64,000 nucleotides of DNA, from positions 1 to 64,000 of the forward strand of contig JAIVFI010000019.1 of the NCBI GenBank assembly GCA_025558095.1. Reading direction: 5' to 3'. Shown here piece by piece: positions 1-64,000 of this stretch (position 1 is the stretch's first letter; each line of letters begins with the position of its first letter). Source of the DNA: Hyaloraphidium curvatum. Lineage: Eukaryota > Monoblepharomycota > Hyaloraphidiomycetes > Hyaloraphidiales > Hyaloraphidiaceae. The notes below the pieces were generated by a model. It did not search any database. It was given only the letters and a program-made list of their open reading frames with translations, and was not told the origin of the DNA. The position numbers were made by a program, and so were the translations under genes.

Positions 1-1
1 C

Positions 2-544
2 GTCGTCCTCGCGACGGGCTTCGATGCCGTCACGGGAAACTACCTCAAGATCGAGACCGTGGGGAGGAACGGGGCACGGCTGGCGGACCGGTGGAAGGAC
101 AGGGCACACTCGTACCTTGGGCTGTTCGTGCACGGATTCCCGAACCTCGCGACCATCTTCGGGCCCATGGGTGGGTGCCTCGAGGGCAACGGGATGGGGA
201 TCGCACGCTCACCCGCTCGCTTCTTCGCAGGGCCGTTCACCAACCAGCCCCCCGTGCACGAGTACCAGGTCGAGTTCGTCTCCCGCCTCTTCCTCCACCT
301 CCGCCAAAACAACCTGACCTCGGCCGAACCCACCGCCGCCGCCGAGGGGTCCTGGATGGACGCGTGCGACGCGATCGCGGCGGGGACGCTGTTCCCGCAG
401 TGCGACTCGTGGATCAACGGTGCCAACCTGCGCCACCTGGGGAAGCCGGTGTCGGTGTACTTTTACATGGGGGGGATGGCGGAGTACGCGAAGCTCGCGG
501 AGAAGGAGGAGGAAGGGGGATGGAAGGGATTCGAGGTGCGGTGA
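2..544 (+). CDS. Baeyer-Villiger monooxygenase, 3' part
   Basis: C-terminal part of a flavin-dependent Baeyer-Villiger monooxygenase, the class that uses FAD and NADPH to insert an oxygen next to a ketone. The 5' end lies before the window. Exons are 2-170 and 231-544. The 60-bp intron (gtgggt to cgcag) is a multiple of three, so the frame stays open unspliced, but splicing gives the family-typical GPMGPFTNQPP, while retention inserts 20 unrelated residues. Also visible are the strand motif VVLATGFDA and the C-terminal blocks SWINGANLRHLGKP and MGGMAEYAKLA, which match the end of cyclohexanone-monooxygenase-type enzymes. The FAD and NADPH Rossmann motifs and the fingerprint motif lie upstream and cannot be checked. 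It converges on the next gene. The family is firm; the substrate is unknown. Confidence 0.87.
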   Translation, partial: VVLATGFDAVTGNYLKIETVGRNGARLADRWKDRAHSYLGLFVHGFPNLATIFGPMGGCLEGNGMGIARSPARFFAGPFTNQPPVHEYQVEFVSRLFLHLRQNNLTSAEPTAAAEGSWMDACDAIAAGTLFPQCDSWINGANLRHLGKPVSVYFYMGGMAEYAKLAEKEEEGGWKGFEVR

Positions 545-758
545 GGGGGATGCCGGGGGTGCGTCGTGGGGAGCAAAAGCGGCAGCCCGGCAGTGGCCGC
601 GCCGGGCGGGCGAGGGAAGCTTGTCGGAGGATGCGCGGTACGGGGATGCCGGAGATCGTGCCGCGGGATGGATCGTAGGATTGTCGGCAACACGAGCCTG
701 AACCCGGTACCCCCCGTCTCTCGCCCGTCGTGGCCTACCGGCCGCTTGCCGATCCCCA

Positions 759-1349
759 TCAATCCCCCGTTGTCCACATGCAGGCCTTGCCGACGACATA
801 CACGCGCGACTTGGGCAGGTGTAGGCAGAGACCCCTGACCGTCAGCACCCAGTCCCCAAACAGCTCCCCGCAATCCGCGTGCGCCATCATCCCGTGCGCG
901 TTCTGCCTCGTGCACTCGGAAATGAACAGCTCGATGCACTGCACCCCGTGCCCGCTGTTGTCCGCGCTGAAGCCCATCGGGTACCAGGCCGCGTGCTCCT
1001 CGTTGCGCTCGTGGTGGTCGCGGTGTCCCGGCAGCCCGCACAGGCTGCGCCACACGCTGAACGTCGCGCCGGTCTTGACGCGGTGGTTGTACGTGGTGTT
1101 TGGCTGCTTGAAGTCGAGGAAGAAGTGGGTCGCCTGTGCGGAGCGGGGTCAGCGGCGCCGCGCGGGGCGCCGCCTTGGACTTGCCTGGTCCATCCTGGCC
1201 GCGCACCGCAGCTCCCCGTTCTTGTGCGGGTGACAGCGGACGGTGTGCTCGTTGCGGTAGGTGGCCGCGTCCTGGGAGCCGGCGGCGGCGCGGACGAGCA
1301 GCGCGAGGCAGGCGAGGAGGGCGGGGAGCAGCAGCCGCGGGCCGCGCAT
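759..1349 (-). CDS. Small secreted cysteine-rich protein
   Basis: A predicted 179-residue secreted protein of unknown family. Exons on the minus strand are 1185-1349 and 759-1133, joined in phase 0. The start is the ATG at 1349, followed directly by a signal peptide (MRGPRLLLPALLACLALLV, then AAAGS). The 51-bp intron has a GC donor (CAG|GCAAGT) and an ACAG acceptor; GC-AG introns are a known minority class and this one matches the extended consensus. The mature part has eight cysteines (RCH, RCA, LCG, QCI, ECT, DCG, LCL, ACM), suggesting four disulphides, plus a His-rich stretch GHRDHHERNEEHAAW. I do not recognise the fold. The 3' end converges on the monooxygenase gene 214 bp away. Confidence 0.72.
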
Positions 1350-2358
1350 CGCTGGTCGTGGGAAGCGGCACGGGCTTCGTCTCGCGTGCGGCGCGGGTGG
1401 GCGCGCGCGCTGGCGTTCCGCCGCAGAGGGGGGGAAGTCGGTTCTGTGGACCCGCGAATCGCCCGGGCCCGTGCGTCATTGCGGAGGCGGGCAACTTGTC
1501 ATCCACGAAATCCGCCCGACCTTCCCCGAATCCCCGTGACTGTCGGCATCCGGCATAATCCAGTCCGTCAAAGTCACAGTGCGGACAGGGTTACTCCCCC
1601 CCGCACGCACAACGCCGAGAATTCAACCGATTTCCCGGCTCGCCGGCCTGCTCCCTAACCGACGACCCCTCTTCAATGAACTGGTATCTGGAGAAGGGTG
1701 GACTCGACGACGGATGTGTCTGTTATTTGCGAACGCCTGTCACTTGTCCTGCGATGGAGGTTCCAGTTGGTACCGCGTGCGTGCCTCCGGCTCGGTCCAT
1801 GCATCCTCGTCATCGAAAGTCCATTTCGCCGGGGTCGATTGAGTCTTGGAACCACTGAACACGGGACCCAAAATCCGAGCTTCTGGTCCGGTCCTGGGGG
1901 CAGCCCTAAGAAGAAGAAAATGGGATATTCCAAGGGAATGGCATGGGGCTGACATGGGCGTGACATGGGCGTGACATGGTCCTGACATGGGCCCGACATG
2001 GGCCCGACATGGGCCTGACATGGGCTGGACATGGGCTGGACATGGGAAGTCCGAGAGGGGAAATCAAGTGGACATGGGATTCGGTCATATGCCCATGGGA
2101 AAACAGTCGGGGGTCGGGAAGTGTAGGACGCTGTGGCGGTCCAGGCCGCCTGTACATAGTTTGTTCCTTAGCAGGACATTTCTGGATAGCTGGGACATCG
2201 CGGGCGGAGCTGTGGCACAGCGGAGACGCTCCGGCACAGCAGCGACGCTGGCATCGTCTCTGGGAGCGTCGCCGACACGCACAGCAGGGACGCTACCGTC
2301 GTTGCTGGGAGCCCGTAATGAGCCTAGTACACGACGATGAATGCGAGGGTCATCGCAC
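1350..2358. other. Intergenic, no gene seen
   Basis: About 1 kb without a convincing gene. It contains the 11-bp minisatellite at 1947-2045. Open frames across the repeat simply translate the repeat unit in three registers. Confidence 0.6.
1947..2045. repeat. 11-bp minisatellite, nine units
   Basis: Nine head-to-tail 11-bp units with consensus g-c-[cgt]-[tcg]-GACATGG. The GACATGG core is invariant and variation is confined to the first four bases. A lone related copy (tggacatggg) follows near 2067. As 11 is not a multiple of three, the repeat reads as three different short-peptide repeats depending on frame, which explains long but meaningless open frames on the minus strand. Confidence 0.9.
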
Positions 2359-2659
2359 CTGTTGAAGGTCTGCTTGAGCTTGGTTCCTCCGGGCACCTCC
2401 ATCTCGTACGCGAAACCCGCCCGCGGAGTCTCCAAGGCCCTCCGTACGCCTTCGAGGCACGCCGGCTGCGTCTTGGAAACCTCGTGCAGGAACTGCTCCC
2501 GCAGGGCGGCCTCGACGAACGCGGACCGGGGAAGGAGGAGGTCCACCGGGTGCTCGAGGACGCCGGCCAGCAGCCCGTCCGGCGAGAGGTGAACGGGAAC
2601 CAGGGCGGAGGGCTCGGCGCGACCCGCACGGCGGCCTGCGTGCCGCCTTCGCTGGCCAT
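2359..2659 (-). pseudogene. Coding-like fragment, frame-disrupted
   Basis: A stretch that reads like protein but is not one intact frame. It opens with an ATG at 2659 (MASEGGTQAAVRVAPS). Near 2605 the plausible frame shifts by one base into VHLSPDGLLAGVLEHP, then LREQFLHEVSKTQPACLEG and AYEMEVPGGTKLKQTF, ending at a possible splice donor (AACAG|GTGCGA) at 2358. No downstream exon is apparent; the region beyond is the minisatellite side. There is no room for an intron at the frame change. It could be a decayed gene, a first exon with a sequencing indel, or chance. I do not recognise the family. Confidence 0.35.
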
Positions 2660-2874
2660 ACTGGACAAGTCTAAAGAAGGCGGTGACGCTGGCGTTTGGT
2701 TTTCAATTCGCTGGGGGAACTAGCGCCACGTGTGTGTCAAATTGCACTTCCGGGACAGTCGTGCTACTTGTGAACACATATCGAAATGAGGCGACGGAGA
2801 CGCTGGTGTCGATGACGGAGATAAAGATCTACGGCGCGCAGCATCCATTAATTGCAAGGGTCCCGTGCCCCAAG

Positions 2875-5739
2875 CTACTCCTCCCCGCCCCCGCCCTCGG
2901 CCTCCTGCCGGATCATCTCCTCCACCTCCCCCGCCTCCCGCTCCATGATCTTGCTCCTCTCCAGCGCCCGCTTGGCGTAGTCCATCCGCGCGGCCTGCTT
3001 GAACCGCAGCGCGAGCTTCTTGGCCTCGACCGCACCGGCGCGGAGCTGCGCGAGGTAACCTGTCCGCGAGACCGCGCGTCAGCCACCTTCCCGTCCGGCG
3101 GCAAGCGACGGCGGTGCGCACCGTCCATGGTCAGCTTCCCCGTCTGCACGGCGATGACCAGCATCTGCTCCCTGATCTGCAGCGCCTGCTTGCGCATCGC
3201 CGCGTCCTCCCTCTCGGCGGGGGTCCGCGCGGCGGCGATTCGCGCGTCGCACGTGCCGAGCTCGTGCTCCACGACGGCGTTGGAGAGGATGGCGTCGGGG
3301 GAGTCGAAGGAGGCGGCGAGGTCGTCGGCGTCTTCGGCGGGCTCGGGGAGGGCGGGGGCGGGTTCGGCCGCGGAGGGTTTGGAAGGGTTGGCGGGGGCCA
3401 CTGGGGATGGTTGGGTGGGGGGTGCGGCAGGGCCGGGTTGCCTTGCCGGGGAGGATGATCGTGGCAGGGTGGGGGAAGGTGCCTTGGGCCCCGGCCTCTC
3501 GAGCGTCGCCGCCGGCTTCCCCTCCCCCCCCACCACGGCCTTCACCCCCGCGGCCCCCGCAGACGGCGGCACGTCCCCCCTCTCCTCCTCCTTCCTCGGC
3601 ATCGCCGCCCCCCTCCCGTCCCCCACGTCCAGCGACACCCACCGCTCCGCCACCTCCACCACCTCCGGGCCCTTGAGCGGCGTCCGCATCCGCACCGCAA
3701 CCTCGACCCTCCCCCCCGTCCCCCTCCGCGGGTTGCTCGGGTCCGCGAGCTCCGCGACCTCCCTGACCTCGCACTTCCCGAGCAGCTCGGCCAGCGGTAT
3801 CTGCGCCCTCCCCAGGGACACCTTGCCCCGGAACCATCCCCGGCTGTGCCACGCCTCCACCACCAGCTTCTTCCTCTCCAGATGCCTCGCAAACGACCTC
3901 GACGTCCGGTCCACCGGCACCCTCTGCGCGAACCCGAACCTTGGATCCGGCCCGCGCGCCTGCGCGGTGGTCCCCGTCCCCTCGGGCTTGGTCGCGTCGC
4001 CGTCCCCCGCGGGGTAACCCAGGTCGAACGTGCACGAGACGTCCAGGTCGGCGGCGCGGACGTCCCGGTGCGCGAGGTTCTCGCACCCCCCGATGCACAC
4101 CTCGAGCTCGCCGGGGTCGAGGTCGGGGAGCTGCCGCTCGAGCCGGTACTCGACCGTCTCGGTCCGGAACGGCGGCATCGGCCGGCCCGATCGGGCGAGC
4201 GCTTCGACGGTTTCGAGGTCGGCGGTGTAGAGCTTCTTGAGCTTGTGGAACCGCAAGGCGAGGTCCTTGTCCCCGCGGCGGTAGGCAAAGGCGGCGGCGG
4301 CGGTGCAGGAGGAGATCTGGTGGCGCAGGGAGGTGGCGAGGAAGGTGGGGAGGTCCGCGGCGGGGGCCGAGTCGGCGGGGGAGGGGGGTACGTCCGGAAT
4401 GGCGGTGGTGCCCAAGGGCTGCGCGCGGGGGTCGCCGACGGGTTTGGTGAGCGGGCGGGGGACCGGTTTTGCCGCTGGGGCGCCGGAGGGTTTGGTAGAA
4501 GGAGGGCCCGGGTCCGCAAACCCCTGGGGAAGGGGCCGCCCCGACTCCAGGGCGGAGACAGCGTCGCCGATCCGCTTGGCGGCGACGAGGTGGTCCCGCG
4601 CTTTCGGCATGTCCCCGGCCTTCTTGGCCGCGAGCGCGGCGGTGCGGTATTCCTGCAGCCGCTTGCGGAGGAGGTTGAGCTGCGGGTTGGATGAAGGTTT
4701 CGGGGAGGGTGAAGGGGAACGGGCGGGGCCGGGGGAGGGGGAGAGCGAGGGGCCGAGGTCGGGTTGGGAGAGGGAGGCGACCTTTTGCTCGAGCTGCTTG
4801 AGATCGACGAGCGCCTTGCGCGCCTTGGTGGTGTCGCCTGCCCGTTTGAGCTTGACCGCCTGTGGGCACCGTCGCAAACTCGGTGTGAAACTCGTCACCC
4901 ACCGCCACACGTCGGCCGCCCACCTTGACCTTCTGCTTCTCGATGTACTTGGTGAGCATCTTGGCGTCCGACGCGCCCAGCATCTCTTCGATCGTCGGGC
5001 CCTCGTCCGCTTCTTCCGGCTCGCCCTCGTCCATGTCGTCGGGTGCCGGGGGAGGGGAGGCTGCGGCGGGGCTCGACGGGCCCGCGGCACCGGGGTGGAC
5101 CTTGTTAAGCTCTGCCTGTGGGCAGTCAGAGGTGCACACCTGTCAGTCCCCGCAGGAGGCACGGACGGGTCTTCGCTATGTAGCCCACCAGCAGCTCCGG
5201 GTCGTTCTCGTCCTCCTCGCCGAACTCGACCTCCACGTCTGCGTGCGGATCCGTCGGCACCTCGATGCCCAGCGCCGCGATGGGGTCGTCCGCCGGGGAG
5301 GGCGGCAGAGTGGGCTCGGGCGGAGGTTTCGGCGGCGCGGGCCTGGGTGCCGGGGCAGTTGAAACGGGAGGGGGGGCGGCCCGCGGGGCCTTGGCTGCGG
5401 GGGGCTTTGCGGTCGACTTTGTCAGGGAAGCCAGCGCCGCCTCGTCGTCGTCGTCGGCATTGCCGCCGTCGCCTGCCAGGGCCTGCAGCTCCCTCTGCGA
5501 CGCGTCGAGAAGTCAGATCCGACGCGTCCAAACAGCTGCCGGCACAGTAAACCCACGAGCAGCGCAGGGTCATTCAGCTCGCTCTCGTCGAACTCGGCGC
5601 CCTCCACGTCGTCGTCGAACGACGTCGGCAGCGAAAAGTCGAGGCCGGCCGGGTTCGCGCGCGGCTTGCGCGGCGGGGCGGCCGACGACGGCTTGGCGGG
5701 GGGAGCGCCGCCGCTCCACAGCCCCGAGAGGAAGCTCAT
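2875..5739 (-). CDS. CC2D1: CC2D1/Lgd-like DM14 and C2 domain protein
   Basis: An 867-residue homologue of the Lgd/CC2D1 family, regulators of ESCRT-III (Shrub/CHMP4) and endosomal sorting. Minus-strand exons: 5557-5739, 5189-5494, 4924-5115, 3122-4859, 2875-3059. The start ATG at 5739 begins MSFLSGLW. Order: acidic leader, two short blocks carrying NDP-[AE]-LL followed by [RA]-EL, DM14-type helical repeats (AVKLKRAGDTTKARKAL; RTAALAAKKAGDMPKARDHL; AYRRGDKDLALRFHKLKKLY), a C2 domain (GELEVCIGGCENLAHRDV to ERWVSLDVGD), and a C-terminal helical segment (GYLAQLRAGAVEAKKLALRF). The first two introns interrupt the same motif (DPALL|REL and DPELL|AEL), both in phase 0, which implies an internal exon duplication. 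All five exons join in frame. It is divergent from the next gene. Confidence 0.9.
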
Positions 5740-5938
5740 CGCGTTTAGGGCGTCCTTCCAGGCCGGGCCGGAAGGAGACGCGGTCGTTGGGTGTCCGCGC
5801 ACCTATCGGAATTGCTAGGAAGCCGACCAGGAAAGCGGGAAATTCCGGTTAGAAAGTCCTACGATCCCCACACCCACAAAGGGATCCCCCGGGACGCGTC
5901 CGCGGGGCGCCGGGTGGCCCGAGCGCCAGCGAGCCCGA
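5740..5938. promoter_or_regulatory. Shared divergent promoter region
   Basis: Only 199 bp separate the start codons of the CC2D1-like gene (minus) and the fungal regulator gene (plus), so both promoters must lie here or overlap the genes. I see no clear TATA box. Function is inferred from layout only. Confidence 0.35.
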
Positions 5939-7833
5939 ATGGAGGCGCCATGTGAGCCGCCCGATGCGGGCGTGGAGTGGGCGGCCGCGGTCGAGGCGGC
6001 GCGGAGGGCCGCGGCGGGCGACGAAGCCGGTGGCCAAGCGGAGCTTGCGGACGAGGCCGAGGACGGCGGGGACAAGTCCCTTGCAACGCGGACATCCTCT
6101 CTGGGATCGGCGGCTGGCGATCGGCTCGGGTTCGGAGGGCCCGCCGGGTCGCCTGCCGCCGGACACCCCGCATGCCCCCCCTGGGACTCTTGGCGGCAGA
6201 TGCCGCGGACGCAACCGGCGCCGCCCTCGCCGACGGCCCGCTTTCTGCTGGACCTCGTTTCCCCGCTGGCCCCGCCGCCCGACATCTCCGCCGACCCCTC
6301 GTCGCTGATCCGCCCGGCCGTGCTCGCCTACTGGACCTCCTTCCACCCCCTCTTTCCCGTGGTGCACAAAGCTGCCTTCGAAGCCGCCTTTGCCGCGCAG
6401 TCGGCAATCTACAAATCCGGACCGCCGCTGGCCCTGCTGTTCGCCATCGCCGCGCTGGGCAGCCGCACCGTCGGCGGGCTCCCCGAGGCGGAGCGGATCG
6501 CGTTTGCGGCGTGGTGCTGCGACGTTTCTCGGATGCTGGTGCTGGCGCGGGCGCCGGCGGACATCGAGGGCGCGCAGGCAATGTGCCTGATGCTGCACGT
6601 GCTGCTGATCGCCGGGCTGCCGCGGAAAATGTACGCGGTCCTGCAGCACTGCGCCAACACCTGCGATAGGCTGTGGTTCGGCCTCAAGCCCGGGTTCCCG
6701 ACGAGCGCCAACGCGTGGATCTACCGCGAGCTGGTGCTCCGCCTGCGGATCCTGGTCGGCGCCTTCGACGTCAGCACGGCCTTCTACAGCGGCGGCAAGA
6801 TGTTTGCCCACTACTTCTACCCCTCCACCTTCCCCCTCCCGGCCGGCGAGGGCTTCTTCGACCACCCGGACCCCTCCTCGGCCTTTGACGCCTACCGCTC
6901 CCTCCGCCGCACCGGCGAGCCCTCGATGCGGTTCGGCACCCTGGACTGGGACGCCGTCGGCCGCTCCGTCGCGGTGCTCGCCGCTGCCCCCTTCTCGGGC
7001 TCCTCGGTGCTCTCACTCTTCCACTACGCCTCGTTCGCGCGATACGTGCGGATGGCCCTCTCCCGCCCCACCCCGGCCTTCTCGGTCTTCGCGGCGCAGT
7101 ACGCCGCCCTGGTCGACTCGGCGCTCACCTCCCTCCCGCCGGACGTCTCCCTCCCCCTCTCGCGCGGGGACCCGCTCCCCTTGCTCCGCTCCCCGCACTT
7201 CCCCACCCGCGCGCACGCCCACGCCGCCGTGCTCTCGCTGCTCTTTGCCGACGTGCACGCGGTCGAGGCCGGGCTGTCGGCTGACCCCTCGGCCGAGCAG
7301 AGGGGGGAGGTGATCGCGCGGTGCCTGCGGGTGGCGAGCGCCGCGCACGCGCTGGCGCTGGACGATCCCGAGGGGAGGATCGCGAACCACGTGCTGGCCA
7401 ACCCGGCGTACGTCGTCGGGAGGGTGCTTCTGGCCGAGGTGGCGGCTGGGAGGGGCGGGAAGGAGGCGGTGAGCGGGGTGGAGAAGGTGGCGTGGTGCCT
7501 GGAGCTGTACGGGCGGTGCTTCGGGCTCCAACGTGGGTGCAGCGTTCCGTGTTTGCCGGGAGGATGGTGGTGCTGACATCCGATCGATCGCCGGCAGCGC
7601 GACGGCTCGCCGCGCGGTTCGCGCAGGAGTGCCTCCGCGCCGGCCTGCGGCAGGTCCCGCAGCGGGACCCCGGGCCGGCGCCGATCGGCGACGATCCGGG
7701 CCCCGCGCCGATCGACGACGATCCTGCCCCGCGGGGGGGCGAGGGGGAGGCGAGGTTCTTTGCCGAGGTGCTGCTGGAGGGGGGAGAGGGGAAGCTGGGG
7801 TGGCTGCCGGCGGTGAGACCCGTGGCGTCGTGA
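5939..7833 (+). CDS. Fungal-type transcription regulator (middle homology domain)
   Basis: A 609-residue protein with exons 5939-7532 and 7598-7833. The 65-bp intron has donor GTGGGT, branch TGCTGAC and acceptor GGCAG, and joins phase 1. The core, SSLIRPAVLAYWTSFHPLFP followed by LALLFAIAALGSRTVGG, is typical of the fungal-specific transcription factor (middle homology) domain of Zn2Cys6 activators. No Zn2Cys6 cysteine cluster is visible in the first 80 residues or in the short upstream region, so it is either a cluster-less member (known in fungi) or a gene whose N-terminus I have missed. The C-terminal exon carries a short proline and aspartate repeat (DPGPAPI-[GD]-DDPGPAP). Target genes are unknown. 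Confidence 0.75.
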
Positions 7834-8122
7834 GGCGGACGGGGGTGAAGGCTGCGGGGTGTCTGATACCTGGGATCGCGGCGTGGTGCTGTTTGCGCTC
7901 GGATGTCCGTGGAACGGAAGGCGGATGGTCGGGCGGCGTCAGCATCCGCGATCGATCCGCGTGTCCGATCCCTTGCCCCCTGCTCCCGCGCCGTTGAGCG
8001 CACGTTCCGGCCCCTGCTGCGGGGCCAGCGCCCGGCCGGTGCGGACGCCGAGTGGATCTCCTCGCGAGGGCCGGAAAGGAGCCGGGCCCGCGGCCGCTGG
8101 TGCCGCCCGGAGCGACAGCAGC

Positions 8123-9471
8123 ATGGAGGTTTCCGACGCTTCCGCGCTCCGCAAACGGACACCCGGGTCGGGCGACGACGGCGAGGGCCTCGGCAAATCC
8201 GGAGAGGGCGGCAACGGCGCCGGCACGGTGGTGGTCGTCGGCGACCCGCCGCCGCCGGGCAAGCCCGAACCCCGCCCCCCTCTGTCGCTGAAGGAACGCG
8301 CGGCCGCGCTCTGGGCCGACCGCACCTTCCGCCGCTCGGTCTTGGTCACCGCCGCGATGCTCGTCATGGTGCTCGGCGTCGTGCTCGGCTTCTACTTCGG
8401 CTGGCGCCGGGGCACGGACCTGGAGCTCGGCGGCGTGGGCTACAGCGCGGAGCTGCACAACGTCACCATCGAGGAGGTGGCCGAGTGCCTGGGGTTCGCG
8501 GCGATCAACAGCACCAGTTCGTTCGTTCTCGTCTACCTGAACATCATCCAGGTGGACCTGCAGGCGTTCGAGATGCCGGTGCGGTTCAGCTCCATCGCGT
8601 GCGGGCCGGCGCTGGTCGATGCGGACGGGGTGACCTACGACGACATCGACGTGACGCTGGATTTCTCGACCAACACGATACCCAAGGGCGGGGTGTCGGT
8701 GCAGGGGACCTACGAGTACAGCCTGACGGGCGGGCCGCTCTACAGGTGGGCATCACCCGGCGTCTAGCATCTTCCTCTCCCACTTCAAAAACCCACCGTC
8801 CTCCATCGCTACCAGCTATCCCTTCGACGTCTGGAACTCCCAGATCATCCTCAACGCCTGGCGCCGCGGCCGCAACACCACCGACAAGGTCCCCGTCGGC
8901 ATGGTCCTTAACCCCGTCTCCTCCTCCTTCTTCATCTCGGCCAACGAAGGCAGCTCCATCACCACCATCAACCGCGGCGTGCTGCGGGACGCGCTGCTGG
9001 TCTACGTGACCGTCTCGCGCGCGAGCACCTCGATCGCCATGGTCATCCTCATCGCCCTGTCCATGTGGGTGCTGTCGGTGTCGATGCTCATCACGGCGCT
9101 GGACGCGGCCTACATACGGCCGCACCGGATCGAGGCGGACGTGGTGGGCGCGAGCATCAGCCTGCTGTTCGCCCTGCCGCAGCTCCGGTGGGTTCCCTTC
9201 CCCCCGCCTTGGCTCCGCTTTGCCTGACAATCCCACTCCCGCTGCCAGCGACGCGATGCCGGGCATCCCCTCCCTCGGCTTCGCCCAGGTCGACGTGTTC
9301 GCCTACTCCGTCTGCCTGCTCGTCTCGGCGGTGGCGGCCATCATCCTGCTGTGGGAGTTCATGGTCAAGACGCACGTGGTGGACGGGATGGACACCACCG
9401 AGGTGGACGCGAAGGAGGTGGTGGGGGGGATGGAGGACAAGGACCACGTGGACAGGGTGGAGACGGGGTGA
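8123..9471 (+). CDS. DUF4436-type membrane protein
   Basis: A 405-residue integral membrane protein resembling the fungal DUF4436 family. Exons are 8123-8745, 8816-9187 and 9249-9471. Splicing restores PLYSYPFDVWNSQI at the first junction and LPQLRDAMPGIP at the second, both reading naturally. The ATG at 8123 (MEVSDAS) was chosen because the longer upstream frame is arginine- and proline-rich noise. A single helix near residues 72-92 is followed by an extracytoplasmic beta-rich domain with NVTIEE, NST and NTT glycosylation sequons, then three C-terminal helices (SIAMVILIALSMWVLSVSML; SISLLFALPQL; SVCLLVSAVAAIILLWEF) and an acidic tail. The biochemical role of the family is unknown to me. Confidence 0.8.
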
Positions 9472-9689
9472 AGGGGGGCCCAGGGGAGGCATCCTACTTG
9501 CTGGAACATGGAGCGTGTAGTGTAGCATGTGAGCCATGTGACTTGAATGTATTGACTCCAGATCCTGCGAGGCAACGGGCGGCGGGAGACCGGCGGGGAA
9601 ACGTCCTCGAGCTCCTCGCGAGAGCGAGCTTCCCGCGCTCCCTCTGCCCGTCGGCGCACGAAACACGAGGATCTCCCTTCTCCAACCAA

Positions 9690-10151
9690 ATGATTTCCGA
9701 TCCGCCTCCTTGTTCGTACGCGGAACCGCGCCTCCTCCTCGAGCTCCTCGCCCTCGTCGGCGCGCACCTCGCCTCCTCCCTCTCCCACCGGACGCTCCTG
9801 CACCTGATGCTCTCCTCGCGCAAATCCCACGCATTCCTCCGCGCGCTCTTCGAACGCACTGCCGTCAGACGCGTGCACGCGGGGTTCGTCTCCTCCGCGC
9901 CCGGGACGGAGGCGGAGCTCTGGGGGGTCAACACGTCGACGGCGGCGGCGCTGCGGAGGACTGTCCCTTGGGGGGGAATCAGGATGGTCAGGGACGTGGT
10001 CGTGGTCGGCGCGGTGCGGCCGGGGGACGCGGTGCACGTTCGGAAGCCGGGGGAAGGCGTGCTCATGGTCGACGAGCTCGCGGGGTGCGTGAGGAGGCCC
10101 GAGGGCGCGTCGGAGGACGAGTTCTGGACGGGTGTACTCGAAAATGGATGA
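9690..10151 (+). CDS. Short F-box-like protein
   Basis: A 154-residue single-exon frame from the ATG at 9690. The N-terminal half (LLLELLALVGAHLASSLSH, then LLHLMLSSRKSHAFLRALFE) has the helical spacing of an F-box, the domain that binds Skp1 in ubiquitin ligases; the match is weak. The rest has no recognised substrate-binding repeat. A possible donor (gg|gtgtac) just before the stop could extend the gene into a further exon, but the next 200 bp overlap the 3' end of the opposite-strand zinc-ribbon frame. It could be a truncated member of a larger F-box family. Confidence 0.5.
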   Translation: MISDPPPCSYAEPRLLLELLALVGAHLASSLSHRTLLHLMLSSRKSHAFLRALFERTAVRRVHAGFVSSAPGTEAELWGVNTSTAAALRRTVPWGGIRMVRDVVVVGAVRPGDAVHVRKPGEGVLMVDELAGCVRRPEGASEDEFWTGVLENG

Positions 10152-10256
10152 ACACTGCCTGCGTTTCTGTTCCTTGGTCTGCCTCCTGCGTCAGCATGCC
10201 CCGTCACAGGGGGCCCTCCTTCCGCGGGCCTCGACCATCATCCAGCGCGCCTCCTC

Positions 10257-10871
10257 CTACGAAACCTCCAGAACCACATCTCCGTGGGGAACGCATCCGC
10301 ACGATGGGCAGCAGTGCTTGTCGGGGAACGGGTAGGCCGCCTTGCACGCCGCGCAGGCGAACCATTCCTCTGCCCCCGCAGCACAGACCCGAGCATCAGG
10401 ACCCGCTGTGATTGCGGCACTCCGTTTGCGCCGGACATGATCGTGATAGATTTGAGCGGAGGCAAGGTGTCGATGAAGGCCCTCGAGTCTGGGGGCACGC
10501 AGGCCGCGCGCTTGCGCCGCGGTCCGCCCGGCCTGACGGGGCCGTCGCCGTCCCCCATCTCGCTGGGAGGTCCTTCTCGGGCAATGTCGGACCGGGTCGA
10601 AGTAGTAGTAGACGTCCATTGCGCTGGTCTCCTCGGGGGGGCCGGCCGGCGGAACGGCACGGCCAGGTGCGGGCGAGCCTCCTCCCGAGGGGTGAGGCGC
10701 GGTGCCGACGACCTGAGCGGTTGGAGCGGAGCGAGCGGTGTCCGCCGAGGGCATTGCAGGTGCAGGCTTGTGGTTGGGCTGCTGAGGCTGGATGTTGTGC
10801 GAATGATGACCTGTGGCACGAGCGCCTCCCGACGACTTGTCACCCAAAATCGTTGCCCCGCCTGGAACCAC
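10257..10871 (-). CDS. Zinc-ribbon-ended protein, structure uncertain
   Basis: A 204-residue frame from the ATG at 10871. The first half is low-complexity and proline-rich and includes the tyrosine run AMDVYYYFDPVRHC. The end is a clear C4 zinc ribbon: FACAACKAAYPFPDKHCCPS followed by CGC, i.e. C-x2-C then C-x2-C. Between them the reading frame looks less natural than the neighbouring one (which gives DSRAFIDTLPPLKSITIMSG), so one or two short introns may be hidden here; I could not find a pair of splice sites that resolves it. Zinc ribbons of this kind serve in nucleic-acid or protein binding; no function is assigned. Confidence 0.5.
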   Translation of the reverse strand: MVPGGATILGDKSSGGARATGHHSHNIQPQQPNHKPAPAMPSADTARSAPTAQVVGTAPHPSGGGSPAPGRAVPPAGPPEETSAMDVYYYFDPVRHCPRRTSQRDGGRRRPRQAGRTAAQARGLRAPRLEGLHRHLASAQIYHDHVRRKRSAAITAGPDARVCAAGAEEWFACAACKAAYPFPDKHCCPSCGCVPHGDVVLEVS

Positions 10872-10995
10872 ATCGCCTCTTAGGAAGCCAAAATTGCAGT
10901 GAAACGTCTATGATGCCAGTCTATCAGTCAATCTAGGGTATGTGCAATGCGCGAGATGTGCCCCCCCCACCCCCTTCCTCCACATCGGACGGAGC

Positions 10996-12380
10996 TCACC
11001 ACACCTCCCTCCTCCCTCCCTCGGCATCCACCCTCTCCAGCACCCTCGTCCTCCAATCCATCACCACAGTGAGCGCCCTCATCTTCCTCGCCATCTCCGG
11101 CATCGCCTCCCTGATCAGCCTGGCCGCATACTCGCCCGCGAACCGCGCCTTGAGGACTGCCGACGCCCTGTCCACCCCGGGGTCCTCGTACGGGGACGAG
11201 GCGAGGAGGAGGAAGCCGTCGGCGGGGATGCGGCCGGCGGCCATGTTGGAGGCGATGATGCGGGCGGCGGTGAGGATGGGCGGGGCGAGGTCGGGGGAGT
11301 AGGGCCCGACGATGAGGGCGGTGTTGGGCAGCGTGAGCCTGGACGGCGGGGGAGGCGGATCAGCTTCCCTCTCCTTGCGATCAGCAAGTTTGATGCCCAC
11401 CAATCGAAGCCACGGCCGACGCACAGCACCCATTCCCTGTGCTCAATGTCCAGCACCCGCGCGGCCTTCCTCATCGCGGCCACGTGGTCCATGTTGCCCA
11501 GGATCAGCGGCAGCAGGTCGTTCCGCATCTCGTCCGGCATGTCCGGGAACAGCACGTCCAGCCTGTTCCGCAGGTCGCCCCGGTCGGCGTCCGAAAGGTC
11601 CGCGACCGAGAGCACCGCGCCCGTGCTGCTGTGCAGGAGGAGCGCGTCTTCGTCCGTCTCGAGGCCCACGACGAGGGGGAACACGGTGGTCCTGCCAAAG
11701 AGCTCCTCGAACTGGTCCCTGATCCGCAGCGTGTGCTCCTGCGCAGCCGTGGTATCGTAATCGAACCCGGCGCAGCCCCGGTGGTAGTCTCCGCGCGAAA
11801 AGTGGTACGACAGCAGCGCCAGCACCCGCCGGCCCTTCTTGACGGCCTTGGACACGGCGGCGATGAGGATGTCGCAGACGTGCGGCCAGCCGAGGTCGAA
11901 GCGGCCGCCGATGTTGCGGATGGTGCGCACGATGCCGGGCGGGGTGCGGGTGGCCATCTGCCAGTTGAGCCGGCCGTCCATGCACGAGAGGACCAGCACG
12001 CGGGACGGGTAGCGGGAGAAGTAGCGGTCCCGCGCCAGATAGGCTTCAGGGGCCGAGTAGACGTCGGCTTTTTCGCGCGCGAACGAGCGCAGGAACTCGA
12101 TCCGCTCCTCGATGGGGTGGTCGTAAATCTGCGGGCTGAATGCGCGCGGGAGCGGCGCGGCGCCCGGCAGCCCCTTGCGCGGCGACACGGAGACCACGGC
12201 GGGGCCGATGGGCGGCGACGGGAGGTGCGAGTGCAGCGAGGCGCGGCGGGGCTCGACGGCGCAGCAGCCGTCGAGGACGTCGAGCGCGTCGGCCTCCGAG
12301 ACGTCCTCGAGCGGCCGCGTGTCCGGCGCGGGGTGCGCGTCGAGGGCGTCGGCCAGGGAGGGCTCCCGGACGTGCGGCAT
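10996..12380 (-). CDS. Beta-carbonic-anhydrase-like protein (CMDGR motif)
   Basis: A 440-residue protein with exons 11401-12380 and 10996-11338 on the minus strand. The 62-bp intron (GTGGGC to TCCAG) splits a tryptophan codon and restores GRGFDWLTLPNTALIVGPYS. Motifs recall beta-carbonic anhydrases: VLVLSCMDGRLNW (Cys133, Asp135, Arg137) and HRGC (His200, Cys203) match the C-x-D-x-R and H-x2-C zinc-site pattern. Around them the sequence is unlike classic beta enzymes, which are about half this length, so it may belong to a distant Pro_CA-like family. If active it would interconvert CO2 and bicarbonate. The first 85 residues are low-complexity. Start at 12380 (MPHVREP); a later donor-like GTGAGC at the stop leaves a small chance of one more exon. 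Confidence 0.68.
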
Positions 12381-12817
12381 TTTGGCGCCCGCGGGAACGG
12401 AATGCCGGGTAACGAGGGGAAAGGGAGCGTGGCGGAGACGAGTCACGCGGGGATTGGCATTTTGGAGACCCGGGGATTCCCGGGATTCCGCGTGCAATCA
12501 GCACCACACTCCAGTCGGTCCACAAGGCGCAAAAATCCACCAGTGCTATGCTTTCGACGCGGACGTCCGATTTGCATCGATCGTGCTGCCGGGAGCCCGG
12601 GATGGACCGTCTTCAACGCGTCAGCCCGAGTGGTGTTGCGTCGGGTGCTGTACATAGCCATCACATTCCAATACGTAGCGTTATGGCGTAAGAAGCCGAC
12701 CCGCAAATGATCGTGCCAACTTCCCTGTCCACGACGTCCTCGCCCTGCACGTTCGGCCGTCCCCCGGCCGCTCCGCTTCCGATCCGATATCTACTTTGCT
12801 CCGGCCAACTCAGTGGA
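12381..12817. other. Intergenic, no gene seen
   Basis: 437 bp between two minus-strand genes, presumably holding the 5' region of the carbonic-anhydrase-like gene. No conserved element recognised. Confidence 0.5.
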
Positions 12818-13798
12818 TCACTCGTTGTAGATCTGCACCTTGATGGCCCCCGACTTGCGGTCCCGCGCAGCCTCGAACGCTTTGGCCGCCTCCCGGAGCG
12901 GGAACCTGTGCGTCACGACCGCCTCGGCCAGCTTGGGCCCCATCCCGCCGATCATCCCCGCCGCCTCCTTGAAGGCGTCAGGGGTGTATGCCACCGAGCT
13001 GACGAACCGCAGCTCCTTCAAAAAGAACGCCGGGCCGACCTGCACGGGCACCGCCAGCCCGCCGAGCTCCACGATCGTCCCGCCGGGGCGGGCGGCCGCG
13101 ACGCAGGCGTCGAGTGCTTCCTGGCTGTGCCCGACGCAATCGAACACGAACTCTGCCGAGCCCGCCTCGGCCTCGGCGACGGGCTTCCCGCCGAGCTTGG
13201 CGGCGGCGGCGGCCTGGTGCGGGTGGCGGGCGACCACCGCCGCCGCGATGCCCCTCTGCGCGAGGACGGCGACAACCATCAGGCCGATAGTGCCGGCGCC
13301 GTAGACGCAGCATGGTGTGTCCTTGTCTAGCCCCTTGGCCAGATTCACGCCGTGCAGAGCGACGGCGAGCGGCTCCACCAGCGCCACGTGAGAGGGATCG
13401 GTGCCTTCTGGGACGGCCGCGAGGCGGTCTTTCCCGACGACGCACACCTCCGCGAGCCCACCCGGGTTGAAGCTCAGCCCAATCGCGTCGCCGAACGCGT
13501 CGGCGCACGCGTTCCCGCGCCCGCCGCCGCACTCGCGGCACGACCAGCACGCGCCGGTGGGCCGCACCGCGTAGAGCTTCCCGTCGGGGCCGTACCCGCC
13601 GAACTCGTGGCCGGGGATCGCGCCCTCGGGGTCCCAGAAGGCACTGAACTTGCCATCGAGGAAGCTAAGGTCGGAGCCGCAGATGCCGCCCGCCGTGACG
13701 CGGACGGCGACGCGGTCGGCGTCGTCGCCGGTGGGGCGGGGCACGGCCTCGAGGAAAACCTGGCCCGCGTGGAAGACGACTGCGTTCATCGTCGCCAT
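12818..13798 (-). CDS. Zinc-dependent medium-chain alcohol dehydrogenase
   Basis: A 326-residue intronless member of the zinc-dependent MDR superfamily (sorbitol, threonine and related dehydrogenases), oxidising a secondary alcohol with NAD(P)+. The ATG at 13798 (MATMNAVVFHAG) gives the standard N-terminus. Catalytic zinc ligands: Cys40 (GGICGSD), His64-Glu65 (IPGHEFGG) and Glu142 (VEPLAVALHG). The structural zinc lobe is present as C84-x2-C87-x2-C90-x7-C98. The Rossmann motif is GAGTIG at 167-172, and the protein ends in IKVQIYNE. Somewhat short for the family (about 340-360). All key residues are intact. Exact substrate cannot be read from sequence. Confidence 0.9.
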   Translation of the reverse strand: MATMNAVVFHAGQVFLEAVPRPTGDDADRVAVRVTAGGICGSDLSFLDGKFSAFWDPEGAIPGHEFGGYGPDGKLYAVRPTGACWSCRECGGGRGNACADAFGDAIGLSFNPGGLAEVCVVGKDRLAAVPEGTDPSHVALVEPLAVALHGVNLAKGLDKDTPCCVYGAGTIGLMVVAVLAQRGIAAAVVARHPHQAAAAAKLGGKPVAEAEAGSAEFVFDCVGHSQEALDACVAAARPGGTIVELGGLAVPVQVGPAFFLKELRFVSSVAYTPDAFKEAAGMIGGMGPKLAEAVVTHRFPLREAAKAFEAARDRKSGAIKVQIYNE

Positions 13799-14328
13799 GG
13801 CGGGGAGCTCTCGGTGGGCGTTGGGGGGCAGAATTGCTGGAGAAGCGTGGAAGGGCTGGTGAGCTTCCACGGGCCACAGACCCCGTCCCGAACTAGGACG
13901 TGGCTAAAAGTGCCTCCCGCATACGCATCAGCAACAGAATTGCAGATCGACCAGACGATGCCGCCGGACAAGCTCCCTTCCACTCCGGACGCAAGTCGGG
14001 ACCGGAGGGAGGACCGACGAGCTGTCATCCTTCGCGCATGCGTCGCAAAGGGTCTGCTTTCTACGCCGGGTGATGTCCATCTTCTCTCTCCTGTTGATGT
14101 AATGGACGAAGTGGGTGCAGGGTGGTCAGCAGCGGACGACCACGGAGCGTAGAATGATAGCCTTCCCTACTGGCCGCCCGATCGCCACCTTCCGATTGAA
14201 AGTTGGACGAGCTGACGAACCCAAAACATCGTCATCCGTGGATCGCGACACGTGGAGCGGGGACAGCTAGATAGACGCACATCAAGCAAGCCGTCAAGGC
14301 TAGAAACTTCAAACAAATAGCACGTCAG
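13799..14328. other. Intergenic, no gene seen
   Basis: 530 bp upstream of the MDR gene and downstream of the Zn2Cys6 gene. More AT-rich than the coding DNA around it, as expected of a promoter and terminator. No gene seen. Confidence 0.5.
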
Positions 14329-16257
14329 CTACACGTAGCCCAAGGAGAAGGAAGCCACTCCGCCGTAGATCGTGTCCACGTCTCGCTCGGCGACGTCCGC
14401 ACCCGCACCGTCCCGGTCACACCCGTTGCCCTCCCTGATTGCCAGCCATGGCGACACCCCGCAGCGCCACGCCGACACCTCCGCCGCCACGCTGCGCACA
14501 GAGTCGACGAGAAAGGAATATTTGCTGACGTGGGTGGTCGCCAGCAGCTTGAGCGCGCGGTTGGCGTACGCCACCCCGGCCTCGGGGCCGAACCCCACCC
14601 TCGCCTCGAACGAGCCGGTACGAACGGCGAGGCGGGCGCGGGCGAGCCGGTACTGCGCGGCGAAAATGACGAGGGAGGTGAGGTAAGCCCCCTCGGGAGA
14701 GGCGAAGAACCAGGGTTCCGGATCGTGCAGGTCCGCGAGCGACGCCGCGACCGCAAGGCATGCTTGGTCCGCGGGGGAACCCGGCGGCGGGCCGAGCTGC
14801 TGCAGGCCGCGCTCGAGGAGCGCCGGGAAGCGGAAAACGGGGAACTGAGGGCGGCCTCGGACGTAGCGCCCGGGGTCGCTGCCGACGGAGAGCTGGGCCC
14901 CGGTGCGCGAGGTCAGGGCAAGAAGGATGGCACCGCTGAGGAGCTTGAGCGCCATATAGGTCCTCGGGGTCCGGGGGAGGGAAGAGACGACGCGATGGAG
15001 CAGTGCGGCGTGCGGGGCGACCGTGGCGCCGAAGGGGAGTCTGGGATCAGGGTCGGGTTGGCCCAACGCGCGGCACAGGATGTTGTACACGACCACGGGG
15101 CGGAAATCCTCGTGTATCTGAAGCCATAAACTGCGAAGGAGAACGTCATCGTTGGTGGCTAGAGCAGCAAAAACGTCGGAATAGCGAGGCCCGTCCAAGC
15201 CCAGCACGGCAAAAGCCGGGGCGGGGTCCGCCCGCAGCGCGTGCGGCAGCGCGAGAGCGGGCGGATGGTTACAGTCCATCGCCTCGGCACGGTCAAGGCA
15301 ATGTAGAAGGACCCAGACCCTGCGCCACCCTCGAGCACTACCCGGGGCGGCCTCGCCCCATCCCGGGGATCCGTCCTCGACCGGCATCCCGGCCAAGAGG
15401 GCACATGCCGAGTAGACGTACCGTTCAGCCGCGGCCGTGACAACCAGATGGACTTCACGAACAAGACGCTGAGTCTCGCGGGGAGAAAGGCCCGCCGACG
15501 CGGCCCAGCGCGCAGCCGAGGCCAATATCCCTGACGTGAGGTTGCCGCAATACGCCAGACACAGAGCCTGCATGGTGTACATCATCGACAAGGAGTCCGC
15601 CGGCGGCCTGCCGAGCTCCGCTGTCAGGGCCGCATCCAGCGGCGAAAACAAGAAGTCTGGCCATCCGAGCGCTTTGGACTCCGGCTGCGGCCAGCCCGGC
15701 AACCGGCCGGCCACGCAGTACAGCATGGCGCACTGGAGCAGGGGCGTCAGCAATGCGAACCCTCCGGGGGTGAAGATGGCAGGGTCGGGGCCGAGCACGG
15801 GGACAACCGGCTGAATGTGTTGTCGGAAGGCCGCAAGGAGGGGGCCGAGCAGCGCGGGCGGGACGGCCGCGACAGCGGCCGCAGCGGCGTCCATTCCGTT
15901 TGCAGGGTCCACGGCCGGCCACGGCGGTGCCGGTGGGGCGGCAGGCTCCCACCACGCCGGCATCCCCGCGGGGAAGCACGCGGTCGGGCTCGCGCTCGCG
16001 GGGTCCGAGCGCCCACTGCCCGACCCGTCCGGAGGGCTCCCGCCCGCCGCGTTCGCAGACTGGCGCCGCCGCGGGACGCCCGGCGTCCCTTTCGGGGGCC
16101 CCGGGACGCCGCGGGCCGAGAACACGCACACCTTGCCGTGCCGCCGGCAGAGGTCGCAAGCCCCGGCCGTCGGTCCCCCGGCGACGCAGCGTTTTCTGCG
16201 CCGAACGCACTCGTCGCAGGTCTGCCGCGGAACGGCCCCGGCGCCGTGGTCCGCCAT
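14329..16257 (-). CDS. Zn2Cys6 transcription factor
   Basis: A 642-residue single-exon fungal activator. The binuclear zinc cluster is at the very N-terminus: Cys14, 17, 24, 34, 37 and 44 (TCDECVRRRKRC, then ACDLCRRHGKVC), exactly C-x2-C-x6-C-x9-C-x2-C-x6-C. The basic linker VPRRRQS follows. The middle region (LLGPLLAAFRQHIQPVVPVL, then LLTPLLQCAMLYCVAGRLPG) fits the fungal-specific transcription factor domain and continues with helical segments to the end. The start was set at 16257 (MADHGAG), just before the cluster. Such proteins bind CGG half-sites in the nucleus, often controlling catabolic genes; the adjacent MDR gene is a possible target by position only. Confidence 0.9.
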   Translation of the reverse strand: MADHGAGAVPRQTCDECVRRRKRCVAGGPTAGACDLCRRHGKVCVFSARGVPGPPKGTPGVPRRRQSANAAGGSPPDGSGSGRSDPASASPTACFPAGMPAWWEPAAPPAPPWPAVDPANGMDAAAAAVAAVPPALLGPLLAAFRQHIQPVVPVLGPDPAIFTPGGFALLTPLLQCAMLYCVAGRLPGWPQPESKALGWPDFLFSPLDAALTAELGRPPADSLSMMYTMQALCLAYCGNLTSGILASAARWAASAGLSPRETQRLVREVHLVVTAAAERYVYSACALLAGMPVEDGSPGWGEAAPGSARGWRRVWVLLHCLDRAEAMDCNHPPALALPHALRADPAPAFAVLGLDGPRYSDVFAALATNDDVLLRSLWLQIHEDFRPVVVYNILCRALGQPDPDPRLPFGATVAPHAALLHRVVSSLPRTPRTYMALKLLSGAILLALTSRTGAQLSVGSDPGRYVRGRPQFPVFRFPALLERGLQQLGPPPGSPADQACLAVAASLADLHDPEPWFFASPEGAYLTSLVIFAAQYRLARARLAVRTGSFEARVGFGPEAGVAYANRALKLLATTHVSKYSFLVDSVRSVAAEVSAWRCGVSPWLAIREGNGCDRDGAGADVAERDVDTIYGGVASFSLGYV

Positions 16258-17005
16258 CGAGATTGGACCGCGGCGAAGCAATCCCCTTGATGCAACCTTG
16301 ATGCCTTCCGCACGTCGAATCTTCGACCGCATCGTCTGAGCATGCCGTGAACTCGGTCCGTCGGGAAGAGGACGTGGCGGTTAGGTGCCTTGGACGTTTG
16401 CGACGTCCATCGCGAACGCCTCCCAAGCTCGTCGCTGCCGCATCCCCTTCGATCCACGCATCCATATCCGAGCATTCCCAGCGAAACATCGCAAGTGATC
16501 CGAGTCGGGACTGTTGCTTTTTTTGTATTCTTTCGCTGTAGCCCGGCAGCAGGAACGCAGAGCACTCCGGACCTCGATTGGGAACGTTTCCCGGTCCGCC
16601 CCCCGCCTCCTGTCTGCTGAATCCCGTCCTCTTCCCTGCCGCACCTCCCGCTCCCGGAATGCCCCCACTTGTGCAGTTCCGAAGCTTCAGTTGCCGCCCG
16701 CGGCAGCGACGCCTCCAGCTGCCCCATCCTCCTCCTCAACCCCTCCTTCTCCCCCTCCGGCTCCCTCAGACCACCCCATGTTCTCCCATCCTCCTCTCTT
16801 GGCACCACAGTTTGCCCGACGGGGGTATGGTTGACGCGCTGCTGCCTCTGCGTCGCAAAAGAGGAGGTGGGAGGCTGGAGAGGCCCGCGGAGGCGAACGG
16901 CAAATCAGAATCGGAAAACGAATCTGTCGGCGCGGTGGCACCGCTCGGCATCGGCGGAATTGGCCCAGGAGTGTCGCAGTTGCCCACAGGGCAAGTGCGG
17001 CGCGG
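16258..17005. other. Intergenic with pyrimidine-rich tract
   Basis: 748 bp with no gene seen. A strongly C/T-biased tract runs from about 16720 to 16800 on the plus strand. The region holds the promoter of the Zn2Cys6 gene and the 3' side of the GNAT gene. Confidence 0.5.
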
Positions 17006-17551
17006 CTAGCCCGCCGCGACCGGACGTTCCAGCACGTAGACGAACTCGGTGCAGCGCTCGCCCTTGAAGTCACCCTCGCGCGTCCCGGATAGCCGGAACC
17101 CGAGGCGTTCCAAAAGGCGGATCGAGGGCGCGTTGCGCGCGTCCGCCGCGGCGCGGACGCGTTCCGCAGGCGTCCGTTCCCACAGCAGGTCGAGCACGGC
17201 CTCCATCGCGGCCGTCGCGAGGCCGCGGCCCTGAGCGCCGCGTGCGAGGGTGATCCCGACCTCGGCATCGCGGCCGTCCGGCGAAACGAACACGCCGACG
17301 TCGCCGACAAGGTGCCCCGAAGACGCGTCCGCGACGGCCAACTGCATCCAATCCCCGCGCGGCAGCAACGGCACCGCCGCCATCCTGTCGAGGAACGCGA
17401 GCGCCTCGTCGTCGCTCGTTGCCGACCAGCCCTGGTACCGCGCGAGCTCCGGGTCGCCGCGCACGGCCTGGAACGCGGCCAGGTCGTCCGCGGTCAGGCG
17501 CCGCAGGAGCGCGTCGCGGCACCGGCGGGGAAGGGCGCCGCCCTCGTCCAT
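17006..17551 (-). CDS. GNAT N-acetyltransferase, RimJ/RimL type
   Basis: A 181-residue intronless acetyl-CoA-dependent N-acetyltransferase. The start at 17551 (MDEGGALPRR) precedes RLTADDLAAFQAVRGDPELA and RYQGWSATSDDEALAFL, the usual opening of RimJ/RimL-like enzymes. Motif A, which binds the pyrophosphate of acetyl-CoA, is ITLARGAQGRGLATAAMEAV (Q-G-R-G-x-A). Motif B follows as ARNAPSIRLLERLGFRLSGT. The length is normal for the family. Members acetylate protein N-termini, spermidine-like amines or antibiotics, and the substrate cannot be inferred. With no introns in an intron-rich region it could be a bacterial acquisition, though short fungal genes may also lack introns. Divergent from seven-helix gene A, 174 bp away. 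Confidence 0.88.
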   Translation of the reverse strand: MDEGGALPRRCRDALLRRLTADDLAAFQAVRGDPELARYQGWSATSDDEALAFLDRMAAVPLLPRGDWMQLAVADASSGHLVGDVGVFVSPDGRDAEVGITLARGAQGRGLATAAMEAVLDLLWERTPAERVRAAADARNAPSIRLLERLGFRLSGTREGDFKGERCTEFVYVLERPVAAG

Positions 17552-17725
17552 CGCGGAATTGGTACTGAGATTCGGACAGAGCGCCGCAAGTGTTCTCGAG
17601 CCGAGCGTTGAGAATTGGAGATACCCGCGCTAAGCTGCCAATGTGGCAGGAGACCGCCGCGCGTCAAAAGGTGAACGTGCTCAATCGCGCAGTTCCGATA
17701 CTACGCCTTTCTGGTGGCTCTCGCG

Positions 17726-19388
17726 ATGAACGACACCGAAAGTAACCCCGCCGCCGCCGCCGAAACCGATGGCGGGGCGCGGGGAGCCCCAGCCTCGTCT
17801 GCCTCCCAAGACGCGGCCGGCGCACGGGACACCGACTTCACGCCCGAAGAATGGGCGTGCCTCTTTCCCGGCGGGACTCAGCCGTTCCGACCACTCCTGC
17901 CCGACGAGGAATCCGGGGATTCGGGGCGCGAACCCGCCGAAGAGTTCCGCAAGGCGCACCCCGTGACGGTCGAAACCATGCTGGCGGAGTTCGACGACCC
18001 GGTTCTCCGTTTCTTTGCCTTCCTCGGAGCCTCCCGGAGCGCGAGCTTCCTAGGGTGGAGGAACGCGGCGCAGATGGCCCTATCGTACACCATGGCGTTG
18101 GCCTTCCTAGCGCTGGCCTGGACGTGGAACGACGGCCGCTTCGGGACCAAGGAGATGGCAGCGGGCATAGCTTCCCTGGCGCTCATTTCTCTCGCGGCTA
18201 CTTGCACTGTCGTGCTCGTTGCGGTCGGCATGCCGAGGGTGCCAAAGGTGCTGGATTTCGCCCCACCGGCTGTACTCTGCAGGTGGCTGCAGCTGGCGAG
18301 GGAATCGGACCGGGGATTGCGGAAGCCCGGCGATCCGCCCGGAGGAGCACACCGTCTCGTCGGACACGAAGAGGGCGACCGGTTCTGCCCTTGTCCCGCC
18401 TGCGTCGGCAGTGTGCAGCGGCTTGCGGCCGGCATGACCTTCCTGGACGTCGTTCCCCTTTTCCTGATGCTTTTTTGTTCCCGGTGGACCGCAGGGTGGA
18501 CCACTTCGGTAACGTTTGGTTCCAGACTGTGGTCCACATGGTGGGGCCGCGTTCTCGGAGCAGTTTACAGTTGGTGGCCGATCGAATTGTCTTGGTAGCG
18601 CAGAAGTGCTTACCGACTCGCCTTGCGTCTGCAGTCTGTGGCGCTCTGGCTTCTTTCATGAACTCCTGCTCGCGGTTCGTCGGCGTGACCAACGCGGCGT
18701 ATGCCAAGCTCGAAGCGAGGCTGCACCACCGGGCCGTCGCGCTCTCGATGAGAGCGATGCTGCGATCCGTGCTCGGCGGCCGCCCGGTCGGCCAGGGCCC
18801 GTGGCTGTACGTGCGACTGCACCGCAGCTTCGCGTCTTGGTGCAAGATGCGTGAGATGCAGGACCAAACTTTGCTCAGCAACGCCGTGTTCGTCATAATA
18901 TTTCCGCTGACGGTCATCGCCATCATTGTTAATGTTGTAAGTAAGCCCGCGGACGGAGGATCGGGCATCTCGCGTGCTGACGCCGCTGCCGTCGCCAGGG
19001 CGCTGGGTCCTGCATCCCAGCGTGGCTCCTGTTCGGCGTCTGCCAGTTCATAGTGTACATGATCGTCAACACCGTCAACCTTGCCTCGCGCAACAACCTC
19101 ATCTCCGTCGTCGCATCGGCGTACCACGACGCCCAGCGGGACCTCCGGACCGCATGCCTCAGGCTCGGGCCGACCCCGCTCGCCGCCGCGCTGGAGCAGC
19201 ACGACCGGGTCATCGGCTCGTTTCTCGAGGTGTCGCGGTACAGCGCCAAGATCCTGGGGTTCACCGTCACGTACGGCGGTGTGCGAACGATGCTCGTGAC
19301 ACTGGTCACCCTCACGGTGGCCCTGTGGAGCGTGTTCCGGTCCCTGGGAGTGTTCTTCACCTTGGAGAGCTTCTGTCCCGTTGTGTAA
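17726..19388 (+). CDS. Seven-helix membrane protein A (novel family)
   Basis: A 511-residue member of a family present three times in this window. Exons are 17726-18569, 18635-18936 and 18999-19388; all joins keep frame and align without gaps to protein C. The start at 17726 is MNDTESN. Order: acidic leader, FTPEEWACLFPGG (about 38-50), helices near 113-133 and 144-168 flanking WNDGRFG, a long loop with CPCPAC (221-226), helices near 238-255 and 275-292, a second long loop, a close helix pair (AVFVIIFPLTVIAIIVNV; then GAGSCIPAWLLFGVCQFIVY), a third loop containing QHDRVIGSFLEVSRY, and a last helix ending in TLESFCPVV. Seven helices with a short C-terminal tail recall the insect Gr/Or-like (GRL, DUF3537) ion-channel superfamily, but that is my structural guess. 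Family membership is firm; function is unknown. Confidence 0.8.
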
Positions 19389-19764
19389 TGGGGGTTGAGC
19401 CCGCGAATGGAAGATAGCCTGCTCGTTATCCGAGCTCGAGGCTTCGAAGGCCAGTTGGCGACAATGGGTGGCGGCACGGCAGGAACCAGAATCGTCGCTG
19501 GCGTGGGTTGGGATCGCCCTCACCGTCGCGGTCCCGGCGGTCTCGGAGTCCCATTTCCTCGCTCCGTTTCCATTCGGGCACGGAAGTAAGACGAAAGAAC
19601 TGCATTCACCATTGTCGAAGACATCGAACGCTTTTTCACCAGCTGGCTCCAACTTTTTCGCGCGCCCGGCGCAAGACGTCTCCCGCGTTCACCTCCATCC
19701 GTTCCTGCCCGCCCGTCCCGCCCCCCCGGGATCGCCCCCATAACATCACCCTCCGCAAAGGGCT
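19389..19764. other. Intergenic between convergent genes
   Basis: 376 bp between the stop codons of seven-helix gene A and the bZIP gene. It should hold both transcription ends. No gene seen. Confidence 0.5.
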
Positions 19765-21254
19765 TCACGACCGGCCCCCCATCAGCAGCGCCTCCAGCTC
19801 CCCCACCCTCCCCCTCAGCATCTCGTTCTCCCCCTCCAGCTCCGCCACCCTCCCCTCGAGCCACCCGACGTGCTCCCTGCGCCTCTCCCTGCTCCTGCGC
19901 GCGGCGGCGGTGTTGCGCGAGCGCTTGGAGAGGATGTGCTCGACGCACTGCTGCCTCTGCTGCGGGGACAGCGAGGCGGGGGGGAGGGAGAAGAGGAGGT
20001 GCGAGGCGGTGGAGAGGACCTTGGGGGCGATCTGGTCCTCCGCCGAGGCGGGGCCGCGGGGCTTGCCGCCGGCGGGCTTGCGGGCGCGCTTCCTGCGCGG
20101 CCCGGCGTCCGAGTCCGAGTCCGGGTCGGAGGAAGGGGTGGGCGAGCGCGCGGGGCGGCGGCTGGCCTTGCGCTTCGGGCGTCTGGCGGAGGGGCCGGAG
20201 GAGGGGGGGGCGGGGGATTCGGGGGAGGAGAGGGCGTCCATGTCGTCGTCCTGGTCGGCGGGGGTGTCGGGGGCCTGGGAGGCGAAGCCGAGGAGGATGG
20301 GGGCGACGGAACCGCCGCTGTGGTCGCTGCGCGGGGTGGAGATCTTGGGCGTGCCCTGCGCGTTGCTGTCGGCGGGGGAGTCGGGCTGCGGGGGGCCCGG
20401 GTAGGGAGCGGAGAATGCCGAGGCGGAGAAGGCCGAGGCGGGGAAGAGCCACGCGGCGCCCTTGAACGCCGAGGGGTCGAAGGTGGCTTCGCCGACGAGG
20501 CGCGAGTCCGAGACGGCGCGCGGGACGCCAAAGTCCGGCGCGATGCCGAAGGCCGGCTGCACGGGGGCGACGGCGTCGAGCGAGCGCGCGGCGCGGGTGC
20601 GGAAGCTGGCGCCCTGCTGCGCGTCGAACGGCAGGCCGGCGGCAAAGGGCAGCGGCATGCCGGCCAGCGGGGGGAAGAGGGGGACGGAGGCGGCGTAGGG
20701 CTCGGCAAAGGCGATGGTGCCCGAGGGGACGAAGCCTGCCGGGGGGCGGGGGACACGTCATGTCAGCGGGTGCCGGAGAAAAGCCAATAGGGGGCCTTTG
20801 ACCCACCGGAGTCCATTGTGTCGCTGCGCACGTGCATGCCGGGCTCCGTGAAGGGCGGCAGGCGGGCGTCTGCGCGGAAGAGCGGGTCGATGAAGTCGTC
20901 GTTTGCGCCGGCGGGGTCGTCGCAGTAGTCGACGAACAGCTCGGTGGAGGCGAGGCGGAAGGGCGCCAGTGAGTCTGCGCGGAAGGAGGGCGCGGCGGAG
21001 GCGGCGGGGGCGTCGGGGAGGGCGGGCGGGCGGGGGGCGTCGGCGAGGTGTGCGGCGGCGGCCCCCCCCGCCGGCGGCGGCGCGGCGGGCTCGGCAATCC
21101 CCGGCGCGGGCGCGGGCATCCCGGCGGAGTGCGGCTCGGCGGCGTGCGCGGCGGGGGGCGTCCCGGCGGCCGGGGCGGAGTGGGCGACTTGGCGGGCGGC
21201 GGGGCGGCGGGCGGCGCGGGGCGGCGGCGGCGGCGCCATCGCGGCGGCGAGCAT
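19765..21254 (-). CDS. bZIP transcription factor, Gcn4-like
   Basis: A 472-residue nuclear protein with exons 20807-21254 and 19765-20735 on the minus strand. The 71-bp intron has donor GTGGGT, branch GCTGACATG and acceptor GGCAG, joining MDSGFVPSGTIAF in phase 1. The last 55 residues are a classic bZIP: basic region SKRSRNTAAARRSRERRR, with the N-x2-A-A-x2-S-R signature of Gcn4/CpcA-type proteins, then leucine heptads WLEGRVAELEGENEMLRGRV ending ELEALL. Ahead of it are an S/P/D-rich stretch and two basic clusters (RRPKRKASRRPAR; GPRRKRARKPAGG) likely to act in nuclear import. The N-terminal half is Ala/Pro-rich with an acidic patch FVDYCDDPAGANDDFIDPLF typical of activation regions. The start is ATG 21254 (MLAAAMAPP), or 21239. 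Confidence 0.88.
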
Positions 21255-24200
21255 TCTCGGAGGCGGTTCGGGTAGGAAGTCGGGGTTGCTGCGATTCGAT
21301 TCAAGCAAACGTCCCGAGTGTTTTGGACTTGGCGGTGCCGGTGCCTGGACTCTCCTCAGCCCCCTGCCGATCGCGGTGCGGCAAGCGACGTCACTTTCAC
21401 TCGCTCCCCGGGGCTCTACACGCCGCCGCCACGCACGGCCCTCACCCGCGAACGCGTCCCGCCCCACAGGCCGCAGCTAGCTCCCCCGGGCCTGCGTTAC
21501 CGCGGATGCCTGGGGGCTTCCAAGGAACGGACCCTAGGCACGCTGATTAAGCTCCTCACTCCGACCCTCTCCTCACGTGCTTCCCCGCCCAGCACCGCGG
21601 GCGCCGTCGTTCGGCCCCGTCGGCCCGCGCTCCACCCATCAATCACTTGCGCCCGCCACCGCCCGTGCCTCCGACGCCGCGGCCGACAGGCCCGCGTCCG
21701 CTTCCCCGCCCGCCCGGGGCCGGCCGACCGCCGGACCGCCCCCCCGATTCCCTGTCCGCGGCCGCCGGGACCGCGCCGCCGCCCGCGTCCGCGTCTCCAC
21801 AGCTCGCCGCGCCGTCCCCGACACCCCCCGCCGCCTCCCATCCATCGCCGCCCCGCCCCGAGGGATGCTTCGCCACACGCCTCCCATCGCCCGGATCCAG
21901 GCCCCGAACCTCCGTTGCAGCCGATCCACCCTGTCCTCCCTCCTTCCGCGCAGCAATCCGCCCCGTCGTTCCGTCGGTGATCGGCGCGATGTCCCGGGTG
22001 GCGCGCGGGAGGTCCGATCCGCCCGTCCCGCACGGCCGGCGGCCGGTGGCCGGTCCAGGGGGGCCTTGCGGCCCTGAGGCGGCGCGGGGAAGCGGACGGG
22101 GTCCTGGACTTCAAGATCGAGGCGGGATCGCGGCATCGGGCGGAACAGGGTGCGCGTGTCGGGGCAGGGTGGCAGAGGGGGAAGGAGGGGCGTCGGACCT
22201 TCTTGGTGCGTCGGAGGGATTCGGGATGCTGGTATTGCCCGCGCGGGGTCGGGGTCCTCGGCACGTACCTACGCGATCCGCGCGGAATCGAACGCCCGAT
22301 GCCGCGGCGGCGAAGCCCAAACTTCCCGCCGCGACCATCCCCGTGCGCTCCGTCTCGTGTCGATACTTGCCGTGCTGTTCTCCGTCCATACGCACCGGAT
22401 TTCCCTTTTTGGATGGCGATTCGGACTCGCGTCCGGGCTTCCCGTGAGACGGGAACCGTCGACCGCCTCGGAAGCCACGGGCCAGGTCATCGATCGAACA
22501 CCCGCACCCATCACTGCCCCTTAGCTCGCACCCTGCGCAAGACAGGAAGATGGCTACGAGGCGGCGGAGAGCTCCCGGTGTCGCCGGGAGTGATTCGCTG
22601 CCAGCGCGCCGCCGGCGCCCCGTCCTTACGCGACGGCGCACGAAGGATACGCCGCGCCGGCGGCGCCGCGGCTTCCGCCCCCGGTTCCGCGTGTTCGCGT
22701 GGGGGACGGAACTGTGCAGTGGACGCGGGAGGAAGACCGTGGGGGACCGAGCCGCCGCGGGTGCCGCTGCGACGCTCCGGACGCGTCCGAAGCGCAGCGT
22801 TACGTTTCCCGTTGGGGGAGCGGTCTACCTGTCACGACGATGGACAACCTTGTGTTCATGCAGGGCGCCGCACACGCATGGAATAGCTGTCCGCGTTTCG
22901 GACGCCGGGCGCGGGAGGAAGCACATGTGCAGGACAGGGCCGCCACGGGTTCGTCCGGTGGCGCTCCCGACCCGCATCGGGAGCACTCGGAAAGAGCCGC
23001 AGCGGCATCGGTCTACCTACCGCGCCCTGTGATCTCGCATGGCGCTGCATGGTCCATTCGAACGGAGGCGCGCGTCGGACGGCGAGACGCTGCCGATCGC
23101 TGTCGGTAGTTCTCTCCCAATCCGGCCCGCGCCGCCCTTTGGCCGCGCGCAAGCGACGAGGGCTTGGAACCTGCGCAAAGACATTTTGCGCTGCAACCGG
23201 GGGGGAAGCCAGACACAAGAGGAACCTCGGGGAGCACAAAGCCGGCGCGTGGACCACGCGCGCTCGCGACCGCCGGCATGCTGGACGGACCGACCGTTTC
23301 CACTCCGTTTGCAGATGTGGGAGCCGGCATTCCGCAGCGACGCTCTGGTCCCTTCTGTGTACGGGACTAGGGGTTTCGAGGGGATGCCGGCGCCTACGGG
23401 GGCCATCGAAAGGGCTGCTGTGCGGGGGGCGGGGGGGCCGGTGCTGCGGGACCGGTCCTCTCCGGGCGCGCATTAATCTCGCATTGGAAGTGGTCCTGGA
23501 TCCTCCCGGCCTTTGCCATGTATACAGTAAGTGCCCGACAGTCGGCTTTGGCCGGCGGAAGTGCTACCCTCGCTCCCGGTTCGTGCCGGGCGTGAGGCGT
23601 ATAGCCACTCTCCGCCGGCACGCCGGCCGCCGCAGGCAGCAAGTGACTGCTCCGCGGCATTAAAGGCACCGGCGCAGTATCCCCGGTAATGGACAGTGCG
23701 GACCCGGAAGCCGGGAATGTGGCATCCACAGGGCGAGTCGGCCGGATGTGCCCCAACGCACCGGACCCGTGGGGTCCGGTATGTCGGGCGCCACCGGGCC
23801 GGCATCTCCACGGGTAGTACGCGGGATGAGGGACCTCTCGAAGGGCATGTGGTAAAGCGGCCCTCCTCGATGCGGCGGCCGCAGCTCCGGGCCGCAAAGA
23901 GCGGGATCGAACAGTCCCCGCCCGCCGACAACCCGGTTACCGTCGCCCGCGAAAGCACAGGCCGGTCTGGGCCGGGGCGTCGGCGAGGCGGAACGCGATC
24001 GCATCGCCCGCACAGCCACGCCCTACCAAAACCCCTGCACCGCCCGCGGCCCGCCCGATCCCCTGTCGCGTCCGGCGCCGTTGCGGGTGGCCGCGGACGG
24101 CCGCCGCCGCCGGACCGAATTTCTTGGTCGCCATCCACGGAATTCCGACCGAGTACGAGCGGCCACCGGCGGACGGGATGTTTGCCATAGGGCTGCCCCC

Positions 24201-25022
24201 GCCACGATCCGATTGGACCGTGCTGAGCTCCCCCGACCTCAAACCAGCGCTCGCCCGGGGAATCCGATCGCGACCCGCGGAATATCTAAGGAAGATGCTG
24301 CGTCCCCAACCCCTGTCCGTCAGGGTTTGAGGGACGTCGGTCTGGGCCTGCCGAGGCGCGTTTTCTGAGGTATGGGGGACAGGGACATCCTCGTACGCGG
24401 CGAGCATCGGAAAGGCCGTGCTGGTCGATTTCAAACAACGCCGGCTCCGCAGCCGCTCGCCCACCTCGACGGCTTCCGCGATCACCATCGGGGACCCGCA
24501 AGGTGCATCCGGGTCTGCGGGTCGAATGCCGACCAGTCGGCCGCGTCCCCTCGCCGACAGGGGACGTGGCCGACAGGGCCGCGTCCTTCCTACTCACCCC
24601 GGGGAAGTGGTGGAGTGCGGCTGGCGGTGCATTTGCGGTGGCCGCAGGGGCCGCATCGTTGCTGCGGCGGCCTGGCCCGGCCGTTCAGGGCATTGCGTTC
24701 CCGAATGGCGACTTTGGGGGCGGCGGGGATCCGAGCGAAAATGCGATCGGACGCATTGGAGAGCGGAAGAAGGCCCGGGAGAGGTCGGTTGAGGTTGGCA
24801 TTGGGCTTGCTGATGCATGGTAGCCGCGGTGCTGGGCCATCTGGGCGGGACGATCGAGGCGGGCGGGGACCCTGAGCGGGGGACCTCGTCGGGCGGTCGG
24901 CCGAGCGGTCGGGATGAGCGACCCTGGCGGCCGATCAGCTCCGAAAACTATCGGCATTCGGGGACGACGCCAGTCGACATCGGACGAGAGCGGAACGCCG
25001 GCACACCTTTCAGTACCGAGAA
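21255..25022. other. 3.8-kb gene-poor stretch
   Basis: The longest empty interval in the window. Open frames exist on both strands because the DNA is GC-rich, but none shows domain-like sequence, sensible splice pairs or family similarity. The first few hundred bases are the bZIP promoter side and are rich in CCG/CGC. A degenerate direct repeat may be present at 22700-23060. No transposase, integrase or terminal repeat was recognised. It may be regulatory, a decayed element or a non-coding RNA locus. Confidence 0.5.
22690..23060. repeat. Possible degenerate direct repeat, about 187 bp
   Basis: Matching words recur in the same order about 187 bp apart: gcgggaggaag then ggac-g-gccgcc-cgggt (around 22727 and 22912), an agccgcagcg/aagcgcagcg word, and cggtctacct (around 22824 and 23009). 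Between the words similarity is poor. This looks like an old tandem duplication, but chance in GC-rich DNA is not excluded. Confidence 0.3.
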
Positions 25023-25690
25023 ATGGCCTGCCTCTCCTGGTGAGCGCCGGCGGGCGGGCGGGTCGCGTCGCGCAATCTCTGACACCCCTCGCCGTCGACA
25101 GCAAGGCGCTGAAACGCAAGTGCGAGCGCGTCGACGGCGCCTCGGCGCCGTGCACGCGCTGCGCGCACCGCGGCCGCGAGTGCGTCGCCGACGGGCCCGC
25201 CCCGCGCGCGGCCCCGCGCTCGCCCGGCGGCCACAAGCACCGGCCCGCCCAGACGCCCTCCATCGTCTTCCCGCGCGTCGCCCAGCTGCCGGTGGCCGCG
25301 GCCGCGCCCGCCGGCCCGACCGTGCTGCTGCCCGTCGGCGTGGCCCCCGCCGCGCTGGCCCCGGCGACCCTCGCGCCCTCCTCCTTCTTCCTGGCCCCCG
25401 CGCCCGCCGATGCGCCGCAGCGCGCACCCGTCTTTGCCCTCGTCGACCTCCGCGCCCTCGGTCTTGCCGACTTCGACGCCTCACTCTTTGCTCTGCCCTC
25501 GCCCACCGCCTCCCCTCCGCCGTCGTCGACCGCCTCCCCCTCCCTCATCTCGGTCGGCTCCCCCGCGAGCGAGTGGGACGACCCCTTCTTCGGCTCGGCC
25601 GAGAGCGCCTCGGACGCGGACGAGTGGCTCGACTTTGGCGCCCGGCATTCCCTCGGCGCCGACGCCTCCCTCTTCGCGGGGCTGCGGTGA
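25023..25690 (+). CDS. Minimal Zn2Cys6 protein, 201 residues
   Basis: A short Zn2Cys6 protein with exons 25023-25039 (17 nt only) and 25102-25690. The 62-bp intron (GTGAGC, branch TCTCTGACACC, acceptor GACAG) splits the codon of the second zinc cysteine; splicing creates MACLSCKALKRKCERVDG, then APCTRCAHRGREC, giving Cys3, 6, 13, 23, 26 and 33 in perfect spacing. Without splicing the cluster does not exist. There is no middle homology domain. The rest is Ala/Pro/Ser-rich and ends in an acidic, aromatic segment (SASDADEWLDFGARHSLGAD) resembling an activation region. The start is the ATG two codons before the cluster. It may act as a free-standing DNA-binding regulator or competitor of larger activators. 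Confidence 0.8.
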
Positions 25691-27030
25691 CGCTCCCCAC
25701 GGACCCCGGACACGTGATTGCCCGCCGGCGGGCAAAGGGACGCGATACTTTCTCTATCGCGGCCTCGTGAGGGAGGCCGCCTCTGTTGGATGGACGGTTG
25801 GACGGAACGGGTGCCCATGCGGGTCCCGGGCTCTAGAAATGGCATCCTCTGCGTGTATTGTTACAATCGGCCCCCGCGGGGGGTTTGGCCATCAGCTACT
25901 TGGAGGATAACTCGAGTCCGATCCGCCCGTTTCCCAACGCAGAACCTTTCGCAGCCGTTTCCGCGTTTCCGACGGTTTGGAAGGGTCCGATAGCGGGCGG
26001 GGCGGTGTTGGATGACGGCCGGACCCGCGCCCCCGCCCGCGCCGACGGCCGGTGCCGCTCAGGGTCCCCGATCGGTCCGCGATCGGCCGCTCTCGGGGCG
26101 GCTCGTCCGGCGCCGCAGCACAAACGAGGCGGCCGAGACCATCTGGAAGAGAGGAAGAGGAGCAGGGCCTGCATAGGCCGCATGCCAGGCGGCTGCCGGC
26201 GCGATCGTCCCCGATCCCCCGTTTCCCCGTGCACAGGTTCGTACGGAAGCGGCGAACCGGCCGTGCGGCAAAGCGGCCCGCTTGTGGCCCAGATGCGCAA
26301 CGCCGCCGATGGCCGGCTCCGTCGTCCCGCCCATGCCGCAGCGAAGGACCAGGCCCGCTCACGGGCACCGGCGGCGGCCCTCCCCCACAGCTCCGTCATC
26401 AGGGCAACAATACCTGGCCAGCTGCGCGCCTCGAGTGTGCCAAGCGCTGCTCGGCCTTTACTGCGCCGCAGCTCTTTGGATTGCGGCCGTAGCTGGTTCC
26501 CTTCACTTCGGGCGGGTCCACCGTGGAATCTCGGACCCGGAACCCGGGCAACGGGCGATGAAGGAGCATTGCACTGGTGCCGGTCCGTGTGCCAGATGGT
26601 AACAGTAGCTAGTCACCTGATGGAAGATTTGCGCGCGCGAAAACCAGGCTACTGTAGTCCGCTGTGCCGCAGGGGTCTCCCTCAGCCCGGCGGACCAGGC
26701 TTGTCCATCGCGGCAGCAGCCGATGAGGGACGAATCGAAATACGTGACAATACGCTGTGTTGTCTTTTCCTGGTATCGGATTCGACTACGGCCACGTGCA
26801 GCACGGGGGGATCGACGGCCAGCTGGACACAACAGCGCTGCACCGTCGGTGGTCGTCCCCCTCCCAGCTCCGGCAAGTGACGAGCAATCGTTGCAAGGTC
26901 GGGGAGCTGATCGGATCTGCATCTTTTTGGCAAATCGAGCGAGCATTCTGGGATAGAATGGTCCCCGTACGTCCAACTGTTGCCCAGGTCGATCACCCTT
27001 CTGGAGGCCCGACCCCGGCGTTGGGCCGCC
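25691..27030. other. Intergenic, no gene seen
   Basis: 1.34 kb upstream of seven-helix gene B. Frames here lack recognisable features. The part after 26500 is less GC-rich and probably holds the promoter of gene B. Confidence 0.5.
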
Positions 27031-28616
27031 ATGGCGTCCTCGCTCCCGAAACCCGCCTCGCTGACAGAGCACGAGTGGCTGGCCCTTTTCCCGCGGCCGG
27101 CGGCGGGAGGAACGGGTCCAGCGTGGGCCGGGACGCCGCCGGACCCGGCAGCCGCCCTGAGGATTTCCGACCCGCTGACCGCCTCGGCGCTCCTCGCCGA
27201 GCTCCCGCCGGCGCTGCGCCTTCTGACGCGTGCCCAGCTGGCCGTGTGGCCGCTCGGGAGGCTCGCCGGCGTGCTGCAGTGGCTGTACAACCTCGCGACC
27301 ATCGGTGTCCTGGCATCGGTCTGGCCGCTGAACGACGGGCGGTTCGGGAACGCGCAGATCGCCGCCGGATTCGGCGCAGCCCTCGCGGGCAATCGCCATG
27401 TTCTTTGTGGTGCCCCTCCTGGGCTCGACACAGGGTGCATTTACCGGCACGGTCGAAAGCGCGGGCGGGAACGACATGGGGGGACACTATCTCGCCGGGT
27501 TCGCCCGGTGGAAGCAGCTGCTACGGACCCGGGGCACCGTTGTGGGACCTGACTCCGAGACGGGAAAGGGCGACGGGGCAGCAGCTTCTCCGCTCGTGGC
27601 CCACGTCGACAAGGACCCGCTGTGCCCCTGCGACCGCGCGTCGTGCGCCGGCGGTATCGCCCGAAGAGCAGGCATCCAGCAGGTGGTGAAGCTGGCCGCG
27701 ACTTTCCTGGTGTGGTTCTCGTGGTTCGTCCTCCTCCGGTGGACCCCGTTCGTCACTTTCGCGGAAGGCTTCTGGACGACCTGGTGGTCGGCATTGCTCG
27801 GCGCTCTCTGCGGTGAGCTATTGAGCAACGACATGGGAACCTCAATTGACGTATCTCGCTCGTCATCGCACTACGCGTACCCCAGTGCTCACTCTCCTTT
27901 TCAATTTCGGTCCCAAGGCCATCAGCACCATGTCGACATGTTCCGCTCTCCTCGGCCTCCCCCGGCGCCTGGGCATGCGCGCCGCCAACATCGCATTCAC
28001 CTCCTTCTTCGAACGCTTTGGCCTCGCCCTCGAGGGCGCCGTCCCCGAAGCCGACCTCCCGTCGCTGCTCGCCGGCCGGGAGCTCTACGTGGACCTGCAC
28101 CACCAAACCGCCGCCGCGCTCCCCTGGGGCATCGGCGTGCCGATAGTCGGCGGTCCCCTCGCCTTCCTCTCCCTGGCAGGCTTCGCCCTCTGGGCCACCG
28201 CCAACGTCGCCGCGGGCTCGTGCATCCCGCTCGCCTACATCGTCTTCCTCCTCTGGGCCGCGTGCTTCTTCCTCGTGGACCTGTCGCTGACCGCGGTGCA
28301 CAACCGCTCCATCGACGACCTGGCGGGGTCGTACCGCGACGCGCGGCAGCGCATCAGGCTGATGCTCGCCTCGGCCGCGCTGCGGAGACCGCCGCCCCCG
28401 GCCGAGATCGTGGATGCCCTGCGCGCCCACGACGCCGTGCTAGAATCGTTCCTGGGCTTGGAGAGATACCGCGCGGGGCTGTTTGGGTTCCCGGTATCGT
28501 TCGCGCTGCTAAGGACGCTGGTGGTGACCGCGGCCACGGTGGTCGTGGGGCTGTGGGGCATCCTCAGGGGCCTGGGGGTGTTCGTGACGGTCGAGACGTA
28601 CTGCCCGAACCGATGA
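27031..28616 (+). CDS. Seven-helix membrane protein B, frameshifted
   Basis: Second member of the seven-helix family, about 503 residues if one base is discounted. Exons are 27031-27812 and 27886-28616 (73-bp intron, phase 1). The start ATG at 27031 has a strong context (gccgccatgg). Conserved parts: [37 protein letters not shown] in the second loop, the SCIP helix pair ([18 protein letters not shown]), [17 protein letters not shown], and the C-terminal last helix ending TVETYCPNR. The frame breaks near 27391: the family alignment continues only if one A is ignored, giving ALAG then [11 protein letters not shown]. No intron can explain it, because any usable donor would remove the conserved NDGRFG. 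So it is either a recent pseudogene or a sequence error. It converges on the peroxisomal gene 71 bp away. Confidence 0.72.
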
Positions 28617-28687
28617 TCCGCGCTTCCGCAATAGACGTCTGTGACAGCTCGTCTTTTTCTGATAGAGCGACATACAGCGCCCACTGC

Positions 28688-31411
28688 CTACAGCTTCGCC
28701 TGGCTCTGCAGGATCCCGCCCAGCTTGGTCGCCATCATCAGGTTGCCCTTGACCTTGAGCTTCCCGCTCATAAACATGCTCTGGGCGTTGGCCTTGCCCG
28801 TCACTAGGCCCACCATGTCGTCGTCCGAGAGCACGAGCGTGACGTCGGCCTTGCCCGGCGCCGGGCCCATGCCGACGGCGCCGAGACCGTTCTTGAGGTC
28901 GATGTGGTACGTGGCCTTTTCCTTGGCCGCGTTGGTCACGTCGAACTGGAAGATGCCCTTGACCTTTGCCACGCGCTTCTTGCGCTCGTCCTCGCTGCCG
29001 GACTCGAGGCCTATCCATCCACCGATCAGCAAATGGTCCAGAGCAAGCACCAAGTAGTAGCTCACCCTTCTTGATGCCCTCGAACAGCTTGGCGCTCTTG
29101 AACTGCCCGCCCTGCGCCGCCCCCGCGACCGCCGGCTTCGCCTGCCCGGCCGCCGCCTGCGCCTGCGCGTGGGCAAATGCCCGCATCGACGACTCCTGCA
29201 GCGTCGACGGGTACAGCGCGCCGTCCCAGTTGGTGATGTCCGCGAACCGCGCGCGGATGTCCTCGGGGGTGAGCTTGCGGTCCCGCGGGAAGCCGACGCC
29301 CTTGGTCTGCTCCCAGCGGAGGCTCGAGACCCAGCCAGCGCCGACCTCGAAGATGCCCTTCGTGACCTTGCAGTCCTCCGACCCGAGGAACACGACGAGG
29401 GGAGCGACGTAGTCGGGCTTCAAAGCCTCGACGGCCTCGGGGGGCATGACCGTCGCGGTCAGGCGGGTGCCGGCGTTGGGGGCAATGGTGTTGCAGAGGA
29501 TGTTAGCCTTGGCGCCCTCGATGGCGATCGAGTTGGAGAAGCCGACAGTGCCGAGCTTGGCGGCTGAAAGCGGCCGTCAGCTCCCACAGAAGAGAAGATG
29601 GGCAGACCAACCCACCAGAGTAATTGGCCTGGCCGAAGTTGCCGTAGAGACCGACCGCCGACGCCGTGTTGATGATGCGGCCGTACTGTGGGAGGGCAGC
29701 CTTGAAATCAGCTCCGTGTACCAGATTTACTGGCGGTCGTCCTCCCACCTTCTGGTTCTGCATGTGCGGCCACGCGGCCTTGGTCACCTTGTAGATGCCG
29801 CGGAGGTGGACCTTGTGGATCAAGTCCCAGTCCTGGTCGGTCATGCGCTGGAACGACTTGTCGCGCAGGATGCCGGCGTTGTTCACGACCACGTCGATGC
29901 GGCCAAAGGCCTTGATCGCCGTGTCCACGAGCTTGTCGCCGTCCTCGACCGAGTCGTAGTTCGCGACGGCCTGGCCGCCGAGGGCCTTGATCTCCTCGAC
30001 GACCTTGTCGGCGGGGTGGGTGCCCTTCTCCTTCTCGTCCTCGCCGAAGCGGCCGCCGCCGAGGTCGTTGACTAGAGGTGGGTGTGAGCCTCGATCACTA
30101 GCCTTCTGCTAGGAAGAGCTCACCAACAACCTTGGCACCAGCCTTGGCAAACGCAAGGGCGTAGGCGCGCCCAAGTCCGTTACCAGCACCAGTAACCAGA
30201 ACGACGCGGTCCTTGAGCGACACGGCGGCCTCACGGCCGGGCTTGTTGGCCGGCAAGGCCGCGGCGGCCTTGAGGTTGCCGAACCAGTCCACCTCCGAGA
30301 TCAGGCGCGGGTGCTCGGCGTTCTTGTAGTCCATAATCTGGCCGATCTTGTCGCGCACGTCGGCAGCCACGAAGCCGGCGTCGGTCTTGAAGATCACGCC
30401 CTTGCTCCGCTCCCAGCGGTCCTCGGCGACCCAGCCCGCGCCGGCCTCAAACAGGCGACCCGACACCTTGGAGTCGAGCTCTTTCGACGAAAGGAAGGCA
30501 ACAAGGGGAACAATGAAGTCGGGGCTCAGGAGTTTGAGGGCCTCGGCGGGGGTGACCGTCTCCGTGAGGCGGGAAGCGGCCAGCGGGGCAATGGTGTTGG
30601 CGAGGATGTTGTTCTTCGCGCCTTCACGGGCGAGGGTGAGGGTAAAGCCGTGGAGGGCGAGCTTGGCAGCTAAATGGAGGGGAAATGAGTGAGCCAGAAG
30701 TTGGCGGACGAGAACTGGAGGAACACGAACCCGAGTAGTTGACCTGGCCGAAGTTGCCATAGATGCCGGCGGCCGAGGCAGTGTTAATGATCCGGCCGTA
30801 CTTCTGGGCCTGCATGATGGGCCAGGCAGCCTGTCGAGAGCGGCATTGCCAGAGAGATCAGGATCCGGAATTTATCCAGCTCTCGCCTCGCCCGACCTTT
30901 GTGACCTTGTACGACCCCCTCACGTGGACCTTGTGGATCAGGTCCCAGTCCTCGTCCGTCATACGCTGGAACGACTTGTCCCTGAGAATGCCGGCGTTGT
31001 TCACGAGCACGTCGACTCGTCCGTAGGCCTTCATGGCCGTCTCGACGATCTTGTCTCCGTCCTCCACCGAGTCGTAGTTGGGCACGGCCTTGCCGCCGGC
31101 CTTGATGATCTCCTCCACCACGGCATCGGCGGCACGGGTTGAAGCGCCCTGGCCGGAGAACGACCCGCCGAGGTCGTTCACAACAACGTTCTGCAGAGGT
31201 CCGGGGCACGACCGAATGTCAACCAGAGCACTTGAGAGCCTCCGATGAGCGACGCACCGCGCCCCTGCTGGCGAAGAAGAGCGCATAGGCCTTCCCCAAC
31301 CCTCCGCCAGAACCTGTGACGATGACCGTCTGCAGGGCACGTTAGCCCCGGAGGGGACAAGGAAGGACGGCAGAAACGCGCCTGGCCAGCAAATGAAATC
31401 TCGCTGGACAT
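28688..31411 (-). CDS. FOX2: Peroxisomal multifunctional protein, SDR-SDR-SCP2
   Basis: A 751-residue peroxisomal beta-oxidation protein of the MFE-2/Fox2 family. Nine exons (minus): 31382-31411, 31258-31329, 30897-31190, 30731-30830, 30124-30669, 29749-30071, 29616-29685, 29066-29563, 28688-29010. Two (3R)-hydroxyacyl-CoA dehydrogenase domains, each with a glycine motif ([20 protein letters not shown]), NNAG and a YSAAK catalytic pair (Tyr164/Lys168; Tyr477/Lys481). The second is followed not by the expected MaoC-type enoyl-CoA hydratase 2 domain but directly by an SCP2 sterol-carrier domain ([58 protein letters not shown]). The C-terminus is AKL, a PTS1 signal. Intron 1 has a GC donor (CAG|GCGCGT). 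Tandem copy lies just upstream. Dehydrogenase activity is likely; the hydratase step must come from elsewhere. Confidence 0.9.
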
Positions 31412-31653
31412 GTCTCCGCCTCGCCTCTGACGATTCGTGGGGGAGTGAGGGGGCCGGAACTCCGGAGAATCGTCGGTCGCCCGAGGGAGCTTCGGCACGT
31501 GATTTGCCGATTTCCCCCTCCCGGACCTTTCGCACTTGGAGAAATAGCTCTATAGAACCTGGATAAAGCGTTCTAAACCACAACACTCCACTCAGAGGCT
31601 ATAGATGCCCCCGGCGGGCATGGTACCCGCAACCTGCCTCCCGATCCTCCCGC

Positions 31654-33944
31654 TCAGATCTTCGAGCCGGCAATGGGGCCGGATCCGGCGTTCGCGAACG
31701 CCCTGAGGGACGAATCGCGGAGCTGGGTCGGGTAGAGGGCGCCGTCCCAGCTGGTGATGTCCGCAAAGCGCGCGCGGATCGCCTCCGGGGTGAGCTTCTG
31801 GTCGCGGGGGAAGCCGACGCCCTTGGTCTGCTGCCAGCGGAGGCTCGAAACCCAGCCAGCGCCGACCTCGAAGATGCCCTTCGTGACCTTGCAGTCCTCC
31901 GACCCGAGGAACACAACGAGAGGGGCGACGTAGTCGGGCTTCAGGGCCTCGACGGCCTCGGGGGGCATGACCGTCGCGGTCAGGCGGGTGCCGGCGTTGG
32001 GGGCAATGGTGTTGCAGAGGATGTTGCTCTTGGCGCCCTCGATAGCGATCGCGTTGGAGAAGCCAACCGTGCCGAGCTTGGCGGCTGTTTCGGAGAGAAT
32101 TTCTGTCAATGAGGGGGGGCAAGAGAGGCAGTTCAACCCACCAGAGTAGTTGGCCTGGCCGAAGTTGCCGTAGAGACCGACCGCCGACGCCGTGTTGATG
32201 ATGCGGCCGTACTGTGGGAGGGCAGCCTTGAAATCAGCTCCGTGGACCAGATTTACTGGCGGTCGTCCCACCTTCTGGTTCTGCATGTGCGGCCACGCGG
32301 CCTTCGTCACCTTGTAGATGCCGCGGAGGTGGACCTTGTGGATCAAGTCCCAGTCCTGGTCGGTCATGCGCTGGAACGACTTGTCGCGGAGGATGCCGGC
32401 GTTGTTGACGACCACGTCGATCCGGCCAAAGGCCTTGATAGCCGTGTCCACGAGCTTGTCGCCGTCCTCGACCGAGTCGTAGTTGGCGACGGCCTGGCCG
32501 CCGAGGGCCTTGATCTCCTCGACGACCTTGTCGGCGGGGTGGGTGCCCTTCTCCTTCTCGTCCTCGCCGAAGCGGCCGCCGCCGAGGTCGTTGACTGGAA
32601 ATCAAAGTGAGCGACGATCACAAGCAACCTCCTCAGCGAGACTCACCGACGACCTTGGCACCGGCCTTGGCGAAAGCAAGGGCGTAGGCGCGCCCAAGTC
32701 CGTTGCCAGCACCAGTGACCAGCACAACGCGGTCCTTGAGCGACACGGCGGCCTCACGGCCGGGCTTGTTGGCGGGGAGCGAGGCGGCGGTCTTCAGGCT
32801 GCCGAACCAGTCGACCTCGGAGATCAGGCGGGGGTGGTCGGCGTTGGCGTAGTTCATGATCTCGCCAATCTTGTCGCGCACGTCGGCCGCGACGAAGCCA
32901 GCGTCAGTCTTGAAGACCACGCCCTTGCTGCGCTCCCAGCGGTCCTCGCAGACCCAGCCGGCGCCGGCCTCGAAGAGGCGGCCCGAGACCTTGGCGTCAA
33001 GGTCCTTGGAGGAAAGGAAGGCAACGACGGGGACGATGAAGTCGGGGCTGAGGAGCTTGAGGGCCTCGGCGGGGGTGACGGTCTCGGTCATGCGCGAGGC
33101 GGCGAGGGGGGCGATGGTGTTGGCGAAGATGTTGTTCTTGGCGCCCTCGCGAGCAAGGGTAAGGGTGAAGCCGTGGAGGGCGAGCTTGGCGGCTGTCGAG
33201 CGGGCAAGAGATGAGCAAGTGGGTTTCGACAGGGTGAACTGGGGCGGACGAACCGGAGTAGTTGACCTGGCCGAAGTTGCCGTAGATTCCAGCAGCCGAC
33301 GCGGTGTTGATGATGCGTCCGTACTTCTGGGCCTGCATGATGGGCCAGGCAGCCTAAGAGACCAGGAAAGCACGGTGGATCAGAGGACGAAAGCTGATCC
33401 GGTCGAGTCGACCCACCTTGGTGACCTTGTAGGTGCCCCGGACGTGGACCTTGTGGATCAGGTCCCAGTCCTCGTCCGTCATACGCTGGAACGACTTGTC
33501 GCGGAGAATGCCGGCATTGTTGATGAGCACGTCGACGCGGCCGAAGGCCTTCATCGCGGTCGCGACGATCTTGTCGCCGTCCTCGACGGAGTCGTAGTTG
33601 GCGACGGCCTTGCCGCCGGCCTTGGTAATCTCCTCAACGACAACATCGGCAGCCTTGGTCGAGGAACCCTGGCCCGAGAAAGACCCGCCGAGGTCGTTGA
33701 CGACGACGTTCTGCCGGGAACGGTCAGAGGAGCCCTCGGGTGCCAACAACCCGGACTCACGGCACCGCGGCTCGCAAAGAAGAGCGAATACGCCTTACCC
33801 AATCCTCCGCCAGCGCCAGTAACGATCACAGTCTTAAAGGAAGCGTTCCCGAAAGAAGTTCGCGAAGGATCGAGTTAGGCGTCGCCATTGCGGGGAGCGG
33901 CCCCGACCGGAACGCACCTGGCCCGCGAACGAGATTTCCGACAT
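31654..33944 (-). CDS. FOX2: Peroxisomal twin 3-hydroxyacyl-CoA dehydrogenase
   Basis: A 620-residue tandem duplicate of the neighbouring gene. Eight exons (minus): 33918-33944, 33761-33832, 33417-33710, 33254-33353, 32647-33192, 32272-32594, 32142-32211, 31654-32084. It begins MSEISFAGQ and has the same two dehydrogenase domains ([10 protein letters not shown] and [10 protein letters not shown]; both YSAAK pairs, each assembled across a splice junction). Neither hydratase nor SCP2 domain is present: after the second dehydrogenase it stops at [14 protein letters not shown], where SKI is a PTS1-type peroxisomal signal. Intron positions and phases match the sister gene exactly through exon 8. 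Predicted to oxidise (3R)-3-hydroxyacyl-CoA with NAD+ inside peroxisomes. Loss of SCP2 after duplication, or gain by the sister, are both possible. Confidence 0.9.
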
Positions 33945-34704
33945 CGTTTCTGTGTTTTCGGCGGCGGATTCGGCCGAGGAAGCGGGCGGGAGGAGGGAGG
34001 CCGGGTTTGTTGCTGGAGCGGGACTTCGGCTCGTGATTTTCCCGGCTTCAAAGAACAAAAGCGAAATCGCCGTCCACCACATGCTGGTCGATCGAGGGAG
34101 GCCATGTCGCCAGACAAATAGAGCGATGCTATGTAAAGCATTGTGTTCTGGCAATCCTGGACACCCAGAGGGCGGTATGGCCTGGATGCGGTGGCCTGCA
34201 ACATCGGGTCGGTACCATCAAACACTCAGCAAGGCGCCAAATTCCTCAGAAACGGACCAACGAAGGCTGGAGACAATAACAATCAAGTTTGTGTGGCAGT
34301 GAGGTGGGTCCAACTCGTGCTTGGAGACGCGACAAGGGCCTCTAGGCAGACCACAGCAGGAGCACGTGGGGACGAAAAGACCTTGCCGACAACCAAGACG
34401 ACAGGGTCATCTTTTTATCCCGCTCATTTCTCTAACGAGATCGAAGCTTGCCGCGGGACATCGCGCTCGACAGGTGCGACCACCCGGTGGCGAGTTGCCG
34501 CCGCCGCCGGCTGTGCAAGACCCCGCCGGACCCCAACGACCCCACCGAACATCCGGGCCCCTCCATTGGGGTCCATACCGCCCGGATAAAAGCGCCGATG
34601 GCTCCGAGACGACGCCACCCGCTGCCGCTCGTGCCGCACTTCACCTTCCGCTCCACCTCGACGGCGAACCCGGCCCCCGACTCCCGCTCTTCCTTCCAAT
34701 CACC
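33945..34704. promoter_or_regulatory. Divergent promoter interval
   Basis: 760 bp between the start codons of the peroxisomal gene (minus) and the expansin-like gene (plus). On the plus strand a TATA-like word GATAAAAG lies at 34585-34592, about 115 bp before the ATG, with an inverted CCAAT-type ATTGG about 20 bp upstream. These are visible words, not proven elements. Confidence 0.35.
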
Positions 34705-35971
34705 ATGCAGCCTTGCCGGCGGCCCTGGCCCGCCCTCGCGGGCTTCGCAGCGGTGGCTCTCACGATGCTCGCGGGCATGCCGGCCGGCAACGCCGCCGCC
34801 GTGCACCCGGCCGCCCTGAGGTGGGCACGATTCCTTCGGCGGGACCACGGCACCGGACGGACTTCTGACGCCCTCTCGATTTTCAGGGAACGCCAACTGC
34901 TCCCCATGGGCGCCCCCTGTGCCGGCGGCGCTCCCTGCGAGACGGGCTGCTGCTCGTCCATGCTCTCGTCGGACCCCGCCGCCGCCGTCTCTGCATGGAC
35001 ACCTGGGTCTGCTCCGTCACGGGCCAGGGCGACTGGGCCGCCTGCCACTCGGACGCCTCGTGCTCTTCCGGATGCTGCGGCTACTGGGCGACGAACGGGG
35101 CCAACAGGATGTGCCACCCGGCCGGCTTCGACCCTTGCGTCAACCAGCCGCACCCTTTCCCGGCCCCGTCGGGCACCCCAGCACCGGCACCCTACTCCCC
35201 TCCATCGGCCGGCTACTCCACCCCCTCCAACTGGCTGCCCCAAGGCCCGGGCGGCAAGTCCGACGGCCAGCAGTGCTCCTCCAGCGGCCCCGAATGCTCC
35301 TCGACCTGCTGCCTCGGCTCCACCTGCCAGCCCCGCGACCTCTGCTACGGCTTCCCCGGCGCCGCCATCGGGGGCCAGTGCACAACCTCGGGCCCCGAGT
35401 GCGCTTCCTTCTGCTGCATCAACGGGCAGTGCGCGAACCGCGCGCAGTGCTACGGCGACGGGTCGGCTCCCGCGCCGCCGGTCGAGCAGTTCGTCGCCCC
35501 GCCGCAGCAGCAGTTTGTCGCCCCTGCACCCGCCCCTCCTCCGCCTCCGCCGCCGCCGCCGCCGCCGCCGCCTTCCGCGTCGTACACCTAATCGGGCCGC
35601 GCGACCTGGTACTCGCCCTGCGACCCCAACCAGAACCACGGCTTCTCCTGGTGAGCTCCAGCCTTCATCGTACTCTTCTGCCCGGTGGATTCTAACCCAC
35701 CCCGTGCTACAGCCTCGGCGCCTGCGACAACCACCTCGACGACAACGTCCCCTCGATCGCCATGTCGCAGGAGCTCTACCAGCCGTGGATGTGCAACTCC
35801 GCTTGCGTGGAGATCCAGGACGTGGCGCGGGGCACGGTGGCGCGGTACACCGTGGCGGACCGGTGCGTGGGGTGCGGGTGGGGTGGGATCGACATGACGC
35901 CGGCGGCGATGCGGGCGATCGGGAGGGACGTGAGCGACGGGATGTTCGAGATCCGGTGGCGGTTCTGCTAG
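34705..35971 (+). pseudogene. Secreted Cys-module/expansin-like gene, broken
   Basis: A gene for a secreted wall-directed protein with two lesions. Exons are 34705-34820, 34887-35650 and 35713-35971. It starts with a signal peptide (ALAGFAAVALTMLAGMPAG), then four small Cys modules of C-x(4-5)-C-x3-CC type (CAGGAPCETGCC; CHSDASCSSGCC; CSSSGPECSSTCC; CTTSGPECASFCC), a polyproline linker, and a double-psi beta-barrel domain like expansins (GRATWYSPCDPNQNH; VARYTVADRCVGCGWGGIDM; FEIRWRFC). First lesion: the frame of module 1 is one base off from module 2, and one extra C in the run at 34977 would reconnect them. Second: a TAA at 35589-35591 separates the polyproline linker from the expansin domain in the same frame. 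Neither is removed by a sensible intron. Expansins loosen cellulose or chitin networks without hydrolysis. Confidence 0.7.
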
Positions 35972-36068
35972 TAGCAGGCAGGGCGAGCTAGAAGCATAGA
36001 GGCGAGTAGACCAGTTTGCCTTTGAGAAGCAGACAGCGCCAGGTACAGTCTTGCCCGGAGGGCGACAT

Positions 36069-37630
36069 TCACTCCCCCGCCCGCGCGGGATCTCGGAGCA
36101 TCCTTCTGAACCCGCCGTTCTCCCACGCCACGTACGCTTCCCTCGTCGGCTCGGCGGGATCCCAATCCCACCTGCTCGCCCGGCAGGCATCGTCCGCCCT
36201 GCGTGCCCCGCGGGCTCCGAAGTATCCCCGGTAGGTGCTGAAGTCCCCATCCTGCTTGCCCACCGGCGAAAGCGGATACCTCTCGCCCTCCCGATGGTTC
36301 TCCGCCCCTGGAGGTTCGTTCTCCAAGTAGAACGCGGCGGCCCGTACCATGTCCTCCCACCGCTTCACATTGTGCGCCAGCACGGTCCGGCAGCGCCAGC
36401 ACCGCGACACGAACCCCACTGCCGAGGGTGCGTCGTGCAGCCCCACCTCGTCCGAGAATATGTTGAATCCCCGCCCGGGGACGTATGCAGGGATCCCGTC
36501 GCCCATGGTGTAGTTGAAGCCCGGGAGCGGAGGCAGGGAGGCGGCCACCTCGTGCACGCTGCGGCCCATATGTATTTCCTCATTCATGATCCCGCGGATG
36601 AGGCTGGTGTTGGCGTGGTAACTGGCGATGGCTACGACCACTGCGGGACAGGGGTGCGGTGAGCTTCGGGGACAAAACGGCGGGTCAATGACCCCACGGT
36701 CCCAGCTCAACCCATATCCCATACCAAAGGCGTAATCCGTTCCGCCGGCAAAATTGCCGTAGTAGACCCTCTCGTACCGCCCCGGCCCGCAATTCTCCCT
36801 TTGTCCGCAATCGATAAGGAGCTGCGATGGGAGAGATTGGGACAGGAGGCGCTCGAGATTTGGGAGGTGCAGGAAATTGTCGCTGTCCGCCTGGGCGCGC
36901 TGGCATCAGCATCGCGCCGTATCCACACCGCGTTGCCAACCTTCATCACAAAGTCGTAAGGCCACGCCGTCCGAAGGCGGCCGTCCACCTCGTCCTCGGG
37001 GACCTCCCGGGCCACCCGTGCCCTCCACCGGGCAAACACCTCGCCGAAGAACGTGACGGACTTGCCCTCGTTCATGTTCTCCTTTGGGCACGACTGAAGC
37101 ACCAGGATGTCCCCGTGTTCGGCCATCTCGAGTGCGACGAGCGCCGCGCCCGGGCTCGGGCCCGCGTCGCCGCCGGAGGGAGGCGGGCAAACGACGAACA
37201 GAACGTCGACCATGTCCGCGCGGTGGTACTTCCTCAGCAGCGGCGTCCACGCCATCCTTACAACATTCTGCGTGGGCAGGAGGCAGATGAGAAAGGTGCA
37301 GCGAGCGATCCGGGTTGGCCGACTCACCCGTTGGGCATGGTCTTCGGCGCGGGAGAACACTCCCACGAGCACGGTCCTCGGCCAGGGTAGCGGTCCGGCA
37401 GGCTCCGAAACGCCGGCAAATCCCGGTGCAGCTTTCCAGGCCACATCTATGGCATATTTCTCCCTCGGAAGATGGGTGGCCACCCCGGGGCAGGCGGGAG
37501 CCGGCCCTGCCACGGTGACGGCGAACAGCAGCGCGGCGAGGAGCGCCGACGCTGCCAGCAGCAGGCGGAAGTGCGCCCGCGCATGGTACAGGTGTTGGGC
37601 GACGTGGGACGCGGCCCTGGCGTGCCACAT
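36069..37630 (-). CDS. GT31-type Golgi glycosyltransferase
   Basis: A 464-residue type II membrane glycosyltransferase related to beta-1,3-galactosyltransferases (GT31). Exons (minus): 37328-37630, 36941-37267, 36698-36890, 36069-36640. A cytoplasmic tail precedes the anchor helix LLLAASALLAALLFAVTVAG. Family blocks: TVLVGVFSRAEDHAQRN, MVDVLFVVCPP, HGDILVLQSCPKENMNEGKS, then the metal-binding DxD motif DFVMKADSDNFLHLPNLERL, which exists only after splicing out a 50-bp intron, and FAGGTDYAFGMGYGLSWDLV, also made by splicing. It would transfer a sugar from a UDP donor to glycoprotein or glycolipid in the Golgi. The C-terminal 150 residues are less conserved. It converges on the expansin-like gene 97 bp away. 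Confidence 0.82.
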
Positions 37631-37771
37631 CGTTCGGTTGGGTAGGTGGAGTCACGTTCGCGTGGCTGGAGCGGACGAGGATCGAGTCAAGGACGATCGC
37701 ACCCTACGCGTTCCGAGCACCAAGGATCTCCGCAGCACCGCTCCGCCGATCGGACTCGCTAATTTACACAT

Positions 37772-39823
37772 TCACACGTTCCCCTCGGCATCCAGCACCC
37801 CCGCCGTCGCGCACATCCCCTCGAACCGCGGCACCCCCCCCACCCTTGCCCGCACCCGTTCCGGCATCGCCCCCGCGCCGACCTCTGCCATCAACGACGG
37901 CGGAACCAAGCCAGGGGCGCGCACCCCGGCTAGGTCCAAGGGGCTGGCGAAGATCCTCGTGCGCGGAAGGGCGGCGGCCAGCCGCCCGAGAAGCGCCCTG
38001 CGATCCCTGAGCGCGTCCCCCGCGGCGGACGCCATGGACGCAAGAGCATTCATCTCCTCATCCGGCCCGGCGGGTTGCCATCCGTAGGTGAGCGCGGCAT
38101 CGGACAGCCTCGGCGAGACCGTTGCCCCGGGGAACCCGGAGACCGACAACCCCCCGATCCCGGCGCCCAGATCCAGAGACACCAGCTGCCCCGGCCCCGG
38201 CCCCATCCTCTGGCTCGGCGACGGCCCGCCGGTCGGGTGCATGGCGGCGAGGAGGAGCGTCGGATCGAGGTATCGCAGCGCGGGGCAGGCCTGGGCAAGC
38301 AGCTCCTCGGGCGGCTGCGACCTCCCGATGTACACCGCAGGTCCCGGAGGGCGCGGGGCGTACCCCGGTCCGAACGAGAACGCGGGGCGTTGCTCGGAGG
38401 GCGGCCGCGTGCCGGCGGCCAGGTCGAGCACCACCAGGCCGGGCGGCAGCGCGGAGATGACGGCGGCGATGGCTACGGGGTACCCGCCGCGGTGGATGAA
38501 CTGCCGCACCGCGTCGTTGCCCCTGAACGCCGCGTGGCAACCCTCCAAGCAGAGCGCCGCGAGGTTGGGCAGCGCAGCCAGCACGGGCGGGAGTACCACC
38601 GCGTCCGCGGCATCCTGGTTGGACAAGTCCAGAACCACCAGCCCGCGCAGCCTGCCCAGCATCGACAGCGCGCGTACGTCCATCGGCCCCATGCCCACGA
38701 GCGCACGGGGAATCATCCCGGGGATCCGTGCGCCGGGGGCGCCGAGGTCCAGCCGGCGCAGGGATTGGCCCGCGGGGGACGAAGCCAGCGCGTGGATGCC
38801 CTCGGGGGTGGTCCAGCTCCCCCCAGCGGACCCGACGCACAGGGTGGCCAGGTGCGGGCATCCCCGCCCGAGGGCCTCGATGCCCACCGGGGAGACGGAG
38901 CAGTAGCCCGAGGAGACGCGGAGGTGCCTCAGCTCCGCGCACGAGCCGGGAGACGCGATCTCGAACAGCATCTGGTCCGAGAAGGGGCCGTCGCGGACGT
39001 GCAGGGAGAGGAGATTGCGGAATGGGCGCAGGTCCAGCGGTTCGGGGGCGATCCGGTGGCGGACACGCACGGTCGACAGGCCGTCGATCGATTCCAGCAC
39101 CGGTCCGGCGTCCCCGTGGGCGGCCGACTGCGCCTGCGCGAGAGCCTGCAAGGCGGACGGGCTGACGGCCTCGAAGGCGCCCGAGTCGAGCTCGTCGTCG
39201 CCAGCCGCCCGCGTCCCGAAGTTGACCTTGAGCAGGCCCGTGAAACGGGAGAACCAGTGCCGCAAAAACCGCCGCGGGTCTACGTCGATGTGCAGCGGCT
39301 GCCTGTTGGACACCAGGTGGGGGAGGGATATGGATTCGAGGCGGCCGGCGTCGATGTGGGAGAGCACCTCGCCGGCGAGCACGAGGAAGGCCGGGAGGTC
39401 CGCCGCTGCCGAGCTGAACGCCGCGGGCCGCGCCCTGCAGGCGGAGAAGTCGATGCTGCGCACGTGCAGCCCCGTGTCGGGCCCGGTGTCGCGCTCCTGC
39501 GCGTCGCGCATCTCCTTCAGCGTCCGCGCCAATAGGGCGAGCCGCCTCCCCGCCCGCCAGGAGACGTCAAACTCGGCCTTTGCCGCCTGCGCCGCGCCAT
39601 GCTGCCCGCCCAAGTCGAGGGAAACGCGTTCCGGGGCGGGCAGGTCGGAGTCCGGCGAGGTCGCAACGGCGATGTTCGCGTAGAGCAGGTCGCGCGCCGC
39701 GGCCGCCCACGTGCGGCTGACGAGCGACGGCGCGTGCAGCGCGTGGCCGCGGACACCGCCGTCGTCCGGCAGCCCGCGGAGGTGCCGCAGGATCGGCAGG
39801 ACGAGCTCGACAGGGAGGGACAT
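37772..39823 (-). CDS. F-box/leucine-rich-repeat protein
   Basis: A 683-residue single-exon protein. The start at 39823 (MSLPVELVL) sits at the beginning of the F-box: LPVELVLPILRHLRGLPDDG, then LVSRTWAAAARDLLYANI. The remainder holds leucine-rich repeats, e.g. LQALAQAQSAAHGDAG, LRHLRVSSGYCSVSPVGIEA, LATLCVGSAGG, LRRLDLGAPG, LRGLVVLDLSNQDAADAV, LAALCLEGCHAAFRG and LVVLDLAAG, so it is an FBXL-type substrate receptor predicted to join an SCF (Skp1-Cullin-F-box) ubiquitin ligase. The target is unknown. Divergent from the SDR gene. The opposite strand has a long open frame which is only the GC-rich shadow of this gene. Confidence 0.82.
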   Translation of the reverse strand: MSLPVELVLPILRHLRGLPDDGGVRGHALHAPSLVSRTWAAAARDLLYANIAVATSPDSDLPAPERVSLDLGGQHGAAQAAKAEFDVSWRAGRRLALLARTLKEMRDAQERDTGPDTGLHVRSIDFSACRARPAAFSSAAADLPAFLVLAGEVLSHIDAGRLESISLPHLVSNRQPLHIDVDPRRFLRHWFSRFTGLLKVNFGTRAAGDDELDSGAFEAVSPSALQALAQAQSAAHGDAGPVLESIDGLSTVRVRHRIAPEPLDLRPFRNLLSLHVRDGPFSDQMLFEIASPGSCAELRHLRVSSGYCSVSPVGIEALGRGCPHLATLCVGSAGGSWTTPEGIHALASSPAGQSLRRLDLGAPGARIPGMIPRALVGMGPMDVRALSMLGRLRGLVVLDLSNQDAADAVVLPPVLAALPNLAALCLEGCHAAFRGNDAVRQFIHRGGYPVAIAAVISALPPGLVVLDLAAGTRPPSEQRPAFSFGPGYAPRPPGPAVYIGRSQPPEELLAQACPALRYLDPTLLLAAMHPTGGPSPSQRMGPGPGQLVSLDLGAGIGGLSVSGFPGATVSPRLSDAALTYGWQPAGPDEEMNALASMASAAGDALRDRRALLGRLAAALPRTRIFASPLDLAGVRAPGLVPPSLMAEVGAGAMPERVRARVGGVPRFEGMCATAGVLDAEGNV

Positions 39824-40344
39824 TTGGTTCTCGCGTACTCCGTTGGACTCCGCGGGTCTTCGCGGCACCGGTTCGCAAAACACCGGTCAAGATATTGCAA
39901 TGCCGCCAGATGGATGCAATGAGCTCTTACTTCCCTAGCTTGATGGATCCATCAATGCCGCGCATGAAAAAGGAAGACGGTGCCGTTGTGCGACGATGAA
40001 CGGTGAAGAAGAACGGCCTTTGGACACCTTAAAGCCACGATTCCGTCTTCGCAACCCTCGTTCCGCATCTTCGGAGGGATCGGAATGTCAGAGGCGCCGC
40101 ATGCGTCAGCGGCGCCGCGGGTGCGTGCGTCGGAAGCTCCTAACCCCACACTGACGCGTCCGCCAGCATACCCCGCGGATTAAAATCAGATGTCGAACGA
40201 CCGTCCACGACGTCGCCGGCCCTCGACACGTAGAAGCAGTTGAATGGTGATCTGAAGGACACTTCGCCGCTTGCCCGAGGCTTCTGCGACTCCTGCCTTT
40301 TGAGAGCCCGCGCCACCGCCAACCAACAACCAACCGGCAACGGG
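39824..40344. promoter_or_regulatory. Divergent promoter interval
   Basis: 521 bp between the start codons of the F-box/LRR gene and the SDR gene, so both promoters should be here. Relatively AT-rich around 39890-40030. No specific element recognised. Confidence 0.35.
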
Positions 40345-41331
40345 ATGCCGACGCACGCGCCGGACTACGGCGCGCTGAACGCCGTCTCCGCCGGCCGCGC
40401 GCCGGGCTTGGGCCGCCTGGCCGGAAAGCGCGTGCTGGTGGTCGCGGGCGGCCAGAAGGAGTTCCCCGGCGACGACCCGGCACGTTCCCCCGGCAACGGC
40501 CGGGCAATATCCGTCATCTGCGGACGCGAGGGTGCCGCCGTGGCGGTGCACAATCGGACGGTGGAAAGCGCGGAGGCGACCGCCGCGATTGTGCGGGGTG
40601 AGCCGGCTTGCCCGTTGGCCATTCCTCTGGCGGGGGACGTGACAGGTACGCGTTTGACGCGTTCGGTCCTTCGGATTCCGGAACTGAGCCCCGTTTGCTG
40701 TTTGCAGTGGACGATGATGTGAAGCGCATCGTTGCCGAGGCCGTGGATCGCCTGGGCGGACCTCTGGACGGGCTCGTCGTGAACGTCGGCATCTTCAGCC
40801 CGGAGCCGGGCCTCTCGCTCACCATGGAGTCGTTGGACAAGGTCATGCGGACCAACTTCTATGCCCACGTTGCGTTCCTCAAGCACGCCGCACCGCACAT
40901 CCGCCCCGGGGGCTCCGTCGTCCTGGTTTCGTCCGCCGGGTACGATTCGTTGACGGGAAGCATCCCATACGACTCCAGCAAAGCCGCACTGGAAGGCCTC
41001 CTCCGCAATGCCGGCAGCGAGCTCGCCCCGTCCGGCACGCGCGTCAACGTGCTCCGGCTGGGGGGCATGGACACGCCGCTGGGGCGGCTGGCCAGCAAGG
41101 TGGCGCCGGAGCGGCTCCAGGGGTACACTATCCCGCTGCAGTCGAGGCAGGGGACGTCCTGGGAAGGGGCGTACTTTGCGCTTTTTCTCTTGTCGGACGA
41201 TTCTGCGTACGGTGGGTGACCTTCGCGGTGTTTGAGCCGTGGGGGAAGGCTGATGCGGATTCGCAGTCACCGGGCAGGTGCATACAATCGATGGAGGCCT
41301 GACGACGCTGCGGAACATCACGTCGCGTTGA
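40345..41331 (+). CDS. Short-chain dehydrogenase/reductase
   Basis: A 289-residue classical SDR with exons 40345-40645, 40708-41211 and 41267-41331. Splicing gives DVTVDDDVKRIVAEAVDRLG at the first junction and SDDSAYVTGQVHTIDGG at the second, both typical of the fold. Motifs: a modified glycine motif (VLVVAGGQ, then GNGRAISVICGREGA), NVG at the end of strand 4, the catalytic serine in VLVSSAGYDS, the YDSSK catalytic pair (Tyr-x3-Lys), and the C-terminal V-T-G-Q-V-x-x-x-D-G-G block. The three-residue insertions around the glycine motif set it in the subgroup of putative 3-oxoacyl-ACP or glucose dehydrogenase-like enzymes. Cofactor and substrate are unknown. Confidence 0.87.
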
Positions 41332-41506
41332 GCGTCGGTCCCGCGCTGCCCTGCCGCAACACTGCAGGGTCGTGCGTCAGTCAAATCCCACTTTTTCCAA
41401 TATGCATTGGTCATCAGATCCTATGGACGGTCAAATCCTCTTTGCCAGTTCCCATGCCATAAATCAGATGAAGACAGGAGAGAGAGTGCGAGAGAGAGGT
41501 ACATAG

Positions 41507-43807
41507 CTAGTAGTACCCCCACACCCCGCCGTTCCCGATGTTCGCGGAAACATGCAGCGCCTCCGTCCCGCAGACCCTCAACCCCAGCTTCCGCGCGTAA
41601 TCCACGACGTAGCGCTCGAGATCGTACATCCCCGCCCCTCCCGCCCCCTCGAGCACGCCAAGATCCACGCCGCGGAACAGGTCCGCGAAGTGCCGCCCCC
41701 GCATGGCGAACAGGAACGTGAGCAGCATGTCGCCGCCCGGCCGCAGCACGTGCAGCTTCTCGCGGTCGAGGTACCAGCTCCCGAACGTCCGCGCCCACAC
41801 GTCGCATTCCGGGTGGGACGCGACGAACCGCAGGAAATCCGGGCGCGCGAGGCGGTACCGCCCGCTGAGCTTGACCACGATCGCGTCGGGCGCATCGAGG
41901 GCCGCCGCCGCCGGCTCGGGGGACGCCAGGAACCTGTTCAGCGCGAAGGCCTCCCGCGCCCCCTTGTTCCGCAGGGTGGCGGGCACGTCCGGCACGCAAA
42001 CCGCGCGGGTGAACGGGAACCGACGCGGCAGCTCCCATCCGCAGGTGGGGTCCTCCGAATACACGGCGAAAGAGCGGGAGAAAAGGGGCAGCGCGAACTC
42101 GAGGGCGGTACGGTACTCCTCCTCGCGGGTCGAAGCGAGCTCGGCGAGGACGGATTCGTTGTAGTGCACGACCAGCGATGTGTCCGAGGGGGCCGCCATC
42201 GTGGCTAGGAGGATGAAGTTTTGGGAAAGGCGGAAGGCACCCGCATCGAGCCCCCGGGAGTCGACCTGTTCCGGGTAGGTTGGAGCCGTCCGCGGCCGCC
42301 GGCGGTCCTCGTCCATGCCGGATCCCGCTTGCCCTTGTGGATGAATCCCCGTTTGCGGCGATATGGCTTCCGTTCCGATTTCGTGCCGCCTGACTTGAGC
42401 GCTTCCCATCTCCAAGAAATGCGCAAACGTCTTCGTCACAGCCCAGTCAACGTAGTTTCCACCGTACTGCTTCACCGCGTGCTCCTGCGAGCGATGCGCG
42501 AGCTCCTTCCGGAACGCTTCATCCTCGGCGAGCAGGCACATGTGCCCGGCGATCTCCTCCACCTCTTGCTTGGAGCTCGGAATGTCCGGGTGCACCGAGT
42601 GGAGCAGCGCGTACGTCCCATTGGGCGTTCCGGCTCCCAGCATGTCGAGCGTGCCGCCGACGCCCGACGCCAGCGCGGGCAGCCCGGCAAAGAGGGCTTC
42701 GAGCAAGGCAAGGCCCCACGACTCGCCGTCCGCCTGCGCGTTGCTAACGAAAACATCCGCGGCTGCCAGGTAGGCCGGGACCTCGGGGGGAGGGACCCCG
42801 CCCCGCAGGACGAACTGCGGGTGCGTGAGGGTCCACCGAGTTTGCTGGTCGGGGAACACTCCCCGCACGGGCTTCTCCGCTGCCATGTGGGAACCGAGCG
42901 CGAGGATGCGGATGCGTGGGTGGGCGGCAGGGCAAAGGTAGCGCGTGCGGTTGAAGGCGTGGGCGACGCCGGCGTGGCCCTTGTACCAATGGAAGTAGGA
43001 CAGCATCATGAATACCACGGCGTCGGAAGGCAGGCCGAGGGCGGAGCGGATGCGCTCCCGCTGGGCGGTGTTGCCCCGCGCTTCGAGGAGGGGCTTGGCG
43101 CGCCAAGGCGGCATGCCCCAAGGCAGCGTCAGGCTGTGTGGGAGCCGCTTCAAAGCTCGGGGGCCGAGCTCGCCGGCGAGATAGGCGATAAAGCTGGCGC
43201 GTGCGGATGGAGAGATGAAAATGATGCTAGTGACGGTTCCCCCTGTTGCTGCTTCAAAGACTTTGAGGCGGTGTTTGGTGTGCCAGTGGCGGAAGAGTGT
43301 CCCGCCCTCGTGAACCCAGAAGACGACGGCTTGATTGGGGCGGCGAGTGTAGGAAAGAAGGAAGTCGACCGAGGCGGGGGCCGTGGTCGACACGACGACG
43401 ATCTGCGCCTGGGACGCGACTTCGGCCGGGTCCCCCGCATAGAAGCCGATGCGCTCCGCCGCGGTCCCTTCGAACGCCCCTATGACGGTCGCCCTGAACC
43501 GCGCCTCCAGCCGATCCGCGGCCGACGCGCCCTCGGGCTCGCCCTCCGCGGGCTCCAGCTGCCTGGGCGGCACGTGCAGCGCAACCCGTGCGCCGCGCCG
43601 CGCCAGGATCGCCGCGAGCTCGGCGCACACCCGCGGCGCGCCGGTGGCCGTCATCTCGTGCGAGAGGATCGCGATGCGCACGCCGCGCAGTGGTCCGTCG
43701 GGGGCCGCGGGGGCGGCGGCCGGGGGCGGTGCGGGGCCCGGCCGCAGCGGGCCGAACGCCGCCATGGCGAGTGCCGCGACCAGCGCGGTCCGGAGCCGCA
43801 GGCCCAT
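41507..43807 (-). CDS. GT4 glycosyltransferase fused to a second domain
   Basis: A 766-residue single-exon protein. An N-terminal signal-anchor (TALVAALAMAAFGPL) leads into a GT-B fold glycosyltransferase: VRIAILSHEMTATGAPRVCA (nucleotide-sugar glycosyltransferase opening), FHWYKGHAGVAHAF, and the GT4 C-lobe signature ADVFVSNAQADGESWGLALL then EALFAGLPALASGVGGTLDM. After a poorly conserved linker (about 500-555) comes a separate 200-residue domain (VVHYNESVLAEL; IVVKLSGRYRLARPDFLRF; DMLLTFLFAMRGRHFADLF) that resembles WavE/LPS-type small glycosyltransferase domains. The two activities on one chain would act successively on the same glycan, by inference. The architecture looks bacterial, and the lack of introns in a gene of this length is notable here. 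Confidence 0.78.
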   Translation of the reverse strand: MGLRLRTALVAALAMAAFGPLRPGPAPPPAAAPAAPDGPLRGVRIAILSHEMTATGAPRVCAELAAILARRGARVALHVPPRQLEPAEGEPEGASAADRLEARFRATVIGAFEGTAAERIGFYAGDPAEVASQAQIVVVSTTAPASVDFLLSYTRRPNQAVVFWVHEGGTLFRHWHTKHRLKVFEAATGGTVTSIIFISPSARASFIAYLAGELGPRALKRLPHSLTLPWGMPPWRAKPLLEARGNTAQRERIRSALGLPSDAVVFMMLSYFHWYKGHAGVAHAFNRTRYLCPAAHPRIRILALGSHMAAEKPVRGVFPDQQTRWTLTHPQFVLRGGVPPPEVPAYLAAADVFVSNAQADGESWGLALLEALFAGLPALASGVGGTLDMLGAGTPNGTYALLHSVHPDIPSSKQEVEEIAGHMCLLAEDEAFRKELAHRSQEHAVKQYGGNYVDWAVTKTFAHFLEMGSAQVRRHEIGTEAISPQTGIHPQGQAGSGMDEDRRRPRTAPTYPEQVDSRGLDAGAFRLSQNFILLATMAAPSDTSLVVHYNESVLAELASTREEEYRTALEFALPLFSRSFAVYSEDPTCGWELPRRFPFTRAVCVPDVPATLRNKGAREAFALNRFLASPEPAAAALDAPDAIVVKLSGRYRLARPDFLRFVASHPECDVWARTFGSWYLDREKLHVLRPGGDMLLTFLFAMRGRHFADLFRGVDLGVLEGAGGAGMYDLERYVVDYARKLGLRVCGTEALHVSANIGNGGVWGYY

Positions 43808-44746
43808 TGCAGACGGTCCCGGTTGCAGGAGTCAGAGGGTGAGGGATGGGCCTGTCCTTGAGCCGCCCCAGCCGCCGGTTCCCTTGCATCCCCACCAGTC
43901 CCACCCAGGAGCATTCGCCATATCGTGGCACGTCTTTAGAGCATCTCAAGCGCGATTTTTTCGGAAAAAAACACAGTCCATCGTCATCGCTCCGCAAGAG
44001 CAATAGACTCCGTTCCTAGGCGGATGGATCCGTCTGCCCACAGGAACGGTGTCGCTTGCCGGGCGCGCCGCCGATGAGATTCCAGAAGACGACCATCCAA
44101 CACCCTAGACCACGATCACGTCCAGTCAAGGTCATGTATGGCGCCGAGGGATAGAGACCCGGACGCACCGGCGCCCTTTTGGGTGCCGGCGCTGCCGCTC
44201 GCGGATCTCGGCGCCCGTCAACCCCGCGATTCCGCACCTTGACCGTCCGTCCGTCCGTGCCCTCTGCTGCTGAATCCCACTATCAAAAGCTTGAAGCACA
44301 ATCGAGAGAGGCGGATGGGGAGGAAACGCAAAAGTACCGGCGCCGTCGGCACCCAATCTGGCTGCTGGAGGCGCTGCATCAAGTCAACTGACCCACTAAT
44401 CGCTGGGACCTGGCGCTTTCGCGTGGGCTTTCAAACAGAAGTTCGGACGACGCTCCACAGACGAATACGTTTGAACACATTGCATCGAGAACGGAAAAGC
44501 AATACATGGTATACCGGGGATCCGGCGCCCTGGTGGGCCCGGCTCCCCAACGCGAGTGCCGTCTAAAGAGGTATCGTCCGAAACCCCCATAAATCCCGTG
44601 AAAGGCGCCGCGGTGGCGCTTGCCAATATAAGAATGGCAGTGATAGAGGTATCACATGCGTGGTTGGAGACAGAGAATCTTGAGCTGTGCATTTCCAAGG
44701 GCCGGGATGCCGCCTCCGGCCTGCCGATCCCGGGGTCCTTGCGGCC
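43808..44746. other. Intergenic, no gene seen
   Basis: 939 bp between two minus-strand genes: the GT4 promoter side and the 3' side of the GDS1-like gene. Less GC-rich in places, with no coding signal. Confidence 0.5.
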
Positions 44747-47700
44747 TTAGAACCCGGTGATCTCGTCCATGTCCTCGTCCTCCTCCGTCTCGTCGCCGTC
44801 GGGCACGCCGAGCTTCTTCTTGCCCTTGCCCTTGCCGCCGGCGAGCGAGCGCTGCCGCTTGGCGTCGGGCGACTCCGAGTCCGAGGGCCGCTTGCTGACG
44901 TTGGGCGGGGAGTGCAAGATGCGCGGGAACGCGGCAGCCGCCGCGGCAACCGAGCCGGATCCGCGCGAGTTGATGATCTTGATCTTGGGCGCCGGTGATG
45001 CTGGTCGCGCGGCGCCGGGCGTGAGCCGTGGGGAGGGGGTCGGCGGCCCAAAGGACCCGATCGCCGGGCCGCCAAAAGAGCCCATCGGCGGCAGCTCAGG
45101 GGAAACGGCTTTCGGGGTCGCCGGCCGCCGAGGCGCGGGGCTGCTGCGGCCAACCGGCGTCCCTCGCGTCCGCGCCGCCGCCCTCGTGCTCCTGCCCGGG
45201 CTCGCATCTTCCATGGTGATGTCTTGCCGGGCCTTGAGGGCGCCCGGCTTGATGGTGATCGACGTCGTGACAATGACGGTGCGCTCCACCGCGACGTCGC
45301 CTTCGTCGTCCGTCGTCGCCGACCCTTCGCGAGCGGCTGCAGCGGTGGGCACGGCGGCCGTAGTGGGGAACACGCCGCTGGGCGTCGCAGTCGGGCTTGC
45401 GTCGCCCTCCGAGTCGGTTGCGTCGTCCTCCACGTCGCGTTCGTAGCCTGTCTCCTCGTCCGAAGAGCCGCGCTTCTCGGGAGGCCGCTCCTCCTCCTCG
45501 TCGTCGTCGTCCGAGCCAAACCACGACGGCGAGGATTCCTCCTCGCCCTCCGAGTCGGTCTCCTGGGCGCGAGCACGGGCGGCGGCCTCGGCTGCGGAAG
45601 CCGCGGCATGCCGCTTCCTGATGATCTCCCTGCGCCGCTCCCGGGCCTCGTCCCCGTCGTCGTCGGACGACTCCCAGCCTTGGGCAAGCACGTGCAGAGC
45701 ATCGGCCATGACGGCGGCGTCTGGGATGCCGAGCGGGTCGCGTTCGTTGAGGAGCGAGGTCGGCGGGTGGTCCTTGGAGCCCGTGTTGGCCCGAAGCAGC
45801 GGCGGGATCGATCGCGCTGCTTCCGCCGGGCGAAGAGAGGGCGAGATGAGGAACAGGTCGTCCTTGGCCTGGGCCCCCGTCGAAATGCTGGTGAGCGTGG
45901 CGTTCAGGACCTGCAATCCAGCCGATTCGCGGCGGCCCGGTGCCGTAATGTGCTGCACGTCCTCCGCGTCAAGCGAGGCGGCGGCGGCTTGTTCCAGCAG
46001 GGCGGCGGTCGGTGTCGTGTCGTCGACCATCTGGTCCGAGCCGGGCCCGCCAGCGGCGACGAGCTTCTGCAGCTTCTTGATGAGCTTCTCGCTTGCCGCC
46101 TGGGAAGTCGGCTTGATGGGCACGTCGACCGCCTTTCTCGACTTGGATCGCCGCGACCCTGATCCTTCAAGAAAACTGGCCATCAGCTGCGCGCAACACG
46201 AAGTATAGGACCGCCAACCCACCCTTGTCCGACTTCTGGACCGGGCCATCGACGCCGGCAAACACCCTCGGCAGGCCGTCGCTGAGGAAAAAGGCCAGCT
46301 TGGATTCGAGCAGGTACGTGCGCGAGAGCTCGCGCGCCCGCTTGAGCGGAATCCAGGTCCCCAGCAGCCCCGGCTTCTTGCGGATCTTGATCTTGTGCAC
46401 CTCGAGCGAGAGCACCGTCGAGCGCTCGCGGTCCGAGACGAGGCCGCCGGCGAGCAGCAGCGTCGTCGCGTTGACGGAGCCGTCGTCGACGCGGCGCACG
46501 ATGGGGATTTGCGAGCCGAGGAGGGCGAACGGCGCTTCGCCCCTCGAGGGTGTGGAGGGCTGCGAGCCCACGCGGGGTCGCGGCAGCACGGTCAGATAGA
46601 CGTCGACCCCGTCGACGGACGTCTTCCAGACGGGAGCCGAAGGAGGCGGCAGAGGGATGGTGGCGTGGTGGAGCTCGAGCGCGCTGATGATGATGCTGGG
46701 CAAGCCGGCTTCGGCGAGCTTGGACGTGCGCTCGTCCTCCTCGCCCGCGATCGGGTCGCCGCTCGATGCCCTGGTCTCGCGGCCGGGCCCGTCCGACTCG
46801 TCGCCAGGGATCAGCGGCGCATGGTCGCCCGACTGTTCGCCCGACGCCATGGCCGCATCCTCCCCGTCCGAAGACAGGTTGAAGTAGCTCTGGCTGTCGT
46901 CACCGCTGAAGAGCGACGCATCGTCCTCGGCAAACAGCTCGCGCAACACGGGGGAAAAGGCCGCGGGGAAGTTCTGTGGCGACGAAACGTCCGTGCGGAT
47001 GCCCGTGGGCCGCTTGGGCGTCGTTGTCGCCGATGCGCCCCGCGAGCCAGGCCGCGCGCGGCCCTGCCTTGTGCTCCGCGGCACCGCCCCCGAAGGCAGG
47101 CCGCCGATGATGTCCCTGAGCACGTTGGCCGACGCGGGCGGGAGCATGCCGTCGAACGCGGGGCCCTCGGCGGCGCTTTCGGCGGCCATGGCGGTGAGGA
47201 GGTCGGCGTTGGCCTGCGGGAGCTCGATGTCGCCGTCCGAGTCCTTGTCGTCCTCCTCCTCCGTCGTCGTGCCGAGCTCCTCGTCGTCTACGGAGAGCAG
47301 GTCCGCCAGCTGTTCGGGCAGCGGCTGCGGCAGGGACTCGGCGAGCGCGGTCGCGCAGCGGAGCGGTACCCTGTGAGCAGAAAGGTCAGGACTTCTCCAG
47401 CTTTCGGACCAAAACCTTTGCCTGCTCACCAGATGCCGTCGAGCTCCTTGTCCACGCTCTCGCCCGCCTCGAGCCCCGCCGCATCCGCCGTCACCACCAC
47501 CACCGCGTTCTCCTCGTCTGCATCCGCCGCATCCACACCGCCCAGGAGCACCACCTCGATCGCCCGCAGCGCGTCCTGGCCCTTGCCCCCCTTGCCCCTC
47601 GTCTTGCCGCCCTCGGCCCACGACTTGCGCTCCCGCGCCGCGCGGCACCGCGCCAGGACGGCATCCACGTCCGGGTCGCCCGACGCCGCGCCGGGGAGCA

Positions 47701-50689
47701 GCCGGAAGAACGGCTCCGCGTTGATGTAGTTGGCCAGGTCCACGTTGACCTCGACCCCCTCGGCGCCTCCGGCCCCGCGGCAGTGCACGATCCCGGCCAG
47801 CATGCCCGACTTGACCTTGGCAAACAGCGCGCCGTCCGCGTCCATCTCGTAGAGCGACATGACCTGCAGCCTGTTCTCGGGCATCGCCCCCACGTGGCGT
47901 AGCCGGATCACCGACGACACGTACTCAGCCTTGCGCGCCCGACGGCCGGGCGTGGGCTCCGGCGTCGGCAGCGCGCGCGGCCGCCCCTCGTCGTCGTCGT
48001 CGCCGTCGTCCCCGGCGGCCCCGGCCTTGCCCTTGCCCGCACCTCGGCCCGAAGCGCGCGGCGACGTCGGTCCCCCCGACGTTCGTGGCGGCGGCGACGC
48101 GGGCCCCCTCCTCCCCTTGGGCGACCCCGCCCCTCCGGTCCCGCACTGCCTCCCCTCCAACCCCTTCCCCAAATCGGGCCGGTAATACCTCTCGAAAGCC
48201 TCCACGATCCCCATCGCCGCCACCCTCCCCCACCGCTCCCACGTCGCCGCGTCCACCTCGGCCCGGCGCACCTGCAGGTCGAACCCCTTGCCGTAGTGCG
48301 CGTGGTCCTCGTACGCCGGCCTGCGCGGCGGCGTGGGCGTCGCGGGCGAGGGGCGCGGGGACGCCGTGTCGCCGGCATCCGAGTCCGAGTCGGAATCGCC
48401 GTACGCGGCGGCGATCTGCGCCAGAGGCGCCGGCAGCTCCTTCCCCATGGCAATGCCCTTGGCCTTCCTGGGCCTGGGCGTCGGCGCCGGCGTCCTCTCC
48501 CTCGCCCCCCTTTCATCCTCCTCCCCGTCCCGCTCAAAGAAATCGTGCGGCGCCTTGCGGATCTCGTCGATCCTCCCGGCGGACCCCCCCGAACTGCTCC
48601 CGCTCCTCGCGCTCGAAAGCCGCCCGGTGGGGCTCTCCTTCCCCACCCCCCTCCCCCTGGGCTCGCGGCGCACGGTCTCGAGGAACGCCGCGTGCGGGTC
48701 CTGCATGTACCGCAGCACGCGGTCCGTGTCCTTCCCCACGACGATGTTGGCCGCGGCGCCGATGGGCGTGACGGCCGCCGACGTGTAGAGCAGCCTCGAT
48801 GGCGGCGTCGCGGCCGGGGAGCCGAACGACGCGCGCTTGCTCGACGCGACAAAGGTCGCATCCGAGGGCTCCCCGCCCAGCGGCGGATGCTCCGACACCT
48901 TGCCCCCCTCCGCCTCCCTCTTGACCGCCGCGCCCGTGCCGCCGGGGGTGCGCTGCGGCGTGCCCATCTCGACGAGCCACAGCGCCGCCACCTTGTCCGG
49001 ATCGGGCTTGGTCGAGGGCATCGGCGACCCGTCCACGAGCATCGGGTACCCGGGCGACGGCGCGCCAAAGTCAATCAGCAGCTGGAGCAGCTCCTCCTCC
49101 CCCAGGCCGTCGATGGCCTCGGCCTCGGCGGCGTGCGCGGCCAGGTCCGCCGCGGCGTCGAGATCCGTGCGCACCAACCCCGCCATCTGCGCGTCCTCCG
49201 CGGCGGGCAGGACCGCCGGAGCCGCAACGGGCTGCACCCGCTGCAGCACCTCGTCCTCCATCACGTCGTCAAACTCGTCCTCGGAATCGCTCACGCTCCT
49301 CGCCCTCCGCCCCTTCTTCCTCCTCCCCCCCTGGCTCCTGCGCTTCTTGCGCACCGGGCTCCCGTAGTTCCCGTCCTCGTCCTCCTCGCTCCCCCCGCTC
49401 CCCACCGCATCGGAGCTCGCCACCCCGGGGCCGGGCAACAGCCCCTCGGCGTAGAGGGAAGCCTTGCTCGGCCGCCCCCTCTTCCTCTTCCCGGCGCCCG
49501 CGGACGGGGGCACGACGGGGTCGTACTCCGGGTCCTCGTCCGACAGCGGGCCGGAGGAGCGGGTCTTGTGCCGTGAGGTGGGTTCGCCGCGGGAGGGCCG
49601 CGAAGGGCGCGGGATGCGGGGTTTGGGGCGGGGGTGGTCGGGGATGGGGGACCCGGGGGGTTCGCCTTCGCGGCGGGGGCGGAGCTGCCGTTCAACGATA
49701 TTGTCAGCAGCGAAGAAGAGGGGAAAGGATGGGCGACCCACGATGACGATGGTGTCGTCCAGGTCGGGAAGCAGCCGCTCGTCCACCCCCGTGTGCGGGA
49801 TGCGGAGCGCCAGCCGCGCCTCGGGCACCTCGGCGACAGGTATCGGCGGGTCGTCCTGGTCGACATAGTACCTGTCGCGCGGGGCGGGTCAGCCGAATAC
49901 CGGGGGAGCAAAGGAGAAGGGGGACGGTACCGGAGCTTGCGCTCGCCCTCGTTGGCCCACTTGCCCAGGATCGGCTTGCGCGGCGGGTTGTGCTCCGAGC
50001 AGCGCTTGAAGTGCTGCGAAATCCTCGAGGAGACGGTGGCGTGCGGCGTGTTGCCACTGCGGGTTCGAACAGAACCGCTGAGCCCGACGATGCCGGCCTC
50101 CCAGCAGGATAGGAACCCACCCCAACAGCGCCACGTTCCCCTTGAGTATCATCCCGCTCAGCTCCCTCGGCGTGGCGGGCGTGTTGCCCGTGCGCATGAT
50201 GACCTTGATGATGGCCGCAAGCACCTTGTCCCGCGCGTCGTCCGGGTGGATGTACACCGTGACGCGCGGGCGGTCGCCCGCCGGCTGCGGTGCCGAGGAT
50301 GCGGGTGCGGGGGCATCCTGCGAGGTGGATGGTGCGGCGGCGTCGGAGGATTGCGGGCGGGGAGGGGAGGAGGAGGCGTCGGTGCGCGGGGGGGCGAGGC
50401 GCACGGGGGGAGGGGAGCGCGCGGGGGGCGGCGGGGAGAAGGCGCGGGAGCGGGTCCCAGCGGGATCGGGAGAAAGTGCGCGCGCGGGGGAGTGCCGCAG
50501 GGGTGCGCCCGGCGGGGAGCGGGGGTGGGCCGGGTGCGCCGGGCGGGGCTGCCGGTCGGGCGAGGCGTTCTCGCCGTCGGGGCGCTTTTTCGCGGGTGCG
50601 GGCTTCGTAGATGCGGGGGGCGGGGGCAGATCGTTGCCCCGGGGGGTCGAGCCGGGCCCCGGCCCCGGCAGGGCGGTGTCCAGTTTCAT
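44747..50689 (-). CDS. GDS1-type winged-helix nuclear protein, very long
   Basis: A 1,898-residue nuclear protein. Exons (minus): 50121-50689, 49931-50056, 47430-49871, 46223-47370, 44747-46158 (the last acceptor could lie 6 bp further, at 46164). The start is ATG 50689 (MKLDTALPG). Residues 151-237, built from the first three exons, form a GDS1-like winged helix: TPRELSGMILKGNVALLGGN, TPHATVSSRISQHFKRCSEH, then KPILGKWANEGERKLRYYVD. The block DTIVIVGRPSFPLFFAADNI follows. The rest is low-complexity and acidic/basic (RKKRRSQGGRRKKGRRARS; SDSDSDAGDTASPRPSP) with scattered ordered patches (AYEDHAHYGKGFDLQVRRAE; KIKIRKKPGLLGTWIPL). All junctions keep frame. Likely a chromatin or transcription regulator; fungal relatives are poorly characterised. 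Confidence 0.78.
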
Positions 50690-51877
50690 CTGCGTTGGGC
50701 TGCGGGGAAGGGTCAGCGTCGGGCGTCCCGGCAGCACCACGAGGCCCGGCACGCAGGTCCTACGGCTTGCCGGAGCCGCAGAAAATCCGCCCCGGCCGCC
50801 CGTGTCGCCCCAAACAGCACCTTCAGTCAGCCTTTGAGGGGGGCAAAAGGGCGCGGCGTCGTTTCGGTGTCGGCCCTGCGGGGCATACCAGGCGTCCTGC
50901 GCGGCGGCAAAACGACGGGCGGTTAGAACAAGCCCAGTAATGCCAATAGGCGCCCCAGAATGGCCCGGCCGTTGCCGGGGACGGCGGTGCCCCACGCCGC
51001 CCCCCGCGTCCCGCGCCGCCGGCCGCCCCCCGCGCCGGGCGCCCTGCGCCGCCGCCACGCCGCCGCATGCGCCTCTGCCCGCACCCTCCGCGCCGCAACC
51101 CCGCCGCGGCATCCCCCGCGCCGCCCGCCGGCCCGCCCGTCCCGGTCCCCCGCAGACTCCACCGGCCGCCCCGCCGCCCTCTCAACCCGCCCCGGTCTCG
51201 CTCCGCCGTCAACTCCTCCGCAAAACCCCAGCCAGCCAGCCCGCAACATCCCGGCGTGCTTACCTCGCTCGCAAGGGGGCGGGGGTCGGGGTGTCGCGTG
51301 CGTTTTGCCGGCGCATCTGACCGCTCAACGGCTGGAGGGCGCGCCCGGGACCCGGTCGGCGCCGCACAAATAGGCACGATATGCCACGGAGAACGGGGAA
51401 AGAGGGAGCGGAAAAGATGGATAGGGAGGTGATTGGTTTGCTGGGCGTTAATGGTGGGGATTGGAGGCAGATGGGGCCGTGGAAGGAGATGGAGTGATGC
51501 GGCGCCAGTTCAACAAGGCCCCGCGCTCCGGTTTCCTGTCCAGGGAGCTCTATCGTACATCATTTGCGGCAATCTAACAAGAGCGGTGCCGTCGATCGGG
51601 GGAGGGAGGGTCTCTGGGCACGGGTGGTTGCCCTTGCCACATTGGCCCCGCCGGGGGATCGGCGCCGCCGACTTTGCGTCCGGGCATCCGGCAGCAGGTC
51701 CATTGGACCCGGTCGCTCTGCTATCCGAAACGGATCTGTTCACTTCACCGAAGCGGGCCGTTGTGGGCGTGGTGATGGCCGCCGCTAATCGAAAGCCTTC
51801 GAGCGCATCCGATCTGTTCGATGACTTGATGGGAGCCCACTTTAGTCTCTATCTTCTCGTTCTCGCCCCCGGTTTAG
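50690..51877. other. Intergenic, no gene seen
   Basis: 1.19 kb. The first 600 bp are extremely CCG/CGC-rich and produce long arginine- and proline-rich frames on every strand, none credible. Presumed promoter of the GDS1-like gene. Confidence 0.5.
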
Positions 51878-52051
51878 TTCGGCTCCGGGTCCGAGAACGA
51901 GTCGAGATACGGAACGACGCTGAAGGCGTTCAATGGGTCGCGGAGGTGGACGGTCCGCGAGGTGGCGGTCGTGGCTGGGGTATTCAAAAAGTACGGCTTC
52001 AAGGTCAAGCACGCGGCCAAGGACTCGGCGCTGATCTTCCGGGCGCAGTGA
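51878..52051 (+). CDS. Possible terminal exon, unknown protein
   Basis: A 57-codon frame that reads like real protein (SENESRYGTTLKAFNGS; WTVREVAVVAGVFKKYGFKV; KHAAKDSALIFRAQ, stop at 52049-52051). It starts right after a good acceptor (ccggtttag) and an in-frame TAG sits inside the would-be intron, so it behaves like a last exon. I could not find a matching upstream exon; the ATG at 51773 (MAAANRKPSS) is the nearest candidate. Family not recognised. It may be a gene remnant. Confidence 0.35.
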   Translation, partial: FGSGSENESRYGTTLKAFNGSRRWTVREVAVVAGVFKKYGFKVKHAAKDSALIFRAQ

Positions 52052-52878
52052 ATGATTTGGAGCGGGATTTTGTCACAGACTTGTTCTTTGTTCCTGAGGA
52101 AGAAGAGAATGTATTTGTTCAAGTACTTGTTCTCCCCGTCGGAGTCAGTACATCTTTTGGATAGCCGGGGCTTGCGGTCCCCGTCCAGTCCAGTTCCTTT
52201 CCGCTCTGAAAATGAACTGAACATTGCCGAGGAGAGGCCAGCTTTAAAAGACATGGATGATGGCTCTGGGTTGCTACCGAAGCGGCTCTCGGCATCGCAG
52301 GGAGCTGGTGAGGCCCACGGATGGCGTCGGGGTTGCAAGCTATGAGCAACGAAGCCGGCACCGCCCGGAGCATGCTGCTGGCGACGCCCCGCTCACCCGA
52401 GCCAGAGGCAGAGGGGGGGTTGGACGAGGGGACTGTCCTCCGTCGCTTCGCTCCGTCGTCCCCCCGGGGTCGCGGCGAACAGCGCCCGAATCCTCGATGC
52501 GCGTGCAAGCCAGAAGCACCTCTTTTAGCATGATCCATTTACGAGGACGATTGCGGCGCAGGTATGGCTCGCTGGTCTGAAGGCATGGCTGTAGCGTTGA
52601 GTAATGGCCGAGTATTGCCTTTTGCCGGCAAGACTCGACTATTTACTTTGACGGGGTGAGGAAACAGGGAGAGCACCAAGGTCCCACATTGGAGCCGTCT
52701 TTCGGCCAGTTCGACACGTTGCGCGACTGAAGTATCGGGGTGACGGTGGCAAAGCTTGGCGGTGCAGGAGTTGTTGCAGGAATCGGCACAGCCCGCGTTC
52801 CGAAGAACCTTCGCGGAGGCAGCGACGTAATTGTTCTCTCTGCTCAACAACTACTCAGCTTCGTTTCCACCGTCTAGA
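52052..52878. other. Intergenic, no gene seen
   Basis: 827 bp, less GC-rich than average, without a convincing gene. Holds the promoter of the mucin-like gene. Confidence 0.5.
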
Positions 52879-54361
52879 ATGGGAATGGCTGCTCCGGGCC
52901 CGCTCCGCCCCTTCAAGCGCTCGCCCCGTGCCGGAACCGTCGGAGCCCTGTTGTTGGCTGCCGCGTGCGCCTTCCTGCTCGCCGCCGCGGCCCCGACCGC
53001 AGCCGCACAGTCTGTGACCGGCTACATCAACTTCCCCGGCCCGGGCCGGTCGAATCCCGCGAACCCTGCCGCGAACAGCCTCTGCATCCCGCAAACGGCC
53101 GTCAACCTGCCCGCGCTCGGCGTGTACGATGTAACCCTCACGGGCTACTGGTGAGATTTCGTGGACCCCGGAACCTACTTTCGGCGACCCTCACATTTGC
53201 GGTCCGTTCTAGGATGAACGGAGGGCGGTTCCCGCGCGACGCGGCGTTTGTCGGTCGATGTCCCGGAAACACCGCCGCATCGGGTCCCATTTTCGACAGG
53301 TGCGGGACTTGATTCGAAAAGCTGTCTGCCGCCGCTTGATAGCCCATCCTGTAGCGTGCACAACTTCTACGGCTACTTCCGCTGCAACGTCAACGGCGCG
53401 ACCGGCGGGACTCCCGATCTTCTCGAGTGGGTCAAGCTAGCCGAGAGCGCCGCCGCTGGAACCGTATTCGTCAACGTCGGTACTCTCCGGATCCATCCCG
53501 ATCGTGCCTTACAAGTCCTTTCAACAGGGCCAGTTCGTCGACTGGGGTTCCACATACAGCCCGGTGCAAACCTACACCAAGAGGCTGACCTTCACCACGT
53601 CGCCGGTGCTCCTCGGCGTGCGCGACACGCTATGCGAGGACAATATCGACAACGTCACGACGGTGGACCCCAATATCCGAGCTCAGGCGTTCGGCGCGCC
53701 GGGTATCGCCTTCTCCTTCTCTTTGGTGGCCACCGCGGTGGGATGCCGGAGTATCGTTGCATGACGTGTGATCCTCTCGCTCACAAGCGTGTTCTACCAG
53801 ACGGCCACCGCGACGACAACCACCAGCCAGAGCACCGCAACCGCCAGCGAGACGCCGACGCCTAGCACGACCAGCGAGACGCCGACCACCACGAGCGAAA
53901 CGCAGACGTCGAGCACCACAAGCCAGACCTCCTCGGTAAGGCTGCAGCTTCCGCTGCGCAGGATGGCTCGGTGTGATCGTGTTTTCCATGACCAGACGAC
54001 ATCGAAGACCACGAGCGAGACGCCCACATCGACGAGCGAGACGCAGACCCCGAGCACCACCAGCGAAACCCAAACGCCTAGCACAACCACCCAGACCTCT
54101 TCGGTAAGGCGCCCGCCTCCGTCCTAAGCGTTACTTGTGCGATCACCTGTCCTCTCCTCCCAGAATACGGCGGCTCCGACTAGGACAACATCCCGATCGG
54201 CGACGCGCACGCGGACCGCGAGCCGCACCCGCACGACGACGATCAGGTGCAGCCGGCGCAACGGCAGGGGGAAGTGCCGAGGAAGCGGCAAGGAGGATGA
54301 GGACAAGGATGACAAGGACGACAAGGAGAAGGACGACGACGATGATGGAAAGGACGATTAA
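52879..54361 (+). CDS. Secreted mucin-like Ser/Thr-rich protein
   Basis: A 376-residue predicted secreted or wall protein built from seven exons: 52879-53150, 53213-53299, 53355-53475, 53528-53737, 53801-53935, 53996-54103, 54164-54361. The start ATG at 52879 leads to a signal peptide (GALLLAAACAFLLAAAAPTA). The N-terminal domain (about 40-230) has cysteines in LCIPQ, RCPGN, RCNVN and LCEDN, and is of unknown family. Exons 5 and 6 are near-duplicates encoding SETPT/SETQT/STTS repeats, each ending TSS at an identical phase-0 donor (tcg|gtaagg), so the repeat grew by exon duplication. The last exon encodes an R-T repeat (SATRTRTASRTRTTT), a basic CSRRNGRGKCRG patch and a Lys/Asp tail (EDEDKDDKDDKEKDDDDDG). 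The Ser/Thr region is probably heavily O-mannosylated. No GPI signal is seen. Confidence 0.72.
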
Positions 54362-55098
54362 GCCCCAAGCCCATGGTGTTCGGCGACCGGTAGCGAAAAG
54401 GCGGCGGCCGCCCATTCATGACTTTCTAGGACACAAAGCGCATTAGAGAGGAGCTGGAATTCGCTTCATTCGTTGCGCTCTACGTGATCGTTATTGAACA
54501 TTGCAGCATGATGCCTGAAGATCCGCGCCCTGCTGCAACCTGTCATCGCATGCCATCCATATTCTGGATGATCACGACAGGTCTTACGTCCTTCGTGTGG
54601 CTTCATGTATCTCGGAGTCGGAAAATCAGAGCGGCCTAAACGAGGGGATGACCTGGCAGTGGTGATCTGGCCGTTGGCGGAAGCCGCCTCTCCGAATACA
54701 AAAAGCGCCCGGTCTCCTGAGGCCGGCGGCCTCCTGCCCGCTCCAGACACGTCACGAGGCCTAGGCCGACCCGGGTCTGGACCCTCGCCGCATTTGCAGA
54801 AACGCTTGTTTGCAGAATTGGGGCCCCGGCGGGGCTCCAACCACGGCTCGCCCTTGGGCCCTTTCGGGTCGGCGCGATGAGACGGCGCGTCCGCGGCTGT
54901 CCGCAACGACGGCCGCGGCCACCCACGCGCGGGCTCCCGCGTCATCGGTTGCGGCCAACGGGCGGGAGGCCGTCAGGTGCCCTGAAGCTGGGTTGGCCTC
55001 CGGTGGGCCCGTCCGGTCTCGGACGTTTCATGCGCTCCAAAAAGGAAAGCAAACGAAAGAATTGCGCCGAAACGACAGGGCAGAGGCAATGGTCCCAT
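54362..55098. other. Intergenic between convergent genes
   Basis: 737 bp between the 3' ends of the mucin-like gene and seven-helix gene C. No gene seen; no tRNA-like fold recognised. Confidence 0.5.
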
Positions 55099-56604
55099 CT
55101 AGAACAATGGACACACGCTCTCCATCGTCACGCGCACCCCCGCGGCCCTCAGGACGCTCCAGAGTCCTAGCAGCACCGTGATCCAGCTTGCCGCGATCCC
55201 ACGCACCGTCCCGTACCCAACCGTGATGCCGAGCACGCGGCGGCGGTACCGCGCCGACTGCTCCAGGAACAGGCCCAGCACGGCGTCGTGCGCTGCGATC
55301 TCGCCTCGGAGCGAGGGGGACGCGGCGCCGGGGTCCGCCGGTGCGGCAAGCATGCGGAGGGAGGCCTGCGCGGAAACGTAGAGGTCCGTGATGGCGTCGA
55401 TCTGCAGGTTGGACTCGGCGATGTAGACAAGCTCGAAGAGGAAGTAGACCGTGAGGCAGCCCATGGCCAGCAACTGCCACAAAGCTACGCAGTTTCCGAC
55501 GGCAACGTTCAGGATGAAGGAGGCCGCGATGGCGATGAGCTGCAGTGGTGCTACGATCTGAACCATGTCCGTGGTTCCGAACCGGGAGATCCAAGCCTGT
55601 ATAAGCGTGCGGTGCAGGGTCTGATATTGCCAATACAATTCCATGGCCGGTTTTTCCTCGGAGTTTGCCTGGTCTGGTTCGCGCAGCCGGTCCCGCAGCT
55701 GTCGCAACGAAGCAGCCATCGCCCGACGTTGAAGCCTGCCACGAAAGCGGGCCATGGGCACGGTGTTCACCACCCCGACCCGGGACACGTCTGAGGTGAT
55801 GCCGGCCGCGAGTAGGGCCAGGAGGAACAACGTGCCGAAAGCGGCGCTCCACGGTGTGCTCCAGAATCTTGGGGCTAGCGAGAACCACATGGGAGTTGAG
55901 AATGCCGCAAGTTGCGCCGGAAAAACCGTCGCCAGGAGCATGACAAAGTCCAGGATCAGCCAGCGGAGGTTGCGGCGCGAAATTCGGCCGCAGCAGGACT
56001 CGCGCGGGCATGGGCAGCGCTTGTCGCCCGGGTCGTGGTACGTCAGAACGACGTTGTCGGATTCCCCAGTCGAAGAGACCGACTTGCACAAAAGGCGCCA
56101 CTGCAGGAACCCATAAGCATTGGCAAAGGCCAAGAGACGCGTCGGGTTGGCGCGAACGGCTGCTGCTTCGCCAGCGCCGATTTTGAACCTTCCGATGCGG
56201 GAGTGCAAATTGAACGACACGGGTCGTGTCAGCAGGTAGAGGAAGATGGCAGTGTATCCGACGCCCAGCTGCGGCGCCGCGAATAGGGACGGCGGGGCGA
56301 GAAGGAGGGCTGCCGCCACGACGGGCACGGCCAGCGCGACCGACGCCAGGCCGAAGGCTCCGAGCCCCGTGGCGCCCAGCGCCGGCCACGTGTCGACCAG
56401 GAATTCGATGTACTTGGCGCGGATCCCCATGCCGGCGGCGCGCAGGAGGCGCGTGGTGCCGGCGTAGGACGAATCGTCGCCCACGCGGAGATCCGCTGCC
56501 GGGTCCACCGGCGCTTCGTCGACGGCGTATACCGAGGCGTCGAACACGGGCAGCATGGGGAAGAGCACGAGGAACTCGCGCGGCGTGAGGACGAGGGGAG
56601 GCAT
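55099..56604 (-). CDS. Seven-helix membrane protein C (novel family)
   Basis: Third member of the seven-helix family, 501 residues, single exon; genes A and B carry introns. The start at 56604 (MPPLVLTPREFLVLFP) puts the conserved LFP motif at the N-terminus. Approximate helices: 77-103, 106-126, 213-235, 254-270, 348-368, 372-395 and 465-485. CPCPRESC lies at 197-204 in the second loop. Between helices 4 and 5 is a charged amphipathic loop (RFRGRLQRRAMAASLRQLRD). The pair of helices 5 and 6 is separated by only a few residues (FILNVAVGNCVALW). The third loop contains AAHDAVLGLFLEQSARYR, and the chain ends RVTMESVCPLF. Long loops between helices 2-3, 4-5 and 6-7 would all lie on one side, probably cytoplasmic. 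Function unknown. Confidence 0.82.
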   Translation of the reverse strand: MPPLVLTPREFLVLFPMLPVFDASVYAVDEAPVDPAADLRVGDDSSYAGTTRLLRAAGMGIRAKYIEFLVDTWPALGATGLGAFGLASVALAVPVVAAALLLAPPSLFAAPQLGVGYTAIFLYLLTRPVSFNLHSRIGRFKIGAGEAAAVRANPTRLLAFANAYGFLQWRLLCKSVSSTGESDNVVLTYHDPGDKRCPCPRESCCGRISRRNLRWLILDFVMLLATVFPAQLAAFSTPMWFSLAPRFWSTPWSAAFGTLFLLALLAAGITSDVSRVGVVNTVPMARFRGRLQRRAMAASLRQLRDRLREPDQANSEEKPAMELYWQYQTLHRTLIQAWISRFGTTDMVQIVAPLQLIAIAASFILNVAVGNCVALWQLLAMGCLTVYFLFELVYIAESNLQIDAITDLYVSAQASLRMLAAPADPGAASPSLRGEIAAHDAVLGLFLEQSARYRRRVLGITVGYGTVRGIAASWITVLLGLWSVLRAAGVRVTMESVCPLF

Positions 56605-57230
56605 CTTTGGCGCAACGTCGGTGTGGAAGCGTTGCGAGGTCTTCCTCCGAACCCAAAGACGTCTCGGGCCCCAACAGATCTTCATTAGCAGTTCTCTTTT
56701 TGCGTGATCCGTGTCCGACTGCCGGCATGACTCTCCAGAATGTGATGAAACAGGTTGCGGGGCCCTTGCTCGGCCGCTGCCCCGCAGGAGGGCAGGGAGG
56801 CGCCGCATCACCGGACCCAGGGCCGCGCAGCGATGGGTTCCGCGATATTCCGCGCGATTATTTCCCGGTTCTCCGGGGGTCGCGTGACGAGTTGGTGCTT
56901 ATGAAGCTCCGGTTCCAGGATCCAGCGATCCCGAGCGGTCCCGAAGGCGGGAAGCTCCAACCCGGGCAATTGCACCCCAACCTCCGGGAACAGCGACGGT
57001 CAAAGGAGCACGCAGTTTACCAGAGGATGTCTCTTTCATTTTTGGACTTCAACGGACGAAATGTGCAAGAGTTCTGGAGTCTTTGACTCACCGCACAGAG
57101 AGGGAGGTTCGGCTGACCAAGCGCCCACCGGAGCTCAAAAAGCAGCCGTCCCTTTTTCCGCGCCTCCACCAACTCCATTCGAACACTCCCACCGCTCTTC
57201 CCTTCCGCAAACCCACCGCAAACACCCGCA
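56605..57230. promoter_or_regulatory. Divergent promoter interval
   Basis: 626 bp between the start codons of seven-helix gene C and the Rcf2-like gene. Both promoters should lie here. No specific element recognised. Confidence 0.3.
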
Positions 57231-58335
57231 ATGGCCGAGGCGCAGGCTGTCACCAACGCGGGCGAGTTCCGCGACCAGGCGAAGGTCTTCGCCGTGGCGC
57301 GCTCCAAGGCCGAGAAGGACCGGATCCACAAGGTCGCCATCGAGGAGTCGCTCAAGGGCGCCTTCTACGGCCTGATGGTCGGCACGGCCCTGAACATGGC
57401 GCTCACGCGCTACTCGCCGGCGTACGCGAAGTTCAACAAGACCCCGAAGTGGATGTGGGTGCCCCCACCGCCGGCCCATCGGCCGCTGCTGACCCCTCGA
57501 CAGCATGCAGCTGGCTTTCCCCATTGCGGGCTTCGTCATCAATGGCGAGCAGGCGGCATTGTCGCTCGAGCGCGAGTACGCCCTGTCGAGGTCCTACGTC
57601 AAGGTGCGCCTCTTGATCCTGGTCCCTTTTGGCCCGGTGGCGCCCGCCTTTTCCGTCTTCGGTGGACGCCGCTGCATTGCTTGCACGCGGCGCGGCCGAT
57701 TCCGGGGCGCCGCCGGGCCCGGGGCGTGCCGCATCACCGTCTGATCCGTTCTCACACCTTTGCCACCGCCACAGGACCTCGACGGCCTGCCCGGCGAGAT
57801 CAAACAGGCCATGCAGTCCGAGGTGAAGCACGAGAAGTTCACGATGGACGACGTCAAGTCGTACATCCTCGAGAACCGGTACAAGGTCGTCGGGCTTACC
57901 TGGGCCGGCGTCGTCGGCTCGGTGCTGATCACCACCTGGGCAAACAAGAACGTGCGTTCGATTGGACTGCTGCGCCGCCAATTCTCTTGCTCATCCCTTC
58001 TCCTTTCTCTTCAGATGCCCGTGGCGCAGAAGATCATCACCGCCCGTGTCGCCGCGCAGGCCTCCGCCCTCGGCGGCTTCGTGGCCTTCGCCGCCGCCGC
58101 ATCCGTGCCCGTCAGCAAGGACACCGTCGTTGACAAGCTGAACAAGCAGTACTACGAGAAGATGCTGACCTCGGGCTCCTCGACCGAGGCCGCCAAGTGG
58201 GCCGAGAAGTGGCACCAGGAGCTGCTCGCGCGGGCACCCGAGGAGGTCGAGGCCCGGAAGCAGAAGATCCAGGAGCGGTTGGAGGCCGAGGCCAACAAGA
58301 AGAAGCACCACCTCGCCATGGCTACGCAACACTAG
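57231..58335 (+). CDS. RCF2: HIG1-domain protein, Rcf2-like
   Basis: A 272-residue mitochondrial inner-membrane protein resembling Rcf2, which associates with the III-IV respiratory supercomplex and tunes cytochrome oxidase. Exons: 57231-57458, 57511-57603, 57775-57951, 58015-58335, all phase 0. An N-terminal helical hairpin (SLKGAFYGLMVGTALNMALT; LAFPIAGFVINGEQAALSLE) is followed by a HIG1 domain: ILENRYKVVGLTWAGVVGSV, then the conserved junction made by splicing, MPVAQKIITARVAAQASALG. This order matches yeast Rcf2. The C-terminal 60 residues are a charged, probably coiled helix (RAPEEVEARKQKIQERLEAE). Intron 2 (171 bp) is by far the longest in the window. The start ATG at 57231 is well placed; no cleavable presequence is obvious, as for Rcf2. 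Confidence 0.85.
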
Positions 58336-58553
58336 GCGCTTGAGGGACGTAGAGGACCGCTCCTTGGGAGCCGACTGCTCTGGCACGGTGATAGCTGTAC
58401 ATACCTGATAGACTGTATTTTCGGAATCGATTTCTTGAGGGCTGCATTTGATCCTCTCGTCCTTTTGAGTTCTGATATAGCTTTAGCTGCGTGCTTCAGT
58501 GCTTCGACTTGCGAAAGCTCTCGCGCGGCGGATCGGACGGGAGGTGGTGGCCA

Positions 58554-60212
58554 ATGCCAGCATGCCTCCCCCCGCCTCTCCGGCTGCTCCGCAATGCGGT
58601 GGTCCTTGCGACCATTTATTTCCTTTTCTCTCTGCTGCGGTCTCCGTCCCCGCCGGCTACCGTCCCCCTGCCCAAGGCCGGCGCGGAGGACGGCCCGAGT
58701 GCTGCTTGGGTACTCGCGGGGGTGGAACAGCACCTCGCGAACTTGCAGGCGACCGAGGGCACGGTCATCCAGAACAAATTGACGAAGATTCCGCAGGGCC
58801 GGAGGCCGTGCCTGCCGGCGGGCGACGGGGAAGGCGGGCCGCGCGTCTTCGTCCTGCAACGGGGACGGGCGGAGGACCCGGAGATCAACAACCTGCTGGT
58901 CTCGCTGCGGACATTGGGATGGAACCGGACGCGCGTTGTCGACCGAGCTAAAGGATCGGCTGGCGAAGCTGGGCCTTTGGAGCTTGCGGACGCCCTGCGG
59001 GAAGTGTCTTCCGACGAAGCGGTCGTCGCGGTCACGTCGGCCAATGTGCTATTCTTGGCGCCGCCCGAGGCGCTGCTGCAGCATCTTTCGAGCACGACCG
59101 CCAAGGCAGTCGTTTCCCCCTGCGGCGGTGGAGCTACTTGTGCAAATGAGCTCCCTGCCGTCATTGCCGGTTCGGCCAGGGTGGTGATTCGGCACCTCGA
59201 ATCCTTCCAGAAGGCGAACAATCACTCGCTCGGCGATGTGGACAATGCCATGTTTGCCACAGTCTCGGACATGGATGCTGAGCGGACGTACGGGGGCTCC
59301 GGCCTCGCTGCAATCACCAGGGATCGCGTTGCCATTTGTTTTGCGTCGCTCGGACCCCGACGGGACCGGAAGACGCTCACGCCGCTCCAGCGGCTTTATA
59401 CCTCCGTGCTCCCTCCGCTGCGCCAGCGGAATAGGCCCAAGCGGCCGCGCGTCGTGATCTCGCTGACGACGGTTCCGCCGCGGGTTCTGCACATCCGATC
59501 GACGCTCGATACCCTTGTCAACCAGACGATGAAGCCCGACATGATATACCTGCAGATGCCGAAATCGAGCGAGAGGTTCAAGGACGGGTACTGGATCCCG
59601 CGGTGGCTGCGGAAGTTGCCAATCACCGTGAACCGGTGCGACGACCGCGGTCCAGCGACGAAGCTGCTCGGGGTTCTCCCGTTGGAGTCCGATCCGGACA
59701 CATTGATCATCCTGGCCGACGACGACATGATCTATCCTCCGGATATGGTCTCGGATCTGGTCTCGCGCTTCCTCGGTGCCGGCAGCCGGACGGCGGTCGG
59801 CTACGCGGGCCAGGTGATCGAAATGGACAACGGCCGGCTCCGGGTTCAGACGGCGCAGAGCGTATACCACTCCAGCGCGGGCGTGGACGTGCTGGAAGCC
59901 TTCCGCGGCGTGGTGTACCGGCGCGGCTGGTTCGACGCCTCGCTGGAGCGGATCCCGGACGAGTGCCTGCGCACGGACGACATCTGGATCGCGGCGCATC
60001 TGGCCCGCAAGGGGATACCGAGGGTCAAGCTGGAGCAGCCGACCTCGGTCATGGCCCGCGTTTCGGAGAACGACGTGGTGGAGCCGCTGCGGGAGGGGAA
60101 CGTGTTCGGGCAGAAGAGGAACGACCGCTGCGCGGCGCTGCTGAGGCCCGATTTCGAGAGGTGGTGGCTCGAGAAGGAGGTACCATGCCCAGTGGAGTTT
60201 AGGCCGTTGTAG
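58554..60212 (+). CDS. Type II membrane GT-A glycosyltransferase
   Basis: A 552-residue single-exon protein. The ATG at 58554 (MPACLPPP) is followed at once by a signal-anchor (NAVVLATIYFLFSLL), giving a Golgi-type type II topology. The first half (to about 270) is a poorly conserved domain with FVLQRGRAEDPEINNLLVSL. The second half is a GT-A fold: PRVVISLTTVPPRVLHIRST, TMKPDMIYLQMP, RCDDRGPATKLLGVLPLESD, and the metal-binding triple aspartate in TLIILADDDMIYPPDMV. This block resembles small glycosyltransferases found in bacteria and large DNA viruses. The C-terminus (GIPRVKLEQPTSVMARVSEN) is family-like. Donor and acceptor sugars are unknown. No introns despite its length. Confidence 0.78.
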   Translation: MPACLPPPLRLLRNAVVLATIYFLFSLLRSPSPPATVPLPKAGAEDGPSAAWVLAGVEQHLANLQATEGTVIQNKLTKIPQGRRPCLPAGDGEGGPRVFVLQRGRAEDPEINNLLVSLRTLGWNRTRVVDRAKGSAGEAGPLELADALREVSSDEAVVAVTSANVLFLAPPEALLQHLSSTTAKAVVSPCGGGATCANELPAVIAGSARVVIRHLESFQKANNHSLGDVDNAMFATVSDMDAERTYGGSGLAAITRDRVAICFASLGPRRDRKTLTPLQRLYTSVLPPLRQRNRPKRPRVVISLTTVPPRVLHIRSTLDTLVNQTMKPDMIYLQMPKSSERFKDGYWIPRWLRKLPITVNRCDDRGPATKLLGVLPLESDPDTLIILADDDMIYPPDMVSDLVSRFLGAGSRTAVGYAGQVIEMDNGRLRVQTAQSVYHSSAGVDVLEAFRGVVYRRGWFDASLERIPDECLRTDDIWIAAHLARKGIPRVKLEQPTSVMARVSENDVVEPLREGNVFGQKRNDRCAALLRPDFERWWLEKEVPCPVEFRPL

Positions 60213-60324
60213 GCGCGGGCGGCGCTGAAGCAGGAGATGGAAAGTGATGACTCGTGCCTCGTGTCTCCCTCGCGAAAATCTCCATCATTGTCTCCCGCAA
60301 ACACCCAGCGTCGCAAGCGGCGGA

Positions 60325-61484
60325 ATGTCGACGCGACCGCGCATCGCGCTCGCCGGAGCCACGCCATCCGCCGACGGGTGGTCGACGGGCACCTTCATCG
60401 CGCGCTCGCTGTTCCGACGCGGCGTTCCGGTTCTCGTTCTCGGCCGCGGAGGAAAGCCCGAATGGGAGGCAGAGGTCAAGGCAGGGGGCGGAACCTTCGT
60501 GAAAGTCGACTACGCGGACGAGGATGGGCTGGCCAAGATCCTGGAGGGCGTGGAGACAGTTGTGTCTGTAGTAGCAGTGAAGGATCCTTCAGGTAAGCTC
60601 CGTTCAACGCATCGGCCTCGCTATTGCCTAATGGCTCTGGTTATCCTCCCCTTCGATGCGTCTTCATGGTCTCGCAGCGATCGCCGACGCCGAATCCGCG
60701 CTGATCCGGGCTGCGGCGCGTGCAGGCGTCACCTGGTTCCTCCCATCCCAGTACGGAGCAGACCAGGAAAACACGCCGCGTGAGAAGTGGTCTCCGATCC
60801 AGCAAAGGAAGAACGCGAACAAGGAGCTCGTGGAGAAGTTGGGCATGAAGTGGACTCTTGTCGTGACAGGTCGGTCTGCCTATCGACCTGACATCGTCAC
60901 TCATCGCTTTCGTTCTGACATGCTGCCCCCAACAGGGATGTTCATGGACGTTCTCTGGTCCCCGCTGCTGGGATGGGACACCTCGAAGGACCCCGCCACG
61001 ACGACCGTAATCAAGGGCGATGGGAAGCTGGCCGCTGTCGCGCTCGAAGATGTCGGGGAGTTTGTGGCCTCCTTGGTCACGGACAAGGATATCGCGGGGC
61101 AGGCAGCAAATCGGGTTAGTCGATCGGATCCTTGGCTTCGAGATGGCCGCTGACGGATGCTCACCATGGCTTTTCAGAGCGTCCGCATCATCGGGGACAG
61201 ATTCCCCGTCGCCCACATCGCCGAGTGCTTTGAAAAGGCCACTGGACGCAAGGTGGCGGTGACAGCTCTCGATCCCGCGGACCCCGCCGCGGTGAGCATG
61301 GCTTTCCCGAGACTGCTGGCCTCGGGGTTCTACGACATTCCGGAGGAACGGTAGGCTTGTGTTGGACAAACCCTGGCAGATTCGTCTGATAATGGTTTCC
61401 TCTGCCAGATGGGACGCAAAGATGTTCCCGAAAGTGCGTGCCTCGAAGCTCGTAGAGTTTGCTCAGAAGAAGTTTGCCGCTTAA
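60325..61484 (+). CDS. NmrA-like NAD(P)-binding protein
   Basis: A 295-residue atypical short-chain protein of the NmrA/isoflavone-reductase-like family. Exons: 60325-60592, 60678-60869, 60936-61114, 61178-61350, 61409-61484; every junction keeps frame and reads smoothly (VKDPSAIADAESALIRAAAR; LVVTGMFMDVLWSPLLG; PEERWDAKMFPKVRAS). The Rossmann start is PRIALAGATPSADGWSTGTF, with GRGGKPEW after strand 2, and the family block AGVTWFLPSQYGAD appears mid-chain. ALEDVGEFVASLVTDKDIAG and AHIAECFEKATGRKVAV are also typical. Members are either oxidoreductases or redox sensors of nitrogen metabolism (NmrA). Which applies here cannot be decided. Convergent with the epoxide-hydrolase-like gene. Confidence 0.87.
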
Positions 61485-61722
61485 TCGGCTCGAAGGTCCT
61501 GCTGATGTAAGCTCCTTCGTCTTGAAATTGAAAATTCGAGCGAAGCCTGTTCATACTTGGTGCTGTGGAGGTTTCCTCGATGGTCGAAGCCTTCGAGGAC
61601 CAAGAGACGAAAGACCAGAACCTCGAATATGATTGGCAGGGAGGAATCCTCTATCTCCATATATATCTCTTCCTAGAGCTTGCCGCTCAGCTCGTCCTTC
61701 ATCTTTCATGAGGAACGGGAGG

Positions 61723-62239
61723 TCAGACGAATGGAACTGACCACCCAAACCCGCGCACCTGCTCCTCGTCGTAGTAGTCCCGCCAGAGCCCAATTTTGTT
61801 CTGCGAGATCTGCACCTCGAAGGCCCCCATGGCCTTGATTTGAAGCGTCCTTCCGCTCTTCAGCTTGATCATGTCGAGCCGTTCGCAGAGAACGACCTTG
61901 ACGCCCCGGAACTCGAGCTTCCCCATCGAATCAGGTACCTCGGCGATAGAAAGGATCTTTGAAGAACGTTCGGCCTCCTCCTCGTCGTGCCACATCCTTT
62001 CCAACGCGGCCTTGAACTCCACGGGTCCGAAAACCGGCTTGGCGTCGCGCGGGCGCCGGAACCTTCATCGCGACACGTCAGAGCGCGCCGGTCAGCAGGC
62101 GCGGAAGGACATGCCATTCGAAAGAGGGGTGGAGGTGGAACTGGAGCCGCGGCAGGTTCGCGGGGGTCCATGGCGTCGTGAGGAACGAGGTGACGAGCAG
62201 CGCCGCATCGGTCGGCAACGGAGCGTAGGTCGACGTCAT
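61723..62239 (-). CDS. Limonene-epoxide-hydrolase-like (NTF2-fold) protein
   Basis: A 147-residue protein with probable exons 62111-62239 and 61723-62037 on the minus strand. The start is ATG 62239 (MTSTYAPLPTDAALLVTSFL). The C-terminal two thirds match the limonene-1,2-epoxide hydrolase/SnoaL-like NTF2 fold: EFKAALERMWHDEEEAE, VKVVLCERLDMIKLKSGRT, IKAMGAFEVQISQNKIGLWR and DYYDEEQ. The intron is my best fit (donor CAT|GTCCTT, branch CTCTGACG, acceptor GCCAAG); the AAG acceptor is weak, so the junction FEWH|PVFGPVEF may be wrong by a few residues. The strand-one FEWH histidine is usual for such domains. Enzymatic or binding role unclear. Confidence 0.62.
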
Positions 62240-62490
62240 GGCGGTGTCTAACGAGCAAGATGCGTCGAGACAACCGGGATTCAGGAAGGAGAACGCGTTT
62301 GAGGGCCGACGCGGGAGACGCTCTCGGAGCAAGCAAGCACGGCTGCAACGATTCAGCCGCGACCGCCCCTCCAAATCTCGTCTGCAGTCTAGCCTTGCAC
62401 TTGCAATCTGTAAGATTTAAGAAGCCACTACTCTTTACAACGATCCTATGAGATGATACAAGATTGGCCGACGATTCCAACCGTGGAACG

Positions 62491-64000
62491 TCACGCAACC
62501 GGCACGAAAGGCCTCATCATCGCGTTGTCCTCTGGCAATGTGGATCAGCATCGCCTGCGCACTTCCTTCTGCGAAGGATACTGACCGTGATGGAGGATGT
62601 GGCAATGATAGACGTACCCCGGCCCGGCAGTCGCGTTGAACGGAAACGCCTCGCCTCGCGTCCCTGTGAAGCGCACCCCGAAGATGGTGACGTACCCCGG
62701 CGGCGCCTTTCCCGTGTCTTTCCATCCTTGCTCGGCGATTTCGGCCGGCTCGGGGTTTCCCTGCAGGTACGGAGTGACGTCGAGGGGCCGCGGGGCCGAA
62801 GACAGCGGCAGCTCGTCCGCCTCGTTCAGCCTCTGCCAGTCCTTGAGGTAGTCCTCCGCCCGGAACTTCTGCCTCGAAGCAATCTGGAACTGCACGAGGT
62901 GGATGTGCATCGGATGCGTGTCCTGGGTGGGGTTGATGAACATCCAGTCCTCCGTGCCGCCGAGCTTGGGAAACTCCGTCGCGGCCACTTCGAACGGGAG
63001 GCCGTTGATGAAGAGACCAGTCGGCCCATTCTCGCCCACGGCTTCAGTCAGGACGATCTGGCGGCGGACCGTCGGCGCGGGCAGGTTCGGGAAGGGGCCG
63101 GCCAAGGTCGGGTTCGAAACGTAGGAGTTCAGCGTAACGCCGATCGCCGCCGCGACGTTGAAACGCATAACGAGTCTCGTCGTTTCGGGATCCACGGGAT
63201 CGCCATCGGGGAAAGGAGCCGGCGCCGAGTTGCGCCAGTAGAGCTTGGTGTTGGGCGGGAATGGCGAAAAGTCGACCACGATGTCGGCACGTTCGCCGGG
63301 CGCAAGCAAGATCGAGGACAAGGTCGCGGGGCTGTACCGGAAGACGCCGTCGGTGCCGATCATCGTGAAGGGCACGGTAGTGTTGGAATCGCCGCGGACC
63401 AGCGCCAGGTCAAAGAACCGCGAATCAGCTCCGTTGAGCATGCGGAAACGATAGGCGCCTCGGGCGACTTGGAGGTTCGGCCTGAGGCGGTCGCCGCATC
63501 AGATGGACTGGCAGCAGATGCTTCAGATCACCAACCAAGCTTTGCCGTTGACCACGACCACATCACCGAAGTATTCCGGGTTCCAGTTTGGATGGACGGA
63601 CGGGTTGTCGCCTTCCTTCTCGATGTAGATCGAGCCGTCGGCGCGGAACGTGCGGTCTTGCATCACGATCGGAATCTCGTACGGTCCGGAGGGAAGAACG
63701 CTGGCTTCGACAGGGTGCTTGATGATGTAGAATCCCGCCATTCCTGCCCCTGCGCCTCAGTACTGCCCGATCGCAAGAATCGGGGGTTTGAACTCACCCG
63801 CGAGCACGTTGAGCCTCGTCATGTACGCGACATGGTCGTGGTGCCATAAAGTCGTGGGCTTCATCGCGTTCGGATAGACAAACACGGCCGAATCCGTCCC
63901 GGTGGCTTCGGCACTCGAATACGTCGGGCCCCGCTGCCCGGCAGCCGTCCAATAGGCGTCGGGATGGCCGTCCGAGGCGCTCGGCGAGGCGGAGCCGTGC
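62491..64000 (-). CDS. CotA-like multicopper oxidase, 3' part
   Basis: C-terminal two thirds of a multicopper oxidase; the 5' end is beyond the window. Exons (minus): 63798 to beyond 64000, 63536-63743, 62586-63481, 62491-62531. It resembles bacterial CotA/bilirubin-oxidase-type enzymes rather than fungal laccases: HGSASPSASDGHPDAYWT, TLWHHDHVAYMTRLNVLAGM, AGFYIIKHPVEASVLPSGPY, EIPIVMQDRTFRADGSIYIE. Copper ligands seen: LWHHDH, HPMHIHL and YHCHILHHEDNAMMRPF, the last completed by a 41-nt final exon; the Met after the HCH motif is the type 1 axial ligand position. All three introns are exactly 54 bp. The enzyme would oxidise phenols or bilirubin-like substrates while reducing O2 to water. A bacterial origin followed by intron gain is plausible. 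Confidence 0.9.

Follow-up and report, generated by a model that had tools for sequence, protein, structure and literature searches.

The 64,000-nucleotide window analyzed here (positions 1 to 64,000 of Hyaloraphidium curvatum contig JAIVFI010000019.1) carries three similar genes, A, B and C, which raise the question of whether their products belong with the insect chemoreceptor channels or form a receptor family of another kind. An earlier note had grouped the three by shared landmarks, including a CPC cluster, a G-[SN]-C turn and an HD-x-V-[IL] motif, and all of these landmarks were found in A, B and C. ORF and splice models agree with HMM scores that the three are genuine members of one family. 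Specifically, gene C (55099..56604, minus strand) is a single exon with an uninterrupted 501-residue ORF that provides the reference numbering for the family; it matches its best paralogues with E values of about 1e-90, which places homology well above chance, and scores 395 bits against a family HMM that includes C itself. Gene A (17726..19388, plus strand) encodes 511 residues in three exons (17726-18569, 18635-18936 and 18999-19388), has an open spliced frame and scores 374 bits against the family HMM. Its first intron (18570..18634, plus strand) lies within TM4, with predicted boundaries that scored highest among the GT-AG candidates tested, and its second (18937..18998, plus strand; GTAAGT...CAG) lies immediately 5' of the TM5-TM6 turn that carries G-S-C. 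Gene B (27031..28616, plus strand) has two exons separated by an intron (27813..27885, plus strand; GTGAGC...CAG) that sits in TM4, near the position of the first intron of gene A. A GGG run of this gene near 27387 holds one base too many, which no GT-AG intron can repair without losing TM2, so that gene B is either a pseudogene or the carrier of an assembly error.

Searches of the whole genome assembly correct the description of this group as a family of three members, as they identify at least 216 distinct family loci on 45 of the 55 contigs. Part of these loci lack one intact frame, and 120 members are intact and full-length, with a mean identity of 28%. Early tests (hydropathy and hmmscan) used 73 members, and the later analyses of topology, motifs and covariation used the 120 intact ones. 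The closest member pairs have dN/dS values of 0.19-0.48, and the family is under purifying selection. Searches of prokaryote or viral contigs with C as the single query found no relatives. A, B and C belong to a new, hugely expanded seven-helix family that is unmatched in the sequence libraries searched.

The predicted architecture of seven helices with the N-terminus and the long loops on the inner side, as the earlier note had proposed, agrees with both hydropathy and charge statistics. The 73-member alignment contains seven hydropathy peaks, and the K/R density is 0.116 at the inner flanks of the TMs versus 0.043 at the outer flanks, with the inner value being higher in 117 of 120 members. 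Inner loops span 67-81 residues and outer loops 3-11, followed by a C-tail of 14, so that positive-inside statistics and hydropathy together support an N-in/C-out seven-helix topology. At 511 and 501 residues, A and C lie at the upper edge of the 7TMIC length range (~350-500) and were counted as falling within it. TM7 is by far the best-conserved helix, with an entropy of 1.63 bits versus 2.80-3.04 in TM1-TM6. In C, the candidate pore helix 7b (residues 464-486; 55147..55215, minus strand) displays a polar stripe formed by R468, S473, T476, G480, S483 and R486 (polar-face p 0.005).

A small set of residues has remained nearly fixed throughout this divergence. All 120 members retain three cysteines in IL1, a fourth in the TM5-TM6 turn and a single asparagine (Asn399 of C, in TM6), and one histidine and one C-tail cysteine are each kept in 119. 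The IL1 residues form the pattern H190-x6-C197-P-C199-x4-C204 in C (55993..56037, minus strand), in a predicted cytosolic loop, and their spacing across the family is mostly 6-1-4. The motif suggests that this H/C/C/C site is likely to bind a metal (Zn) or an Fe-S cluster. The remark in the earlier note that the CPC cluster is unusual for the Gr/Or-like superfamily is thereby strengthened, given the almost invariant H-x6-C-x-C-x4-C pattern; no invariant cytosolic cysteine cluster is known from 7TMIC proteins. On the opposite side, Cys372 (55489..55491, minus strand), in the short outer TM5-TM6 turn with its G-[SN]-C motif, and Cys498 (55111..55113, minus strand), in the outer C-tail, might form a disulfide that joins turn and tail. 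Across the 120 members, TM1-TM6 contain no invariant charged or metal-ligand residue.

For the earlier proposal of a Gr/Or-like identity, the predicted layout is compatible with the architectural tests run, whereas the tests of kinship by sequence, profile, motif and fold were negative or had no power. An hmmscan of 73 members up to E 10 gave no match to 7tm_6, 7tm_7 or DUF3537 (PF12056), nor did the Pfam search of these members return any transporter, enzyme, GPCR or DHHC match. Genome searches with 7tm_7 (PF08395) and PF12056 produced no candidates at first look and no positive-control signal, and carry little weight. Searching PDB sequences with the family profile gave chance matches only (best E 0.051), and the sole NCBIfam match, UrtC, is a short chance hit of 33 residues that scores 20 bits where the cut-off is 576. 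In hhalign, the family scored against Orco, Gr43a and BmGr9 at the level of reversed controls, in a test that detects Orco versus Gr at E 2e-4. The TM7 motif (T/S)Yhhhhh(Q/K/E)(F/L/M), even when relaxed to Y or F at position 2, occurs in 0 of 120 members; the threonine, kept in 117 of 120, is the only position retained. This motif is considered diagnostic, not definitive, for the 7TMIC superfamily (PMC7746228), and some accepted 7TMICs likewise lack sequence similarity to known members (PMC9998090).

Structure prediction followed by Foldseek, the route that the earlier note had suggested for C, yielded low-confidence models and no superfamily fold match. AlphaFold was given the window's own sequences alone and returned a low-confidence model of full-length C (pLDDT 49.5, pTM 0.32) and a weak one of residues 247-501 (pLDDT 62.9, pTM 0.47), and neither of these low-confidence models had a Foldseek match with E below 0.8. 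A VIA-align 2 comparison covering 18 chains returned helical bundles, with no Or/Gr chain among those listed. The 247-501 model nevertheless places, with moderate confidence, a 52-residue TM5, a 46-residue TM6, a helix at 430-452, an extended break and then TM7 at 464-487, and its local pLDDT is 72-79 across much of TM5-TM6 and 66-77 toward TM7. Specifically, TM5 with its cytosolic extension spans residues 318-369 (55498..55653, minus strand) with a short helix break at 343-345, TM6 with its extension spans residues 375-420 (55345..55482, minus strand), and the cytosolic helix before TM7, a candidate TM7a, covers residues 430-452 (55249..55317, minus strand; pLDDT ~65-72) and contains the HD-x-V-L motif. 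None of the outcomes that the earlier note had named as evidence against its proposal emerged, be it another fold, more or fewer helices than seven, or membership in a known unrelated Pfam family.

Covariation among the 120 sequences, computed by pseudolikelihood, points to the same region. Within a putative anchor composed of the cytosolic extensions of TM4, TM5 and TM6 plus 7a, and defined after the first coupling list had been seen, fell 8 of the 25 top covarying pairs versus 1.3 expected (binomial p 3e-5). This enrichment in the top 25 was equalled by no shifted labelling; it fades at the top 100 pairs (p 0.04) and is weaker with a mean-field version. The strongest single pair, 331-409, lies in TM5/TM6 register 740, the membrane part of which is enriched for covariation (p 0.0007) and the cytosolic continuation of which, taken as a whole band, is not (p 0.62). 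Pairs joining wrong sides show no depletion beyond the top 30, and an equal-depth test of top covarying TM-TM pairs went in the expected direction but was not significant.

The available data are compatible with a model, tentative yet the most probable of those considered, in which the family is built and works like the insect Or/Gr (7TMIC) oligomeric chemosensory channels; its architecture is supported, and we infer kinship and function. Under a 7TMIC fold of this kind, the bundle of TM1-TM6 would be the variable part that receives ligands, and the cytosolic extensions of TM4, TM5 and TM6 together with TM7a would constitute an anchor that assembles subunits, probably into tetramers. An ion pathway would be lined by TM7b, which is conserved, bears the polar stripe and has basic residues at both ends, giving the proteins channel activity, and the whole family would represent a chemosensory repertoire that arose by local duplication. 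Two family-specific additions may complement this design: the cytosolic IL1 site, with Zn or Fe-S serving a structural role or redox sensing, and the outer disulfide between the TM5-TM6 turn and the C-tail. A bolder version, speculative and rather unlikely to hold in full, is that the fungus independently built an insect-scale repertoire of more than 200 ligand-gated 7TMIC-type channels, whose TM7 pores with a basic residue at each end might be anion-selective or gated by redox through the IL1 metal site.

A serious alternative, doubtful on balance, is that these are lineage-specific seven-helix receptors unrelated to 7TMICs, which came to their N-in topology and long cytosolic helices by convergence and signal through cytosolic loops and not as channels. 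The failure to detect Or/Gr kinship with a method that recovers Orco-Gr, the invariant residues without an Or/Gr counterpart and the empty Foldseek search all favor this explanation, which must however treat the modeled TM5/TM6 lengths, the modeled split of TM7 and the anchor-like covariation as coincidence. The near-invariance and regular spacing of the IL1 residues would also suit a metal or redox membrane protein, be it a transporter, an oxidoreductase or a metal sensor, with this loop as its active part. That option appears unlikely, as TM1-TM6 offer no invariant charged or metal-ligand position, Pfam returns no transporter or enzyme, and the presence of over 200 divergent copies in a single genome would fit the recognition of varied ligands better than a single transport task.

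Seven helices and a large expansion are likewise hallmarks of chemosensory GPCRs, but the predicted topology, with the N-terminus and long loops inside in 117 of 120 members, leads us to reject GPCRs and other N-out seven-helix receptors as very improbable, in keeping with the missing Pfam GPCR match. Least probable of all, to the point of being negligible, is that the loci are decayed or transposon-like repeats or chance ORFs: long chance ORFs are common in GC-rich DNA such as this genome, gene B has its surplus base and some loci have no intact frame, yet selection and conservation (120 intact frames, seven near-absolute residues at such low mean identity, and the dN/dS values of the closest pairs) refute this explanation.

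The fungal GRLs reported in a 2020 survey come from two chytrids, each with a single gene (PMC7746228); a 2023 structure screen found none among the fungi that it covered (PMC9998090). More than 200 N-in seven-helix proteins of Or/Gr-like architecture in one fungus-like genome, unlike anything in Pfam, would mean that either the insect-type chemoreceptor fold underwent a massive radiation beyond animals or a large receptor family of a new kind exists. Research on chemosensing in fungi could then address whole repertoires.

Comparison with known systems places these proteins within a wider landscape. In DHHC palmitoyltransferases, the cytosolic loop that links TM2 to TM3 contains a cysteine-rich stretch that binds metal, as this family has a cysteine-rich stretch in the same loop, but they have four TMs instead of seven; a DHHC-like reading of the CPC loop was rejected, with neither a DHHC motif nor a Pfam match. 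PAQR/ceramidase (CREST) proteins were rejected as well, there being no invariant His or Asp within any TM. Plant DUF3537 proteins (PF12056) share the N-in seven-helix plan, the long inner loops and a mostly unrecognizable TM7 motif, but occur in small families of 4-12, and 73 members here gave no Pfam match to them. PHTF and trypanosome 7TMICs, discovered by structure only, show that a 7TMIC can resemble Or/Gr scarcely or not at all in sequence (PMC9998090), but differ in domain make-up and have no Pfam match here. The GRLs of Spizellomyces punctatus and S. palustris are likewise fungal, N-in and seven-helix and keep one of four TM7 motif positions (Benton et al. 2020, PMC7746228), as this family keeps its threonine; their single gene per species contrasts with the at least 216 loci found here, in a comparison of descriptions. 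Insect Or/Gr proteins (Orco, MhOr5, BmGr9, Gr43a) share no sequence or profile similarity with the family, which lacks their TYhhhhhQF motif and alone has an IL1 of ~80 residues with an invariant His/Cys cluster, the outer cysteine pair and a 14-residue C-tail. Both nevertheless have seven TMs, an N-in orientation, short outer and long inner loops, TM7 as the best-conserved helix and very large repertoires, and the split of TM7 in the insect proteins has a candidate counterpart in the moderate-confidence model of C. The published boundaries of BmGr9/MhOr5 give 53/52 residues for S5 and 45/45 for S6, followed by S7a, a linker and S7b (PMC11100771), and the modeled TM5 (~52) and TM6 (~46) are similar in length to insect S5 (~52) and S6 (~45). 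Most couplings in GRs and ORs lie in the anchor (PMC11100771), as the top covarying pairs of the family are enriched in its putative anchor.

The seven-helix membrane proteins encoded by genes A, B and C belong to a family far larger than the three members proposed in the earlier note. Searches of the organism's own genome (31.9 Mb, 55 contigs, with the window at C19:1-64000) gave at least 87 matches with C as query, at least 82 with a divergent family member and at least 150 with the last exon of B. Merged, these represent at least 216 distinct loci on 45 contigs; all counts are lower bounds because scoring was limited to the best candidates, and pairwise capture-recapture estimates lie at 180-300 loci. 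A full-length unbroken frame is present in 73 of 86 loci in the first fetched batch and in 120 of all 140, the latter proportion being biased by a second batch picked for long frames. Pairwise identity averages 28%, with a minimum of 19%; dN/dS is 0.19-0.48 in the 22 closest pairs, and the members are thus real proteins under moderate constraint. Of the loci, 31% lie less than 10 kb from another family locus (13% expected), about double the clustering of a random layout, and 32% fall in the outer tenth at either contig end (20% expected). Recognition families that evolve fast typically show such an arrangement. Several of the closest pairs are near neighbours (for example C9:734k/737k, C6:171k/173k and C19:88k/92k, by contig), so local duplication is a likely motor of the expansion. 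Separately, identical scores of last-exon matches on different contigs (C30:61802, C48:17351, C46:131389, C46:147120, C17:659815 and C47:105286) suggest recent segmental duplicates or haplotype-redundant contigs.

All landmarks that the earlier note had described in A, B and C were recovered. Gene C (55099-56604, minus strand) is an uninterrupted frame of 501 aa, and A yields a 511-aa protein upon removal of two introns, at 18570-18634 (top-scoring among GT-AG candidates) and 18937-18998 (with the textbook donor GTAAGT). B carries an intron in TM4 (27813-27885), near the position of A's first intron, and an extra base in a GGG run (window 27381-27400, near 27387) that breaks the frame in TM2; since every frame-restoring GT-AG intron tested removes TM2, B is a pseudogene or contains an assembly error.

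Elsewhere in the window, ORFs encode a likely fungal transcription factor (5939-7576, plus strand; Fungal_trans 22.9 bits, cut-off 23), a protein with a GDS1 winged-helix match exceeding the cut-off (49889-51112, minus), a 766-aa protein carrying glycosyltransferase domains of group 1 / family 4 (41507-43807, minus) and an 886-aa protein weakly matching CC2D1A/B DM14 (2913-5573, minus). The Fungal_trans and GDS1 matches make a fungal source likely. Genome-wide, tubulin matched at four places and the dynein heavy chain domain AAA_8 at three (contigs C9, C16, C17, C2, C33, C38 and C4), and a search for IFT46 gave no match, absence in such searches being weak evidence. Together, this hints that the lineage lacks an ordinary flagellum and has few or no flagellar genes, unlike a typical zoosporic chytrid.

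Alignment hydropathy shows seven hydrophobic peaks, and helix-flanking K/R density is 0.116 on the presumed inside vs 0.043 on the presumed outside, the inside being higher in 117 of 120 members. Mean inner segments measure 74 (N-terminus), 81, 76 and 67 residues, and outer ones 8, 11, 3 and 14. This bias and these lengths predict an N-in/C-out topology, in line with the seven helices, inward N-terminus and same-sided long loops proposed earlier. Five residues are invariant in all 120 members (C numbering: C197, C199, C204, C372 and N399), and H190 and C498 (119/120 each), G459 (118/120), T476 and R294 (117/120 each) are nearly so. The H190-x6-C197-P-C199-x4-C204 cluster sits in the long TM2-TM3 loop (IL1), C372 in the three-residue TM5-TM6 turn and C498 in the C-tail. 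Given the predicted topology, the cluster would face the reducing compartment, where a metal site is plausible, and C372 and C498 the oxidising one, where a disulfide is plausible; in a model of C 247-501, both the TM5-TM6 turn and the C-tail form strands, which would suit this bond, short of proof.

TM7 is by far the best-conserved helix (entropy 1.63 bits vs 2.80-3.04 for TM1-TM6). It lacks the insect TM7 motif; a Thr is conserved in 117 of 120 members at the position that, according to an unvalidated by-eye alignment, the motif's T/S would take. The polar positions R468-S/T473-T476-G480-S483-R486 form a stripe with a 100-degree periodicity (p 0.005), whose two ends are basic in 118 and 119 of 120 members. 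The stripe would be accounted for by a pore and also by a packing face.

The best reading, still a tentative one, is that the family forms oligomeric chemosensory channels of the type found in 7TMICs, the superfamily of insect Or/Gr channels, with a shared fold and a tetrameric assembly. TM1-TM6 would take up varied ligands, the anchor (the cytosolic extensions of TM4, TM5 and TM6 plus helix 7a) would bring subunits together, TM7 would provide the pathway for current, and the putative IL1 metal site may have a stabilising or redox-sensing role. The data themselves establish family size, selection, topology statistics, invariant residues and the pattern of covariation, whereas fold, tetramer, current, ligand, metal and disulfide are inferred. 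Nearly as likely is a convergent receptor family outside the 7TMICs. Hmmscan of 73 members against Pfam returned scattered chance matches, 7tm_6, 7tm_7 and DUF3537 all being absent, and gave no assignment to an unrelated family; the family profile matched no PDB sequence, and the single NCBIfam match was due to chance. With Orco and Gr sequences taken from PDB searches, a control profile comparison detected Orco vs Gr43a/BmGr9 in the C-terminal part (E 2e-4, 68% probability), and the family scored against Or/Gr at the level of reversed controls. By this test of some power, kinship at the sequence level is not supported; of the Gr/Or-like layout suggested earlier, the predicted seven helices and inward N-terminus hold. 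Published fungal GRLs comprise one gene in each of two Spizellomyces species, within a 2020 survey that found at most six per species in unicellular eukaryotes (PMC7746228), and a 2023 structural screen found none in the surveyed fungi, with chytrids outside its coverage (PMC9998090). Our literature search found no account of such an expansion, and Himmel et al. 2023 (Curr Biol) might mention the family earlier.

Structure prediction and covariation bear on the channel reading. AlphaFold models, whose input alignment held the window's own sequences and no other family members, reached pLDDT 49.5 and pTM 0.32 for full-length C, and 62.9 and 0.47 for C 247-501, with TM5-TM7 as the best part; Foldseek found no match for either, as expected of weak models. 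Pseudolikelihood couplings from 120 sequences rank 331-409 highest, a pair that links TM5 to TM6 within their cytosolic extensions and shares its antiparallel register (sum 740) with the membrane pair 360-381. Couplings between different elements of the TM4/TM5/TM6/7a extensions make up 8 of the top 25 pairs (1.3 expected), which none of the shifted labellings reached; the sequences are few, the regions were set after viewing the first coupling list, and the enrichment is lost by the top 100 pairs and weaker with mean-field scores. In insects, 26 of 28 strong GR couplings and most of those in ORs lie in the anchor (PMC11100771). The C 247-501 model comprises a helix at 274-308, TM5 at 318-342 and 346-369 (52 residues), TM6 at 375-420 (46), candidate helix 7a at 430-452 (23), an extended break and TM7 at 464-487. 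The modelled lengths of TM5, TM6 and TM7b, the C-terminal part of a putatively split TM7, agree well with BmGr9 (S5 287-339, S6 345-389, S7a 395-409, S7b 424-444) and MhOr5 (S5 317-368, S6 371-415, S7a 420-434, S7b 448-472; PMC11100771), whereas 7a spans 15 residues in these insect receptors and 23 in the family.
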